64,000 nucleotides of DNA from Acetobacter garciniae (GTDB lineage: Bacteria; Pseudomonadota; Alphaproteobacteria; Acetobacterales; Acetobacteraceae): contig NZ_JAFVMH010000002.1 in assembly GCF_017377735.1 (NCBI RefSeq), positions 434,001 through 498,000 of the forward strand. Reading direction: 5' to 3'. A program made the translations under genes and the position numbers. Shown here one piece after another: positions 1-64,000 of the stretch. The notes beneath the pieces are model-generated. The model saw only the letters and a program-made list of their open reading frames with translations, did no database searches and was not told the origin of the DNA. Numbering within the stretch: position 1 is the first letter of the stretch; every line of letters begins with the position of its first letter.

Positions 1-476
1 GCGACACCCGCACGGTTCAGGTCCACGAAGGATTTTGTGGGGTCCTGGTCATGCAGCAGCTTGCCCGCATCCTGTTCCAGATGCAGGCGGGTAATGCCGA
101 TCTCGCGCGTGTCACCATTTTGCAGTTCGATGGTGATGGTGCCCGTACCCACGATGGGGTGCGTGAACTGGCTGATCTGGTAGCCCTGCGGCAGGTCGGC
201 ATAAAAGTAGTTCTTGCGATCGAACCGGCTGTGCAGGTTGATCTGGGCTTTCAGCCCCAGCCCGGTTCGGATGGCCTGGGCCACGCATTCATGGTTGATG
301 ACCGGCAGCATGCCCGGGAATGCCGCATCCACCAGGCTGACCTGTGTGTTGGGGTCCGCCCCGAAGGTGGTGGAGGCCCCCGAAAACAGCTTGGACTGGC
401 TGACAACCTGGGCGTGGACTTCAAGCCCCACCACAATTTCCCACGGGCCGGTCTGCCCTTCGATCACGTAGCTCAT
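1..476 (-). CDS. gatB: Asp/Glu-tRNA amidotransferase subunit B (partial)
   Basis: N-terminal part of GatB, which activates mischarged Glu-tRNA(Gln) or Asp-tRNA(Asn) and receives ammonia from GatA. The visible 158 residues begin [23 protein letters not shown] and carry the family segments GLEVHAQ, KLFSGA and [12 protein letters not shown]. The gene runs off the left edge, so the C-terminal part is missing. Its ATG overlaps the TGA of gatA by four bases (ATGA), which points to translational coupling in a gatC-gatA-gatB operon. Identity is clear from sequence. Confidence 0.96.
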
Positions 477-1960
477 GCGCCTGCTCCCGCATGGACGGCG
501 GGCAGATGCGTAAAGCCCGCCGCCGCTTCCAGCGCGCCGCCAATGGACAGCACGGTTTCTTCATCGAAATGTCGGCCGATCACCTGCAACCCAAGCGGCA
601 GGCCGGCACCATCCAGCCCCACGGGCACGGACAGGGCGGGCACGCCGGCCAGGCTGGCAGGCACGGTGAAAATATCGTTCAGGTACATCTGCACCGGATC
701 GTTCATGTTCTCGCCTTGGGCGAAGGCAGCCGACGGGGCTGTGGGGGTCAGCAGCACGTCCACGTTTTCGAACGCCTGTTCGAAATCGCGGCGGATCAGC
801 GTGCGCACCTTCTGGGCCTTGAGGTAATACGCATCGTAATACCCGGCGGACAGCACATAGGTGCCCATCAGGATCCGGTTGCGCACTTCCGGGCCGAAGC
901 CTGCCGCCCGGCTTGCTTCGTACACCCCGTCGAGCGAGGGTGCATCCACCCGCGTGCCAAAGCGGATACCGTCATAGCGCGCGAGGTTGGAGGAACATTC
1001 CGCCGGGGCGATAATGTAGTAGCTGGTCAGCCCGTAGCGCGTATGGGGGAGGGAGACATCCACCACCTCGCACCCGGCATCCTTCAGCCAGGCAATGCCC
1101 TGGTCCCACATGGCCTGGATTTCGGCAGGCAGGCCGGGGGCGCGGTATTCCGCCGGAATGCCCACGCGCAGGCCCTTCACGCTCTTGCCCACGGCTTCGT
1201 GGAAGGCGGGCACCGGCCGGTTGGAACTGGTGCTGTCGCGTTCGTCGAACCCCGCCATGGCCTGGAGCATCAGCCCCGCATCCGCCACGCTGCGGGTCAT
1301 GGGGCCCGCCTGGTCGAGCGAGCTTGCATAGGCGATCACGCCCCAGCGGCTGCACCGGCCATAGGTGGGCTTGAGCCCCACGATACCGCAATAGGCGGCG
1401 GGCTGGCGGATGGACCCACCCGTATCCGTGCCCGTGGCGGCAAGGGCCAGACCAGCGGCCACGGCGGCCGAAGACCCGCCCGAAGACCCGCCGGGCACCA
1501 GTGCCACGCTGGGGTCGGAAGCTTTCTGCCACGGATTGGTGGCGGGCCCGAAGGCGGAGGACATGTTGGCCGAACCCATGGCGAACTCGTCCAGATTGGT
1601 CTTGCCCAGGAACACCGCCCCTTCGCGCAGCAGGTTGGCCGTGACCGTGCTTTCATACGGGGGCACGAAATCAGCCAGGATCTTGCTTGCAGCCGTCGTG
1701 CGCACACCCTTAGTGCAGAACAGGTCCTTGATACCGATGGGCAGCCCGTCCATCAGCCCCGGATTGCCAGCGGCGTAGCGGGCGTCGGCTGCGTCGGCGG
1801 CGGCCAGCACGTCTTGCGCGGGCAGGGTGGTGATATAGGCGTTCAGGGCCGGGTTCAGCCGGGTTATGGCGTCCAGATGGGCGGTGGCGAGTTCACGCGC
1901 GGAAAACTTGCGCGCGCTCAGGCCCGCGCGGGCCTGGGTCAGTGTCAGTCGGCTCAGCAT
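473..1960 (-). CDS. gatA: Asp/Glu-tRNA amidotransferase subunit A
   Basis: Glutaminase/amidase subunit of the cytoplasmic GatCAB complex, 495 residues, the usual family length. The amidase-signature Ser-cisSer-Lys triad is visible: Lys in [14 protein letters not shown] (residue about 80), the serine-rich [15 protein letters not shown] loop and the nucleophile region [16 protein letters not shown]. The protein starts at the ATG that overlaps the gatC stop (TAATG) and ends in the ATGA overlap with gatB. The three genes therefore form one tightly coupled minus-strand operon. The presence of GatCAB implies that the cell makes Gln-tRNA and/or Asn-tRNA by the indirect route. Confidence 0.97.
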
Positions 1961-2247
1961 TATTCGACCACCTTGGGTACTGTGTAGAAAGGCCCGGATG
2001 TTTCGGGCGCGCAGGCCAGCAGGGCGTCGCGGCAGTTGCCGTCGGTCACCTTGTCCGCACGCTGGCGCAGGGCTTCCGTTTCGGTTCCCACCATGGGGGG
2101 CACGCCCTCGACATCCACTTCGGCCAACTGGTCGATCCAGCCCAGAATGTCGTTCAGTTTCTGGCGTGTGGCCTCAAGCTCTGCGTCTTCAAGGCCGATG
2201 CGGGCCAGTTTGGCGATGCGCCGGGTGGTCGCAAGGTCTAGCGACAT
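1960..2247 (-). CDS. gatC: Asp/Glu-tRNA amidotransferase subunit C
   Basis: Small subunit (95 residues) that wraps around and stabilises GatA in the GatCAB complex. The N-terminal segment [14 protein letters not shown] and the later motif [22 protein letters not shown] are typical of GatC. The chosen ATG has an AGAGGGG Shine-Dalgarno about 9 nt upstream; longer in-frame starts further up lack the family N terminus and run antisense into ruvX. This is the first gene of the gatC-gatA-gatB operon and is divergent from ruvX across about 80 bp. Confidence 0.95.
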
Positions 2248-2328
2248 GAAAGCGGACCCCTCTTTGTTCAGGCTGATATGGTGAAAAGCCCCTAGCATAA
2301 TCGGGGGCGGTGCAACATACCATGGGGC

Positions 2329-2796
2329 ATGACTCTTCTCAGCCTGGACGCCCTTGCCGCAACCCTGCCCCCCCACGCCCGCCTGCTGGGCATAGACCCC
2401 GGCAGCAAGCAGGTGGGGTTGGCCATGTCCGATGTCTCGCGCATGGTGGCCTCCCCGCTGGAGGTGCTCAAGCGCGGCAAATTGGGGCCGATGGCAGCCC
2501 ATATCACCACCCTGGCGCGCGAACATGGCATAGCAGCCATGGTGGTGGGCGTGCCGCTTTCGCTGGACGGGTCTTTCGGCCCGGCGGCACAGGCGGCGCG
2601 CGACTGGGCCATGGCGCTGTCCGAACAGACGGGCCTGCCTGCCTGCCTGTGGGACGAACGCCTGTCTTCAGCGGCTGTTAACCGCATGCTGATACTGGAA
2701 GCCGACCTGACCCGGGCCCGCCGGGCGGCAATGGTGGACAAGCTGGCCGCCGCCTACATCCTGCAGGCCGCACTGGACCGGCTGGCCGCGCTGTAA
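2329..2796 (+). CDS. ruvX: Putative pre-16S rRNA nuclease / Holliday junction resolvase (YqgF)
   Basis: YqgF/RuvX family protein of 155 residues with an RNase H fold. Family studies implicate it in 16S rRNA 5'-end maturation, and earlier work in recombination. The catalytic acidic positions are recognisable in LLGIDPGSKQVGLAMSD (first Asp near residue 23), in VVGVPLSLDGSFGP, in LWDERLSS and in the final MVDKLAAAYILQ (last Asp). It stands alone on the plus strand, divergent from gatC. No close downstream partner. Confidence 0.93.
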   Translation: MTLLSLDALAATLPPHARLLGIDPGSKQVGLAMSDVSRMVASPLEVLKRGKLGPMAAHITTLAREHGIAAMVVGVPLSLDGSFGPAAQAARDWAMALSEQTGLPACLWDERLSSAAVNRMLILEADLTRARRAAMVDKLAAAYILQAALDRLAAL

Positions 2797-2897
2797 GCTG
2801 CCGCTCACCCGAACTTGCGGGGTGGGGGCTCATATTTGCCATAAAGGCGGGTCATGGTGAAAATCATAGTCGGGATCACAGTGAGAAGGAGAACCGC

Positions 2898-3509
2898 GTG
2901 TCCAGACAATTATTTTCCTCCGCCGTCTTGACCATGGTGGGGGCTGCCGTCTTTGCATGCAGCCTGCCTGCGGCCCAGGCCCAGACCAATTCATCGTCCA
3001 CCGCGCAGCCGGGCGTGCTGGGCCAGACCTGGCAGCAGACCCGCAACGATACCTCCGCCGCGTGGGACAAGACCAAGGCGGGCACCGCGAAGGCGTGGGA
3101 CAAGACCCGCAACGGCAGCGAGACCGCGTGGGACAAGACCAAGGGCGGCACTGAGAAGGTGTGGGACAAGACCCGCAACGGTAGCGAGACCGCGTGGGAC
3201 AAGACCAAGGGCGGCACCGCGAAGGCGTGGGACAAGACCCGCAACGGCAGCGAGACCGCGTGGGATAAAACCAAGGGCGGCACCGAGAAGGTGTGGGACA
3301 AGACCCGTAACGGCAGCGAGACCGCGTGGGACAAGACCAAGGGCGGCACCGAAAAAGCGTGGGACAAGACCCGGCAGGGAACGACCCATGCGGCCCAGGA
3401 CGTAGGGCAATGGAGTGAAAAGACAGGCCAGAAGATAGGCTCGTTCGGCCGCAATGTCGGCAACAGCGTCGGCCAGGGTTTTCACGACACGTTTTCGGGC
3501 GACAAGTAA
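2898..3509 (+). CDS. Exported protein built of 11-residue WDKT repeats
   Basis: A 203-residue protein starting at GTG with a good AGAAGGAG Shine-Dalgarno 7 nt upstream. A signal peptide (hydrophobic LTMVGAAVFACSLPAAQAQ, cleavage likely after AQA) predicts export. Residues 55-164 are ten back-to-back 11-residue units of the form (A/V)WDKT(K/R)xGxxx, mostly alternating a Lys and an Arg version so that the true period is 22 residues (66 bp). A diverged unit, TWQQTRNDTSA, precedes them. The C-terminal 39 residues are Gly/Phe-rich and not repeated. Eleven-residue periodicity is known from amphipathic helices in LEA proteins, apolipoproteins and synuclein, so a membrane- or stress-associated helix is possible; function is unknown. 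Confidence 0.85.
   Translation: MSRQLFSSAVLTMVGAAVFACSLPAAQAQTNSSSTAQPGVLGQTWQQTRNDTSAAWDKTKAGTAKAWDKTRNGSETAWDKTKGGTEKVWDKTRNGSETAWDKTKGGTAKAWDKTRNGSETAWDKTKGGTEKVWDKTRNGSETAWDKTKGGTEKAWDKTRQGTTHAAQDVGQWSEKTGQKIGSFGRNVGNSVGQGFHDTFSGDK
3060..3389 (+). repeat. Tandem coding repeat (10 x 33 bp; 66-bp higher-order unit)
   Basis: The DNA behind residues 55-164 of the WDKT-repeat protein. Units differ at few positions, and the 66-bp pair (Lys unit plus Arg unit, ending KGGTEK or KGGTAK and RNGSET) recurs nearly identically. This is the pattern left by recent unequal recombination or slippage, so copy number may vary between strains. It is in frame throughout, so it is a protein repeat and not a CRISPR. 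Confidence 0.9.
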
Positions 3510-3661
3510 CCGCGATCCCGTAGCGCCTGCATCCGCGGTCCCGGTCGCGCCGCGTTGCGTGTCAGGCGTGGGTGAGCCCGCGCAACCTGCTGGCGCAGGC
3601 GGGCTTGCGCTGGGCTATTGCGCGGGGCTGGCAGGGCCTGGACTGTCCGGCGCAAGGCCTG

Positions 3662-5221
3662 TCAGTTCACCGTTCTGACGGGGTCGGCCGGTGCGCCGGG
3701 TGCCGCCGTAAAGACACCCTGCCACGTGGCGGGCTGGTCTTTCATGCCGCTGTCATTGCGGTGCCACCAGCCCCCGCCCAATGCCTGGAACAGGCCGACC
3801 GTGTCTGAAAAACGGGCAACCCGCGCCTGAACCAGCGCCTGGCGGGCTTGCAGGGCCTGCTGCTGGATTGTCATCATCATGGCCACGCTGACATCGCCCA
3901 TCGTGTTCTGCGCATGGGTGATTTTAACGCTTTGCTGCGCTGTCGCATCGCTCTGCTGCGTGGCGGACAGGGTATCAGCATCGTCCTGGAGGGCGTGGAG
4001 CGCGTCGGCCACGTTCTGGATCGCGTCCAGAACCGTCGCGCGATAGGTCTTGCTGGATGCCAGAAGCGTATCGCGCGCCTCACGCTCCAGGTGCCAGAGT
4101 TGAAAACCCTGAAAGAGTGGCTGGGCCAGCATGGCACCAATCTGCCAGTTGCCCGAACCGGGCGCGAAGAACTGGCTCATGGCGTTCACGGCTTGCCCCG
4201 GCGTTGCCGAAAGCTGGACATTGGGCAGCCGGTTGGCGATCGCGACCCCCACCTGCGCGCTGTTGATATGCATCTGCGCTTCCGCCGCGCGCACATCGGG
4301 GCGCTGTTCAAGCAGTTGCGACGGCAGGGAAACGGGCAGGTTCTGCGGCAGGTGGAATTCATCCAGCCGGGGTTCGGGCAGGACTTCATCGGGGGTGACA
4401 CCGACAAGCGTCGCGATCTGGTCGTGCGCCTGTTCGGCCTGCAGTTTCAGCGGCGGCAGGCTGGCTGCGGTATTTGTCACCACGGTCTGCTGGGCCAGCA
4501 CGTCCGCCAAGGCCACATCCCCCAAGCGGTACCGTTCCTGTAGAATATGCAGCAGGTCTTTCTGCATGGTAAGCTGGTCGTTCAGAACCGCGATCTGCGC
4601 ATTGGCGCTGGCCTGCTGCAAAACTGCTACCAGCAGGGAATTGATGATGGTGTTCACCATCGCCTCAAGCTGGAAACGCTCCACCTCCGCCTGGGCCGCC
4701 GCCGCCTCCATCTGCCGCCGCAACCCGCCCCACAGGTCGGGCTGGTAGGAAATATTCAACTGCAACGTATGCAGGTTGTAGAGATAGCTGTTGTTGCCCG
4801 GCACGGGGGACAGGGCCCGGGTGGTCTTGTTGCGCGTGGGGTTGAACATGGCCGAAATGCTCGGGAACATCGGGGCAGCCTGGACCTTGGCCTGTTCCCA
4901 CGCGGCCTTGAGCGTGGTCTGCGCACTTTGCAGGGTCGGGTTGTTCGCGCGCGCGCGCGCGACCAGCGTGTTCAGTTCGGGCACGCCGAACAGCGTCCAC
5001 CATTCCCCTTCCACGTCCGCACCCTGGTTCAGGGTCTGGCTGGCCATGGTCTGGCCGGTCAGGGATGTCTGGGTCACGGTGGTCGGGGCCGGGCCGGGCT
5101 GGTAGCGCGCCTTGCCATCAAGGGTCGGGCGATGGAAATCCGGCCCGACGGAACAGCCTGTCAGCGATACGGCAATGAAGGCCGCCAGCACCGTGCGGTA
5201 GTCAAGAACGCGCGCCATCAT
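3662..5221 (-). CDS. Efflux RND transporter outer-membrane lipoprotein (NodT/OprM family)
   Basis: TolC-like outer-membrane factor that would complete a tripartite RND or MFS efflux pump. The preferred start gives a lipoprotein signal ending LTGC at residue 23. It is followed by the family features FHRP, GEWWTLFGVPELNTLVARARANNPTL, QPDLWGGLRRQ, two long outer-membrane-efflux (OEP) domains with helices rich in Ala/Gln, and LPSQLLEQRPDVRAAEAQ. Length (519 residues) is normal. A further upstream in-frame ATG exists but would add 28 residues before the lipoprotein signal. No inner-membrane pump or adaptor gene is adjacent, so the partner is encoded elsewhere. The MM at the start leaves a one-codon uncertainty. 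Confidence 0.9.
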   Translation of the reverse strand: MMARVLDYRTVLAAFIAVSLTGCSVGPDFHRPTLDGKARYQPGPAPTTVTQTSLTGQTMASQTLNQGADVEGEWWTLFGVPELNTLVARARANNPTLQSAQTTLKAAWEQAKVQAAPMFPSISAMFNPTRNKTTRALSPVPGNNSYLYNLHTLQLNISYQPDLWGGLRRQMEAAAAQAEVERFQLEAMVNTIINSLLVAVLQQASANAQIAVLNDQLTMQKDLLHILQERYRLGDVALADVLAQQTVVTNTAASLPPLKLQAEQAHDQIATLVGVTPDEVLPEPRLDEFHLPQNLPVSLPSQLLEQRPDVRAAEAQMHINSAQVGVAIANRLPNVQLSATPGQAVNAMSQFFAPGSGNWQIGAMLAQPLFQGFQLWHLEREARDTLLASSKTYRATVLDAIQNVADALHALQDDADTLSATQQSDATAQQSVKITHAQNTMGDVSVAMMMTIQQQALQARQALVQARVARFSDTVGLFQALGGGWWHRNDSGMKDQPATWQGVFTAAPGAPADPVRTVN

Positions 5222-5709
5222 CCGCCTTTGGTTTGACACCGGCCCGGGTGCCGAAAGCTGTTCGAACAAAATTACGTCAGGCACGCGACCCATGCCGGAT
5301 GCCAACGATCATGACATCGTCCGTCCCGGCCCCGTACCCCGACTTTGTTTTTCTACAGAGTATTGCGCCGCAATCAAGGCAGGCCGTCCTGTCCGCCGGC
5401 GTGGCCTGCTCCCCGTCGCAAGACGGTAGGCAGGCTTTGAGGCAGTGCGGTCAAGTGCGATCACGAAAGTTTCATAATCGCCGGGGCGATGGACGCAGGG
5501 TCAAGGCGGCTCTCCCGCCGAAGGCTGATGCCAACAGGGCAGGCAAGGGGGTAACGCAGCGTGCGTCTTGTTGCCGGAGCGGTTCAAACCGGCTGGGGGC
5601 TTTGCGGTTTTGGGCAAAAAAATGCGCGCCCCAGCCAGGAAAAGGGCCGGAGCGCGCATAGGCATGGGCAGGGGGCAGTGCAGGTGCTGCGCCCTGTGAA
5701 GTGGCTGGC
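5222..5709. other. Intergenic region between the efflux lipoprotein and thiC
   Basis: About 490 bp with no supported gene. The right part holds the thiC terminator (separate entry). The left part must hold the promoter of the efflux lipoprotein gene, transcribed leftwards; I see no convincing promoter hexamers. Confidence 0.6.
5616..5659 (-). terminator. Intrinsic terminator of thiC
   Basis: Reading the minus strand, an 11-bp stem ATGCGCGCTCC / GGGGCGCGCAT (one U-G pair) is followed at once by a run of seven T residues. It lies about 50 bp after the thiC stop codon and faces the right way. Confidence 0.85.
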
Positions 5710-7680
<1,971 letters not shown>

Positions 7681-7717
7681 CTAAGCGCGGCGCTGGCCTG
7701 CGGGCGTTGTCTTCAGG

Positions 7718-7856
7718 CACCAGTCCCTCCGCCGGTATAAGCCGGATCAGGTTCCCCGCCAGAAGCCGTATGCCGCTGGCGGCAGGGTCGCCACGGTGCC
7801 CCTGTTACGGAAGCATGAAGTGGCCTCTCAGTTCCTTGCCGGAACCCCCCTTGGTA
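7718..7856 (-). promoter_or_regulatory. TPP (THI-box) riboswitch aptamer
   Basis: The minus strand upstream of thiC carries both conserved halves of the thiamine pyrophosphate aptamer: GGGGTTCC...GGAACTGAGAG at the 5' side, and ACCTGATCCGG...CCGGCGGAGGGA at the 3' side. They are flanked by a short closing P1 helix (ACCA/TGGT). The arm between the halves (P3 region) is longer than the minimal aptamer, with extra GC-rich stem sequence. Binding of TPP should lower ThiC production. Confidence 0.93.
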
Positions 7857-7861
7857 GGGTC

Positions 7862-8041
7862 AATCAGATAGCCAAGCCTTCGCAACTGTCAAGAAAATTC
7901 ACGGAGGAATAAAAAATGCCCACAGCTTGTTCAGGATTGCGCAACGCTGATAAGCGTAATTGGCATGCACTGTCCCGAATACGCTAATAAATAAAAAAAT
8001 TTAAGATGTAAAATTTTTTCTGAGTCTGTCATGCTTTTGCC
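7862..8041 (+). promoter_or_regulatory. AT-rich promoter region of the sugar porter gene
   Basis: The stretch at about 7985-8040 is strikingly A/T-rich for this genome, with A and T runs (TAATAAATAAAAAAATTTAAG, TAAAATTTTTT). It is probably an UP-element-like or H-NS-type promoter region for the divergently placed sugar porter. It also forms the space upstream of the riboswitch transcript. No operator is evident. Confidence 0.45.
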
Positions 8042-9544
8042 ATGAAAACAGAAAAGAAAAACGCACTCGATGCGGTAAAGAATTTGGAAATGTCGCCCAA
8101 CGCCAACCGCGTATTATGGGCGGCTGCTTTTGTGTCCGCGATATGTGGGGGGCTTTACGGCTACGACACCGGCATCATTTCTGGCGCTCTATTATTAATA
8201 ACCAAAGATTTCCATCTTACCGCGGGGCAGGAGGAAATGGTTACTTCCGCCATTCTGGTCGGGGCTGTCCTTGGCGCCATGGGTATATCATGGTTATCTG
8301 AAAAGTTTGGACGGCGTATTTCCGTTATGGTCGTCACCGCTGTTTTCGTGGTGGGCGCACTGGCCTGTGGCCAGGCGCCCGATGTCACAACGCTGGTGGT
8401 GGCCCGCGTGTTCCTTGGGCTTGCGGTGGGCGGGGCCACGCAGGTGGTGCCTACCTATATTTCCGAACTTGCCCCCGCCGCCAAGCGCGGCAACCTGGTG
8501 ACATTGTTCAACGTCGCCATCGGTGTCGGCATTTTCCTGGCCAACCTGGTGGGGTTCGCCATGCGCGACGCCTGGGGCTGGCGGCCCATGATCATGATCG
8601 CAGCAGGCCCTGCGGCCTTCGTGTTCATCTGCATGTTCTTCCTGCCCAAGAGCCCGCGCTGGACGGCCGAGAACGAAGGGCTGAAATCCGCCGTGGAACA
8701 GCTTGGCCGCGTGCGCTCATCACGCAAGGCCATCCAGCGCGAAATCAACGAGATCCACGAAAGTGTCGTGGGCATGGAAGATGACGAACGCGGCTGGAAG
8801 GGGCTCATGCTGCCCTGGGCGCGCCCGGCCCTTGTCGCGGCGCTTGGCATTGCCTTCTTCACCCAGGCGGGGGGGCTGGAGATGATGATCTATTACACCC
8901 CCACCTTCCTGTCCGATGCGGGGTTCGGCAATTCCTCCGCCCTGCTGACCAGCCTTGGCGTGGCCATGGTCTACCTGATCATGACGCTGCTGGGCTGCCT
9001 GTTCGTGGATCGGATCGGCCGCCGCAGGCTGGTGCTGATCATGGGGCCGGGCTCGGTCGTCAGCCTGCTGGGGCTTGGGCTGCTCTTTGCCATGCACCCC
9101 GACAAGGGCAGCGTGGGAAGCTGGATGATCGTCGTGTTCCTGCTGCTGTTCATGATGTTCAATTCCGGCGGAATCCAGGTCGTGGGCTGGCTTTTGGGCG
9201 CCGAACTGTTTCCCTTGCCCATGCGTGCGGCGGCAACAAGCGTGCATGCCGGCGTGTTGTGGGGGGCCGACCTGCTGGTGACCGCCACCGCCCTGACACT
9301 GGTGCAGCTTATTTCGCTGGGGGGTACCATGTGGCTTTACGCCGGGGTTAACCTGGCGTCGGTGATATTCGTCTATTTCTTCGTGCCCGAGACGGCGGGC
9401 GCCTCGCTCGAGGAAATCGAAGCCGCCTTGCGCAGGGGCGATTTTGTCCCCACCGCACGCAATCACCGCCGCATCCTCACGGAAGAGGAAGCCGCGCGTG
9501 AGGAAGGCCCGGGCGGGGCGGAAACGGCTTCAGCCCCCGGCTAG
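8042..9544 (+). CDS. Sugar porter family MFS transporter (sugar/H+ symporter type)
   Basis: A 500-residue, 12-helix transporter of the sugar porter subfamily (XylE, GalP, AraE relatives). Signatures seen: GGLYGYDTGIISGALL in helix 1, EKFGRRISV in the loop 2-3, PTYISELAPAAKRG, the central PKSPRW, RIGRRRLVL in loop 8-9, and PETAGASLEEIE near the C terminus. It should import a hexose or pentose across the inner membrane; the exact sugar cannot be told. The annotated ATG lacks a clear Shine-Dalgarno. Its leader DNA is unusually A/T-rich. Confidence 0.92.
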   Translation: MKTEKKNALDAVKNLEMSPNANRVLWAAAFVSAICGGLYGYDTGIISGALLLITKDFHLTAGQEEMVTSAILVGAVLGAMGISWLSEKFGRRISVMVVTAVFVVGALACGQAPDVTTLVVARVFLGLAVGGATQVVPTYISELAPAAKRGNLVTLFNVAIGVGIFLANLVGFAMRDAWGWRPMIMIAAGPAAFVFICMFFLPKSPRWTAENEGLKSAVEQLGRVRSSRKAIQREINEIHESVVGMEDDERGWKGLMLPWARPALVAALGIAFFTQAGGLEMMIYYTPTFLSDAGFGNSSALLTSLGVAMVYLIMTLLGCLFVDRIGRRRLVLIMGPGSVVSLLGLGLLFAMHPDKGSVGSWMIVVFLLLFMMFNSGGIQVVGWLLGAELFPLPMRAAATSVHAGVLWGADLLVTATALTLVQLISLGGTMWLYAGVNLASVIFVYFFVPETAGASLEEIEAALRRGDFVPTARNHRRILTEEEAAREEGPGGAETASAPG

Positions 9545-9658
9545 GCCCCGCGCGCCCGTTCGGTGCGCAGGCGCATGGTGCTGGGTTCCGGGTCTGGGGC
9601 CCGCTACCGGGGCCCGGCAGGCCGGTGCGGCAGCCCGGCTTCGCTGGCCAGGGTCGGC

Positions 9659-10894
9659 TCAGCCTATGCCCTGGCGTATTTCGGCGGCCCCGCTTTTCTT
9701 CAGAAGGAACAGGGCCACCAGATAGACGAGCAGGCCCGTCCCGGACAGCAACGCGCCCCCCACGCCCAGCGAGCCATAGCCGAAATGGTCCGCCAGCAGC
9801 ACGCTGCCCAGCGACGCCCCCAGCGCGTTGGCGATATTGAAGGCGGAGTGGTTGAGGGAGGCGGCAAGCGTCTGCCCATCGCCTGCGAAATCCATCAGCC
9901 GGGTTTGCAGGGCCGGCCCCAGCGCGTTGACGAAGGTGGGCACCAGGAACACGTCGATCATCAGCCCCGTCGTGTCGTGCAGTACGGCGGGGAACGCCAC
10001 CATGACGGCCGCACTGCCGCCCAGGGCCAGGATAACCGCCAGATCCAGATTGCGGTCCACGATCCACGCACCGATATTGGCCCCGGCCAGCATGCCCAGG
10101 CCCCATACGACCATGAACAGCATGACCATCCATTCGGGCACGTGCGTCACGTTTTCAAGCACGCTGGTCAGGTAGGCATAAAGTGCGAACATGCCGCCAA
10201 ACCCTACCGCTGCGGTCAGTAGGGTCAGCAGCACCTGTGCATTGCCCAGTGCCGCAATTTCCTTGAGCGGGGAATTGGTGCGGTTGGGCCGGTCGGCGGG
10301 AATATAGCGCCATACGCCCGCAAAGGTCACAAGGCCGAACAGCCCGATAACCAGATATGCCACGCGCCACCCCAGATGGTCGGCTGCAAAGGTCGAGAAC
10401 GGGGCCCCGACCAGGGTCGAGATCGCAATGCCCGAAAGCACGCGCCCCACGGCCCAGCCCCGCCGCGACGGTTCCACCATGGAGGCCGCGACCAGGGCCG
10501 AAATGCCGAACAAGGCGCCATGCGGCAGCCCGGTTATGAAGCGCGCGACTTCCACCAGGCCGGGTGTGGGCATGAGAACGCTCAGGAAATTGCCGAACCC
10601 GAACAGGACCAGCAGCCCCAAAAGCAGTTCCCGCCGCGACAGCCGCGCCCCCAGCACCGTAATCAGGGGCGCGCCGATGACAACCCCCAGCGCATAGGCC
10701 GTGATGGCGTAGCCCGCATCGGCCTCGGACAGATGGAGCGAGGTCGCGAATTCGGGGAGCATGCCCATAATGGCGAACTCCCCCGTTCCTACGACGAACG
10801 TGCCGAAGGTCAGGATGAACAATGCCGCGGCACGTCCGTGTGGCGGTGCGATCCGGGTCGCATCGCCCTGAGAGAGATGTGTGTCGGTTGTCAT
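9659..10894 (-). CDS. MFS transporter, AraJ/SotB-like drug:H+ antiporter (DHA1)
   Basis: A 411-residue 12-helix MFS exporter. The N-terminal motif FVVGTGEFAIMGMLPEFA and the motif LGARLSRRELLLGL are characteristic of the DHA1 sugar-efflux/chloramphenicol-resistance group (AraJ, SotB, YdhP). GLPHGALFGISALVAASMV is the typical helix-4 region. The substrate is unknown. It lies 40 bp upstream of, and on the same strand as, the HbpS/GlcG-like gene, which would be read before it; the two may be co-transcribed. Confidence 0.9.
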   Translation of the reverse strand: MTTDTHLSQGDATRIAPPHGRAAALFILTFGTFVVGTGEFAIMGMLPEFATSLHLSEADAGYAITAYALGVVIGAPLITVLGARLSRRELLLGLLVLFGFGNFLSVLMPTPGLVEVARFITGLPHGALFGISALVAASMVEPSRRGWAVGRVLSGIAISTLVGAPFSTFAADHLGWRVAYLVIGLFGLVTFAGVWRYIPADRPNRTNSPLKEIAALGNAQVLLTLLTAAVGFGGMFALYAYLTSVLENVTHVPEWMVMLFMVVWGLGMLAGANIGAWIVDRNLDLAVILALGGSAAVMVAFPAVLHDTTGLMIDVFLVPTFVNALGPALQTRLMDFAGDGQTLAASLNHSAFNIANALGASLGSVLLADHFGYGSLGVGGALLSGTGLLVYLVALFLLKKSGAAEIRQGIG

Positions 10895-10933
10895 GAAAAA
10901 CCCAGGGAAAATGTGGTCAGGGTAAAAACAGGA

Positions 10934-11332
10934 TCAGGACGGAAGGGCAAGCAGGGCGGCGCGGGCAATGGCGATGTCATCCGCCGTGGCCGCCCCCGAT
11001 ACGCCGATAGCCCCCAGGCAGGCACCGTCCGCCGCCCTGATCGTCAGGCCGCCGCCAAAGCTGGTCAGGCCGCCATTGGTGTTCTCAAGCGAATAGGCAT
11101 CCCCGTCGGGGCGGGCGATCTGCGCGAAATCGGCGCTGTCCATCTGGAACAGGGCCGCCGTGCGGGCCTTTTTGTTGGCAACATCGATCGCACCCAGAAT
11201 GGTGCCGTCCATGCGCATGAACGCCACGGGCCATGCGGTCGCATCTACGATGGAGATGCAGACCTTGACACCCAGTTGTTCGGCATGGGCCACGGCCGCG
11301 GCAAGCATGGTGGTGGCAGAGGAAAGCTGCAT
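10934..11332 (-). CDS. HbpS/GlcG family protein
   Basis: A 132-residue protein of the heme-degrading/GlcG-HbpS fold (formerly DUF336). The alternating pattern ISIVDATAWPVAFMRMDGTILGAIDVANKKARTAALF and the C-terminal GGLTIRAADGACLGAIGVSGAATADDIAIARAAL are typical. Members bind heme or small ligands or sit in catabolic operons; a specific role cannot be assigned. The ATG at MQLSSATTM was chosen over an upstream in-frame start because it matches the family N terminus. It is directly upstream of the MFS exporter gene. Confidence 0.85.
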   Translation of the reverse strand: MQLSSATTMLAAAVAHAEQLGVKVCISIVDATAWPVAFMRMDGTILGAIDVANKKARTAALFQMDSADFAQIARPDGDAYSLENTNGGLTSFGGGLTIRAADGACLGAIGVSGAATADDIAIARAALLALPS

Positions 11333-12023
11333 GGTGTTGACCTTACGTAATGTGGGAGGGGCTATCGCGGCAGAATAATCCGCACGCCCCGTTGCCGACC
11401 TGATGCGTGATGCAGCCCATGCGATCATGTATCGCATACGGGGCTGCACGACTTGGGGGAGCCCAGGTTCGGGCGGTAGGTTTGAAAGCTACTTTGACCC
11501 GGTGGCGATGGTCGTGGAACAGCCAACACCCCCGGGCAATAATTCAGTCAACATCACATGGGGCGCCATATGTGAAATGAAATTCTTATGGCGCCACCGG
11601 AATTGGAACGAAACGTGTTCGATCGGTCACGCTATTGCGCCGTTACCGTCGCGGCGGCGGGCGGGGCACACCGGAGGGTTCCCAACGGGCGACAAACCCC
11701 GTCGTTCGCCCATTTCCGCCCGGTTTTCGCACACGATGCCGCCCGCCCAGGCGCACCCAGCCCCAAAGGGGCAGCCGGCCTGCAAGGGCTGCCTTTACGC
11801 AATGATCACGATGGCGTTATCGGTGTGCGATTACGGGCGGATGAGCATCCGGCATGCCTGCGCGAACACATGCCTACCCCTTGCAGATGTCCTGACCGTG
11901 GCTTGGCCCGTCAGGCGGTCAGCAGATGTGCGATCGGGCCGTGCCTGGCTGGAACATGGTCCCTGCCAGCGCGGATGCACCGGGCGCGCTGCCTTGGGGC
12001 AAGGGCGGCGCGCCCGGTCCGGC
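11333..12023. other. 691-bp intergenic region
   Basis: No supported gene. It contains a 9-bp inverted repeat (GGCGCCATA / TATGGCGCC, 11562-11570 and 11587-11595) in a locally AT-richer stretch, which could be an operator or an RNA hairpin. It also contains the GC-rich hairpin after accC (separate entry). Long open frames here have no family resemblance and unremarkable composition. Confidence 0.5.
11980..12017 (-). terminator. GC-rich hairpin just after accC
   Basis: A perfect 10-bp inverted repeat CCGGGCGCGC / GCGCGCCCGG begins 7 nt after the accC stop. The loop contains a further short stem. There is no T-run on the 3' side, so it may stabilise the mRNA end or act as a weak terminator instead of being a classical intrinsic terminator. 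Confidence 0.5.
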
Positions 12024-13370
12024 CTAGCCTTGCAGGCGGGCGGTGAACTGTTCCAGCCAGTGGATGGTATAATCCCCCTTGCGGAACTGGGGGTCATCGA
12101 GAATCTGGCGGTGCAGGGGAATGACGGTCTTGATCCCTTCCACCACAAATTCGTCCAGCGCGCGCTGCATGCGGGCAATGGCCTGCTCGCGCGTGGGCGC
12201 ATGCACGATCAGCTTGGCGATCATGCTGTCATAGAAAGGGGGCACGCGGTAGCCGGTATACAGCGCACTGTCCACCCGCACGCCCAGCCCACCCGGCGGG
12301 TGATACACCGCGACCGTGCCCGGGCAGGGCGCGAAGGTCACGGGGTCTTCCGCGTTGATACGGCATTCGATCGCATGGCCGGAGAACGTAATGTCCTTTT
12401 GCGCGTAGCCAAGCTTCTCGCCCGCTGCCAGGCGGATCTGTTCGCGCACCAGGTCCACGTCGCACACCATTTCGGTCACGGGATGTTCGACCTGCAGGCG
12501 GGTGTTCATTTCGATAAAGCAGAACTGCCCGTCCTGGTACAGGAATTCCAGCGTGCCCGCGTTGCGGTAGCCCATGCGCGACAGCGCTTCGGTCGCGGTA
12601 CGGCCGATGGCGTCACGCTGTTCGGCGCTGATCGCGGGGGAGCCCGCTTCTTCCAGCAGTTTCTGGTGGCGGCGCTGGAGCGAGCAGTCACGTTCGCCGA
12701 AATGCACCACGTTGCCGTAGTTGTCGCCCAATATCTGCAATTCGATATGGCGGGGGCGGTCCATGTATTTTTCCAGGTACACGGCGTCGTTCCCGAAGGC
12801 CGCGCGGGCTTCGGTCCGGGCCATGTTCCAGGCATCCTCCAGTTCGTCGGCCGTCTGCGCCACTTTCATGCCGCGTCCGCCACCGCCTGCCGCCGCCTTG
12901 ATCAGCACGGGGTAGCCCACGCGGGCCGCGACCTCACGCGCCTGCTCCAGGCTGGTCAGTTCCCCGTCCGAACCGGGGACCAGGGGCACGCCAAGGGCCA
13001 GCATGGTGGTCTTGGCGGTGATCTTGTCGCCCATCATGCGGATATGGTCCGCCGTCGGGCCGATAAAGGTCAGGCCGTGGGCTTCCACCGTTTCGGCAAA
13101 ATCCGCGTTTTCGGACAGGAAGCCATAGCCGGGGTGAATGGCCTCGGCCCCGGTAATGGTGGCCGCAGACAGGATCGCCGCCACGTTCAGGTACGAATCG
13201 CGCGAGGAGGCGGGGCCGATGCACACGGCCTCGTCAGCCAGGCGCACATGCATGGCGTCCGCATCCGCTGTGGAATGGACGGCCACGGTCTTGATGCCAA
13301 GCTCCCGGCAGGCGCGCAGGACGCGAAGGGCGATTTCGCCGCGATTGGCGATGAGGATCTTGGAAAACAT
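12024..13370 (-). CDS. accC: Acetyl-CoA carboxylase biotin carboxylase subunit
   Basis: ATP-grasp enzyme that carboxylates biotin on AccB using bicarbonate and ATP, the first half-reaction of acetyl-CoA carboxylase. The 448-residue protein has [21 protein letters not shown] at the N terminus, [14 protein letters not shown], the glycine-rich ATP loop [12 protein letters not shown] and [16 protein letters not shown] with the catalytic Glu and Arg. The start overlaps the accB stop (TAATG). Third gene of the aroQ-accB-accC operon. Confidence 0.98.
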
Positions 13371-13828
13371 TACTCGATAATGGCAAGCGGCTGGCCGAAT
13401 TCCACCGGATCGCCCGAGGCCACCAGCAGGGACTTGAGCGTGCCACCCTTGGGGGCCTTGATCTGGTTGAAGGTTTTCATGGCTTCAATCAGCATCAGCG
13501 TCTGCCCGGCGGACACGACCTGCCCTTCGCTGACAAACGGGGGGGATGACGGGTCGGGCGTAAGATAGGCCACGCCCACCATGGGGCTGGACACCGCACC
13601 CGGATGGCGGGCCAGGTCTGCCGGGGCCGCGGGCACGGGGGCTGCGGGGGCAGGGGCCGCAACGGCGGGCGCTGCAGGTGCCGGGGCCGCCGCCTGCACG
13701 GGGGCGGGCATGCGCGCGACGCGAATGCGGCTGTCCTTTTCGGCGACCTCGATTTCGGTCAGTCCGGTTTGGGTCAGAATTTCAGCGAGAGCCCGAATGG
13801 CATCCGCATCCACGAGCAGTCCGCTCAT
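13370..13828 (-). CDS. accB: Acetyl-CoA carboxylase biotin carboxyl carrier protein
   Basis: BCCP, 152 residues. It has an N-terminal dimerisation segment, an Ala/Pro-rich flexible linker (residues about 40-75) and a C-terminal biotinyl domain with the biotin-accepting lysine in EAMK (Lys118). It carries carboxybiotin between AccC and the AccAD carboxyltransferase. The ATG overlaps the aroQ stop by four bases and its stop overlaps the accC start, which predicts coupled synthesis in a fixed ratio. Confidence 0.97.
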
Positions 13829-14280
13829 TGGTTTTCCTCACGCACAATAAGATCAGTCATTGCCTGCAATGCCAGAGAATACCCCCCCACGCCTAGCCCG
13901 CAGATAACGCCTGTCGCGGCGCGGGAGACATAGGAATGGTGGCGAAATGGCTCGCGGCGGTGAATGTTGGAGATATGCACTTCTATGACCGGCAGGTCCG
14001 TGGCCAGTAACGCATCAAGCAGGGCAATGGATGTATGCGTATAGCCCGCCGGGTTGATAACGATGCCCTGAGCACGCCTGCGGCATTCCTGAACCCAGGA
14101 AATCAGCTCGCCTTCGATGTTTGTCTGGCGGAAATCGATCGCCAGATCCAGCTTTTCGGCCGTGCGCTGGCAGAGCTGTTCCACGTCGTCCAGCGTTGCC
14201 CGCCCGTAGACTTCGGGCTGGCGCTGGCCGAGCATGTTCAGGTTGGGGCCGTTCAGGACAGCAATGAGGGGTCTTTCCAT
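13825..14280 (-). CDS. aroQ: 3-dehydroquinate dehydratase, type II
   Basis: Dodecameric type II enzyme of the shikimate pathway (3-dehydroquinate to 3-dehydroshikimate), 151 residues. Active-site elements seen: [17 protein letters not shown] (with the catalytic Tyr), [17 protein letters not shown] and the His-containing [17 protein letters not shown]. The internal [16 protein letters not shown] was chosen because it matches the family N terminus. It leads the accBC operon, an arrangement common in alpha-proteobacteria. No good Shine-Dalgarno is visible. Confidence 0.96.
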
Positions 14281-14747
14281 GGTAGAGCGGGCCGTAGCAC
14301 GATGGCGTGCGCTATCCAAGAGAGGACAGAAGTCCGGCACCTAAAAAACGCCCCGCCAACCCCGCACGCATGCCCCGCGAACGCTCCATGACCGCGCCCC
14401 GGAGCCGCCCCGGCTTTGCCCCGGGCCGCCCATGAGCGGCCCCTGAATGGCCGAAGAACGCCGCCTGAACGCCCTCCCGAACGCGGCTGAACACCCAGGG
14501 GAATGCCCCCGGATGCCGGTCGAGGGAACCCGACTGTCGCCGCGCGCGTCTGTAATAACAACGCAGCGCGGCATGGTGCCCCAAGACCTGTGGGGAGAAA
14601 GGACGCCATATTTCCGCCATGACACGCTGGCAGATCGGGCCAAATGGCCGCAACTGTGCCGTCGCGGACGAAAAAGATTGACTTTCGCGTAGCGGAATCG
14701 GTCTTCTACGGGCTCGATCGCGACAGACGAACGGAGTAAACAGGCGG
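14281..14747. other. Divergent intergenic region aroQ-rlpA
   Basis: About 470 bp holding the promoters of the aroQ-acc operon (leftward) and rlpA (rightward). A -35-like TTGACT lies at 14678-14683, but no convincing -10 follows. There is a GC hairpin GGGCCGC / GCGGCCC at 14423-14442. Open frames across it have no family resemblance and I do not call a gene. Confidence 0.5.
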
Positions 14748-15431
14748 ATGTCAGCCCTGCGCCGGGCACTTCTAGGAAGTGTGTTCCTCTTCACCGCCCA
14801 CACTGTGGCCGGTGGGGTCATAGCCCGCACCGCCCATGCGGCGGATACCGCGGACACTGCGGATACGGGAGAGAGCGGAACGGCCTGGGCCGACTCCGTC
14901 AACCGCGCACTGGCCGCCCGCGCGGCGGAAGAGGGCGGGTCCACCGATTTCGCCCCGGCCGAGGGGCAGCTTTCCCAGCAGCACATTTCCTACCAGCATG
15001 GCGTTGCAAGCTGGTATGGCGGGCGGTTCCATCATCGCCGTACTTCGTCGGGTGCCCTGTTCGACAAGCATACCCTGACCGCAGCCCATCCCACCGCACC
15101 CCTTGGCAGCAAGCTGCTTGTCACCTCCGAGGAAACAGGCCGGTCGGTGGTGGTGACGGTGAATGATCGCGGGCCCTACAGCCGGGGCCGGGTGATCGAC
15201 CTTTCCCGCGCCGCCGCCGCACAGATCGGCATGCTGGGCAGCGGTGTCGCCCATGTGCGCATTGCCACCGCAACACCCGAGGAAGTTGCCGCAGCCCCCG
15301 AAAGCCCGGCCGTCACGCCGGATGAGCGTGCGGATAACACGGCGGACGACATGCCAGCCCGTACCCCGGCCGCGACCCGTCATGCCCCGTTGCGCGGCAA
15401 GGCGCTCCACCGCGCCCGGCCCCAGCACTAA
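14748..15431 (+). CDS. rlpA: Septal ring lytic transglycosylase RlpA family protein
   Basis: Exported protein of 227 residues with an N-terminal signal peptide (cleavage near TAHA). A double-psi beta-barrel domain spans residues about 85-175: GVASWYGGRFHHRRTSSGALFD, LTAAHPTAPLGSKLLV, VVVTVNDRGPYSRGRVIDLSRAAAAQIGM. The conserved His of TAAH and Asp of NDRGP, catalytic in Pseudomonas RlpA, are present. It lacks the C-terminal SPOR domain of longer homologues and ends in a Pro/Ala/Arg-rich tail. The likely role is cleavage of naked glycan strands at the septum. Confidence 0.9.
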   Translation: MSALRRALLGSVFLFTAHTVAGGVIARTAHAADTADTADTGESGTAWADSVNRALAARAAEEGGSTDFAPAEGQLSQQHISYQHGVASWYGGRFHHRRTSSGALFDKHTLTAAHPTAPLGSKLLVTSEETGRSVVVTVNDRGPYSRGRVIDLSRAAAAQIGMLGSGVAHVRIATATPEEVAAAPESPAVTPDERADNTADDMPARTPAATRHAPLRGKALHRARPQH

Positions 15432-15542
15432 GGGACTGCTTCAACAGTCGGTCGGGTCGGTCTGCGCGGGTCTTTGTGGGCCTGGCCCCGCAACGTTCCC
15501 GCCTGATGGCGGAAAGTTCATACAGCCTACCAACCTGATATA

Positions 15543-15620
15543 TAAAAGTTTTTGGTGAAGCTTTTTTCAAAAAGCTTCAAAGCACGTCGTCTTTTTGAAG
15601 GCGACACCCAAAAACTTTTA
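15543..15620 (+). repeat. Dispersed palindromic element, copy A
   Basis: Outer inverted repeat TAAAAGTTTTTGG / CCAAAAACTTTTA with two inner hairpins: GAAGCTTTTT-TC-AAAAAGCTTC (perfect 10 bp) first, then a degenerate GTCG...CGAC stem. It sits between the convergent ends of rlpA and the YihY gene. Copy E has the same orientation and copies B, C and D are inverted. Any open frame inside reads VKLFSKSFKARRLFEG and is judged spurious. Confidence 0.9.
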
Positions 15621-15635
15621 TCATTATTTCATTTG

Positions 15636-16703
15636 TCAGCCGGGCGTGGGGCCATCCACATTTTTTTCGGAGGTGGTGTCCTGCCAGGCGATCTGGCGCT
15701 GGCGGCCATGGACATAGCTTTCCATTTCCGCATTCAGTTCCGCCCCCATCAGCACCACCCAGGCGGTGACGAAAAACCACATCATCGTGGCGATCACCGC
15801 CCCCAGCGATCCATAGGTGGCGTTGTAGCTGGCCAGATGCGCCACATAATAGGAAAACAGTTGCGAGGACAAAATCCACGCCAGGGTCGCGGCCACGGTG
15901 CCGGGCAGCACCCAGCGCCAGTGCGTGCGGCGCTTGCGGTCCGGGCCGTAGCGGTACAGGGCCGACAGGGCCAGGATTTCGAACGAGAACATCACGGCCG
16001 ACCCGCTCCACCGGCCGATGAATTCGACCGAACCGGGCGGGGTGGGAATATGCAGCAGCGCAGGCAGGCTCAGCAGCAGCGGAATGGCCACCATCAGCGC
16101 GATCGTCAGGGCCGCACCCAGTACGGCTGACAGGGTCAGCGCGAAGGCCGTAATCTGGAAGACAAAGAAATTCCGGCTTTCATGCACGTTATAGGCCATG
16201 TTGAGGGCCGAAATGATCGAGCGCGTGGCGGCGGAGGCAGACCAGAGTGCGACCGTCAGCGAGACGATCAGGTTCATGGTCAGCGATGTATGGGGCTCGG
16301 CCACCAGTGTCTGCACCCGGTCGTAGATCAGGGCGAAGGCGGTGGGCGGCAGCAGGTGGCGCAGCGTGTCCATCTGCGGGGCGACGGTCTGCACGTCGAA
16401 CGCCAGCCCGTAGATCGAGATCAGCGAGCTTATGGCCGGAAAGAGCGAGAGCGTACTGTAGAAGGCGCAGCCGGCTGCGACCAGCGTCGTGGGGCCGAAA
16501 ATCAGGCTTTTCAGGGTCCGGCGCAGGATGATCTTCCAGTCCCCCAGGCGCAGGCGCGCGGGATGGGCGAGCGGTTCTGGCGCCTGCCGACCCTGCCCGT
16601 CATGAGTGTGCTGTGGTGTATCTGCCTGCGCGTCGGTTGTGGTGGGGGGCGGCGTTGCGGCGTGGTCCTGCCGCGCGGAATCGATATGACAGAGAGCCTG
16701 CAT
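15636..16703 (-). CDS. YihY/virulence factor BrkB family inner-membrane protein
   Basis: Integral membrane protein with about six helices, of the YihY/BrkB family (once wrongly called ribonuclease BN). Characteristic segments: AAGCAFYSTLSLFPAISSLISIYGLA, LWSASAATRSIISALNMAYN, the long hydrophobic ITAFALTLSAVLGAALTIALMVAIPLLLSLPALL, RWVLPGTVAATLAWILSSQLFSYYVAH and NATYGSLGAVIATMMWFF. Function is not established in the family. I chose the ATG at MQALCHIDS; an upstream in-frame ATG (MGRYVGFAL, at 16790) would add 29 residues. An 80-residue hydrophilic N-terminal region precedes the first helix. Confidence 0.88.
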   Translation of the reverse strand: MQALCHIDSARQDHAATPPPTTTDAQADTPQHTHDGQGRQAPEPLAHPARLRLGDWKIILRRTLKSLIFGPTTLVAAGCAFYSTLSLFPAISSLISIYGLAFDVQTVAPQMDTLRHLLPPTAFALIYDRVQTLVAEPHTSLTMNLIVSLTVALWSASAATRSIISALNMAYNVHESRNFFVFQITAFALTLSAVLGAALTIALMVAIPLLLSLPALLHIPTPPGSVEFIGRWSGSAVMFSFEILALSALYRYGPDRKRRTHWRWVLPGTVAATLAWILSSQLFSYYVAHLASYNATYGSLGAVIATMMWFFVTAWVVLMGAELNAEMESYVHGRQRQIAWQDTTSEKNVDGPTPG

Positions 16704-17251
16704 CGGAGACGAGGTATCCTTTTTCCTCTGGTCCGGCGGCACCGGGTGCCGGAATGGGCGGGACAGCGCAAAGCCGACATAGCGGCCCATTCTGGCTGTT
16801 CGCGGTCTTGCGTCAAGGGCGGTGCGGGCCACACCGCATGGCGGCCCGATAGGCAAAAACCCCGGTTATCGGCCTTTCACGCTGGTCCGTTCCCATGCCC
16901 GCCCCCTATTCAGCCGGGCAGCGCGCCTGCTGGCGGGGGTGGGGGAAAAACGGTCTGACGCATCAGCTAGTGCCCCCAGTCTTATCGACCCGGGCGGGGG
17001 TGTGTCATGTTTTTTCGCGCATGGGGCTTTTTTCACTTGCGCTTGTGGCGGTTTGGCCTCATATGCACGCCCCTACGCAGCAACGCACGTGCCACTGGCC
17101 CTCTGAGGTTACGCAACGACGTCAAGCGTTCTGGCAATCGGGATTACCCGGGTTGGGGTGGTCCGCCTTTGGTCGCTGGTCCGTTAGACCGTTTCGCAAC
17201 GTCCTTCTCCGCTGTATTGGCAGGAGAAGCCTGAACTGGGGGAGTGGGGAT
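16704..17251 (+). promoter_or_regulatory. Long leader of ornithine decarboxylase, candidate structured RNA
   Basis: A 548-bp stretch without a supported gene, upstream of ornithine decarboxylase. Near its end are GGTC-CGTTA-GACC (about 17178-17190) and a perfect 7-bp hairpin CTTCTCC / GGAGAAG (17204-17210 with 17223-17229), just before the GGGGGAG Shine-Dalgarno. Alpha-proteobacterial ornithine decarboxylase genes are known to carry the speF RNA motif (Rfam RF00518) in this place. I cannot confirm the match from memory of its consensus, so this is a candidate. Confidence 0.4.
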
Positions 17252-18382
17252 ATGAATCCCAAAATCACCCGTTTTCTTGCCGAGCAAAAGCCGGCAACGC
17301 CCTGCCTTGTCGTCGATGTGGACGAGGTGGAAGCCCGCTATCGCGCCCTGGGCCGCGCCCTGCCGCAGGCGCGTATCTATTACGCCGTCAAGGCGAACCC
17401 TGCCATGCCGATCCTCAGCCGTCTCGTGGGGCTGGGCTCGTGCTTCGACGCCGCCTCGTGGGAGGAAGTGTCCCTGTGTCTTCAGGCCGGGGCGGAGCCC
17501 GACGCCATTTCCTTCGGCAATACGGTCAAGAAGGTGTCCGCCATCCGCGCCGCTTATGAGGCCGGGGTGCGCATGTTCGTGTTCGACTGCCGTGAAGAGC
17601 TGGAAAAACTGGCCCGTCACGCGCCGGGCAGCCGTGTGTATTGCCGTCTGCTGGTCGATAATTACGGGGCGGAATGGCCGCTGTCGCGCAAGTTCGGCAC
17701 CACGCTGGAATCTGCGCGCGAACTCATGCTCGCCGCGCGTGACCTGGGGCTGGACCCGTATGGCCTGTCCTTCCATGTGGGCAGCCAGCAGCTTTCGTCC
17801 GACGCGTACGAGGCCGCCATCGGTCGCGTGGCCACACTGTTCACCGACCTTTCTGCGGCCGGGCTTGAACTGCGCATGATCAACCTGGGTGGCGGTTTCC
17901 CGATTCGCTACCGCGAGGACGTGCCCGAGATCGACCATTTCGCGCATGCCATCTGCCACGCCATGACAGAGCATTTCGGCAATGCCCTGCCTGAAATGCT
18001 GGTCGAGCCGGGCCGTTTCATCGTGGGTGAGGCCGGTGTGGTGCGTTCGGAAGTCGTGCTGGTCAGTGCGCGCGGCCGCACGGACGGCCTGCGCTGGGTG
18101 TATCTGGATATCGGCCGTTTCGGCGGGCTGGCGGAAACGGAGAACGAATCCATCCGCTACGCCATCCACACCGGTCGGGACAATGCGCCCGCAGGCCCGG
18201 TCGCCCTTGCGGGGCCGACCTGCGACGGCGCGGATATTCTGTACGAGAAAAGCCGTTACGAACTGCCGCTGGACCTGGAATCAGGCGAGATGGTGGACCT
18301 GCTGGGCACAGGGGCGTATGTGTCCACCTATTGTTCAACCCGTTTCAACGGTTTTGCCCCGCTGGGCGAGTACTATATCTGA
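17252..18382 (+). CDS. Ornithine decarboxylase, PLP fold III (eukaryotic-like)
   Basis: Type III PLP decarboxylase of 376 residues that makes putrescine from ornithine, consuming a proton. The PLP lysine lies in YYAVKANP (Lys47). HVGSQQ, the phosphate-binding NLGGGFP, EPGRFIVGEAG and the active-site cysteine motif GPTCDGADILYE (Cys324) all match ornithine decarboxylases and not diaminopimelate decarboxylases. The ATG at MNPKITRFL has a GGGGGAG Shine-Dalgarno. Some close relatives also accept lysine. The gene is followed 145 bp later by a YfdX-family gene. Confidence 0.93.
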   Translation: MNPKITRFLAEQKPATPCLVVDVDEVEARYRALGRALPQARIYYAVKANPAMPILSRLVGLGSCFDAASWEEVSLCLQAGAEPDAISFGNTVKKVSAIRAAYEAGVRMFVFDCREELEKLARHAPGSRVYCRLLVDNYGAEWPLSRKFGTTLESARELMLAARDLGLDPYGLSFHVGSQQLSSDAYEAAIGRVATLFTDLSAAGLELRMINLGGGFPIRYREDVPEIDHFAHAICHAMTEHFGNALPEMLVEPGRFIVGEAGVVRSEVVLVSARGRTDGLRWVYLDIGRFGGLAETENESIRYAIHTGRDNAPAGPVALAGPTCDGADILYEKSRYELPLDLESGEMVDLLGTGAYVSTYCSTRFNGFAPLGEYYI

Positions 18383-18527
18383 AGGATAGGGTGCAGGGGG
18401 CAGGCCCGAACCGTAGTGCTGGCAGGGCGCGGGATGGAAGTCCCGCGCCTTTGTGCTGTCGGGCGTTCGCATGTCCGCGACCCGCAAGGCGCGCAAACGC
18501 CATGGGGTTGTGGGGGAGAGAGGATTC

Positions 18528-19295
18528 ATGAAACCAACCGCTTCATCATGCACACGGCTTTGCGGTGCGGCACTGGCAGGCATGGTGGCGATTCTGGGCG
18601 GTTGCCCCGGTCTGGGCCAGCACCTTGGCCCCCGGCCGGTTCTGGCTCAACCTGTTGCCCAAACTGCCGCTCAGCCCGGTGCGCGGCTCACGGCCCAGCC
18701 GAACACGCAACCCGTGGCCCAGGCTTTTGCCCGTCTTTCCCGCGATGGCGGGGCGGCTTTCGAGAACCTGACCCTTGCCCGCCGCGCCATTTTTGATGGG
18801 GACACGCCCAGTGCCGCCCCGCTGATCCTGGCGGCGCGCCAGGCCCTCGATCACGCCCAGGCCGACAAGACCGCCTTTCTGAAGGCCGAGGCCGAGCTTA
18901 TGCCCACCCGCGTGGGCCAGCCGCCGCGCCAGATCGTATCGGGGGCCGAGCAGATGCTCTGGCTGCCGATCGGGGGCGAACTGGTGCTGGACGACATGCA
19001 GGAACCGACCGAGGAACGACTCGCGGTGCTGGCGGCGGCCAATCGCCACCTGCTGGCGGGCGATCTGGCCCGCGCGGCGGAAATCCTGCGCGTCACCAGT
19101 GTGGATGCCAATTACGTCATGACCGCCATGCCGGTGGAAAAAACCCGCCAGGACGTGGCGCGGGCCGCACGCCTGATCAAGACCGATCCCTACAAGGCGG
19201 GCGAAGCCCTGCGCGAGGCGGAAAATGCGGTGCGTTATGCCTCCGTCGCCATTCAGGCGGTGGTCACCCCGCAGGACACGACGGCAACGCCCTGA
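18528..19295 (+). CDS. YfdX family protein, exported
   Basis: A 255-residue protein whose residues about 75-245 match the YfdX family (FENLTLARRAIFDGDTPSAAPLILAARQALDHA, EERLAVLAAANRHLLAGDLARAAEILR, EALREAENAVRYASVAIQ). In E. coli, YfdX belongs to the EvgA acid-response regulon and chaperone-like behaviour has been reported. The N-terminal 45 residues look like a signal peptide (MVAILGGCPGLGQ), possibly a lipoprotein with LGGC. It is followed by a Gln/Pro/Ala-rich linker with repeated QPVAQ, QPGAR and QPNTQ. The ATG has a GGGGGAGAGAGG Shine-Dalgarno. Position after ornithine decarboxylase fits acid stress. Confidence 0.82.
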   Translation: MKPTASSCTRLCGAALAGMVAILGGCPGLGQHLGPRPVLAQPVAQTAAQPGARLTAQPNTQPVAQAFARLSRDGGAAFENLTLARRAIFDGDTPSAAPLILAARQALDHAQADKTAFLKAEAELMPTRVGQPPRQIVSGAEQMLWLPIGGELVLDDMQEPTEERLAVLAAANRHLLAGDLARAAEILRVTSVDANYVMTAMPVEKTRQDVARAARLIKTDPYKAGEALREAENAVRYASVAIQAVVTPQDTTATP

Positions 19296-19393
19296 CCGGC
19301 CCGGTTTCTGCCGGTTTGTGGCGCCCGGACTCCGGGCCTTGGAGCACGGCTGTGGAGTGCGAGCCGCGCGTGGGGCAGGCCGACCCCTAACCC

Positions 19394-20062
19394 TTATTCC
19401 GCCGCCGCGCGTAATCCGGCTCCCGCTGCCAGGGGGCACAGGGGCAGGGCGGCAGCCACAAAGGCCCCCAGCAGTTCCAGGTCGGGCTTGAAGGGCAGGC
19501 CGGTGGTCGCGGCATCTATCGCGGCTGCACCGAAAATCAGCGCCGGGGTGGCCAGTGGCAGGGTCAGGAGCGGCAGCAGGACGCCCCCCCGCCGTGCCCC
19601 CAGCACGATGGACGCTCCCATGCCACCAATGAGCGACAGCACCACAGACCCCAGGAACAACCCGCCCAGCAGCACCGGCAGGGTGGACGCGGGCAGGCCC
19701 AGCATGGTGGCCAGGGGGATTGCGGCCAGCAGCAGCGGCACGCCCGTTGTCAGCCAGTGGGCGGTCATTTTGGCCAGGGCCACAAGGGCGGGCGGCAGGC
19801 CCAGCAGCAGAAGCTGATCGAGCGAGCCATCCTCCAGTTCCGCGCCGAACAGCCGGTCCAGCGGCAACAGGGCTGCCAGCAGCGCGCAAACCCAAAGAAT
19901 GCCCGGGGCCATATGGCGCAGCAGGGCGGGTGAGGGGCCTAGGGCGAGTGGGAACAGGGTGGCGGTGACAATAAAGAACAGCACGGCCCCCAGCGTATCC
20001 GCGCCGTGGCGCAGGGCCAGCCGCAGGTCACGCAGGACAATGCCCCAGAACAGCGCGGTCAT
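19394..20062 (-). CDS. ccmB: Heme exporter protein CcmB
   Basis: Six-helix membrane subunit of the CcmABCD ABC complex of system I cytochrome c maturation, 222 residues. Family segments: FWGIVLRDLRLALRHGADTLGAVLFFIVTATLFPLALGP, DRLFGAELEDGSLDQLLLLGLP and GARRGGVLLPLLTLPLATPALIFG. Its ATG overlaps the ccmA stop by four bases. No ccmC follows; the next gene downstream is convergent yfdX. Confidence 0.94.
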   Translation of the reverse strand: MTALFWGIVLRDLRLALRHGADTLGAVLFFIVTATLFPLALGPSPALLRHMAPGILWVCALLAALLPLDRLFGAELEDGSLDQLLLLGLPPALVALAKMTAHWLTTGVPLLLAAIPLATMLGLPASTLPVLLGGLFLGSVVLSLIGGMGASIVLGARRGGVLLPLLTLPLATPALIFGAAAIDAATTGLPFKPDLELLGAFVAAALPLCPLAAGAGLRAAAE

Positions 20063-20874
20063 GCATAGGCTCCTTCGTCATGCAGGTCGGCGGGGGGCAG
20101 GGTCAGGGTCGTGGCATCGGGCAGGGGCAGGGGCACATGGGTGGTCGCAATTACCAGCCCGCCACCCGCGCGGTGCCGCGCCAGCGCCGCCCCCAGCAGG
20201 TCTATGGCGGCGTGGTCCAGCCCCAGGCTTGGTTCGTCTAGCAGCCATAGCGGGGCCCGGGCCAGCAGCACGCGCGCCAGGGCGGTGCGGCGCTTCTGCC
20301 CGGCGGAAAGCAGGCGCGCGGGTAGGTCGGCCAGCGGGAGCAGGTCCATGGCCGCAAGCGCGTCGGTCATGTTCGGCCATGCAGTCTGGCCCCGCTGTGC
20401 GCCGGGGGCATGGTCTTTGGCTGGGTTGTCGCTGTCCTGTGCGCTGTCGGCCCCAGCGCGCCCGGCCCGGGCGAAAAGGGCCAGGTTCTCCACCACGCTC
20501 AGCCCGGGCTTGAGCGCGTCCTGGTGGCCCAGATAGGCCACGCGCGCCGCATGGGCGGCCGTGTCGGCCCCGACGGGGTGCCCGTGCCAGAGCACCGTCC
20601 CCGAATCCGGCTGGCGCAGCCCGGCCAGCACCCGCAGCAGGGTGGACTTGCCCGCCCCGTTCGGGCCCCTGAGCAACAGCGCCCCGCCTGTGCCAAGGCT
20701 GAACCCCACGGCATCGAGCACCAGCCGGTTGCCCCGGAACACGCACAGGTCCTCGACCACCAGCGCCGTGCCTTCGGGCGTGCCATCCTGTGCCGCGCCT
20801 GCTGTCGGGCGGGGCACATCCCGGGGCGTGGGGTGCGGGGTGTCAGGCCCCGTGCCGGGTGCCGTGTTATGCAT
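20059..20874 (-). CDS. ccmA: Heme exporter ATP-binding protein CcmA
   Basis: ATPase of the CcmABCD complex that releases holo-CcmE for delivery of heme to c-type cytochromes. Walker A is GPNGAGKST and Walker B is LLDEPSLGLDH. The signature is the degenerate LSAGQKRR typical of CcmA. At 271 residues it is longer than the roughly 205 residues of E. coli CcmA: there is an extra 35-residue N-terminal Pro/Thr tail, and a roughly 30-residue insertion (ADSAQDSDNPAKDHAPGAQRGQ) before the signature. Divergent from acnA. Confidence 0.94.
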   Translation of the reverse strand: MHNTAPGTGPDTPHPTPRDVPRPTAGAAQDGTPEGTALVVEDLCVFRGNRLVLDAVGFSLGTGGALLLRGPNGAGKSTLLRVLAGLRQPDSGTVLWHGHPVGADTAAHAARVAYLGHQDALKPGLSVVENLALFARAGRAGADSAQDSDNPAKDHAPGAQRGQTAWPNMTDALAAMDLLPLADLPARLLSAGQKRRTALARVLLARAPLWLLDEPSLGLDHAAIDLLGAALARHRAGGGLVIATTHVPLPLPDATTLTLPPADLHDEGAYA

Positions 20875-21177
20875 CTGAACAGGCCGCCCAGCGGCGGCAT
20901 TGGCCGCAAAAACGGGTGCGGGCCCAGGGATAAGGGGGAAACGGCATGCCGGAGATAGGACTTCTCCTTATTGTTACCAAGCGATTGCGCCAAAAGCGGG
21001 AAAGCTCTCGTTCTCGTGGTTGCTACCCCGCTTGTGCCTTTCCCAACTGCCGGTATGTTCTAGCCCCAACGGGATAGCAAGCCGGTAACCCGTAAGAAGC
21101 GGGTCTGCACGCCGGAGCGTGCGGCGGTATCCTGAACGTATCACCAGCCGTCGGCTGTGATCGGGGAGAAAGCAACT
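20875..21177 (+). promoter_or_regulatory. acnA-ccmA divergent region with leader hairpins
   Basis: Holds the promoters of acnA and ccmAB. Near the acnA start it has three potential RNA stems: CCCG-TAAGAAG-CGGG, GCACGC-CGGA-GCGTGC, and ATCAC(C)AGCCG / CGGCTGTGAT at 21140-21161. The last ends one base before the GGGGAGA Shine-Dalgarno. Their function is unknown. Confidence 0.4.
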
Positions 21178-23871
<2,694 letters not shown>

Positions 23872-23902
23872 GCAGAACTTCGTTCAAGGTGATGCACAGA
23901 CT

Positions 23903-23933
23903 GCCGGCCCGGGTCACCCCGGGCCGGCTTTTT
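23903..23933 (+). terminator. Intrinsic terminator of acnA
   Basis: Perfect 11-bp stem GCCGGCCCGGG / CCCGGGCCGGC with a TCAC loop, followed by TTTTT. It lies 31 bp after the acnA stop and ends only about 14 bp before the first plausible codon of the next gene. Confidence 0.93.
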
Positions 23934-23947
23934 GCGTAGAAGCCCCT

Positions 23948-24697
23948 ATTGTTCTGAAAGCGGAACATATTGCCAAGCGCTTTGGCGATGTCGAGGTGCT
24001 GCGCGGGGTCTCGCTCCAGGTCGGGCGGGGGGATCTGGTATCCATTATCGGCCCGTCGGGCTGCGGCAAGTCCACCTTCCTGCGCTGCCTGAACTGTCTG
24101 GAAATTCCCGACCATGGGTCCATCACAGCCATGGGCGTGCGGATCGAGCGGGCCGGCGGGCGGTGGACGCGAGCTGACGATCATGCGGCCCACAGGCTGC
24201 GCAGCCATGTGGGCATGGTGTTCCAGAGCTTTAACCTGTTCGCGCATCTGAGCGTGCTGGACAACATCGTACTGGCCCCGCGCGTGGTCAAAGGCGAGCC
24301 CGCCCAGATCGCGCGCGAACAGGCCATGATCCTGCTTGAAAAAGTGGGGCTGGCGGATGTGGCGCGGCGCTATCCCGCGACCCTGTCGGGCGGGCAGCAG
24401 CAGCGTGCGGCCATAGCCCGCGCTTTGGCCATGCGGCCGGAAATCATGCTGTACGATGAACCCACATCCGCCCTGGACCCCATCGTGGCGGAGGAGGTGC
24501 TGGCGGTCATGCGCACCCTCGACGAAGAGGGCATGACCCAGATCGTTGTCACCCATGACATGCGCTTTGCCCAGCAGGCATCGGACACGGTCATCTACAT
24601 GGATGGCGGCCAGATCATCGAATCCGGGCCGCCCGATATGTTATGCGTGAACCCGACCGACGAGCGCACCCGCCGTTTCCTGCGGACCGTGCTGTAA
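23948..24697 (+). CDS. Polar amino-acid ABC transporter ATP-binding protein (GlnQ-like)
   Basis: Cytoplasmic ATPase of an amino-acid importer. Walker A GPSGCGKST, Q-loop FQSFNLFAHLSVLDN, signature LSGGQQQR, Walker B MLYDEPTSALDP and H-loop THDM are all intact. The start is a puzzle. The family N terminus (IVLKAEHIAKRFGDVEVLRGVSL) is in frame back to about 23948, yet no ATG, GTG or TTG precedes the GTG at 23996. That GTG would delete the first beta-strand and the A-loop aromatic residue. I place the start tentatively at ATT 23948, with AGAAG 5 nt before it; CTG 23954 is another option. Its stop overlaps the next start (TAATG). Confidence 0.85.
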   Translation: MVLKAEHIAKRFGDVEVLRGVSLQVGRGDLVSIIGPSGCGKSTFLRCLNCLEIPDHGSITAMGVRIERAGGRWTRADDHAAHRLRSHVGMVFQSFNLFAHLSVLDNIVLAPRVVKGEPAQIAREQAMILLEKVGLADVARRYPATLSGGQQQRAAIARALAMRPEIMLYDEPTSALDPIVAEEVLAVMRTLDEEGMTQIVVTHDMRFAQQASDTVIYMDGGQIIESGPPDMLCVNPTDERTRRFLRTVL

Positions 24698-26310
24698 TGG
24701 CCCGCTCCACCCCCGGCGGCCGCGCGCTGCCCCCCTGGGCCCAGGCCCTGATGGCGCTTGTCTGGCTGGCCTGGATCGCGCTTGCGGGCTCCCCCGCCAT
24801 GGCCCAGCCTGCCACCCAGGCCGTTCAGGCTCCACCCCTCCGCGCTAATGGTGCGGGCGGGGCCTCGCCCATTCGCTGGGCGGCGGATGCGTCGGCCGAT
24901 GTGCCCTTTACCTTCCACGACCCAGCCAGTCCCGCGCGGCTGACCGGCTTCGAATACGACCTCATGCAGGGGCTTGCGGCCCATATGGGGGTGCCGTTCG
25001 TCTTCGTGCAGAATGACTGGGACGGGCTTATTCCCGGCTTGCAGCGCGGCCTGTACGATATCGTGACATGCGGTATCGAAATAACCGCCGAACATGCCGA
25101 ATCGGTCGATTTTTCCGACCCGTACTACGTCACGTCCGAAAGGCTGGTCGTCCGGCGCAATGGCCCCCAGCTTGTGGATCTTGCCTCCCTTGCGGGCCAT
25201 GTGGTCGGCACGCTGCGCAACACGCAGGCCGAGCGTATTCTGGCGCAGGCCCCCGAGCTGCAAATTCGCAGCTACGAGGAAGAAACCCAGGCCTTCATGG
25301 ACCTGGCCAGCGGGCGGACAGATGCGATCCTGATCGATGCGCCCATCGCCAAATATTACGGGCAGGTCAATCCGGCCCTGCGTGTGGTGGGCGCGCCCAT
25401 AGGCCGGGTCGAATACGGCATGGCCTTTGCGCGGGGCCGTAACGCCGCCCTGCGCCAGCGCGTGAACACGGCCCTGGCCGCCATGCGCGCGGATGGCACG
25501 GTGCATGCCATTCTGGCCCGGTGGGACCTGTGGACGCCCGAGATGGCGGCCAGCCTGCACGACTCCACAACGCCGGACATGGCCCCCACAGCCTGGAACG
25601 CCTATGTCGCGGCCCAGCAGGGGCAGAATGGCTGGCACACCCGGCTTGCGCGTTACGTGACCTTTCTGCCCCAGTTGGCGCACGCTGCGTGGCTGACATT
25701 GCTGGTCTCGCTGGTGGCGATGGTGCTGGCCGTCGGGCTTGGCCTGGGGCTGGCCCTTGCGCGCCTGTATGGCCCTGCCCCCCTGGCCTGGCTTGCGACG
25801 CTGTATGTCGAGATCGTGCGCGGAACGCCATTGCTGATCCAGGTGCTGTTCATTTTTTACGGCCTGCCCGAGTTCGGGTTGAGCCTGACCCCCTTTGTGG
25901 CGGGCGTGCTCAGCCTGGGGCTGAACTACGCGGCTTACGAGGCCGAAAATTACCGCGCGGGCCTGCAATCCGTGGCCCCGGGACAGATGGAGGCGGCCCT
26001 GGCCCTGAACATGACCCATGTCCAGGCCCTGCGTTACGTGGTGGTGCCGCAGGCTTTCCGGCTGGTGATGCCGGTCATGACCAACGACTTCATTTCCCTG
26101 CTCAAGGATTCCTCGCTGGTCAGCGTCATCACGCTGACGGAGCTGACACAGACCTATATCCGTCTGTCTTCCACCTATTTCGATTATTTCGGCACGGGGC
26201 TGATGGTGGGGGCGACCTATCTGCTGCTGGGCCTGCCTTTCGTGCGGCTGGCCCGTATGGTGGAGCGCAGGCTGTCGGCACCGCATGCCAGGCAGCGCCC
26301 CAAACCGTGA
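24697..26310 (+). CDS. Fused amino-acid ABC substrate-binding protein and permease
   Basis: A 537-residue fusion. After a signal/anchor helix (ALMALVWLAWIALAGSPAMAQ) comes a periplasmic binding domain (about 55-295: GFEYDLMQGLAAHMG, DIVTCGIEITAEHAESVDFSDPYY, ASGRTDAILIDAP). It continues into a permease domain of about five helices (about 320-530) with the EAA loop EAALALNMTHVQALRYVVVPQAFRLVMP. Such SBP-permease fusions exist in GlnP-type systems. With the upstream ATPase it would form a complete importer for a polar amino acid. Starts in a TAATG overlap with the ATPase gene. Confidence 0.9.
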   Translation: MARSTPGGRALPPWAQALMALVWLAWIALAGSPAMAQPATQAVQAPPLRANGAGGASPIRWAADASADVPFTFHDPASPARLTGFEYDLMQGLAAHMGVPFVFVQNDWDGLIPGLQRGLYDIVTCGIEITAEHAESVDFSDPYYVTSERLVVRRNGPQLVDLASLAGHVVGTLRNTQAERILAQAPELQIRSYEEETQAFMDLASGRTDAILIDAPIAKYYGQVNPALRVVGAPIGRVEYGMAFARGRNAALRQRVNTALAAMRADGTVHAILARWDLWTPEMAASLHDSTTPDMAPTAWNAYVAAQQGQNGWHTRLARYVTFLPQLAHAAWLTLLVSLVAMVLAVGLGLGLALARLYGPAPLAWLATLYVEIVRGTPLLIQVLFIFYGLPEFGLSLTPFVAGVLSLGLNYAAYEAENYRAGLQSVAPGQMEAALALNMTHVQALRYVVVPQAFRLVMPVMTNDFISLLKDSSLVSVITLTELTQTYIRLSSTYFDYFGTGLMVGATYLLLGLPFVRLARMVERRLSAPHARQRPKP

Positions 26311-26673
26311 CATGATCCGCCCTCTGATGGCGCAGGCATAAACAGGTGGCCGGGCAGAAGGCAGCCTGTGCCGAAATGCCGGCGGATCGGTGTTGGGAGC
26401 GTCTTTTTGCCGGCCTTTGGAGCACGCGCACGCCCCGCGCCGGGGTGATCGGGCCAGCCGGGGGATGGGCCGCGCAGTAAATCAGGGGCGTTTACTTATG
26501 CAATTATTGCATGGGCCATATGGTTCAGACTGGCGCGGGCGCATATTGTCTCCCCCGTTGCTTTGCTGCACAAGAAATTTACCAAATAAATACGATAGTC
26601 CAACTGTCCGGTCCCCTTCGGGTCGTGGCACAGGAGGTCCAGATCGTATTCAACAAGGCAGAGCCGGAATTCG
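26311..26673 (+). promoter_or_regulatory. Upstream region of the LysR gene with a 15-bp palindrome
   Basis: A 363-bp gap without a gene. It contains ATGCAAT-T-ATTGCAT at 26498-26512, a perfect odd-length palindrome in an otherwise GC-rich context, followed by CCATATGG. It is a plausible operator for the LysR protein downstream (autoregulation). Confidence 0.45.
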
Positions 26674-27585
26674 ATGGACCTTCTTTCAGCGCTTCATAGC
26701 TTTGTCCGGGTAGCGGCGACCGGGTCGTTTTCCGCCGTTTCAAGGGAAACAGGGGTCAGCCAGCCCACCATTTCCCGCCATATCGCGTTGCTGGAAACGC
26801 ATTACGGCACCACGCTGTTCGCGCGCACCACCCGCAGCCTGACCATGACCGAGGACGGCCGCAGTCTTCTGCCCCACGCCTACGAGGTGCTGGAAATTCT
26901 GGAAACGGCCGAGACCGTCCTGGGGCGTAGGCGGGCTTCCGTTTCGGGCCTTGTCCGGCTGGGGGTCACGACGGCCTTTGGCCTGTGCCTGAGCCGCCGC
27001 CTGGGCGAACTGCTGGACCGCCACCCCGATCTTTCGGTCGAGATCGTCATGCGCGACGGCTTTGGTGACATGGTGGAGGAAGGGCTGGACCTGGCGGTGC
27101 GGGTGGGCGAAATTGCCGAAGGTTCGCTGATCGCGCGCAAGCTCGGCCTGGTGCAGAAATGGCTTGTGGCCTCACCCGCCTGCCTGCAACGCCACCACAT
27201 GCCCGAACACCCGCGCGACCTGACCGATTACCCCGGTGTCGTGTATAATTACGGTACAAGCTGGCTGGACTGGAATTTCGAACGCGACGGGGAAGAAAGC
27301 GTGATCGCTCCTTCCGCCGTCTATCGGGCCAATAGCAGCGAAGCGGTCCTGTACGCGGTGGAAGCGGGGATCGGCATCGGGCTTCTGCCCGCCTTCCAGG
27401 TGCGCGAAGGGGTGCAGGCGGGTCGCCTGGTGCGCCTGTTTCCGGACTGGAACATTCCCGCTCTGCCGTTTTACGCGGTGCATACCGGCCCGCGCACCCT
27501 GCCGCTGCGCACACGCACGGTCATGGATTTCCTGATCGATATTTCAGCCGAACTGCTGAGCGACACCCCGTCCGTTCCGGCCTGA
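26674..27585 (+). CDS. LysR family transcriptional regulator
   Basis: A 303-residue regulator. The N-terminal winged HTH (LHSFVRVAATGSFSAVSRETGVSQPTISRHIALLETHYGTTLFART) is typical of the CrgA/DmlR-like branch. The effector domain shows VRLGVTTAFG, LSVEIVMRDGFGDMVEEGLDLAVRVGEI and VEAGIGIGLLPAFQV. No divergent target gene is adjacent, so the regulon cannot be deduced. The gene ends near repeat copy B. Confidence 0.92.
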   Translation: MDLLSALHSFVRVAATGSFSAVSRETGVSQPTISRHIALLETHYGTTLFARTTRSLTMTEDGRSLLPHAYEVLEILETAETVLGRRRASVSGLVRLGVTTAFGLCLSRRLGELLDRHPDLSVEIVMRDGFGDMVEEGLDLAVRVGEIAEGSLIARKLGLVQKWLVASPACLQRHHMPEHPRDLTDYPGVVYNYGTSWLDWNFERDGEESVIAPSAVYRANSSEAVLYAVEAGIGIGLLPAFQVREGVQAGRLVRLFPDWNIPALPFYAVHTGPRTLPLRTRTVMDFLIDISAELLSDTPSVPA

Positions 27586-27648
27586 ACAACAGACCGGCCC
27601 CGGCGAGGGGGCAGGTAGTTTCCAAATAAAATCTTGATAAATAAGAGA

Positions 27649-27727
27649 TAAAAGTTTTTGGGTATCGCCTTTTTTCAAAAAGGTGACGTTCATGAAGCTT
27701 TTTGAAAAAAGCTTCACCAAAGCCTTT
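27649..27727 (-). repeat. Dispersed palindromic element, copy B
   Basis: Left end TAAAAGTTTTTGGG, inner stems TCGCCTTTTTTC...AAAAAGGTGA and GAAGCTTTTTGAAAAAAGCTTC, and a decayed right end (CCAAAGCCTTT). Placed between the convergent LysR gene and the hypothetical gene at 27795. Same orientation as copies C and D. Confidence 0.85.
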
Positions 27728-27794
27728 CGTTCTTGGCGGAATATTCCCCGGACAGATCCAGCCTGAAAAACCGCCCCAGCGCTGGGCCGCGGGT

Positions 27795-28799
27795 CTATCC
27801 GTGAAAGGCCGGGTCGGCGGAGGCATTGCCCGGTGTGGGTGTGCTGGGCAGGGTGCCGGCGAATCCCTGGCGCAGATATGGGGTCCAGCCCCGCAGCCAG
27901 TCATTGGTGCGATGCACGAAGTCAGACACGGCGAGCGAATCCGACATGCCCGCGCGGGACCAGTTTTCCGGGGCACCCGGCACCGCACGGCTGCCGATAT
28001 CGGCGGGGCTTATCAGCGCATGCACGCTCAGGAAATCCACGCGGTGGTCGCTGCCGGGTTTGCCCTGCACGGATTTGCTTTTTTCAATCCGGTTCCACGC
28101 CGCATCCACCAAAACGGAAGGCAGGTCGAAGCCCATCATGGTCAGCCGCTGCACGGCGGGCGGAATGAACAGCGGGCTGCCGATCAGGGCCTGCAGCGCC
28201 TGGTTGGATGTCAGGAACACGTTGTTCACCACCCTGATGGGCGATGTCATCCAGCATTCCGTGCTTGCCCCGTCCGCCGGTAGCGACTCGGACATGAAAT
28301 TGAACGTGCTGTGGCATTCGTCCTGAACAAGCTGGGTATCCCCCAGCGGCAGGGACTGCGTGGTGGCCTGCGCGATCAGCAGCCCGGTCACGATCCCCTG
28401 TTCGGAGCGGACGTAAAGCGAGGTCAGGATTTCCCCGTGGGCGACGTCGTCCTGATAATTCAGCAAGGGGTGCCATTTGCCCGCCGGCAGCGGCAACTGC
28501 CTGCCCGCAAAGGGAATCGTGCCTTCGAACTGCGCATCCATCGGCGGGGCCGAGACTGTGCGCCGGTCTTCATCCGGGTGCAGGGCGTTGCTGCTGTCCT
28601 CGTTATCCGTCTTGTCCGAACCGGTGCTGTCCGCCCCTATCATGTGGCGGATCTTCCCGCCCAGCGAACCATAGGCGGGCAGGCGGCTGGCCAGCCAGGG
28701 GGCGGGGAACATGACGGTCAGGATACCGCACACGCCAGCGGTAAACAGTGCTGCACGCCATAGCGGGGCACGGTGCCACAGGCGGGTAAAAGCGGACAT
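27795..28799 (-). CDS. Uncharacterised membrane-anchored protein
   Basis: A 334-residue protein of unknown family. One N-terminal hydrophobic helix (APLWRAALFTAGVCGILTVMFPAPWLA) should anchor it in the inner membrane with a large periplasmic domain. The region 50-80 is polar and disordered-looking. The core contains PFAGRQLPLPAGKWHPLLNYQDD and two cysteines in DECHSTFNF and STECWMTSP that could pair, followed by RVVNNVFLTSNQALQALIG. Same strand as the AAA+ gene 180 bp upstream, so probably part of that cluster. I recognise no known domain. Confidence 0.7.
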   Translation of the reverse strand: MSAFTRLWHRAPLWRAALFTAGVCGILTVMFPAPWLASRLPAYGSLGGKIRHMIGADSTGSDKTDNEDSSNALHPDEDRRTVSAPPMDAQFEGTIPFAGRQLPLPAGKWHPLLNYQDDVAHGEILTSLYVRSEQGIVTGLLIAQATTQSLPLGDTQLVQDECHSTFNFMSESLPADGASTECWMTSPIRVVNNVFLTSNQALQALIGSPLFIPPAVQRLTMMGFDLPSVLVDAAWNRIEKSKSVQGKPGSDHRVDFLSVHALISPADIGSRAVPGAPENWSRAGMSDSLAVSDFVHRTNDWLRGWTPYLRQGFAGTLPSTPTPGNASADPAFHG

Positions 28800-28980
28800 G
28801 GGGGCCTCGGGTCAGCAAAGAAAAAGAAGAATCGGGGGCAGGGGGGTACTGGCGTGTGCGTGTCGTGCCCCTATCGGCGTGGCAGGTCCCGAATCCGGCG
28901 GGCCGTTCATGGCGGCCCTGTGGATCAGGCAGGCGGAATACGCGCGCGAATACTGCCCGCGACGAGTAGGCCAAAAAAGC

Positions 28981-30264
28981 CTACGGCGTCATGGGGGCGT
29001 GCAGGCTGTCGCGTGCTTCCGCCGGGCTTGTGGCTACCTTGGCGATCACGCTGCCGTCGTCCTCCTTCACCAGCCGGACCATGCTGGCCCCCTGCTGGCG
29101 CGCGATAATGAGGGATTCGCTGATCATGTCCTCGATGGAGCGCACCAGGTCGCGGGCGGATGCGGCATCGCCCATGCGGCTCTGGCGGCGCATGACGTCG
29201 ATCAGCAGGGCCGCGTCGATCCCGCCCGTATCCACCTTCAGCCCGTAGCCTTCGATCATGGTTTCGATTTCCAGCGCGGCCACACGGGCGATATCCAGCC
29301 CCCGCAGCGGACGGAACACGAAAATACGGTCCAGGCGGTTCAGCACCTCTGGCGCGAACCCGGCCTGGCGCAGGGCCTCGACCGACTCGGCGCGCATGCG
29401 ATCGGGGTCGTTGTGCAGCCGGTCGGCAATCTCCGTCAGCGCCTCGGTGGCGATGTTGGAGGTCAGCATGAAAATGGCGCGCACGGTGGAAATCTGCTGC
29501 CCGGTGGAGGCCTCGGTAATGTGGCCGTCATTCCATGCGGTCAGGAATTTCTTGAACACATCGGGGTGGGCTTTCTCGATCTCGTCCAGCAGCACCACGG
29601 CGTCGGGCTTTTCCTGCAACCCGCCGGTCAGCTTGCCGTAGCTGTCCGACCCCACATAGCCCTTTGGCGCGCCAAAAAGCTGGGTGGCGGCGTGGGGGCT
29701 GCTCATCTGCGTCATGTCGAAATGCAGCAGCGGGCGGTCAAGCTGGCGCGCAAGCTGCTTGGCCAGGTAGGTCTTGCCCGTGCCCGGCGGGCCGGCCAGC
29801 AGGAAAATGCCCACCGGCTTGCCGCGCACCTGCAACGCCAGGCGACGGCGGAGCTGCTGGGCCATGTCTTCGCACACCTGGTCCTGCCCGATCACGCGGG
29901 CGCGCAGGTTGGCGGCCAGTTCTTCGGCATCCAGTGTGGTTTCGCGCTGTTCGCGCGCCAGCATGTCTTCCAATGCGGCGCGGTTGGTCAGTCTGGCCAG
30001 AACATCCATGATGAACCCCCTGCGGCGTAATAGCCCCTTGCGTGCGATTTTTTCGGCGCGTGTTTCGAACAAAAGGCCTGCGACACTCAGCAACAACCCG
30101 CCCCCGGCCAGTGCCGGCCAGAGCGATGCCCCCCATTGCAGCACATGCACGATGGAATGCACGGACAGATGCAGGCTGAGCGCGATCTGGATGCTGGCCA
30201 GCAGCAGGAAGATCACCATCATCAGCGGCATCAGCCGGTTCAGGGTCGGTAGCAGCGCCTTCAT
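28981..30264 (-). CDS. Membrane-anchored Clp-type AAA+ ATPase (single D2-like domain)
   Basis: A 427-residue protein with two N-terminal transmembrane helices (about 11-32 and 48-66), then one AAA+ module like the second domain of ClpB/ClpA. Walker A GPPGTGKT (158-165), pore-loop GYVG (202-205), Walker B VVLLDE (223-228), sensor 1 TSN (268-270) and the arginine-finger segment FAPEVLNRLDRI (Arg310) are intact, followed by the C-terminal small domain. No N domain, D1, coiled-coil M domain or ClpP-binding IGF loop is visible. The pore loop predicts substrate threading at the membrane. Its ATG overlaps the stop of the upstream small membrane protein. Confidence 0.85.
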   Translation of the reverse strand: MKALLPTLNRLMPLMMVIFLLLASIQIALSLHLSVHSIVHVLQWGASLWPALAGGGLLLSVAGLLFETRAEKIARKGLLRRRGFIMDVLARLTNRAALEDMLAREQRETTLDAEELAANLRARVIGQDQVCEDMAQQLRRRLALQVRGKPVGIFLLAGPPGTGKTYLAKQLARQLDRPLLHFDMTQMSSPHAATQLFGAPKGYVGSDSYGKLTGGLQEKPDAVVLLDEIEKAHPDVFKKFLTAWNDGHITEASTGQQISTVRAIFMLTSNIATEALTEIADRLHNDPDRMRAESVEALRQAGFAPEVLNRLDRIFVFRPLRGLDIARVAALEIETMIEGYGLKVDTGGIDAALLIDVMRRQSRMGDAASARDLVRSIEDMISESLIIARQQGASMVRLVKEDDGSVIAKVATSPAEARDSLHAPMTP

Positions 30265-30845
30265 TGTGCAATGACCGTCAAAGCCAGGGTATCCCCTTTA
30301 TATACGATCGGCAGGGTTTGTGGGCCAAATACGGTCAGAACGCCGCTGGCAATACCTGTCGGGCCGGGGTCCGTCACCGGTATGATATCGACATGCCCGC
30401 TCATGGCAATGGGCAGCACCACGGTCTGGGGCGTGGGGGTCAGGTGCACCACATGGTGCCATGCCCCGCAGATAAGGGTGACGGTCCCCCCCGTGCCCGA
30501 CGCATCATAGATGGGCATGACCGCAAGACGCGCATCCCGGCGTTTGACGGCGGCCAGGATACTGGCCTGTTCATCGGCCGAATAATCGGTTGCAGCCAGT
30601 GTCTGTGCGGCTTTTTCGGGGGATATCAGGTTCAGCGGCAGGCCCGTGCGGTTGGCGTCATCCGCCGCCTGCGTGCTTTCCACGGCGGGCGTGGTGCCCA
30701 CACCCTTGCCGCCCCCCATGAAATGGACACCCGCCCCGGCCACCAGCACGCAGGCGGCCAGCCCGATCAGCGCCATGCGCCCGCCTGACGCGGCTTCCGC
30801 CGCGCGGGGCTGTGGCTTCCAGGCCGGTTCCGGTTCTTTGTGCAT
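30261..30845 (-). CDS. Uncharacterised single-pass membrane protein of the AAA+ cluster
   Basis: A 194-residue protein with one transmembrane helix (MALIGLAACVLVAGAGVHFMGG, residues about 24-45) after a short cytoplasmic tail and a periplasmic C-terminal part. The latter has an alpha-helical region (SPEKAAQTLAATDYSADEQASILAAVKRRDARLAVMPIYD) and a beta-rich end (GTVTLICGAWHHVVHLTPTPQTVVLPIAMSGHVDIIPVTDPG). The chosen ATG has a GGGAGGG Shine-Dalgarno. Four-base overlap with the AAA+ gene implies a joint function. Family unknown. Confidence 0.72.
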   Translation of the reverse strand: MHKEPEPAWKPQPRAAEAASGGRMALIGLAACVLVAGAGVHFMGGGKGVGTTPAVESTQAADDANRTGLPLNLISPEKAAQTLAATDYSADEQASILAAVKRRDARLAVMPIYDASGTGGTVTLICGAWHHVVHLTPTPQTVVLPIAMSGHVDIIPVTDPGPTGIASGVLTVFGPQTLPIVYKGDTLALTVIAQ

Positions 30846-31146
30846 GAACGATCTGCCCTCCCGGCCCGCCATAATGGGTGCCACCCGCTTTTGAAGCACC
30901 ACGTTGCAAATATGTCGCGCCGGTTTCCATAAAAGCATGGTCGCGCCACGATGCAACGCGTAAACGTCATGCCCGGAACTAAACTTATTTTCAGGTCCGG
31001 CTGCGTGTAAAGTACCAGCTCTGCGCAGGGATGGCAGTTTTTTCCGCCCCTTGCGGTTTTGTCGCCCATCCCCTACATACAGGCTCATCCTTCTCAATAA
31101 GTCATAACGTTTCGGGGGGTGGCCTTGACGGGCCGCCTTTTTTGCA
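30846..31146. other. Divergent region between the AAA+ cluster and rimP
   Basis: About 300 bp with no supported gene. It must hold the promoters for both directions. Its right end contains the terminator-like hairpin of the rimP leader. Unlike E. coli, there is no tRNA gene upstream of rimP. Confidence 0.6.
31118..31143 (+). terminator. Terminator-like hairpin in the rimP-nusA leader
   Basis: GGTGGCC-TTGACG-GGCCGCC (7 bp, one G-U pair) followed by TTTTTT. It ends 3 nt before the TTG start of rimP and faces the operon. It could be a real attenuator: NusA binds RNA and stimulates intrinsic termination, and it is the second product of this operon. It would also block ribosome access. Confidence 0.55.
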
Positions 31147-31767
31147 TTGGACGCTGATCTTTCTGCCCATACTGGCCTTGAAGGCCGCCTTGTCGCGCTG
31201 ATTTCTCCCGCCCTGGACGACATGGGGTATGAGATCGTGCGCGTGGCGGTGCTAGGGCGCGAACGCCCGACGGTCCAGATCATGGCGGACCGGGCCGATG
31301 GCGCGCTGATCGGCGTGGAGGATTGCGAGCGCATCAGCCATGCGGTGGGTGCGCTGCTGGATGTGGAAGACCCCATTCCCGGTGCCTGGACGCTGGAAGT
31401 CTCCTCCGCCGGAATCGACCGCCCCCTGACACGGGCGAAGGACTGGAACCGCTTTGCCGGCCATCAGGCCAAGGTGGAGCTTATGGTGCCCCAGGACGGG
31501 CGCCGCCGCTTTGCAGGCGCGGTGCTGGGGTGTGACGACAACGTCGCGCGCCTCCGGCTGGACGATGGCCAGGAAGTGGCGCTGCCGCTGGCCGAAATCC
31601 GTCGCGCAAGACTGGTTCTGACCGACGCGCTGATCGAGGCCAGCGCACGCCTGGCCCAGCCCGCGGCGGAGTCTGATACGGATACGGCGCCAGGTGGGCG
31701 CGAAGGCGGGCAGGACCCGTCGGCTCGCCCCGCCCCCCGCCCGAATTCCGGGCGTAAGGTACATTGA
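31147..31767 (+). CDS. rimP: Ribosome maturation factor RimP
   Basis: 30S assembly factor, 206 residues; the family core is about 150 and the last 45 residues are a polar Gly/Pro tail. Motifs: [77 protein letters not shown]. The only usable start is TTG with no Shine-Dalgarno, right behind a terminator-like hairpin. No ATG or GTG occurs before the conserved core. First gene of rimP-nusA-ylxR-infB-rbfA. Confidence 0.93.
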
Positions 31768-31797
31768 TGAAGCTGCGTGCTTTGGAGAGCTGAGAGC

Positions 31798-33345
31798 ATG
31801 GATACCTCTGTTTCCCGTCCTGAACTGCTTTTGGTGGCAGACGCCGTCTCGCGCGAGAAAGGTATCGAGCGTGAGGAGGTTCTGGAGGCCATGGAGCAGG
31901 CCATCCAGAAAGCCGGACGCGCCAAATACGGCCACGAAAAGGACATTCGCGCCACCATCGACCGCCGTTCCGGCGAAGTGCGGCTGTCGCGCTGGACGGA
32001 AGTGGTCGAGCAGGTCGAAAACGAAGACACCCAGATCGCCCTGGCCATCGCCCAGCGTTTCCGCCCCGAAATCCAGGCGGGTGAATACCTGATCGATCCG
32101 CTGCCCCCGATCGATTTCGGGCGCATTGCCGCCCAGACCGCCAAGCAGGTCATTGTCCAGCGCGTGCGTGAATACGAGCGCAAGCGCCAGTACAACGAAT
32201 TCAAGGACCGCGTGGGCGAGATCGTCAACGGCACGGTCAAGCGCACCGAATACGGTAACCTGCTGGTCGAAATCGGCTCCGCCGAGGCCCTGCTGCGGCG
32301 TGACGAACTGATCCCGCGTGAGACCTTCCGCAATTCGGATCGCGTGCGCGCCTATATTTATGACGTGCGTGACGAACCCCGTGGCCCGCAGATTTTCCTC
32401 TCCCGCACGCATCCGGCCTTCCTGGCCAAGCTGTTCGCGCAGGAAGTGCCCGAAATCTACGACGGCATCATCGAGATCAAGGCCGTTGCGCGTGACCCCG
32501 GTTCGCGCGCCAAGATGGCCGTGATCTCGCGCGATGCGTCCATCGACCCGGTCGGCGCGTGCGTGGGTATGCGTGGCTCGCGCGTGCAGGCGGTCGTGGC
32601 CGAATTGCAGGGCGAGAAAATCGACATCATCCCCTGGAGCCCGCAGGCCGCCACCTTCGTGGTGAACGCGCTGGCCCCGGCCGAAGTCTCCAAGGTGGTG
32701 ATGGATGAGGAAGCCGGGCGGGTTGAAGTTGTCGTGCCCGATGACCAGCTTTCCCTTGCGATCGGTCGGCGCGGGCAGAACGTGCGTCTGGCCAGCCAGT
32801 TGACCCGGTGGGATATCGATATCCTGACCGAGGCCGAGGAATCCGAACGCAGGCAGGAAGAATTCCGCCGCCGCACCGCGCAGTTCGTCGAAGCTCTCGA
32901 TGTCGACGATGTGATTGCCAGCCTGCTGGTGACCGAAGGCTTCCACAATATCGAGGAACTGGCCTACGCCGACCCGGACGAGCTGAACACGATCGAAGGA
33001 TTTGACGAGTCGGTCGTGAGCGAGCTGATGCAGCGGGCGGAAGCGCATCTGGTCCGGCAGGAAGAAAAGCTGGACGAACACCGCCGTGACCTGGGCGTGT
33101 CCGACGATATTGCCAATATGGGCGTGTTCACGAACCAGATGCTTGTGACACTGGGTGAAAAAGGTGTAAAAACACTGGACGACCTGGCCGATCTGGCAGG
33201 TGACGAACTGGTTGAGCTTCTCGGGGCCGAGGTCATCGAAGAAGACGCAGCCAATGAAATTGTCATGGCAGCCCGCGCGCATTGGTTCGAGGATGAAGCC
33301 AAGCCGTCTTCCACCGAGCAGGAAGACGGTGGGGCCAGCGCCTGA
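31798..33345 (+). CDS. nusA: Transcription termination/antitermination factor NusA
   Basis: RNA-polymerase-binding elongation factor, 515 residues. Domains in order: N-terminal RNAP-binding domain (1-130), S1 (about 135-200, GEIVNGTVKRTEYGNLLVEIG), KH1 and KH2 (about 230-345, DPVGACVGMRGSRVQAVVAELQGEKIDIIPWS and LAIGRRGQNVRLASQLTRWDIDI) and two C-terminal acidic helical repeats (about 365-500), typical of proteobacteria. The chosen ATG, MDTSVSRPE, has a GGAGAG Shine-Dalgarno; an in-frame ATG seven codons earlier does not. Confidence 0.97.
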   Translation: MDTSVSRPELLLVADAVSREKGIEREEVLEAMEQAIQKAGRAKYGHEKDIRATIDRRSGEVRLSRWTEVVEQVENEDTQIALAIAQRFRPEIQAGEYLIDPLPPIDFGRIAAQTAKQVIVQRVREYERKRQYNEFKDRVGEIVNGTVKRTEYGNLLVEIGSAEALLRRDELIPRETFRNSDRVRAYIYDVRDEPRGPQIFLSRTHPAFLAKLFAQEVPEIYDGIIEIKAVARDPGSRAKMAVISRDASIDPVGACVGMRGSRVQAVVAELQGEKIDIIPWSPQAATFVVNALAPAEVSKVVMDEEAGRVEVVVPDDQLSLAIGRRGQNVRLASQLTRWDIDILTEAEESERRQEEFRRRTAQFVEALDVDDVIASLLVTEGFHNIEELAYADPDELNTIEGFDESVVSELMQRAEAHLVRQEEKLDEHRRDLGVSDDIANMGVFTNQMLVTLGEKGVKTLDDLADLAGDELVELLGAEVIEEDAANEIVMAARAHWFEDEAKPSSTEQEDGGASA

Positions 33346-33373
33346 AGGTAGCTCTGGAAGGCCTGATACAAGG

Positions 33374-34078
33374 GTGAGTAATACCGACCTGCCCGAGCGC
33401 CAGGACCCTGCCCCTTTGGCACCCTGTGCCCCTGAACCCGGTTCGGATGCGCAGGACGAAAAAGGGCGGCACAGGCGCTGCGCCCTGACGCGGGAGGAAG
33501 GGGTGCCGGAACTGATGCTTCGGTTCGTCGTCTCCCCCGCCGGTGTCGTGGTGCCCGACCTGGACGCACGTCTGCCCGGTCGGGGAATTTGGTTGAGTGC
33601 CCGGCGGGATGTGATAGAACAGGCCCGCGCTCGTGGCGTGTTCGCACGTGCCGCGCGGATGCAGGTCAAGGTGCCGGAGAACCTGCTCTCCCAGGTGGAG
33701 GGCGGATTGCTGCGGCGGGTAACGGATTGCATCGGACTGGCGAGAAGAGCCGGTCAGGCTGTAAGCGGTTTCACGAAGGCGCGCGAATGGGTGGTGCAGC
33801 ATCGTGCTGCGGTTATCGTCCACGCGCTGGATGGAAGTCGTGAGGAACTGGACCGCCTGCTTTCGGGTGGGCGGGATATTCCAGTGGTAAGAACGTTGAC
33901 GGCAGGGGAACTGGCAAAGGTTTTCGGGCGTGAACGGGTTGTGAATGTGGCGCTGGCGGCCGGCGGGCTGGCTGAGCGTCTGAGTCATGAAAACACGCGT
34001 TTTACGGGGGTGGCACAAAGCGGCTCCCGGGTCTGTCGGACCTTTCCGGCAGACGGGTTTGAACAGGCGGGTCAATGA
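33374..34078 (+). CDS. YlxR-L7Ae two-domain RNA-binding protein (DUF448)
   Basis: A 234-residue protein between nusA and infB, the standard place for YlxR. Residues about 33-105 form the YlxR (DUF448) domain ([45 protein letters not shown]). Residues about 115-210 form an L7Ae-like domain ([66 protein letters not shown]). The start is GTG with a weak site. Four-base overlap with infB. In Gram-positive bacteria, YlxR (RnpM) has been reported to modulate RNase P; the role here is not known. Confidence 0.88.
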
Positions 34079-36750
34079 GCGAAGGCAAGGATCAGGATCA
34101 GGGTAAAGGGCGTTTGTCCCTTCGGCCGGCAGGACGTTCGGAGGTTGGACGGACGGTCGATGCCGGATCCGTGCGGCAGAGTTTCAGTCATGGCCGCTCC
34201 AAGGTTGTGCAGGTAGAGGTGCGTAAAAAACGCGGTGCGGGTCCCGGTGGGGCTGGCGGCGCGCGTCCGGGTGCTGGCCGTACACTGACCGCGGCCGAGC
34301 TGGCCATGCGCCAGCGCGTGCTTGAAGAACAGCACAAAGAAGCAGAACTGGCCGAGCGGCGCGAAGCCGAACGGCGCGAGGCGGAGAAGATCCGCATTCT
34401 CTCCGCGGCGGAAGAAGCCCGTCGCAAGGAAGAGGAAGACAAGCGCGCCGCCGAGGAACAGGCCGCGGCCCAGGCCCAGGCGGAAGAAGCCGAGCGCAAG
34501 GCCCGTATCGACGCCATCAAGCCCATCGAATCCAAGGAACCCGTGGTTTCCGCGGTCCCCATCCCCGGTGAGGTCACACTGGCGCCACCTGCCGGCAGGC
34601 TGCGCCCGCTGGCTGAACGCGCCATCATGCCGCCCAAGCCGCTGCGCCCCGCAACGGCTGCTCCGGCCAGCCGCCAGCCGGCGGAAGGTCCCGCGGCCGA
34701 TCGTGACGCGGCAAGCCCGGCCCAGACCCTGCGCCTGCGTTCGGGTCGCGGCATGGAGACGGAAGAAGAGCAGCGCCGCGGTCCGGTCCGTAACAAGGCC
34801 GTCCCGCCCCGCAAGAGCAGCAGCGGCCGCAAGGGTGAGACCGGCGGTGGCCGTCGCGCCGGGCGGATCGACGTGCAGGCCGCGATCGAAGGGGATGACG
34901 ACAAGACCCGTTCGCTCGCTTCCGTGCGGCGCCAGCGTGAGCGTGAACGCCGCCAGGCCGAGCTTGAACGCCTGCGTTCCGACCAGGTGAAGGTGGTGCG
35001 CGACGTGATCCTGCCCGAAACCATTACCGTGCAGGAACTGGCCAACCGTATGGCCGCCCGCCAGGGTGAGGTGATCAAGGCGCTCATGAAAATGGGTGTC
35101 ATGGCCACCGTGACCCAGTCCATCGACGCCGATACGGCCGAACTGGTGGTGGAGGAATTCGGCCACCGCGTGCGCCGTGTTTCCGAAGCGGACGTGGAAC
35201 TGGGTATCGAAGGCGGCAAGGACACGGCCGAGGACATGCAGGCCCGTCCGCCTGTGGTGACCATCATGGGCCATGTCGATCACGGCAAGACCTCGCTGCT
35301 GGACGCGCTGCGCACGACGGATGTTGCGGCGGGCGAAGCCGGGGGCATTACCCAGCATATCGGGGCCTATCAGGTCACCCTGCCTTCTGGGGCGCGGATC
35401 ACCTTCCTCGATACGCCGGGTCATGAAGCCTTTACGGCCATGCGTGCCCGTGGCGCGTCCATTACCGACGTGGTGGTGCTGGTGGTTGCGGCGGATGACG
35501 GCGTGATGCCCCAGACCATCGAGGCCATCAAGCACGCCAAGGCCGCCAAGGTTCCGATGATTATCGCCATCAACAAGATGGACAAGCCCGGAGCCAAGCC
35601 CGACCGTGTGCGCCAGGAACTGCTGCAACATGAAATCGTTGTGGAATCCATGGGTGGCGACACGCAGGAAATCGAGGTTTCGGCCCTTAAGCGGACCGGC
35701 CTCGACAAGCTGGAAGAGGCCATTCTGCTCCAGGCCGAAATCCTGGAACTGCAGGCCAATCCCGACCGTCCGGGCGAAGGTGCGGTGATCGAAAGCCGTC
35801 TGGATCGCGGACGCGGTTCGGTGGCCTCCGTGCTGGTGCAGAAGGGCACGCTGCGCAAGGGCGACATTGTGGTGGCCGGCGCCGAATGGGGCCGCGTGCG
35901 CGCCCTGGTCGACGATCGCAGCCGTCAGGTGGATGAAGCCGGGCCTTCCATGCCCGTGGAAATCCTGGGCCTGTCGGGTGTGCCCGCCGCAGGGGCTCCG
36001 TTCGTGGTGGTGGAAAACGAGAATCGCGCTCGCGAGATTTCCGAATTCCGCCAGCGCAAGCTCAAGGAACACCAGGTGGCTGGCCAGGTTGCCGCGCGCG
36101 GCACGCTGGACCAGATGCTGGCCCGTATCCAGGCAGGCGACCAGAAGGAAGTCTCCGTCCTGATCAAGGCGGATGTGCAGGGTTCGGCGGAAGCGTTGCA
36201 GGCGACGGTGCTCAAGCTCGCCAACGAGGAAGTGGGCGTGCGCGTCCTCAACGCCTCGGTGGGGCAGATCACCGAAAGCGATGTGCAACTGGCCAAGGCG
36301 TCGGATGCGGTCATTATCGCCTTCAACGTCCGTGCCACGGCACAGGCCCGTACCTTGGCCCAGCGCGAAGGTGTGGATATCCGCTACTATTCCATCATCT
36401 ATCAGGTGGCGGATGACGTGGAAGCCCTGGTGCGCGGCAAGCAGGCGCCCAAGCACCGCGAGAAGTTCCTTGGCTATGCCGAAATCCGCAAGGTTTTCGA
36501 AATCAGCAAGGTTGGCAAGGTGGCCGGTTGCTTCATTACCGACGGCGTGGTCAAGCGTGGCTGCGGCGTGCGTCTGCTGCGTGATGGCGTGGTGATCCAT
36601 GAAGGCGATCTGAGCCAGCTCAAGCGCTTCAAGGACGACGTGAAGGAAGTGACCAAGGGTTACGAATGCGGCCTGTCTTTCGCGGGGTATAACGACCTGC
36701 GCGAAGGCGACGTGGTGGAATGCTTCGAAAGTGAGCTGGTTCCGGCATGA
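34075..36750 (+). CDS. infB: Translation initiation factor IF-2
   Basis: GTPase that brings fMet-tRNA to the 30S subunit, 891 residues. A highly charged Glu/Arg/Ala helix at about 78-145 ([22 protein letters not shown]...) is followed by Pro/Ala-rich linker, the IF2_N helix, the G domain (GHVDHGKT near residue 400, DTPGHE, NKMD near 500) and C-terminal domains ending [21 protein letters not shown]. It is coupled by ATGA overlaps to both ylxR and rbfA. Confidence 0.98.
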
Positions 36751-37205
36751 GCCGTAAAAACAGTGCGGGTAAAGCGGGAGGGCCGGCGGACTATCTCGCC
36801 GGCCTTTCCTCATCTGGCCCTTCACAACGTCAGCTTCGCGTAGGCGAGGAAGTGCGGCGTGTTCTGGCGGAACTGTTCGCCCGCACCGCCTTTCGCGACC
36901 CGGACCTGTCTGACGCGACCATTACCGTGACAGAGGTTCGGCTGGCCCCCGATTTCCGGCATGCGACGGTTTTTGTCACCCGGCTGGGCCGCAGCGATAT
37001 TGCCAGCCTGTTGCCCGCCCTCAAGCGGGCTGCACCCTGGCTGCGCACGCAAATGGCCCACACGCTGCGCCTGCGCACCGTGCCGGAACTGCATTTCCAG
37101 GCCGATACGGCGCTCGATACCGCCATGCATGTCGACACGCTTCTGCGCCTGCCCGAAGTCAAACGCGACCTGGACAAGGACGCGGATGAAGCGGACGAGG
37201 ACTGA
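36747..37205 (+). CDS. rbfA: Ribosome-binding factor A
   Basis: KH-like 30S maturation factor, 152 residues. The family segments [75 protein letters not shown] and MHVDTLLR are all present. It has a 25-residue N-terminal extension and an acidic C-terminal tail ([10 protein letters not shown]). Last gene of the rimP operon; repeat copy C lies 22 bp after its stop and could terminate the operon. Confidence 0.96.
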
Positions 37206-37227
37206 AAGCCCCTGCCGGCAGTTGTGG

Positions 37228-37300
37228 AAAAGTTTTTGGGTGTCGCCTTTTTTAGGTGACGTTCGTGAAGCTTTTAAAAAAAGCTTTACCAAAAACTTTT
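37228..37300 (-). repeat. Dispersed palindromic element, copy C
   Basis: The shortest copy (73 bp): AAAAGTTTTTGGG at one end, CCAAAAACTTTT at the other, with inner stems GTCGCCT...AGGTGAC and GAAGCTTTT...AAAAGCTTT. Between the convergent rbfA and chemoreceptor genes. Orientation as B and D. Confidence 0.9.
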
Positions 37301-37354
37301 CTTCTATTTTACGATCAGGTGTTTGAGGGAAGTCTTTTCGCGACAGCGAAGGGA

Positions 37355-39211
37355 TTATTGCACCAGGCGTGGGCGGGCGGGGCTGCGTTCTTCTATGGCC
37401 AGATCCTGACGGTAGAAGCCTGTTTCCTCGGGGAGTTGGAACTGCCTCACCAGCCCGTTGAGCTTGTGGCTTTCATCCGCCAGGCTGCGGGATGTGGCGT
37501 TGAATTCCTCAGCCACGGCCGCATTCTGCTGGGTGGTCTGGTCGAGCGAGCCCACGGCGGTGTTGATTTCTGACAGGCTGGAGGATTGTTCACGCGCGGC
37601 CGTGGCAATGGCGTCCAGATGTTCGCCCATTTCGCTGATAAAATCGGAAATGGTCCGTAGCGTGTCGCTGCTGTCGCGCACGCGTTCCGACCCTTCTTTT
37701 ACGTCCGCGGCGGTCTTGCGAATGACGGCGCGCACGTCCTTTGCCGCTTCGGCACTTTTCTGCGCCAAGGCCCGAACCTCGTTGGCGACGACGGCAAAGC
37801 CCCGGCCGACATCCCCCGCCCGCGCCGCTTCCACACTGGCGTTGAGCGCGAGAATATTGGTCTGGAAGGCAATATTGTCGATCACATCGACAATGGAGGT
37901 AATCTGCTCCGAACCGTGCTCGATCCGGCGCATGGCTTCCTCTGTCTCGTGGGTGATGGTGGCCGAAGTCGCTGCGGACTGGCGGGCCTGGGTTCCGATC
38001 TGCTGCGCATTTTCCGACCGCTTGGCCGAATCCGCCACACTGCGGGCAATTCCTGCGACGGACGCCGCCGTTTCTTCCAGCGATGCGGCCTGCTGTTCGG
38101 TCCGGCGGGCCAGGTGGTCGGCCCCGGTGGCCAGTTCGCGGGTGCCGTTGGTAATGGTGTGCACGGCACGCGACATCTGCGAAAACGCTTCCGCCAACTG
38201 GGCCAGGGACTGGTTGAAGTCATGGCGCAGGGGCTCGAATTCTTCGGAAAACATCGTCTCGACCTGAAAGGACAGGTCGCCCGCCGCCATCCGCCGCAGC
38301 CCGGCCGCCAGATCGCCCGTGGCCTTGTGCAGCCGTTCGGACGCTTCGGCCTCGGCTCTGTTCTGGATGGCGATCCGCTCGGCTTCCGCCTGCTGGCGCT
38401 GGGCTTCGGAATCCCGTTCCAGCTTCTGCTTGGCGATGGCCTCGGCCCGGAAAATTTCCAGCGAACGCGAAATATCGCCAATTTCATCCTTGCGGACAGA
38501 AAAGGGGAAGGTCTGGTCCGTCTGCCCCTTGGCCAGGCGGGTAATGGCGGTGTTGATCTTCTGGAGCGGGCGCAGAATGTTGTACATGACCACAAAGGCA
38601 GAGACGACCATGACCACGAACAGCGCAGCATAGGCGGTATAGACGCGCCACAGCGTTGCCTTGTAGGCCGCCTGCGATTCCCTGGCGTAGCTGACGGCAT
38701 GGGCGATGTTGACGGTGGTCAGCGACGCCAGGGTGGACGCCATGGTTTCCTGCAAGTCGCGCAGGCGCGCCCCTGCGGCAATGGCGTTGCTTTTGTCCGC
38801 CGAAATCACCCAGTTCTTGAATGTGTCGTCATGGTCGGTCTTGTATTGCGCCCATTCCGTTTGCAGGTTGCGAAACAGCGTTGCCTCCTGCGGGGATGAC
38901 ACCAGCGGCGCATAGGCCTTGATATTCGCCCCTTCCTCATCCTCGATCGCGGTGACGAGGGAGGCCAGCATGGCCATGGTCTCGGGCGTTGTGGCTGCAA
39001 GCTGTTCTGACTCGGTTATCCGGAACGCCCGCAGCAGGTCGTCGATCGGGGCAATGGCCTTGATGCTGGCAATGGATTTGTGGTCGATCTGCTCGATCTG
39101 GTTACTGACTTCCTTGAGCCCCCAGATGGAGCTGACGCCCGCTACAATACACGCACCTGCGACAAATAACTGCACGAGGCCGAGAGAAGCTTTGATGCCT
39201 AATGGTCGCAA
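37355..39211 (-). CDS. Methyl-accepting chemotaxis protein
   Basis: Transmembrane chemoreceptor of 618 residues. Helix 1 about 9-31; a periplasmic helical-bundle sensor domain about 32-185; helix 2 ([23 protein letters not shown]) about 190-212; HAMP about 213-265; a second HAMP-like or coiled-coil segment about 305-345. The cytoplasmic signalling hairpin has tip [42 protein letters not shown] (about 455-500). No C-terminal CheR-binding pentapeptide. The start is TTG with AGGTGA just upstream; no ATG occurs until residue 79. No che or flagellar gene is adjacent. Confidence 0.93.
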
Positions 39212-39584
39212 AGGTCACCTATTCGTTTCGGTTATAATGCAGGGCGGCGCGTGGGCGGCCTGTCTTCAATGGGGCGGCGTCTATAAAAATCTGAATTTCG
39301 TGGGTACGGACCGGCCGTGCGGCGAACAGCGCATGTATAGTGCAGGCATTTTGCGTACAGGCATCATACATGCTTTCTGATCGTGTTCGCAGATACGGCA
39401 GCCATCCTGCTTTCGGGCGGCTTATCGTTAACTATACGTAAAAAATTCTGGAATGCGAACAGAATTTTAACGGACTATAGTTTAACTGATGCGACATAAT
39501 TCTTTTCCGTAACGGACTTGGCGGCGCCGGCAGACCTGACGGGGAGGGGGCCGGGCCGGTTGCGCCCCAATGGGGGCCTGGCAG
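39212..39584. other. Intergenic region between lrp and the chemoreceptor gene
   Basis: About 370 bp, AT-richer than its surroundings (for example GTTAACTATACGTAAAAAATTC at about 39427), with no supported gene. It must carry the leftward chemoreceptor promoter. I could not find a convincing sigma-28 flagellar-type promoter. Confidence 0.5.
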
Positions 39585-40037
39585 TCAGGTCCTGTCCTGC
39601 TGCTGCACGACCGGGCGAATGGCGAAGTTGCTCTGGATACGCACCACGCCGGGCATGCGGGAGAGTTCTTCCTTATGGATGCGTTCGTAATCCTGCATGT
39701 CGCGTGCTTCCACCCGCAGCAGGTAATCGGCATCGCCCGTCATCAGGTAACATTCGCGCACATCGGGGCATTCGCGGATACGGCTTTCAAACCGGCGCAG
39801 GCATTCTTCGGTCTGTCGTTCCAGCGTGATCTGCACGATCACCGTGGCAACGGGAATCTGGCTCCGCCGGGCGATAATGGCCTGGTAGCCGCGAATGACG
39901 CCTTCCTGCTCCAGCTTGCGCACGCGGCGCAGGCAGGTCGATGGCGAAAGCCCGATTCGTTCGGCCAGGTCGGCATTGCTCAGCCGCCCGTCATGGCGCA
40001 GGTGCCGCAGAATGGCCTCTGTCGTGCGATCTGACAT
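39585..40037 (-). CDS. Lrp/AsnC family regulator
   Basis: A 150-residue regulator with an N-terminal HTH (TEAILRHLRHDGRLSNADLAERIGLSPSTCLRRVRKLEQEGVIRGYQAII) and a C-terminal RAM/Lrp ligand domain (VTLERQTEE..., CPDVRECYLMTGDADYLLRVEARDMQDYERIHKEEL, MPGVVRIQSNFAIRPV). It is divergent from alr-dadA across 142 bp. By analogy with DadR and Lrp of other proteobacteria it should sense alanine and control that pair. Confidence 0.93.
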   Translation of the reverse strand: MSDRTTEAILRHLRHDGRLSNADLAERIGLSPSTCLRRVRKLEQEGVIRGYQAIIARRSQIPVATVIVQITLERQTEECLRRFESRIRECPDVRECYLMTGDADYLLRVEARDMQDYERIHKEELSRMPGVVRIQSNFAIRPVVQQQDRT

Positions 40038-40091
40038 GATCTGTCTTTTCCCGTTATTTTGTGCAAGATAATTCTAGAATAAAGTAATAAC

Positions 40092-40127
40092 GGCAGAATA
40101 TGCTACATAATGGCAGGATTTGCCATT
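40092..40127. promoter_or_regulatory. Two tandem Lrp-like boxes between lrp and alr
   Basis: GGCAGAATATGC (40092-40103) and GGCAGGATTTGC (40112-40123) match at 10 of 12 positions and are spaced exactly 20 bp apart, about two helical turns. The second is part of a perfect 7-bp inverted repeat AATGGCA / TGCCATT. Probable binding sites for the divergent Lrp-type regulator. Confidence 0.5.
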
Positions 40128-40179
40128 CGGACTTGATTAAACTTTCATCATCGTAACAAAGCAGGTGGTGTGCGTGGCC

Positions 40180-41370
40180 ATGCTTTCCAACCCGGCATTT
40201 TTCCCCGCGGGGGCTGCGGCCCAAGGGGCTTGCGGCACCCAGTCGTCGGGGCAGGCCACCTGGCCGTCCAGTCGCGCGGGGGCGGTGCTGACCATCGATC
40301 TGGGGGCTGTCGCGTTCAATTACCGGCACGTGGCGCATCGCGCATCGCGCTCCATCTGTGCCGCCGTGGTCAAGGCCGACGCTTATGGGCTGGGCGCTGC
40401 CCGTGTGGCCCCGGCCCTTGAACACGCGGGGGCGCGGCAGTTTTTCGTCGCCCATGTGGATGAAGGCCTGGCCCTGCGCCAGCATGTCTCCGCGCGTTGC
40501 GGCGTGACCGTGCTGCATGGCCCCCGGCCCGATGCGGTGGCGGACTGCCTGGCCCACGGGCTGCGGCCGGTGCTTAACAGCCTGGAGCAGATCGGCTGGG
40601 TGCGCGATGCGGCCCGCAAGCGTGGGCAGGCGGTGGATGTCGCCCTTCAGCTTGATACGGGCATGTCGCGTTTCGGGCTGGCGGAGGCCGAACTGCGTCG
40701 CGTCGCGGGCGACCCTGCCCTGCTGGAAGGGCTTTCGGTCTCGCTGATCATGAGCCACCTTGCCTGCGCGGATAATCCGGCGGACCCGGCCAACGCCATG
40801 CAGGCCGCCCGGCTGCGCGACTACGCCGCCCTGTTGCCGCCGGCCCCCCTCAGCCTTGCCGCGTCATCGGGCGTGTTTTTGGGGCCGGATTATCACTTCG
40901 ACCTCGTGCGCCCCGGTGCGGCCCTGTATGGCGTGGCCCCCAACATGACGGGGCCCAATCCGCTGCGCCAGGTAGTGCGCCTGCAGGCCCATGTGTTGCA
41001 GACCCGCGCGCTCAACAAGGGGGACCGCGTGGGCTACGGGCTGACCTGGCAGGCGCAGGGGCCGTGCCGCGTGGCCACGATCAGCGTGGGCTATGCCGAT
41101 GGCTTTGCCCGGCAGGGTGCGGGTACGGGCTGCGTGTGGTTCAGGGGCGTGCGCCTGCCCATTCTGGGCCGGATTTCCATGGATTCCATGACAGTCGATA
41201 TTTCACACCTGCCCCAAGGCCAGCTTGAGGCCGACGGCATGGTGGATCTTTTGAACGAGACCTACGGCGTGGATGCCGTAGGGGCGGCGGAAGGGACGAT
41301 CGGGTACGAAGTCCTGACCTCGCTCGGGCGGCGCTATCACCGGATTTACGCCGACAATCCAGCCCCTTGA
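40180..41370 (+). CDS. alr: Alanine racemase (catabolic DadX type by context)
   Basis: PLP fold III racemase interconverting L- and D-alanine, 396 residues. The PLP lysine is in [12 protein letters not shown], with the catalytic Tyr region [13 protein letters not shown] and the substrate-binding [12 protein letters not shown]. There is a roughly 30-residue N-terminal extension before the usual start region ([19 protein letters not shown]). ATG 40180 is preceded by AGGTGG; a GTG at 40165 is an alternative. Placed 22 bp before dadA, so the pair converts L-alanine to D-alanine and then to pyruvate. It may also supply D-alanine for the wall. Confidence 0.94.
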
Positions 41371-41392
41371 GTGTGACGGAAAGAGCATCAGC

Positions 41393-42649
41393 ATGAAAAT
41401 TCTTGTTCTGGGCAGCGGCGTCGTGGGCGTGACCTCGGCGTGGTACCTGGCGCGCGCCGGGCACGAGGTGACGGTGGTCGACCGGCAGGAAGCCGCCGGG
41501 CTTGAAACCAGCTTCGCCAATGCCGGGCAGGTTTCACCGGGGTATTCCTCCCCCTGGGCCGGGCCCGGTGTGCCGCTGAAAAGTGTCAAATGGCTGCTTA
41601 TGAAATACCGGCCCTTCGTGTTCTGGCCCATGCCGGATCCGCATTTGTGGCGCTGGCTGGTACAGATGCTCGAAAACTGCACGACCCCCGCCTATAACCG
41701 CAACAAGGGGCGCATGGTCCGCCTGGCTGAATACAGCCGCGACGTATTGCGCGATTTGCGGGCTGAAACCGGCATTACGTACGATGACCGCCAGCAGGGC
41801 ACCTTGCAGGTGTTCAGAACCGCCAAGCAGCTTGACAGCATCGCCTCCGACCTTGCCGTGCTGCGTCAGTACGACGTGCCGTACGAAGTCATGGACACGG
41901 CGGCCTGCGTGCGGGCCGAACCGGGGCTTGCGGCGTCAGCCCACAAGATCGTGGGGGGCCTGCGCCTGCCCGGTGACGAAACGGGGGATGCGTTCAAGTT
42001 CACGCAAAACCTGGCCGAAATGGCGCGTGCGGCCGGGGTGACGTTCCTGTACGGGACCACCATCCGCCGCATCCGTGCCGATGGCGGGCGTGTTACGGGG
42101 GTGGAAACCACACGCGGCGTGCTGACTGCCGATCGCTACGTGGCTACCATGGGCAGCTACACGCCTGCCCTGCTGCGCCCCCTAGGCATGCGTCTGCCGG
42201 TCTATCCGGTCAAGGGCTATTCGCTGACGGCCGATATTACGGATGCGGCCCGCGCTCCGGTCTCCACCATCATGGACGAGACGTTCAAGATCGCCATTAC
42301 CCGCCTGGGGGACCGCGTGCGCGTGGGGGGCACGGCGGAACTGGCCGGGTTCAGCCTGCGCCTGCGCGAACCCCGGCGCGCCACGCTGGAACATTCCGTG
42401 ACGGATATGTTTCCCGGCAGTTGCGACGTGTCCAAAGCCCTGTTCTGGACCGGCCTGCGGCCCATGACGCCCGACGGCACACCCGTGATCGGGCGCACCG
42501 CGCTGGAAAACCTGTACCTGAACACGGGCCATGGCACGCTTGGCTGGACCATGGCCTGCGGATCGGGTCGGGTGCTGGCCGATATCATGACCGGGCGCAC
42601 CCCCGATATCGCCTATGAAGATCTCAATATCTTCCGCTACGGCACGTAA
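41393..42649 (+). CDS. dadA: D-amino acid dehydrogenase small subunit
   Basis: FAD-dependent, membrane-associated dehydrogenase that oxidises D-alanine to pyruvate and ammonia and feeds electrons to the respiratory chain; 418 residues, as in E. coli DadA. Dinucleotide motif [28 protein letters not shown] at the N terminus, [24 protein letters not shown], and C-terminal [16 protein letters not shown] and [17 protein letters not shown]. Co-transcribed with alr. Confidence 0.96.
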
Positions 42650-42808
42650 TCGCCCCTTCAGCGCCTCCAAAATGTCATAGATCGGGTAGCAGGGTTGTCT
42701 TTGTGGCGTCGGCGACAAATTTCAATCATGTGTTAACCTGCGTACAGGACGCCCCGCAGGGGGATTCCTGTTGGACGATGGCAAGGGCAGGACGGAGTAT
42801 GGGTTAAG

Positions 42809-44539
42809 GTGATAACGACCAAAACGACGAAAAGTGACATCGTACAGACAAAATGGCGGGCAGACAGACAGGTGCAGGCAGTGCCGTCTTCTGTGTCGAC
42901 AGGTGCGGGTAGAATTGCAAAAGGCCTGAGAGCCCTGGCTCTGGCCAGCGCCTTGACCGGCCTGGGCATTGGGCTGGTGCCCGGCGCCGCCCAGGCGCAG
43001 GTGGCGGCATCGGCCCAGGCATCGGCGGCCAGCCAGGCTGCGGCCCCTGCCGCGCGGGCCGTTCCCGCCGCCATGCACAAGTCTGGTGCCGAGCGTCCGC
43101 TTCCCGTTGCGGACAAGCCCCTGGTCGAAGACCTTGAACACCGGACATTCGACTGGTTCTGGGATTCGGCCGACCTGACCACCGGCCTGGTGCCCGATCG
43201 CTACCCGTCCGACCAGACCCAGAGCAGTGTTGCCTCGGTCGGCTTCGGGCTGACGGCTTACGGTATCGGGGTTTCGCGTGGCTATATCACGCGTGAGCAG
43301 GCGGTGGAGCGCACGCTGCTGACCCTGCGCACCCTGCTGCGCCTGCCCCAGAACGCAACGCAGGACCGGACAGCCGGGTATCACGGGTTTTTCTATCATT
43401 TTCTCGACCATAAAACCGGCATGCGCTTCAATCACGATACCGAACTTTCCAGCATCGATACGGCGTTGCTCATGCAGGGCGTGCTGTTCGCGCGCAGTTT
43501 CTATACGGCCGATACGGTGCAGGAACGCGAAATCCGCCAACTGGCCGATACGCTGTTCAACCGCGTGGACTGGCAGTGGATGCGTCGCCCCGACAACCGC
43601 ATGAGCATGGGCTGGTCGCCCGAGCATGGTTTTCTCGCCAATTACTGGGAAGGGTATAACGAGGGCATGATGCTCTATATCCTTGGCCTGGGGGCGACCC
43701 ATTCGCCGCTTGAACCCGCGTCATGGCAGGCCTGGCTTTCCACCAATGCGCAGCGCTGGGGCAAGTCCTACGGGCAGACCTTCCTTAACTTCGCGCCGCT
43801 GTTCGGGCACCAGTATACCCATGCCTGGATCGACTTTCGCGGAATCCGCGATGACTGGAGCCGCGAGAAACAGCTCGATTATTTCGAGAACAGCCGCCGC
43901 GCGGTCTATGCCCAGCGCAATTATGCCCAGGCCAATCCCGGCAAATGGCATGATTACGGCCCCAATGTCTGGGGTCTGACAGCAAGCGATGGCCCGGCCG
44001 AGACAACCCGCACGGAAGATGGCCAGCAGCGCAAGTTCATGAGCTATTCCGCCCGCGGCGTGGGGCGTGACTACACGCTTGATGACGGCACGCTTGCACC
44101 CACGGCGGCAGGTGGCTCCATCGCCTTCGCGCCCGAGATCGCCCTTCCCGCCCTGCGGACCATGAAAAACCGCTACGGCCAGCGCATTTACGGCCAGTAT
44201 GGCTTTGTGGATGCCTTCAACCCCAGCTACCACGAAAACGGGCAGCAGGATTTCTGGGCCGATAACACCTATCTGGGCATAGACCAGGGGCCGATCCTGC
44301 TGATGACGGAAAACTGGCGTACCGGCCTGGTATGGGACACCATGAAGACCAACGACGTGATCCGTCGGGGGCTGGAACGCGCGGGCTTTACCGGCGGCTG
44401 GCTGGGCAAGGGTGAACCCCAGGCCGTGCCCGCCCAGAATGGCGCACCCACCCATGCTTCCACCGGGACAGGGGCTGCCCACAAGGACTCGGCGGCGGCC
44501 GAGCCCGCGCATGCGCAGGGCACGCCGCAGGCGGGGTAA
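42809..44539 (+). CDS. Exported glycoamylase-family (PF10091, GH144-like) enzyme
   Basis: A 576-residue protein starting at GTG. A long polar N region is followed by a signal peptide (RALALASALTGLGIGLVPGAAQAQ). The (alpha/alpha)6 core, about residues 105-535, has LEHRTFDWFWDSAD, GLVPDRYP, SSIDTALLMQGVLFA, MSMGWSPEHGF, ANYWEGYNEGMMLYILGLGA, YGPNVWGLTASDGP, AFAPEIALPALR and GFVDAFNPS. The same fold is found in endo-beta-1,2-glucanases and in the last domain of cyclic beta-glucan synthase. A periplasmic beta-glucan hydrolase is likely; the substrate is unproven. Confidence 0.85.
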   Translation: MITTKTTKSDIVQTKWRADRQVQAVPSSVSTGAGRIAKGLRALALASALTGLGIGLVPGAAQAQVAASAQASAASQAAAPAARAVPAAMHKSGAERPLPVADKPLVEDLEHRTFDWFWDSADLTTGLVPDRYPSDQTQSSVASVGFGLTAYGIGVSRGYITREQAVERTLLTLRTLLRLPQNATQDRTAGYHGFFYHFLDHKTGMRFNHDTELSSIDTALLMQGVLFARSFYTADTVQEREIRQLADTLFNRVDWQWMRRPDNRMSMGWSPEHGFLANYWEGYNEGMMLYILGLGATHSPLEPASWQAWLSTNAQRWGKSYGQTFLNFAPLFGHQYTHAWIDFRGIRDDWSREKQLDYFENSRRAVYAQRNYAQANPGKWHDYGPNVWGLTASDGPAETTRTEDGQQRKFMSYSARGVGRDYTLDDGTLAPTAAGGSIAFAPEIALPALRTMKNRYGQRIYGQYGFVDAFNPSYHENGQQDFWADNTYLGIDQGPILLMTENWRTGLVWDTMKTNDVIRRGLERAGFTGGWLGKGEPQAVPAQNGAPTHASTGTGAAHKDSAAAEPAHAQGTPQAG

Positions 44540-44633
44540 GGCCGGTCACCTTGCCAGCCATGCACCCATCTGTGGTGGGTGCATGGCGCAAGGCTGGCGG
44601 GGTCCTGCTGCAAAGCAAACCATTTGATAAATA

Positions 44634-44714
44634 TAAAAGTTTTTGGGCGTCGCCTTTTTTCAAAAAGGTGACGTTCTTTGAAGCTTTTTGAAAAAAGCTT
44701 CACCAAAAACTTTT
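44634..44714 (-). repeat. Dispersed palindromic element, copy D
   Basis: The best preserved copy: TAAAAGTTTTTGGG, stem CGCCTTTTTT-C-AAAAAGGTGACG, stem GAAGCTTTTTGAAAAAAGCTTC, then CCAAAAACTTTT. Lies after the glycoamylase-family gene and before the bidirectional terminator, in a convergent junction. Confidence 0.92.
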
Positions 44715-44774
44715 CAGTATTGAATGGGATGTTTCGGGCAGGCTTTTGAACAGTCTCCCGCCTGTTCAGGCATA

Positions 44775-44828
44775 AAAAACAAGGGTGCGGGCGGCCTGTT
44801 TTACCAGCCTTCCCGCACCCTTGTTTTT
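44775..44828. terminator. Bidirectional intrinsic terminator
   Basis: A perfect 17-bp inverted repeat AAAAACAAGGGTGCGGG / CCCGCACCCTTGTTTTT with a 20-nt loop. The flanking A and T runs give a T-tract in both directions, so it can end both the glycoamylase transcript and the fumarase-VOC transcript. Confidence 0.93.
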
Positions 44829-44863
44829 GGTAATGCTGCCGGCATAGGCCGAGGCCTATCCGT

Positions 44864-45256
44864 TCAGCCCTGGTAGGACGCGATTTCGATCAGGTTTTCA
44901 TCCGGATCGTGGCAGTAGACGGAGGTAATGGGGCCGATGGCACCCAGCCGCGCCACTGGCCCTTCCACCACCCGCACGCCGCAGGCCCGCAGGTGGTCGA
45001 CCACGTCGTCACTGGTAATGGCCGCGATGAAGCACAGGTCGTTCCCGCCCGGCAGGGCATGGGTCGCGGTGTCCCACCCCTGGGCGTCATAGGGGCGCAG
45101 GTTCAGCTTCTGCCCGCCAAAGCGCAGGGCCGTGCGGTTGTTGCGGCCATATTCCTCCCGCTCCATGCCCAGCACGCGCTGGTACCACGAGGCGGAAATT
45201 TCCAGATCCCTGACAGTCAGGACAACATGGTCCAGACGATCCACTGTAAAGCGCAT
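44864..45256 (-). CDS. VOC family protein (glyoxalase/dioxygenase-like)
   Basis: A 130-residue vicinal-oxygen-chelate protein. First half RLDHVVLTVRDLEISASWYQRVLGM (with metal-ligand His), second half GNDLCFIAA...VVDHLRACGVRVVEGPV, GPITSVYCHDPDENLIEIASY (with the Glu ligand). It resembles the YaeR/virulence-protein branch. The reaction is unknown. It follows the fumarase gene by 90 bp on the same strand and is probably co-transcribed. Confidence 0.88.
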   Translation of the reverse strand: MRFTVDRLDHVVLTVRDLEISASWYQRVLGMEREEYGRNNRTALRFGGQKLNLRPYDAQGWDTATHALPGGNDLCFIAAITSDDVVDHLRACGVRVVEGPVARLGAIGPITSVYCHDPDENLIEIASYQG

Positions 45257-45345
45257 GAAACCGCACCACTCCTTTTCTGTCGGCCCTTCCGTCAGGGAAG
45301 GGCCGCACCCTCTGGCACGGGGCCGCTGTAAGGGCCCCGCCGGGT

Positions 45346-46998
45346 TTACAGTTCAGCGTAGAAGTCGTTGCCCTTGTCATCAATAACAATAAAGGCGGGG
45401 AAGTCTTCCACTTCGATCTTCCAGACCGCTTCCATGCCCAGTTCGGGATATTCCAGAACCTCCACCTTGCGGATGCAGTCCTTGGCCAGGCGTGCCGCCG
45501 GACCGCCGACGGAGCCGAGGTAGAAGCCGCCATATTTCTGGCAGGCATCGCGCACGGCCTTGGAACGGTTGCCCTTGGCCAGCATCACGTAAGACCCGCC
45601 ATTGGCCTGCAATTCGGCCACGTAGGAATCCATCCGCCCCGCCGTGGTGGGGCCGAAGGAGCCTGTGGGCATGCCTTCGGGGGTCTTGGCCGGGCCTGCG
45701 TAATAGACCGGATGGTCCTTGAGGTATTGCGGCAGGCCTTCCCCACGCTGCAGCCGTTCGCGGAACTTGGCATGGGCGATATCGCGCGCCACAACCACCG
45801 TGCCGGTCAGCGCCAGCCGGGTCTTGACCGGGTATTTGGACAGTTCGGCCCGGATTTCGTCCATCGGGCGGTTCAGGTCGATCTTGACGGCCTCGCCTTC
45901 CAGATGTTCGTCCGTGGTTTCGGGCAGGAAGCGCGCGGGGTCATGTTCGAGTTCTTCGAGAAAGAAGCCCTCCGCCGTGATCTTGGCCTTGATCTGCCGG
46001 TCGGCCGAGCAGGAAACGCCAATGCCCACGGGCAGGGATGCACCATGCCGGGGCAGGCGGACCACGCGCACGTCATGGCAGAAATACTTGCCGCCGAACT
46101 GCGCGCCAATGCCCAGCTTGCGGGTCAGTTCCAGCACCTTGGCTTCCATGTCCACATCGCGGAAGGCATGGCCCGTAATGTCGCCCTTGGTGGGCAGGGC
46201 GTCATACCAGTGGGTGGATGCCAGCTTGACGGTCTTGAGCGTCTGCTCGGCCGACATGCCGCCAATGACAATGGCCAGGTGGTAGGGCGGGCACGCCGAC
46301 GTGCCCAGCGTGCGCACCTTGGTGTCCAGCCAGTCCAGCAACTGCTGTTCCGACCCCAGCAGGGCGCGCGTTTCCTGGAACAAAAAGGTCTTGTTGGCCG
46401 AACCACCCCCTTTGGCGACGAACATCATGTCGAATTCTTCGTCATGCTCGCCGGCGGGGCTTGCGAAAATATCGCACTGCACGGGCAGGTTGGTGCCGGT
46501 GTTCTTTTCCTCGAACATGGTCAGCGGCGCCATCTGCGAATAGCGCAGGTTGGTGCGGGTATAGGTTTCGTACACCCCCTTGGAGAACGCGATTTCCTCG
46601 TTCCCGTCCACCCAGACGCGCTGGCCCTTCTTGCCGAAGACAATGGCCGTGCCCGTATCCTGGCACATGGGCAGCACCCCGCCCGCCGCGATACAGGCGT
46701 TCTGCAACAGGTCCAGGGCCACGAAGCGGTCATTGTCCGAGGCTTCGGGGTCCTTGAGGATGGCGGCCAGTTTTTCCAGGTGCGAGGCCCGCAGGAAATG
46801 CGCCACCTCGTGAAAGGCCTGGGCCGTCATTTCGGTCAGGGCTTCGGGTGCGATATGCAGCACGGTCTTGCCGCCGCATTGCGAGGTGCTGACACCTGAG
46901 AGAGCAAGCTTGCGGTAGGTCGTGGTGTCCTTGCCCATGGGGAAAAGGGGCGAGTACACAAATTCGGGAAGAGGGGGGCGAGGGGGCTGGCTGGTCAT
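45346..46998 (-). CDS. fumA: Fumarate hydratase, class I (4Fe-4S)
   Basis: Oxygen-sensitive iron-sulfur fumarase of the TCA cycle, 550 residues, as E. coli FumA/FumB. N-terminal catalytic domain with [30 protein letters not shown] and [16 protein letters not shown]; the ligand cysteines lie in these blocks. C-terminal domain with the swivel motif [26 protein letters not shown] and [31 protein letters not shown]. Together with acnA this window supplies two iron-sulfur TCA hydratases. Confidence 0.96.
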
Positions 46999-47042
46999 GG
47001 TCTTGTCTGTTCTCCCATAGGCCGTTGCCCCCTGGCGGGGGG

Positions 47043-47519
47043 TCAGGCTGGTGATGGTCCTTTCCTGCGGAACGCGTCAAGGCTGACAACCTGGGAGGCT
47101 GCGTCCTCTTCCGGCTCGCCTGCCTCGAACTGCAGGCTGAAGCGGATGGACGGGTCCGCGAACCCCGTAATGGCCCGCACGGGAATGACCAGGATCGAGC
47201 CAACACCCCCGAAGGACAGGCCGACGGAGACAGTGCCTGCCGCGCGGTCCACCTTCAGGTCCCAGAACTGGTGTTGCAGCACGATGGTCATTTCATGCGG
47301 GTACTGGGCGCGGAGCCGAGAGGGAATATCCACCCCCGGGAAGTCCGTCAGGAATGTCAGATAGAAATGGTGCTCTCCTGCAAGCCCTTCACGGCTCACA
47401 TGTTCGAGTGCGCTCAGCATCACGCCGCGATAGGCGTCGTCCAGCCAGTGGTCATAGGGCAACAGGCTGGTGGACGGGAATGTCTCATCCCCGCTGGTGT
47501 GGTCATGGTCATCAGCCAT
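47043..47519 (-). CDS. sspB: ClpXP adaptor SspB (alpha-proteobacterial type)
   Basis: A 158-residue protein with the SspB beta-sheet core: [87 protein letters not shown]. It matches the alpha-proteobacterial SspB branch. It tethers ssrA-tagged proteins to ClpX. The C-terminal tail (residues about 120-158) ends [16 protein letters not shown] and likely holds the ClpX-binding module. The tmRNA gene lies just upstream on the same strand. Confidence 0.9.
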
Positions 47520-47849
47520 GCTGGTCTCCCGTTATGGTCTTCTTGCTGGTCCTGGTCATGCCGGGTGCCCGCTGGGCCGGCCCTGGCTGCGTGGCCATCA
47601 GCCATGCGCGAAAGGTGGGGCCAGTGCAACCCGCCCGAGCGCTCCTTTTACCATATCCCGGCCCCTGCCGCGACCGTTCAGGTGCCGCCAGACGCCAGCC
47701 CCGGGCCAAAAAACCGGGACACGGGCCGAAAAAAACAGGCGATGGAGAAAAATGGCCCGGGCAATGCCGCGCAGGCCGGCCGCAACAACGCTCTCCCGCC
47801 CGGTGGTGGGGCAGGACCCTGCCGCGCAGACGGCCATAGGCTGGAAGTG

Positions 47850-48150
47850 TTGCAAGAGGTGGGAGGGCTTCTGTTGCCCGGTGCCCTCCCGAACCGCGCT
47901 TATCGCTTATGCAGCGACAGCGAGCACCTCAGAGTTATCATTGGCACTTGTGAAAATAGCCCGATATCGGTGGTACAATGCCGAGCAAAAAAAGTGTCTT
48001 TACTGCGCGTGTCGAGCCTGTTTCGTCCCCTGCGATCCGGAGCATACCTGCCCGGATACATGGTGGAGACGCCGGGTACCGCCCCCGGGTCCACTACGCC
48101 TATGCCACACCCCGTTTATTGCCATAGCCGCAAGAAATCTTCCGGCACCC
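47850..48150 (-). ncRNA. ssrA: tmRNA, circularly permuted two-piece form
   Basis: On the minus strand the acceptor piece comes first, ending CGTCTCC-A-CCA at 48061. A roughly 30-nt spacer (48060-48031) containing ATCCGG / CCGGAT follows. Then the coding piece starts GGGGACGAAACAGG at 48030. GGGGACG pairs with CGTCTCC over 7 bp with a U-G at the third pair, the alanine identity element. The tag frame at 47945-47907 reads ANDNSEVLAVAA and stop, with GCC as resume codon. A GGGAGGGC / GCCCTCCC hairpin (47890-47861) closes the coding piece. Outer ends are approximate. Confidence 0.93.
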
Positions 48151-48304
48151 GAAACATAGGCACCCCTTGGGCCCAATGCAAGCACGCACGGGGCTTTTGC
48201 CCCTTTTATCCCGCTGGGCTAGCCTGTACAAGCGCCCGGCGCGCCCCGGTCTGAGCCGGCCCGGGCGCGCTTTGTTGCAGCCCAGCATGGTGGAGGCCCC
48301 GCGC

Positions 48305-49213
48305 ATGTCCCTGACCGAAGACCAACGCGCGGAAATTGCCGCGCACGCGCAAGACACCCAGCCCACCCGCAGGCCCACCGTGCCCGCGCTGGAGACACTT
48401 TTGTACCAGCCGCTCGAGGTGCTGGACCACGGTTTCCTGCGGGTGATCGATTACATGGGCGATGACGCCGCCATTGTGCAGGCGGCCCGTGTTTCCTACG
48501 GCCGGGGCACGCGCAAGGTGTCGGAAGATGCGGGGCTGATCCGCTATCTCATGCGGCATCGCCATTCCTCGCCGTTCGAGATGTGTGAGATCAAGTTCCA
48601 CGTCAAACTGCCCATTTTCATCGCCCGGCAGTGGATTCGCCATCGCATGGCCAGCGTGAACGAATATTCCGCCCGCTATTCGATTCTCGACCGGGAATTC
48701 TACCTGCCCGCACCCGAACACATGGCCGTGCAGAGCGAGGTGAACCGCCAGGGGCGGGGCGATGTCCTGGCCCCGCAGCAGGCGGCCGAGGTGCTGGATA
48801 TCCTGCGTGATGACGCCATGCGCACCTATCGCGATTACGAACGCATGCTCGATGCCGATCAGGGCTTTGGCCTGGCGCGCGAGCTTGCGCGCATCAACCT
48901 GACGCTGAACACCTATACCCAGTGGTACTGGAAGACCGACCTGCATAATCTCATGCACTTCCTGGCCCTGCGCATAGACCCGCACGCCCAGTACGAAATT
49001 CGCGTCTATGCCGAGGAAATGCTGAAAATCCTGCATGCCTGGGTGCCGCAGACGGCGGCCGCGTTCGAGGAATACCGGCGCGGTGCCGTCACGTTCTCGG
49101 CCACCATGCTTTCGGTCCTGCGCCGCATGCTGGCGGGCGAGGTGGTGGAACAGCCCGCATCGGGCCTGTCGCGCCGCGAATGGGACGAGATGATGGCGAC
49201 CCTGAAGGGCTGA
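48305..49213 (+). CDS. thyX: FAD-dependent thymidylate synthase
   Basis: Flavin-dependent enzyme making dTMP from dUMP with methylene-tetrahydrofolate, 302 residues. The ThyX motif RHR-x7-S is present as [11 protein letters not shown] (112-122), with [24 protein letters not shown] before it and [23 protein letters not shown] later. The ATG at MSLTEDQ has a GGAGG Shine-Dalgarno 9 nt upstream. Divergent from ssrA. Confidence 0.96.
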
Positions 49214-49653
49214 AACCGCGTGGCGCATGGGGCACGCGGGGGCCCGACCCGTGTTCCCACGGTTTTCCGGCTTTTTTGCCCCGGGCGTTGCGTCTTCGCG
49301 CAGCGTTATGGCGTTATAAAGGGGTGGGCGGTTAGTCTCCCATGGGGTGCTGGTTCATCTCCGGCACTCTCGCATAGTCGGAGGAGCCCATGCCCATGCC
49401 CCTGAATTCCGCACCCATCAGTGTTTTCTTCCGGCCAGCCATGCTGCCCCGGCACCGCACAAGCGCGGTGGGGGCGGGGCGCCAAGCCGGGAAGTCCAGC
49501 CCCGATGCCGCCTGCCACACCGCACCGCGTCCTGCTCCATGGTCCCGTCTTCGGGCCTGCCTGCCGGGCACGGCGTTCGGGCTTTCAGCGCGCGGCATGT
49601 CTGGTTCGCGGTGGCAGGCCCGCGCGCTTATTCCGGCTGGTTCTGCCCGGGGA
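49214..49653. other. 440-bp gap after thyX
   Basis: No supported gene. A TATAAA lies at about 49315, but without a well-spaced -35. A longer upstream reading of the next gene is open through this stretch but lacks a Shine-Dalgarno and would place the signal peptide internally. Confidence 0.45.
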
Positions 49654-49977
49654 ATGACGTGGCGGACTGTGCGGGCAGCCGTTTGCGTGGTGGTCGGTCT
49701 GGCAGCCTGCGGGTTGGGCCCCGTGGGGCCTGCCCATGCCCAGACGGAACGCGAGCGGCAGACCCAGGCCTGCCGGGGGGATGCGGTGCGGCTGTGCACG
49801 CTGGCCATTCCGAACGAGGAAAAAATTACCCGCTGCATGGAACGCAAGCGCGACCAGCTCAGCCCGGCCTGCAAGGTTTACTTCACGCAAGGTGGGCAAA
49901 AATCCGGGCCCAACAAGGGCGGGGCGGGCAAAGCTGGAGCGGGCAGGAATTCTTCCAGGGCAGGCAGTCGCAAATAG
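49654..49977 (+). CDS. Small exported Cys-rich-repeat protein
   Basis: A 107-residue protein with a signal peptide (AAVCVVVGLAACGLGPVGPAHAQ, cleavage after AHA). One cysteine-rich repeat follows, TQACRGDAVRLCTLAIPNEEKITRCMERKRDQLSPACKVYF. Its four cysteines and spacing resemble the GLG1/Cys-rich FGFR repeat found singly in many proteobacterial exported proteins. The C-terminal 35 residues are a Gly/Lys/Ser-rich tail. The start is uncertain (GGGGA is very close to the ATG). Function unknown. Confidence 0.65.
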   Translation: MTWRTVRAAVCVVVGLAACGLGPVGPAHAQTERERQTQACRGDAVRLCTLAIPNEEKITRCMERKRDQLSPACKVYFTQGGQKSGPNKGGAGKAGAGRNSSRAGSRK

Positions 49978-50040
49978 CCTGCGCCACCGGTCCGTGCCGT
50001 TGCCCGCACGGGGGGTCCCGCGCGGACCCGGGGCGTGTTT

Positions 50041-51201
50041 TCAGGCCCGGTGCATCGCGCGCACGGCCTGGGCTACGGTATGGGCAATGCGCCGCCAGGC
50101 CTTGCCCCCTTCGCTTTCGGGCGCGCCGATCACCACCGGCACCCCGGCATCGCCACTGGCGCGGATATCGGCCAGTAGCGGAACCTCCCCCAGGAAGGGC
50201 ACGCCCAGCGTCTGCGCTTCCTGCCGCGCGCCGCCATGGCCGAACAGTTCGGTATTGTGGCCGCAGTTCGGGCAGCAGAAATAGGACATGTTCTCCACCA
50301 GCCCCAGAACGGGGATCTGGAGCTTTTCGAACATGCTGACCGCTCGGCGCGCATCGATCAGGGCGATATCCTGCGGGGTGGACACGATCACGGCGCCGGC
50401 CAGCGGCACTTTCTGTGTCAGGGTCAGTTGCGCATCCCCCGTGCCGGGGGGCAGGTCCACCACCAGCACGTCCAGCGTACCCCAGTTCACATCGCCCAGA
50501 AGCTGGTTGACCGCGCCCATGACCATGGGACCACGCCAGATCATGGCGGCTTTTTCATCCACCAGCATGCCAAGGGACATGGCGGTAATGCCCCAGGCCG
50601 CCACGGGCTGAAGCACGCCATCCACCACATCCGGCCTTGCGTTCGCGCCCAGCATGCGGTGCAGCGACGGGCCGTGGATATCGGCGTCCATCAGGCCGGT
50701 TTTCAGCCCTTCCATGCCCAGCCCCACCGCCAGGTTGACCGCGGTGGTGGACTTGCCGACCCCACCCTTGCCCGACGCCACGGCAATGACGGTTTTCACC
50801 CCGGCCAGGATCGGCCCCTGCTGGGCTGTGCCACCCAAGGGCCGGTGCCCTCCGCCCGCATTGCCTGCGCCACCCCTTGCGGCACTTCCCGCGCCACCCG
50901 GCGCACCACCGGGCGGCGGCGCGCTGGCGGGGGCCCCAGCGGGGCGGTGGGCGGTCAGGACAATGCTCGCACTCTTCACCCCGGGCAGCGTTTCGACCTG
51001 GCGGGCGGCGTCGGGGCACAGGGCGGCCAGGGCCTGCGCGCTCTCCCGCGGGACAGCCAGTGTCAGCACCAGCCTGCCGCCATCCAGCGTGCAGGCCTGG
51101 ATTGTCCCTTCCTGCGCCAGAGAAAGCCCGGTGCGCGGGTCACGGGCCCGGTGCAGGGCCTGGGTGATGTCATCGGAAGAAAAGGGGAGGTCGTGCGCCA
51201 A
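50041..51201 (-). CDS. apbC: Mrp/NBP35 family Fe-S cluster carrier ATPase
   Basis: P-loop scaffold that binds and transfers iron-sulfur clusters, 386 residues. N-terminal MIP18-type domain (about 1-85), a Gly/Ala/Pro-rich linker (about 88-125), then the ATPase with the deviant Walker A SGKGGVGKST, DADIHGPS, DLPPGTGD and the cluster-binding pair CPNCGH. May support AcnA, FumA and IlvD, all iron-sulfur dehydratases in this window; that link is inference. Confidence 0.94.
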   Translation of the reverse strand: MAHDLPFSSDDITQALHRARDPRTGLSLAQEGTIQACTLDGGRLVLTLAVPRESAQALAALCPDAARQVETLPGVKSASIVLTAHRPAGAPASAPPPGGAPGGAGSAARGGAGNAGGGHRPLGGTAQQGPILAGVKTVIAVASGKGGVGKSTTAVNLAVGLGMEGLKTGLMDADIHGPSLHRMLGANARPDVVDGVLQPVAAWGITAMSLGMLVDEKAAMIWRGPMVMGAVNQLLGDVNWGTLDVLVVDLPPGTGDAQLTLTQKVPLAGAVIVSTPQDIALIDARRAVSMFEKLQIPVLGLVENMSYFCCPNCGHNTELFGHGGARQEAQTLGVPFLGEVPLLADIRASGDAGVPVVIGAPESEGGKAWRRIAHTVAQAVRAMHRA

Positions 51202-51938
51202 GGGTATTGGTCCTGCATGCTGTGGGGCCGCGTGGGCAGGGTGTTACCGCCCGATGCGGGGGAGGGCAACGGCCCATCGTGTTCGAGGCGTGGCATTGAT
51301 AAGGGAGCGCCAGCCGGTTGAGCGGGGCTTTCCCGATCCCGACAACGCGGGAGCAGTCCGGTACGATGGCACAAAACGCCGTGAGGAAACATCACGCAAC
51401 CCACCGCGCGACACCCGGGCTCCCACCGCTCCGGACCGCTATGGCGCATGCATTGTCCCCCGCCCATATCAGGAAGGCGAAGGTTATGGCGGATTGCGCG
51501 CGCGCGATTGCAGGCACCGGGCCGATCGCTCCCGCACTGGCGCAAATGTTGCGCGATCATTATGGAAGGAACGACCAATGGCAGGCCACCCTTCGGCCTG
51601 CGTAATCTGACCCGCAGCAGGCGGGGGAAGATTTCAGGGGCCGCATGCCTGGGGGGCCGAATGGCGGGATTACGCGCCATAGCTATGCCGTGATGGGGTG
51701 CGAGAAATGTTGCATCCGGAGTCGCCGGGACTTAGAGCCTGTTTCGAAACGCGGCGGCAAAGGGGCTGGTGAAAGGCGTTCAGCGCTGGACACGCACAGC
51801 GTATGCCCTGATTGAGTGCGGGCCGCGCTGTCAGGCCTGAAAGAACCTGGCAGCACATGCCGCCCCGCTGTTCAGGCGGGGGGCAGGGGCGGGGGGTGCG
51901 TATCTGGTTGGTATGGTAAGAAGGAAATACGGTCCGAT
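51202..51938. other. 737-bp gap between apbC and the OpgC-like gene
   Basis: No confident gene. A possible small plus-strand frame (from 51366 to 51605; MAQNAVRKHHATHRATP... ending KVMADCARAIAGTGPIAPALAQMLRDHYGRNDQWQ) has a plausible helical C-terminal half and GGAGCAG upstream, but no recognisable family; probability of being real about 0.3. The segment at 51730-51840 has no clear content. Confidence 0.4.
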
Positions 51939-53168
51939 ATGCCGGGCAGGGTCATGACGGCGCACAAACAGGACAGGCAGGCCACGACCGCGCCCCGCGA
52001 CAGGGGTGCGGGTGGCAGCCTGCGCGGGGGGCTTGCGGCCACGGCGCAGGCGCTGGCGGCCAAGGGGCGCGATCACCGCATAGACGCCCTGCGCGGTGTC
52101 GCCCTGCTGATGATGTTCATAGACCATATTCCCCAGGACCTGCTGAACCGCTTTACCATGCGCAATGTGGGCTTTGCAGATGCGGCGGAAGTGTTCGTGC
52201 TGCTGGCGGGTTATGCCTCCTGGCTGGCTTACGGGCGCGGGTTCGAAAAATACGGCGTGGTGGTTACGCTCAAGCGGCTGTTCCGGCGCTGCGTGCAGCT
52301 TTACATCGGCCAGACGATCATGGTCGCGGTCTATGTGTTCACCATCCGCATCTGGCGGCATTTCACCCCCGTTTCGGTCGATTATCTCGAACCCGAACTG
52401 GCCCACGGCATGAGCTGGGTCTGGCGGGTGATGATGTTCGACGCGCTGCCCAGCAACCTGAATATCCTGCCCCTCTATATCGTGCTGCTGGCGGGGTTCC
52501 CCGTCTTTTACCTGCTGGTGCGCGCACAGCATTCGCTTGCCCTGCTGCTGGCCGGGGCGTTGTGGCTGCTGGTCAACCTGGACCCGGCCCTGAACTTCCC
52601 CAACTGGCTGGACCCCGATGGCTGGTATTTCAACCCGCTGGCCTGGCAGTTCCTGTTCGCCCTGGGGCTGAGTGCATCGGCCGAGGCGCAGCGCCATGGC
52701 GGCAATTTTCCCCATCGCACCTGGCTGGTGGTTCTGTGCTGGGGGTATCTGGGGTTTTCGGCCTTGCAGGCTTTCCCCTGGGTGTTGTGGGGCCTGCCCG
52801 ACCTGCGCCCCTTTGGCGATGCCGTGGCCCCCGCCAAGACCTGGCTGTCGCCCCTGCGCCTGCTCGATGTGGTGGCCATTTTCTACCTGGTGCAGTCCTC
52901 GGTCGCGGCGCGTCGCTGGTCGGCGGAGTCGGGGATCGGGCAGGCCCTGGCCTGTGTCGGCCGCCATTCGCTGGAGGTGTTCGTGGTGGGCACCGTGCTG
53001 GACCTGTATGCCCGGCTGATTTTCAGCACCTTCGGGGAAAGCTGGCTTTTGCAGGTGGGGGTCAATGTCGTGGGGCTGGCCATTCTGTTCAGCGTGGCTT
53101 TCTGGCTGGACAGGCGGCGCAATGTCCGCGTGCGGGCACCGCGCACGCCCGGTGCGCCCGCGGTGTAA
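51939..53168 (+). CDS. OpgC domain-containing membrane protein
   Basis: Polytopic protein (about 10 helices, 409 residues) of the OpgC family, acyltransferase-3-like membrane proteins that succinylate osmoregulated periplasmic glucans. Family segments: DHRIDALRGVALLMMFIDHIPQDLLNRFTMRNVGFADAAEVFVLLAGYASWLAYGR, RRCVQLYIGQTIM, LPSNLNILPLYIVLLAGFPVFY, WYFNPLAWQFLFALGL and GRHSLEVFVVGTVLDL. The start is uncertain between MPGRV (51939, AAGGAA upstream) and MTAHK (51954). No opgGH neighbour. Confidence 0.88.
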   Translation: MPGRVMTAHKQDRQATTAPRDRGAGGSLRGGLAATAQALAAKGRDHRIDALRGVALLMMFIDHIPQDLLNRFTMRNVGFADAAEVFVLLAGYASWLAYGRGFEKYGVVVTLKRLFRRCVQLYIGQTIMVAVYVFTIRIWRHFTPVSVDYLEPELAHGMSWVWRVMMFDALPSNLNILPLYIVLLAGFPVFYLLVRAQHSLALLLAGALWLLVNLDPALNFPNWLDPDGWYFNPLAWQFLFALGLSASAEAQRHGGNFPHRTWLVVLCWGYLGFSALQAFPWVLWGLPDLRPFGDAVAPAKTWLSPLRLLDVVAIFYLVQSSVAARRWSAESGIGQALACVGRHSLEVFVVGTVLDLYARLIFSTFGESWLLQVGVNVVGLAILFSVAFWLDRRRNVRVRAPRTPGAPAV

Positions 53169-53329
53169 GCCGCACCGTAGCGGGCCTTTGCCGCTTCGCC
53201 CCATACCCCACCCCAAAGCGTGGGCCGGGGTCGCGGCAGGTGCCTTGGTCTTGCTGCGGGCTGAAGGAATGGCCTAACATTTTCCGCTATTCGTTTTTTA
53301 TCCGTTTCCGCCTGAAAGTCCGCGTGCCC

Positions 53330-54889
53330 ATGCCCTTGTCTGTTCGTCTGTTCGGTACCGTCTCCCTTTCCGGCCTGTTGATGGGGGCCAGCCTGTGCGC
53401 TCCGGCATGGGCGCAGAACCCCGCCCCGAATGGCGCTGCCCCGCCCGCGGCACCCGCCCCGGCCATAGCGGTATCGGGGGCGCGTCCCGTGCCCGACAGC
53501 TTTGCCGACCTGGCTGCCCGCCTGCTGCCTGCCGTGGTCAATGTCTCCACCACCCAGACGGTGCGGGGGGATTCGTCGGATGATGACGATGATGACGACC
53601 AGCAGCCGCAACTGCCGGATTTTCCGCGCGGTTCCCCGTTCGAGAAATTCTTTCATGATTTCATGAACCGCCAGACCGATCCCAACGCCCCGCCGCGGCG
53701 CATGCAGGCCCTGGGGTCCGGCTTCATTATCGACCCCGCGGGCTATATCGTGACCAATAACCACGTGATCCACCGCGCGGACCGGATCACGGTCACCTTG
53801 CAGGACAACACGGTGCTGACGGCGCGCGCCATCGGCCATGACGACCGAACGGATCTGGCCCTGCTGAAGGTCGAGAGCAAGAAACCCCTGCCGTTCGTCT
53901 CCTTCGGGGACAGCGACCACCGCCGCGTGGGGGACTGGGTGCTGGCCATCGGCAATCCGTTCGGCCTGTCGGGCACGGTCACGGCGGGTATTATCTCCTC
54001 ACGCGGGCGCAATATCGACCAGGGCCCGTATGATGACTTCATCCAGACCGATGCCCCCATCAACAAGGGCAATTCCGGCGGCCCGCTTTTTGACATGGAC
54101 GGCAATGTCATAGGCGTGAACACGGCCATTTACTCGCCCTCCGGCGGGTCGGTGGGTATCGGCTTTTCCATTCCCTCGGACGAGGCGCGCGGCGTGGTCG
54201 AGCAGTTGCGCAAGAGCGGCAAGGTCTCGCGCGGGTGGCTGGGTGTGCGTATCCAGAACGTCACGCAGGATATTGCCGACGGGCTCAGCCTGCCTTCGGC
54301 CAGTGGCGCGCTGGTGGCCGGGGTGGAAAAGGACGGTCCCGCCGCCAAGGCCGGGCTGAAGACGGGGGACGTCATTCTCTCGCTCAATGGCAAGCCGGTG
54401 GATGGCCGGGCCCTGCCGCGCCTTTCCGCGCAACTGCCCGTGGGCGGGCAGGCCCATCTGGGGCTGTGGCGCAAAGGCAAGACGCTGGATACGCCCATAA
54501 CCATCGCCGCCCTGCCCGAAACGGAGGACGACCCCACCCCCAAGCCGGTGCCCGACCACAAGGGCGCCAATTCGCTGAGCTTTGCCGATTTCGGTTTTTC
54601 CGTCAGCGCGCTGGACGCCCCGGCCCGGCAGAAATACGGGCTTTCCCCCGGGCAGAAGGGGGTCGTGGTCACCGCCGTGCATGATGACGGCGTGGCGGCC
54701 GATCGCGGGTTGAAGGAAGGGGATGTGATTACCGAGGTCCAGCAGGCCGAGGTCAACACCCCCGCGGCGTTGAAGCAGCGCATAGAAGCGGCCCGCAAGG
54801 ACAAGAAACGCTCCGTGCTGCTGCTGGTGCATGATGCCGACGGCCTGCGCTGGGTGCCCCTGCCGCTGAACGGGGATGACACGCCCTGA
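53330..54889 (+). CDS. Periplasmic serine protease, Do/DegP family
   Basis: HtrA-type protease/chaperone, 519 residues, with signal peptide (LFGTVSLSGLLMGASLCAPAWAQ). Catalytic triad His145 (TNNHV), Asp175 (DDRTDLALLK) and Ser249 (GNSGGPL). PDZ1 about 290-385 (RGWLGVRIQNVTQDIADGL, GPAAKAGLKTGDVILSLNGKPV) and PDZ2 about 410-510 (GVVVTAVHDDGVAADRGLKEGDVITEV). An acidic run of seven Asp (84-90) sits in the regulatory LA-loop region. Upstream Shine-Dalgarno weak. Confidence 0.95.
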   Translation: MPLSVRLFGTVSLSGLLMGASLCAPAWAQNPAPNGAAPPAAPAPAIAVSGARPVPDSFADLAARLLPAVVNVSTTQTVRGDSSDDDDDDDQQPQLPDFPRGSPFEKFFHDFMNRQTDPNAPPRRMQALGSGFIIDPAGYIVTNNHVIHRADRITVTLQDNTVLTARAIGHDDRTDLALLKVESKKPLPFVSFGDSDHRRVGDWVLAIGNPFGLSGTVTAGIISSRGRNIDQGPYDDFIQTDAPINKGNSGGPLFDMDGNVIGVNTAIYSPSGGSVGIGFSIPSDEARGVVEQLRKSGKVSRGWLGVRIQNVTQDIADGLSLPSASGALVAGVEKDGPAAKAGLKTGDVILSLNGKPVDGRALPRLSAQLPVGGQAHLGLWRKGKTLDTPITIAALPETEDDPTPKPVPDHKGANSLSFADFGFSVSALDAPARQKYGLSPGQKGVVVTAVHDDGVAADRGLKEGDVITEVQQAEVNTPAALKQRIEAARKDKKRSVLLLVHDADGLRWVPLPLNGDDTP

Positions 54890-54997
54890 TCCCGCTCCTG
54901 GCCCCAGGCCGCCCGACGCGCACGCCCCGGGCTGAATGCCGCTCCGGCCCCCCGCAGGACAAGAGCCACCTCTTTTTTGCAAGGGGCGGCTGAACCC

Positions 54998-56044
54998 ATG
55001 CGGAACATGGCATCCCTTTTCGCGCGCTGGCGGGCGGATACGACCGTGCGCCAGACCGTGCGCCTGCTCAGCGCCGTGGGGCTTGCGGCCTTCGTCGCCT
55101 GGCTTATCAACTTGCAGGAACCGGGCTGGGCGCTGATCACTTCTGTCATCGTCACGCAGAACAGCATTACCGACACCATTTCCAAGGGGCGGGACCAGCT
55201 TGTCGGCACGTTGATCGGGGCGTCCGTCAGTATCGTGCCCATTACGCTGATCGCGGTGCTGCACTGGCCGTTATGGATCGCCTTCACCCTGGCTTTCGTG
55301 CCGCTGGCCGTGCTGGTGTCCTGGAAGCCGGAGGCCCGCATGGGGGTGGTGACGCTGATGATCGCCATTCTCTTCCCCACCAATAACAGCCCGTATCTGC
55401 AACCGGTCGAGCGGGTGCTGGCCATTCTGATCGGGGTGGGGGTTTCCACCGTGGTCACCTATGTGGTGCTGCACGAACAGGCCCGGCGCGATGCGTTCCG
55501 CAGTGCGGCCCAGACCGTGCGCCAGATCGTGGACATGCTGCAAAAAGCCCGCTCGCGCGATGTGGGCTGGCCCCAGATCCAGGACATGAACGACGATTGC
55601 GCGGCCTCCCTGCGCAAGGTGCAGGCCGCGTTGGAGGAAGCCCGGCGCGAACACTGGCGCCCGCTCGAGGCGCGCGACCCCATGCTGGCCCGCCTGCCGC
55701 AGGGGCTGCGCCAGTTGCAGATCGACGCCTTGGTGGTGGCCCGCGCCCTGCTCAGCCTGCCCGACGGGGCGGTGGCCATAGACCCGCAGGAGGTGGCGAC
55801 CATCCGCGCGGGCATGCAGCGCGGTTTCGGCTGGATCATAGAACGCTGCGAAAGCGAGGCCGTGGCCCGCACGGGGGAAGACCGCCGTGTGGCCGCGGGG
55901 GTGATTTCGGCCCTGCCATCGCTCAGCGCAACCGGGGACCCGACCATTCGTTTCCTCGTGGGTATTCTGCTTGCCGACCTCAAGCAGTTGATCGGCCTGC
56001 TGGGCGATGACGACACCGAACGTCCGGCCCCAGATCCCACCTGA
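54998..56044 (+). CDS. FUSC family membrane protein (aromatic-acid exporter-like)
   Basis: A 348-residue protein with six N-terminal helices (SAVGLAAFVAWLINL, GTLIGASVSIVPITLIAVL, WIAFTLAFVPLAVLVS, VVTLMIAILFP, LAILIGVGVSTVVTYVVL) and the FUSC signature WALITSVIVTQNSITDTISKGRDQLVGTLIGA. A cytoplasmic helical region follows. FUSC proteins are linked to efflux of aromatic acids or fusaric acid; the substrate is unknown. ATG 54998 has AAGGGGCGG upstream. Confidence 0.85.
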   Translation: MRNMASLFARWRADTTVRQTVRLLSAVGLAAFVAWLINLQEPGWALITSVIVTQNSITDTISKGRDQLVGTLIGASVSIVPITLIAVLHWPLWIAFTLAFVPLAVLVSWKPEARMGVVTLMIAILFPTNNSPYLQPVERVLAILIGVGVSTVVTYVVLHEQARRDAFRSAAQTVRQIVDMLQKARSRDVGWPQIQDMNDDCAASLRKVQAALEEARREHWRPLEARDPMLARLPQGLRQLQIDALVVARALLSLPDGAVAIDPQEVATIRAGMQRGFGWIIERCESEAVARTGEDRRVAAGVISALPSLSATGDPTIRFLVGILLADLKQLIGLLGDDDTERPAPDPT

Positions 56045-56189
56045 CGGACTGCTGGCATCGGGCAGGGGCAAGGTGGGCGATATGGGTCGCAGAGACAGGG
56101 ATACCGGCTACAAGAACAACGGCCCGGCGATAAATTAGGAGAACGCCGCCCAGAAGATGACCGGCGGACAGAGGCAGGAAGGAACAGTT

Positions 56190-57173
56190 ATGGTAGCGCA
56201 GTCAGATAGCGTGGTGCGAATTCATCGGACCGGTGGGCCGGAGGTGCTTCAGGTCGAGAGCGTACCCGTAGCCCAGCCGGGGGAAGGGCAGGTTCTGCTG
56301 CGGCAGGATGCCATAGGCGTGAATTTCATCGACACGTATTTTCGCGCGGGCCTTTACAAATTTCCCTCCATGCCGGGCATTCCCGGCATGGAAGGGGCCG
56401 GTGTGGTCGAGGCCGTGGGGCCGGGTGTCACGACCCTCAAGGTCGGGGACCGGGTGGCCTATGCGGGCGTGCTGGGGGCTTATGCGCGTTACCGCGTGAT
56501 CGCGGCCGACAGGCTGGTGGTGCTGCCCGATGGCGTGCCCACCGATGTGGCGGCGGCGGTCATGCTGCGCGGGCTTTCGGCCCATATGCTGCTGCGCCGG
56601 GTGCATGAGGTGCGTGCGGGTGAGAGCATTCTTGTCTACGCGCCGGCAGGCGGTGTTGGCCAGTTTTTGTGCCAGTGGGGCAAGCATCTGGGGGCCCGGG
56701 TCATTGGCGTGACCTCGTCCGAGAAAAAAGCCGAAATCGCGCGGGCCTGCGGTGCTGCTGACGTGGTGGTGGGTCGGGACAACCTGCCCGAACGCATCCG
56801 CGAACTGACGGGGGGCAGGATGGTGCCCGTGGTCTATGACAGCATCGGTCGCGACACGTTCGAGGCCAGCCTGTCCTGCCTGGCCCCACGCGGGCTTATG
56901 GTCAGTTACGGCAATGCGTCGGGTCCGGTCACGGGGGTCGATGTCGGCACGCTTGCCACCCATGGCAGCCTGTACCTGACCCGCCCGACCATGATGACCT
57001 ATGTTGCCGCCCGCGCGGACCTGGAAAGTGCCGCCCACGAACTGTTCGGCCTGCTTGTGGCCGGCGTTCTGCGGCCCAGCATCGGCCAGCGTTTCGCGCT
57101 CAAGGATGCAGCCCAGGCCCATCAGGCGCTGGAATCGGGCCAGACGACCGGCAGCACGATCCTGATCCCCTGA
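56190..57173 (+). CDS. qor: NADPH:quinone oxidoreductase (zeta-crystallin type)
   Basis: Zinc-free medium-chain dehydrogenase/reductase of 327 residues that reduces quinones with NADPH. Motifs: IGVNFIDTYFRAGLY, PGIPGMEGAGVVEAVGPGVTTLKVGDRVAY, the nucleotide-binding VYAPAGGVGQFLCQWGKHLGARVIGVTSS and YGNASGPVTGVD. The ATG at MVAQSDS has an AGGAAGGA Shine-Dalgarno, better than an upstream in-frame option. Confidence 0.93.
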   Translation: MVAQSDSVVRIHRTGGPEVLQVESVPVAQPGEGQVLLRQDAIGVNFIDTYFRAGLYKFPSMPGIPGMEGAGVVEAVGPGVTTLKVGDRVAYAGVLGAYARYRVIAADRLVVLPDGVPTDVAAAVMLRGLSAHMLLRRVHEVRAGESILVYAPAGGVGQFLCQWGKHLGARVIGVTSSEKKAEIARACGAADVVVGRDNLPERIRELTGGRMVPVVYDSIGRDTFEASLSCLAPRGLMVSYGNASGPVTGVDVGTLATHGSLYLTRPTMMTYVAARADLESAAHELFGLLVAGVLRPSIGQRFALKDAAQAHQALESGQTTGSTILIP

Positions 57174-57457
57174 GCGGACACACCGCCCATAGGTGCAAGC
57201 GCAGGGCAGGTATGATCCCACCTGCCCATGCCGGGTTCGGGGCCTGCGTCGCAAGGCGGTCGGCTGGGCCTGGCAGGACGTTCCCGGCCTGGAAACGGGG
57301 CTTTTGATGCGTCTTGTGCGGCCGATGCGCTCTGGTCGTCATGCGGGTTTTCCACACCCGTGGGCCAGATGGCATGACGTGGGGGCACGGATGCGCTAGG
57401 ATGATGCGATCGCCCGGCCCTGGTCGGGTGGCCCATGAGTTTCAAGGATGCTTCGAA

Positions 57458-57571
57458 ATGGCGAATTGCCCCGTAAAATGTCCCAAATCCCCCTGCGTGC
57501 GCGGCCTGCTGCTGGTTGGCCTGGCCGCAGCCGCGTTCTTCTTCTTCCGCAAGAAGAAGTGCTGCGCCTGA
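57458..57571 (+). CDS. 37-residue Cys-rich membrane peptide
   Basis: A short frame with AAGGA 10 nt upstream of its ATG: an N-terminal part with three cysteines (MANCPVKCPKSPCVRG), one hydrophobic helix (LLLVGLAAAAFFFF) and a basic, Cys-rich end (RKKKCCA). The composition is far from random for this GC-rich DNA and a strong terminator follows about 60 bp later. Probably a real small membrane protein of unknown role. Confidence 0.6.
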   Translation: MANCPVKCPKSPCVRGLLLVGLAAAAFFFFRKKKCCA

Positions 57572-57632
57572 GCATGGACCCCGCGCGGGCCAGGGGGTGA
57601 TCCCCCTTGGGCTTGCGCGTCAGGACATATCG

Positions 57633-57670
57633 AGACCCCGTCAGGCCTGGCCGGACGGGGTCTTGTTTTT
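57633..57670 (+). terminator. Intrinsic terminator after the small membrane peptide
   Basis: Stem AGACCCCGTC / GACGGGGTCT (10 bp) with an 11-nt loop and a TTGTTTTT tail. It ends transcription from qor and the small peptide gene. The rest of the 57572-57887 gap has no gene; it should hold the promoter of the next gene. Confidence 0.88.
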
Positions 57671-57887
57671 GGGGCATGAACCCGCTTGGGGAGGGTGCGC
57701 GCAATTATGGCTGCGACGGATAACGTTTTTCCCGCTCCTGTGTTAGGGTGGCCTTACGCGGCTTGGCGCCGCTGGCCCTGTGAGCAGATGTTTCGGATAG
57801 CCCGGCCCCGGTCGCCCTTTTAGGAACGCGGCCTGCCTTTGCCTGATCCGGTCTGCCTGGGCCTGATGAAGGAAAGGATAGAGACCG

Positions 57888-58574
57888 TTGCAATCTCCTG
57901 CCTCACGTTTTTCCTCTCACGCCACGGTGATGGTGGCGAGATGCGCGTTCGCCCTGTTCGGCCTGGGCACTGCGGCCCTGGTCGCGCTGCCGTCTGCGGC
58001 ACATGCCCAGGCTTCAGTTCTGCTGAAGAACCAGCAGGCTGGCGCTGTTGTCGAAACGGTGGATCGCGACGCGCGAGAAATTCTGCTGCGTGAAGATAAC
58101 GGTCACCTGCTGACCGTCGAATACGGATCGGCCGTCAAGGACCTGCCCCACATGCATGAGGGCGACCACCTGCGCATCAGCTATGTGGAAACGCTGGGCG
58201 CGCAGATCGCCCCTCCCGGCAGCCCTATGCCTGAATCCACGCTGACCACGGCTCGCGGCTTCGTGCATGGGCATCCGCGCGGGGTTATCGCCGCCTTCAA
58301 CCGTGAGCGCGCGACGGTCAAGACCATCGACCTGAAAACGCACACGCTCTCCTTCGTCACCGATGACGGCAGCCTGCACGTGACCGTGCTGCGCACCCAG
58401 GCCATGCAGGATTTCCTGGCAACCCTGAAGGTGGGCGACGTGGTGGATATCACCCGTATGGAATCCATCTCCTATGTCATTACCAGCAAGGTCGTGCCCC
58501 AGCCGCAGGCGGCAACCCCGCAACTGGCCGTGCCTGCGGGGGATGTGGTCTCTGCCGCGCCAGCCGGCCAGTAA
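57888..58574 (+). CDS. Uncharacterised exported protein
   Basis: A 228-residue protein starting at TTG with a strong AAGGAAAGGA Shine-Dalgarno; an ATG at 57930 lacks one. The signal peptide ends at PSAAHAQ. The mature part is beta-rich: two similar segments, VVETVDRDAREILLREDNGHLLTVEYGSAVKDLPHMHEGDHLRISYVETL and VIAAFNRERATVKTIDLKTHTLSFVTDDGSLHVTVLRTQAMQDFLATLKVGDVVDITRMES. They look like an internal duplication of a small OB/barrel-like domain. Similar copper/cation-binding-like proteins occur in proteobacteria, but I cannot assign a function. Confidence 0.75.
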   Translation: MQSPASRFSSHATVMVARCAFALFGLGTAALVALPSAAHAQASVLLKNQQAGAVVETVDRDAREILLREDNGHLLTVEYGSAVKDLPHMHEGDHLRISYVETLGAQIAPPGSPMPESTLTTARGFVHGHPRGVIAAFNRERATVKTIDLKTHTLSFVTDDGSLHVTVLRTQAMQDFLATLKVGDVVDITRMESISYVITSKVVPQPQAATPQLAVPAGDVVSAAPAGQ

Positions 58575-58666
58575 GTCGGCCGGGCAGCCTGGCCCCGGCC
58601 TTGCCTGCCCAACGGGTGGGCCCGTGGGGCAGGCTGGCCATGGGCCCAGCGGTAGATAACCCGATC

Positions 58667-59455
58667 ATGATCCACGCCTCTCCTGTCAGTCTGCGGCATT
58701 ATGGTGTGGGTCACGCCAGCCATACGCATGAGTTCGTGCAGATCGTCGTACCCGTGCAGGGGGCGTTATGCCTGGAAGTGGCGGGCCGCCAGGCCTGCCT
58801 GACCGAAAGCCAGGCCGCCTATGTGGGGGCGGGGGCGGCCCATGCGCAGGAAGCGCGCGGGGGGAACTGTTCCCTCGTGCTTGAACTGGACTCCGCCGAA
58901 ATCAGCCCTGCTCTGGCGGAAAATCTTGCCGGGCAACGTTTCTTTTCGCTTCCACCGGGGGCGAGCGCATTTGTTTCCTACATGGCGCTCAGCCTGCGGC
59001 ACAGGCAGCCATCGGCCCTTATGCTCGCACAATGGAAAAGTCTGCTGCTGGCCGAACTGGCCCCGGGCGACAGCCTGCCCGGCGGGCGGCTGGCGACCCT
59101 GCTGGCGCGGATCGATGCAAACCCCGCCGCCCATTGGACCATTGCCGCCATGGCGCGCACACTGGGGGTCAGTGCCAGCCGGGTGCATGTCCTGTTTCAG
59201 CACGAACTGGGAACGACCCCCCGGGCATGGCTGGTGCAGCGCCGCTGTGCGTGGGCCCGCACATGGCTGGAGACGACAACCCTGCCACTGGCGGACATAG
59301 CCTGCCGCGCGGGCTATGCCGACCAGGCTGGCATGACGCGCGCCATACGGCACGAGACGGGCCTGCCACCCGGTGCCTACAGGCGATTGTGGCGCGAGTT
59401 GGAGACAAAACCACAAGACCCCCCGACAAGACGGAGCAGCCCCTTCGTTTCATAG
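58667..59455 (+). CDS. AraC family transcriptional regulator
   Basis: A 262-residue regulator: N-terminal cupin sensor (HASHTHEFVQIVVPVQGALCLEVAGRQACLTESQAAYVGAGAAHAQEA, with His residues) and C-terminal double HTH (WTIAAMARTLGVSASRVHVLFQHELGTTPRAWLVQRRCAWARTWLETTTLPLADIACRAGYADQAGMTRAIRHETGLPPGAYR). It is 9 bp upstream of the EamA transporter on the same strand, so it probably controls or accompanies that exporter. An in-frame ATG nine codons earlier (58640) is possible. Confidence 0.9.
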   Translation: MIHASPVSLRHYGVGHASHTHEFVQIVVPVQGALCLEVAGRQACLTESQAAYVGAGAAHAQEARGGNCSLVLELDSAEISPALAENLAGQRFFSLPPGASAFVSYMALSLRHRQPSALMLAQWKSLLLAELAPGDSLPGGRLATLLARIDANPAAHWTIAAMARTLGVSASRVHVLFQHELGTTPRAWLVQRRCAWARTWLETTTLPLADIACRAGYADQAGMTRAIRHETGLPPGAYRRLWRELETKPQDPPTRRSSPFVS

Positions 59456-59464
59456 ACATGCGGT

Positions 59465-60445
59465 ATGAACACGCATGATGTGGCAACACCGCGATTGGGA
59501 ACCCGGCAACTGGGCGAAGGGATTGCCTGCGGCATGGGCGCGGGGGCGCTATGGGGCGTGATTTTTCTGGCCCCCGAGCTGATCGGGCCCTTTACCCCCA
59601 TGGAACTGGCATCCGGGCGTTATCTTTTTTACGGCCTGTTCGCGCTGGTGCTGATAGCCCCCCGGTGGGGCCGTATCAGCCGCCATATCGCACAGGCCGA
59701 CTGGTGGCGGCTGGGCTGGCTCTCCCTTGCGGGCAATACGGCGTATTACGTGCTGCTGTGCAGTGCGGTGCGTTATGGCGGCGTGGCCATGACATCCCTC
59801 GTGACCGGTTTTCTGCCCGTCGTGGTCGCCTGCATCGGCAGTCGTGGCGGGCATATTTCCCTGACCCGGTTACTGCCCGGCATGGCTTTATGTGTGGCGG
59901 GCGCTGCCTGCATTGCGTGGCAGGCCATGGCCATACCGGCGTCAGCCATGGCCCCGGCCCCGCTTGGCGGGCTGGCCTGCGCGCTGGCGGCCCTTTTGTG
60001 CTGGGCGGGTTTTGCGGTGGGCAACGCCCGGGCCATGGCGCTCCTCGATCAGATCGGCCCCATGGACTGGAGCCTGCTGATGGGCCTTGTCACGGCGGCC
60101 CAGGCGCTGGTGCTGGCCCCTGTGGCGTTCGGCCTTGATCGCGTGGCGCATTCCGCGCCCCTGTGGTGGCGGTTCGGGCTGGTCTGCGCGGGGGTTGCGG
60201 TTCTGGCCTCCATCGGTGGCACGGCGCTGTGGAACCGCATGAGCCAGCTTTTGCCCCTGACACTGGCCGGGCATATGGTCCTGTTCGAAACCCTGTTCGC
60301 GCTGCTGTATGGTTTCGTGTGGGAACAGCGGCTGCCGACCGTGCTGGAAAGCCTGGCGTTCTGCTGCGTCATGCTCAGCCTGCTGGCCTGCGTGCGCGCC
60401 CATGGAACACGTGACCATGCCGCCGGGCAGGGCGATCTTTTTTGA
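59465..60445 (+). CDS. EamA/DMT family transporter
   Basis: Ten-helix drug/metabolite transporter of 326 residues with two EamA repeats (about 22-150 and 168-310). Seen: GMGAGALWGVIFLAPELIGPFTPMELASGRYLFYGLF, GNTAYYVLLCSAVRYGGVAMTSLVTGFLPVVVAC and the second repeat ending LTLAGHMVLFETLFALLYGFVWEQRLP. Likely an exporter of amino acids or metabolites; substrate unknown. Follows the AraC gene by 9 bp. Confidence 0.88.
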   Translation: MNTHDVATPRLGTRQLGEGIACGMGAGALWGVIFLAPELIGPFTPMELASGRYLFYGLFALVLIAPRWGRISRHIAQADWWRLGWLSLAGNTAYYVLLCSAVRYGGVAMTSLVTGFLPVVVACIGSRGGHISLTRLLPGMALCVAGAACIAWQAMAIPASAMAPAPLGGLACALAALLCWAGFAVGNARAMALLDQIGPMDWSLLMGLVTAAQALVLAPVAFGLDRVAHSAPLWWRFGLVCAGVAVLASIGGTALWNRMSQLLPLTLAGHMVLFETLFALLYGFVWEQRLPTVLESLAFCCVMLSLLACVRAHGTRDHAAGQGDLF

Positions 60446-60475
60446 CGGGCTTCAATACGGAGGAAAACAGCCATC

Positions 60476-60817
60476 ATGACATCGGAGTCTGCGTATCATC
60501 ACTTCACTCAGGTCGATATCCGGGTGGGCACCGTGCTGGCGGCCGAGCCTTTTCCCAAGGCGCGCAAGCCTGCATGGAAGCTGAGCATCGATCTGGGGGA
60601 TGAAATCGGGGTCAAGCGTTCCAGTGCGCAGATCACGGCACTTTACACGCCCCAGGACCTGGTGGGGCGGCAGGTCATGTGCGCGGTCAATCTCGGCCCG
60701 CGGCAGATCGGGCCGTTCATATCCGAAGTGCTGACCCTTGGCGTTGCGGATGAGAACGGCGCGATCGTGCTGCTCCAGCCCGAACGGCCGGTCCCCAACG
60801 GGCAGAAAATGTTTTAA
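60476..60817 (+). CDS. csaA: tRNA-binding domain protein, CsaA-like
   Basis: A 113-residue single OB-fold tRNA-binding domain (FTQVDIRVGTVLAAEPFPKARKPAWKLSIDLGDEIGVKRSSAQITALYTPQDLVGRQVMCAVNLGPRQIGPFISEVLTLGVAD), the length and pattern of CsaA. CsaA has been described as a secretion-related chaperone in Bacillus, and relatives bind tRNA. Its start lies 30 bp after the EamA stop. GGAGGAAAA upstream. Confidence 0.9.
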   Translation: MTSESAYHHFTQVDIRVGTVLAAEPFPKARKPAWKLSIDLGDEIGVKRSSAQITALYTPQDLVGRQVMCAVNLGPRQIGPFISEVLTLGVADENGAIVLLQPERPVPNGQKMF

Positions 60818-60848
60818 AGCCTATTCAAGAAATATCGGCTGAACCGAG

Positions 60849-60926
60849 AAAGGTTTTTGGTGAAGCTTTTGCCAAAAGCTTCAGGGAACGTCGCCTTTTT
60901 GAAAAAAGGCGACACCCGAACTTTTA
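60849..60926 (+). repeat. Dispersed palindromic element, copy E
   Basis: AAAGGTTTTTGG, stem GAAGCTTTTGCCAAAAGCTTC, stem GTCGCCTTTTTGAAAAAAGGCGAC, then CCCGAACTTTTA. Both inner stems are intact while the ends are slightly decayed. The last 13 bases (CCCGAACTTTTAT) are duplicated directly at 60932-60944. Between convergent csaA and ilvD. Orientation as copy A. Confidence 0.88.
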
Positions 60927-61068
60927 TCAGTCCCGAACTTTTATGATCGATGGCTGTTTGAACCAGCCTTCAAGGCAGGGCAATCTGCCGGCCCCTGGCA
61001 AGCCAGGGCATTCTCAGGCCCGGCAGCCAGGGTGTGTCCCTGCCGCCGGGCCCGAAGGCTGTCTTTGA

Positions 61069-62937
61069 TCAGCGTGCCACGCGGTGGGGGATCTGGCTTA
61101 CGTCGCGCACCGCACCCCGCGCGGCACTGGTGGTCAGGGCCGCATAGGCCTTCAGCGCGTTGGACACCACACGCTCGCGCTTGGGTTTCCAGGCCTTTTC
61201 GCCCAGTTCATCCATGCGCTGGCGGCGGGCCGCCATTTCGGCATCGGACACGGCAACGCTCAGGCGGCGGTCGGGAATATCGATGTCGATGATATCGCCT
61301 TCCTCCACCAGCCCGATGGTCCCGCCTTCGGCCGCTTCGGGGGAGATATGGCCGATGGAAAGACCCGCACTCCCGCCCGAGAACCGGCCATCGGTAATCA
61401 GCGCGCATTTCGACGCCAGGCCCTTGGATTTCAGGTAGCTGGTCGGGTACAGCATTTCCTGCATGCCGGGGCCACCACGCGGGCCTTCATACCGGATCAC
61501 GACCACGTCGCCCGCCTTGATCTCATCCCCCAGAATGGCTGCCACCGCGGCTTCCTGGCTTTCGAAGATCCGGGCCGGACCGCTGAAAATTTCCTGCCCG
61601 TCCGAAACACCGGCGGTTTTGACGATCGCCCCATCCTCGGCCACGTTGCCGTACAGCACGGCCAGCCCGCCATCCTGGCTGTAGGCGTTGTCGCCATCGC
61701 GGATGGCGCCGTACTGCGCGTCCGTATCCAGGGAAAGGTACTGGCTGGACTGCGAAAACGCCTCCGTCGTGCGCACACCGCCGGGGGATGCGCGAAAGAA
61801 TTCCTGCGCATGGGCGTTGGGGGTAGCGCCGGGGCGGCGGATATCCCATTGCGCCAGCGCTTCGGGCAGGCTTTTGGCATGCACCATCGACACGTCATGG
61901 TGCAGCAGGCCAAGCCGGTCCAGTTCACCCATGATGGCGGGCACCCCGCCTGCGCGATGCACGTCTTCCATATGCACATCGGGGCGGGAGGGCGAAACCT
62001 TGCACAGATGCGGCACCTTGCGCGACAGGCCGTCGATATCGCGCATGCTGAACGGCACTTCGCCTTCATAGGCGGCGGCCAGCAGATGCAGCACCGTGTT
62101 GGTGGACCCGCCCATGGCGATATCGACCGTCATGGCGTTTTCAAACGCCTTCATGGTGGCGATGCTGCGGGGCAGGGCGGTGGGGTCGTCCATTTCGTAA
62201 TAGCGGCGGGCCAGGTCCACAATGCGGCGGCCCGCTTCCACGAACAGGCCGCGCCGGGCGGAATGGGTGGCCACCAGGCTGCCATTACCCGGCAGGGACA
62301 GGCCCAGCGCTTCGGTCAGGCAGTTCATGGAATTGGCGGTGAACATGCCCGAGCAGGACCCGCAGGTGGGGCAGGCGGAACGTTCGATGCTCAGGGAATC
62401 GGCATCGCTTACGGACGCACTGGCGGCTGCCACCATGGAGGTGACAAGGTCCACGCGCTGTTCGATATCGGCCAGCGTGACACGCCCGGCTTCCATCGGC
62501 CCGCCGGAAACGAAAATGGTGGGAATGTTCAGCCGCATGGCCGCCATCAGCATGCCCGGGGTGATCTTGTCGCAGTTGCTGATGCAGACCAGCGCATCCG
62601 CGCAGTGGGCGTTGCACATATATTCCACCGCATCGGCGATCAGCTCGCGCGAGGGCAGGCTGTACAGCATGCCGCCATGCCCCATGGCAATGCCGTCATC
62701 CACCGCGATGGTATTGAATTCCCGCCCGATGCCGCCGGCTTCCTCGATGGCCTTGCAGACAAGCTGGCCCATGTCCTTGAGATGCACATGCCCGGGCACG
62801 AACTGGGTGAACGAATTGGCGACCGCGATAATGGGCTTGCCGAAATCGGAATCCTTCAGGCCGGTCGCGCGCCACAGGCTGCGAGCACCTGCCATGTTGC
62901 GCCCATGGGTTGTTGTGCGGGATCGGTAGGCGGGCAT
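61069..62937 (-). CDS. ilvD: Dihydroxy-acid dehydratase
   Basis: Iron-sulfur dehydratase of branched-chain amino acid synthesis, 622 residues, as in E. coli. N-terminal [26 protein letters not shown], cluster-ligand cysteines in [10 protein letters not shown] and [32 protein letters not shown], and C-terminal [22 protein letters not shown]. The ATG at MPAYRS is the family start and has GAGAGA upstream; an earlier in-frame start is unlikely. Confidence 0.97.
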
Positions 62938-63312
62938 ACGGGTCTCTCTGCTTTGTTGGGCACCGGGCAATGAAGGGGTGCGGGACTGGGGCCGGGGTGT
63001 CCGGTCGGGCGGGGCCCTTTGTTATATTGGGCGTGCACACTACGCCACAATACGGCGGCTGTCAGGTCAGGATTGCACATGGCCCCCCTCGGGCCCCCAC
63101 CCTTGGTCGCACCCGGGGTCATATCTCCGCTCGCATCTCTGGCCGCTCGGGGGGCAAAGCCCCCGTAGCCACGGCGCACGCGGCCGGCTGAAGTGCTACA
63201 GTTTGATGATATTCGGGTCTAAACTCCTTCTTTGCGAGCCGTTTGTGTTGCAGGAGCGGCAGGGCTTTATTATTGCTCGGCATCCGGCTGAGAGTCCGGC
63301 AACGGAGAACAG
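62938..63312. other. Divergent promoter region ilvD-pstC
   Basis: 375 bp without a gene. Transcription of ilvD goes left and pstC right. CTGTCAGGTCAGG at about 63059 is reminiscent of half a Pho box, but no second CTGTCAT-like repeat follows at 11-bp spacing, so I do not call one. Confidence 0.5.
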
Positions 63313-64000
63313 ATGGACGTTTCCGCAAGGCAGACGCTGCCCGCAACGCAAGAAGGCCCGCTGGTGGCCCGTAACCGAACAGGCGATCCGGCTTTCCGGA
63401 TCCTGGCGAGTGCCACCGGCATCGGTGTGCTGGTGATCATGGGGGCGATTATCGCCGTCATGGCCCGTGGCGGCTGGCGCGCCTTTGCCACTTTCGGGCC
63501 GGGTTTTCTCATTTCCGATGTCTGGAATCCCGTCACCCAGCATTTCGGGGCTGCGGCCCCTGTGTTCGGCACGCTTGTCAGCACCGCTTTGGCCCTGTTG
63601 CTTGCCGTGCCGCTGGCATTCGGCACGGCGTTCTGGCTGACCGCGCTGGCTCCCCCGGCTGCCGCATCCGCCATTGGCATGGCCGTGCAGCTTCTGGCGG
63701 CCGTGCCTTCGATCATTTTCGGCATGTGGGGGTTTTTCGTGATCGTGCCTCTGGTGGCGCATTACGTCCAGCCCACGGCGCGGCACCTGTTCGGCCACGT
63801 GCCCGGGCTTTCGGCCCTGGTGGCGGGGGCCCCCTTTGGCACCGGCCTGCTGACGGCGGCCTTCATCCTTGCGGTCATGATCACGCCCTCCATTACCGCG
63901 GTCATGCGTGACGTGTTCGCGTCCATGCCCACCGTGCTGCGCGAAAGCGGCTTCGGCCTGGGGGCCACACGGTGGGAGGTCATGCGCAACGTGGTGCTGC
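63313..64000 (+). CDS. pstC: Phosphate ABC transporter permease PstC (partial)
   Basis: N-terminal 229 residues of the high-affinity phosphate importer permease; the gene runs off the right edge. Starts at ATG with GGAG upstream: MDVSARQTLPATQEGPLVARN, first helix ASATGIGVLVIMGAIIAVMARGG, then FGPGFLISDVWNPVTQHFGAAAPVFGTLVSTALALLLAVPLAFGTAFWL and the typical QLLAAVPSIIFGMWGFFVIVP and AAFILAVMITPSITAVMRDVFASMPTVLRESGFGLGATRWEVMRNVV (EAA-loop region). No pstS precedes it in the window. Confidence 0.92.
   Translation, partial: MDVSARQTLPATQEGPLVARNRTGDPAFRILASATGIGVLVIMGAIIAVMARGGWRAFATFGPGFLISDVWNPVTQHFGAAAPVFGTLVSTALALLLAVPLAFGTAFWLTALAPPAAASAIGMAVQLLAAVPSIIFGMWGFFVIVPLVAHYVQPTARHLFGHVPGLSALVAGAPFGTGLLTAAFILAVMITPSITAVMRDVFASMPTVLRESGFGLGATRWEVMRNVVL

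Follow-up and report, generated by a model that had tools for sequence, protein, structure and literature searches.

In this work we have analysed a stretch of 64,000 nucleotides of the Acetobacter garciniae genome (contig NZ_JAFVMH010000002.1, positions 434,001 to 498,000; this whole stretch is called the window below), in which five copies of a palindromic element lie between convergent genes. A preliminary description of the window had placed these copies to within 1-2 bp of the borders given here. The copies, their neighbours and the associated features are as follows.

15431..15500, plus strand: piece of a different, core-less MITE with a GAGACTGTTTC-type end in common, in the gap of copy 1
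15544..15619, minus strand: core copy 1, 89.1 bits to model R1, without an above-threshold arm on either side; its convergent neighbours are an RlpA-like (DPBB_1) and a BrkB-like gene
27650..27727, plus strand: core copy 2, 90.2 bits, type X left arm above threshold; its convergent neighbours are a gene for a LysR-type regulator and one that has no Pfam match
37228..37300, plus strand: core copy 3, 75.5 bits, hairpin A shortened, type Y right arm above threshold; rbfA ends 22 bp before the copy and a chemotaxis receptor gene is convergent to it
44635..44714, plus strand: core copy 4, 107.2 bits, left and right arms above threshold; its convergent neighbours are a glycoamylase-like and a glyoxalase-like gene
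44743..44757, minus strand: right terminal inverted repeat of the copy 4 MITE, reading GAGACTGTTCAAAAG on the minus strand
44775..44828: canonical terminator-like hairpin in the gap of copy 4, AAAAACAAGGGTGCGGG..CCCGCACCCTTGTTTTT, found by eye
60805..60970: entire 166-bp MITE around copy 5, with both terminal inverted repeats (4 mismatches to GAGACTGTTTCAAAA)
60849..60926, minus strand: core copy 5, 81.8 bits to model R1; between a gene with a tRNA-binding domain and a dehydratase (ILVD/EDD) gene, convergent

Nine gaps in the window are convergent according to the home-made hexamer gene finder that supplied our gene calls; a copy is present in five of them and in none of the remaining gaps of the window, as had been claimed. 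Copies 1 and 5 are opposite in direction to copies 2-4, and once they are turned the mean column identity of the five is 91%. The term "near-identical" used earlier is thus a little too strong. The stem sequence AAAAGTTTTTGG occurs nine times in the window with at most two mismatches, against 2.0 expected (0 of 100 shuffles reach nine), and eight of these matches fall inside the five copies. Copy 4 is the genome's best match to model R1, but it is also among the five copies on which the model was trained. The canonical hairpin in its gap lies outside the element and is evidence against copy 4 as the sole terminator there. The MITE piece at 15431..15500 starts at the upstream gene's stop codon; its identity to C12:755635 and C12:682380 is 84% (blastn).

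The core is a palindrome in which an outer stem of 12 bp (AAAAGTTTTTGG / CCAAAAACTTTT) encloses two hairpins. An A-rich stretch precedes it and a T-rich stretch follows, with about 45% A and about 45% T over nine positions, and the RNA of either strand would therefore end in a branched hairpin and a U-rich tail. The three-way shape proposed for the element was found on both strands in four of the five copies, whereas copy 5 takes it on one strand alone. RNA folding z-scores for the five copies on both strands range from -3.5 to -7.4, and 0 to 2 of 200 shuffles fold equally well. The covariation signal is modest, with 35 double changes that keep the pairing where shuffles give 24.5 (35 is reached in 1 of 500), and template switching could produce the same. 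In a test of the RNA strand, which has low power, G-U as against A-C mismatches in tandem copies did not follow the transcribed strand. The Rfam search of the window gave two matches, both at tmRNA, and no family for the element at the gathering score.

In the genome as a whole we mapped 110 copies: 82 in convergent gaps, 27 in tandem gaps and one in a divergent gap (C12:801470, beyond the part of C12 covered, was left out of the counts). The 778 kb of contig C12 that were covered carry 52 of them (38 convergent, 14 tandem, 0 divergent; Fisher's test of convergent gaps against the rest, 2e-20), and the other contigs hold 58 further copies (44 convergent, 13 tandem, one divergent). All 27 tandem copies are closer to the upstream stop codon than to the next start (p=1.5e-8; median 35 bp); 16 are sense and 11 antisense. 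Could avoidance of promoters account for this? We simulated 20,000 placements on C12 with 100, 150 or 200 bp forbidden upstream of every start, and at least 38 convergent copies were obtained in a fraction of 0, 0 and 0.00015, respectively. The convergent bias here is stronger than promoter avoidance yields in simulation. The tandem-divergent difference taken alone is weak on C12 (p between 0.013 and 0.083, depending on the gap cut-off). The preliminary description had named an equal spread of genome-wide copies over tandem and divergent gaps as one result that would speak against it. No such spread exists in this genome, whereas g89, a related genus, shows no depletion of divergent gaps relative to tandem ones (5 of 39 against 20 of 104 occupied, p=0.46; eight copies at stretch edges were left out of the gene contexts of g89 and G017).

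It had not been seen earlier that the 80-bp core forms the middle part of a longer, transposon-like unit (about 160 bp). An outer arm that ends in GAGACTGTTTCAAAA survives at least in part in 75 of the 92 full copies used for the arm and conservation tests, from which the 18 copies under 50 bits were left out. Among the 184 flanks of these copies, 104 score above the 99th percentile of shuffled flanks, and the 15-bp end with at most four mismatches was found in 27 left and 24 right flanks (0.2 expected per 92). The arms stand around the core in the order X..Y in 14 cases and Y..X in 10. The true MITE ends lie 33-47 bp outside the core borders, and nine copies with both ends have a unit length of 146-166 bp. 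Directly at the core borders no target duplication was detected, repeats of at least 5 bp occurring in 5 of 92 copies against 4.2 expected. TAA flanks the whole unit on both sides in one of the nine copies of this genome with both ends (C23:235373; by eye) and in a copy on an N. hansenii plasmid, for which the empty site is seen in two related plasmids.

An IS5-family IS in this genome (L280) has GAGCCTGTTTGAAAA ends; these differ slightly from those of the MITE, and its reading frame stops early. A related IS is also present on the plasmid that holds two copies. The exact autonomous IS was sought by its ends in the same genome, in seven genomes, none of which has a pair of exact ends at IS length, and in the loci retrieved around copies; only a related IS was found. 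A distant blast search of one arm against plasmids returned mostly chance matches. Since the ends and the probable TNA target agree with those of the IS1031 group (IS5 family) and a related IS resides in the genome, the element is best read as an old non-autonomous IS5-type MITE. Of the "MITE/BIME-like mobile family" proposed earlier, the MITE half is borne out by these ends and by the filled and empty plasmid sites, but the BIME half is not: a REP/BIME element with a RAYT transposase was ruled out, as PF01797 (Y1) has no match in the genome (the same search gave matches in 5 of 14 named genomes as a control). Two further candidates, a phage origin and a CIR repeat, were rejected. One core used as query had no match in 50,697 phage records, and the core consensus, by eye, has no GANTC, the feature given for the Caulobacter-type CIR repeat (PMC2229807).

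The element is patchily distributed. Five sister genomes yielded no copy under stricter filters, which lose weak matches, and it is absent from all eight orthologous convergent gaps compared in G013. For this sequence, these five genomes and the G013 gaps rule out an ancestral terminator kept family-wide. Empty sites, for which a comparison of strains had been suggested earlier, were seen in the two plasmids; the intergenic DNA of G013 is too diverged for exact ones. The MITE ends are mostly unrecognisable in g89 (6 and 3 of 42) and in G017 (1 and 0 of 16). The IF2 tree was made without G108.

An unusual feature of this element is that it flips in place. Two sister genomes among the close relatives (G181 and G228) have 17 copies in common, and the interior has the same direction in 13 of them, two on low scores (L284:12611 and L284:4088), and is inverted in place in four; letter-by-letter pairs were displayed for three flipped and six same copies. 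The flipped interior is the 56 bp between the inverted-repeat core ends. Of the 34 G181 copies, 13 had no placement in G228, mostly because the matching stretch lay outside the sequence covered, and one of these, L286:2338, has a same-direction partner in another pairing. The parts of the element also differ in conservation. The identity of recognisable arms is 0.69-0.75 compared with 0.87-0.96 for the core arms and hairpins, a contrast on which it bears that copies were found by their cores, so that detection favours conserved ones.

How could a mobile element come to occupy these positions? We hypothesize, with a probability of roughly 0.6, that cores of an IS5-type MITE have been retained as two-way transcription-end elements that are indifferent to orientation. 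The whole unit (about 160 bp, ends GAGACTGTTTSAAAA) would have been moved in trans by an IS5-type transposase and inserted at TNA sites, as is seen on one plasmid and presumed elsewhere. Copies would then have been retained immediately after stop codons, and most of all in convergent gaps, since a single core could there end transcription, or protect the 3' end, for both flanking genes. At such sites the arms would have decayed and the core not. As the two core ends form inverted repeats, the 56-bp interior would invert in place, with polymerase template switching as the likeliest mechanism, and function would tolerate the flips because the element is two-faced. Judged from the sequence, the element probably ends transcription from both sides behind stop codons. 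Against this, canonical terminators are only somewhat rarer at ends facing a masked core (14% of 70) than at ends in element-free convergent gaps (22% of 94), two sets whose usable lengths differ; the direction was the same at two other settings, and the difference is not decisive. The element and a strong canonical hairpin occur together in two of the eight gaps compared, that of copy 4 included. We hold more tentatively, at rather less than even odds, that this is a mobile invertible terminator, the MITE family supplying two-way transcription ends to convergent pairs, with cores kept, ends decaying and the flips indicating that symmetry alone matters.

The same observations can be read without any use to the host. 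A purely parasitic MITE would insert anywhere between genes and survive where it does no harm, behind stop codons, its palindrome and conserved core stemming from transposition biology and template-switch repair. The MITE ends, the one filled place with its empty counterparts and the burst-like spread (about 110 copies here and none found in five sister genomes) are what a parasite would leave, and in g89 divergent and tandem gaps are filled about equally often. Short inverted repeats are homogenised by template switching alone (PMC8604942), and pneumococcal repeats and IS elements with a convergent excess have been read as tolerance (PMC3049150). Against this, the convergent excess in our genome survives the exclusion of 100-200 bp before every start, the arms, which movement should require, have decayed more than the core, and the g89 core at L291:16235 fills its convergent gap with 5 and 7 bp left to the two stops. 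We regard pure parasitism as unlikely, if worth serious consideration.

It may instead be that the branched hairpin acts after transcription and shields both convergent mRNAs from 3' exonucleases, with termination left to another site or to Rho. Such a role is reported for chloroplast 3' inverted repeats, according to a title among the references of PMC2903610, and the strong folds on both strands and the closeness to stop codons would suit a stabiliser. In a simple scan for GC-hairpin terminators one core with its flanks scored a weak -7.0 against -21.7 for one canonical example, which points the same way. A stabiliser has no need, however, of T-rich tails on both sides, which suit termination, and we think this explanation improbable. 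The convergent bias and the use of both core directions, in arm order and in tandem gaps alike, would also be expected if the palindrome worked at the DNA level like a BIME, relieving supercoiling between convergent genes by cruciform extrusion or protein binding. That all the tandem copies, too, lie near the upstream stop, and that the genome has no REP-associated Y1 transposase, makes this very improbable. The alternatives posed in the preliminary description, a mobile MITE or a domesticated terminator, may both hold in the sequence, as a MITE with a retained core, because the convergent bias exceeds promoter avoidance and the core outlasts the arms.

If retention of the cores as two-way transcription ends is true, this would be a clear case of a bacterial mini-transposon becoming a genome-wide set of transcription ends, in which each copy carries an internal control in its decayed ends and retained core. 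After a burst, here involving about 80 convergent pairs, many operon 3' ends would bear one sequence. The flipped copies are natural pairs differing in little but core direction, and two-way terminator action is therefore directly testable. Conserved palindromes at gene ends may, moreover, reflect template switching as well as selection.

Among known systems the closest in kind, compared by description and not by sequence, appears to be the SPRITE repeat of Streptococcus pneumoniae, a short MITE-like repeat resembling a Rho-independent terminator, with a long stem and a U-rich tract of about 48% U (PMC3049150). Fifteen SPRITEs are convergent and 15 lie upstream of a gene; the authors link the convergent enrichment to the form of the repeat, and interpret the enrichment of BOX, RUP and IS elements in convergent gaps as tolerance (PMC3049150). 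Our element is likewise short, MITE-like, terminator-resembling and enriched in convergent gaps, with a U-rich tract. SPRITE, however, is described as a single duplex of 18 bp that ends in AAAA/TTTT and resembles no pneumococcal IS ends, whereas our element has two hairpins within a three-way closure, ends of the IS5 type and a T-rich tail on each strand, and flips in place. With IS5-family MITEs that have IS1031-group ends the element has in common GA-CCTGT-type ends, a probable 3-bp TNA target (PMC12016507), a gene-free unit below 200 bp and a related IS in the same genome, but it differs in its inner palindromic core, which outlasts the decay of the ends. REP/BIME elements are also palindromic, dispersed and frequent between convergent genes (PMC1525189); ours has a larger core and IS5-type ends, in a genome without a Y1 transposase. 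The flips recall the small inversions of chloroplast hairpin spacers (PMC2903610) and the template-switch spacer inversion in yeast genes (PMC8604942), where the interior between short inverted repeats turns while the flanks stay. In our case, in contrast, the inverted segment of about 56 bp is itself made of two hairpins and belongs to a multi-copy bacterial element that is flipped at 4 of the 17 places shared by two sister genomes.

Judged from its sequence, the element found five times in the window is an IS5-type MITE of about 160 bp that carries an invertible, terminator-like core. The five copies listed in the preliminary description are real and present where they had been placed. The core, a two-hairpin palindrome of about 80 bp with 12-bp outer arms, reads in one direction as AAAAGTTTTTGG, hairpin A (GTCGCC type), a short linker, hairpin B (GAAGCTT type) and CCAAAAACTTTT, and both strands of the five window copies fold much better than shuffled sequences. 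The copies and other features of the window are:

15544-15619, element copy 1, inverted relative to copies 2-4
27650-27727, element copy 2
37228-37300, element copy 3
44635-44714, element copy 4
60849-60926, element copy 5, inverted relative to copies 2-4
15431-15500, copy of a second MITE family
2959-3439, repeat with a 33-bp step within the called gene 2934-3509
47860-48185, minus strand, permuted (alpha-type) tmRNA gene

The window corresponds to C12:434001-498000 in a draft genome of 3.81 Mb. In our own gene calls, made with a purpose-written hexamer gene finder whose stop positions are more reliable than its starts, copies occupied five of the nine convergent gaps in the window and none of the remaining gaps, as had been claimed. 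The neighbouring genes are unremarkable (RlpA-like, BrkB-like, LysR, rbfA, chemotaxis receptor, glycoamylase-like, glyoxalase-like, tRNA-binding domain, dehydratase), and one of the ten lacks a Pfam match. The second MITE family has the same GAGACTGTTTC-type end and a different interior (TCAGTCGGGTCGGTCTG.GCGGGTCTTTTC); it recurs on the window's contig, C12, at 682380-682477 (with TTA on both sides), 755635-755713 and 23224-23288, and at the fetched loci L277 and L278. Another repeat, CCAAAGGGCGA.CGCCCTTTG..GGGTCAAGGGCAAAGCC, lies in two convergent gaps that lack the element (C12:504546-504825 and C12:673207-673363).

The proposed genome-wide search with a covariance model built from the five copies gave 145 matches on the two strands together, a lower bound, since 150 of 697 first-look candidates were scored and weak copies may have been missed. 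At least 110 distinct places were mapped, 52 by a full scan of C12:1-778000 and 58 from the match list for the other contigs, and tabulation of the genes flanking these 110 copies, also proposed earlier, gave 82 convergent, 27 tandem and 1 divergent.

Table. Gene context of element copies
C12:1-778000: 38 convergent, 14 tandem, 0 divergent
Other contigs of the same genome: 44 convergent, 13 tandem, 1 divergent
Genus g89: 23 convergent, 20 tandem, 5 divergent, 4 at stretch edges
Same-genus genome G017: 9 convergent, 9 tandem, 0 divergent, 4 at stretch edges

No copy had its midpoint within a called gene, and ten overlapped a gene end; the overlap was 2 bp in seven of them and 33-40 bp in three. 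Among C12 gaps of at least 80 bp or containing a copy, the element occupied 38 of 78 convergent and 14 of 235 tandem ones and was absent from all 93 divergent ones. Divergent gaps account for 28% of the intergenic bases, but by gap counts the tandem-divergent contrast taken alone is weak (p 0.013-0.083, varying with the cut-off). All 27 tandem copies lie closer to the upstream stop codon (median distance 35 bp) than to the next start (median 198 bp), with the core in sense direction in 16 and antisense in 11. The sole divergent-gap copy, C6:19694-19772 (L171:15695-15773), lies between two large open frames, one of 596 aa on the minus strand and one of 324 aa on the plus strand; a 465-aa plus-strand frame overlaps the left one, so the divergent call could be wrong. 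Copy density is uneven, with 52 in 778 kb of C12 versus at least 14 on the 887-kb contig C1, and G017 has about 17 of its 35 places within 450 kb (G017:C1:2.09-2.54 Mb) of a 3.6-Mb chromosome. Two copies, C23:246986-247039 and C34:160705-160758, share what appears to be an identical internal deletion, bounded by two CTTTT repeats, in which hairpin B lost its 3' half and the right outer arm most of its length.

A larger unit is visible on the N. hansenii plasmid NZ_CP094849, where one core is enclosed by TAA-GAGACTGTTTGAAAAC ... TTTTCAAACAGTCTC-TAA, with a dotG-like gene's stop codon at the site. A search for empty sites, another check proposed at the outset, found this place without the element on K. 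medellinensis and K. europaeus plasmids, the two compared among several matching records. An IS630-type element appears, from the sequence, to have inserted later at the left border of the NZ_CP094849 copy. In the window's genome the MITE ends are decayed yet clear in bulk: among 92 full copies, GAGACTGTTTCAAAA with at most 4 mismatches was found in 27 of the left flanks and 24 of the right (0.2 expected per 92), 33-47 bp outside the core in 47 of 49 printed offsets, and the same search of convergent gaps without the element gave 0 of 41 on either side. Such ends are far rarer elsewhere (6 left and 3 right of 42 in g89; 1 and 0 of 16 in G017). With two fitted arm types, X and Y, 104 of 184 flanks exceeded the 99th percentile of shuffled flanks and 75 of the 92 copies had at least one arm; window copy 5 retains both ends in a 166-bp unit. 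The window's genome holds an 881-bp IS that has GAGCCTGTTTGAAAA ends and DUF4096 and DDE_Tnp_1 domains, and its reading frame ends after 197 aa; three relatives have one annotated 825-bp gene, and these three, annotated as IS5 family transposase, occur on NZ_CP094849, in Gluconobacter and in Komagataeibacter. In the IS1031 group 3-bp TNA targets are usual, as stated in a paper on another IS (PMC12016507). A search by ends of the window's own genome, seven genomes and the fetched loci did not find the exact mobiliser. The suggested kinship with BIME/REP elements was abandoned, the Y1 transposase being absent from the window's genome. A paired-end scan of C12 (at most 4 mismatches per end, 60-220 bp spacing), of low power because of the decayed ends and the resemblance of hairpin B to the end motif, gave 35 pairs and no 160-bp unit without the core; of the three pairs that touched no element, two are units of another MITE and one is likely due to chance.

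The interior of the element is turned over in some copies. In the sister genomes G181 and G228 of g89, 34 G181 copies had sufficient flank, and for 21 of them the corresponding place was located in the G228 stretches compared. At seventeen of these places both genomes have a copy: orientation agrees in 13 cases, two of which rest on low scores, and the interior is inverted in 4. The other four had no clear G228 counterpart. A first comparison with fewer stretches had given six same and three flipped, and these nine pairs were compared letter by letter. Between L283:6440 and L292:16764, for example, identity over 80 bp of flank is 97% on one side and 100% on the other, and that of the interior is 70% as is and 93% once turned. 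The linker GTCTTTCGAAGC is common to L282:6399 and L293:11615 once turned, which speaks for inversion in place rather than replacement by another copy. The 12-bp outer arms would be natural switch points. Flipping of core interiors also accounts for the mixed arm order in the window's genome, where copies with both arms visible comprise 14 X-core-Y, 10 Y-core-X, 2 XX and 3 YY.

Covariance-model matches occurred in 8 of 41 genomes of a first set, all of the same genus, and, with varying strength, in 28 of 200 family genomes and 18 of 102 genera (the window's genome counted in both sets). On the IF2 tree the spread is patchy: many copies were found in the same-genus genomes G014, G017, G018 and G012 and in genera g76 and g89, and the covariance-model search found no copy in five sister genomes. 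Six plasmid records, from Komagataeibacter and Novacetimonas, also carry the element (best 94.9% identity across 98% of the core). Patchiness and plasmid copies together suggest that it moved between genera and then multiplied in bursts. Annotated genes lay on both sides at six of seven annotated plasmid places, 2 convergent, 4 tandem and 0 divergent in an incomplete gene table. In g89 the convergent excess holds (p 5e-9, against 32 convergent, 104 tandem and 39 divergent gaps called in its stretches). The refuting case named at the outset, copies equally common in tandem and divergent gaps, does not describe the window's genome; in g89 divergent gaps are not depleted compared with tandem ones (p 0.46), in a count that takes in both sister genomes, so that some places are doubled, one divergent place among them. 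Downstream of rbfA, several members of the genus have sequences that, as printed, equal those of named Acetobacter loci, A. okinawensis, A. syzygii, A. fabarum and A. peroxydans among them, which points to Acetobacter as the genus. In more distant Acetobacteraceae the same rbfA gap holds palindromes of similar plan with different stems (Gluconacetobacter L103, L105-L107 and L109; metagenome locus L120; G226), having AAAAGTTTTTTGG-like outer arms and hairpins with CTTTTTTTCAAAAAAG tips. They are perhaps part of a wider superfamily; among the six loci, G226 aside, only L120 gave a clear model match.

Is the element a parasite merely tolerated at convergent 3' ends, or has its core been kept as a two-way transcription end? 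Tolerance, the main rival, is how the excess of BOX, RUP and IS elements is read in pneumococcus (PMC3049150). When 150 bp before each start were barred in a simulation of C12, a mean of 20 and a maximum of 34 of 52 copies were convergent in 20,000 trials, against 38 observed; with 200 bp barred, a fraction of 0.00015 of trials reached 38. The core is also better conserved than the arms. Its identity to consensus over 92 copies is 0.867 in the left outer arm, 0.886 in hairpin A, 0.946 in hairpin B and 0.957 in the right outer arm, and 0.685 in a four-base linker stretch; in flanks with a recognisable arm, ends reach 0.70-0.73 and spacers 0.69-0.75, and over all flanks the ends reach 0.64-0.65. 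This pattern would be expected from selection on the core, but the copies were themselves found by their cores. Template switching, which can hold inverted repeats alike (PMC8604942), is a possible alternative source of the conservation. Eighteen weak copies kept mainly the right half in 8 cases, the left in 5 and neither clearly in 5.

RNA from either strand would finish as a branched hairpin, CUUUU and then a U-rich stretch. The T and A runs described in both directions were seen, with about 45% T over nine positions after the core and about 45% A before it, and termination is predicted from them; these positions lie in the MITE arms. Given the hairpin, the U-rich tail and the position just behind stops, a two-way transcription end would be the simplest function of the core, and such an end would be indifferent to loss of orientation. 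By a simple scan, canonical terminators were present at 14% of 70 ends facing the masked core versus 22% of 94 ends in element-free convergent gaps; element-facing ends were lower at all three settings, with usable stretches there shorter as well, and the difference is too small for us to claim that the element replaced canonical terminators. In eight gaps compared with genome G013, the element occurred together with a strong canonical hairpin in two, including that of window copy 4 (hairpin 44775-44828), and the G013 gap has a canonical hairpin in three, by eye.

Among titles and the first lines of abstracts in the open literature on acetic-acid-bacterial repeats and on MITE-borne or bidirectional terminators, we recognised no report of this element. 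The nearest published in kind are the pneumococcal SPRITE repeats, small terminator-like repeats that crowd convergent 3' ends, where BOX, RUP and IS elements are likewise over-represented (PMC3049150). Flips of hairpin interiors are already known from chloroplast spacers (PMC2903610) and yeast genes (PMC8604942), and the turning of the core described here resembles them.
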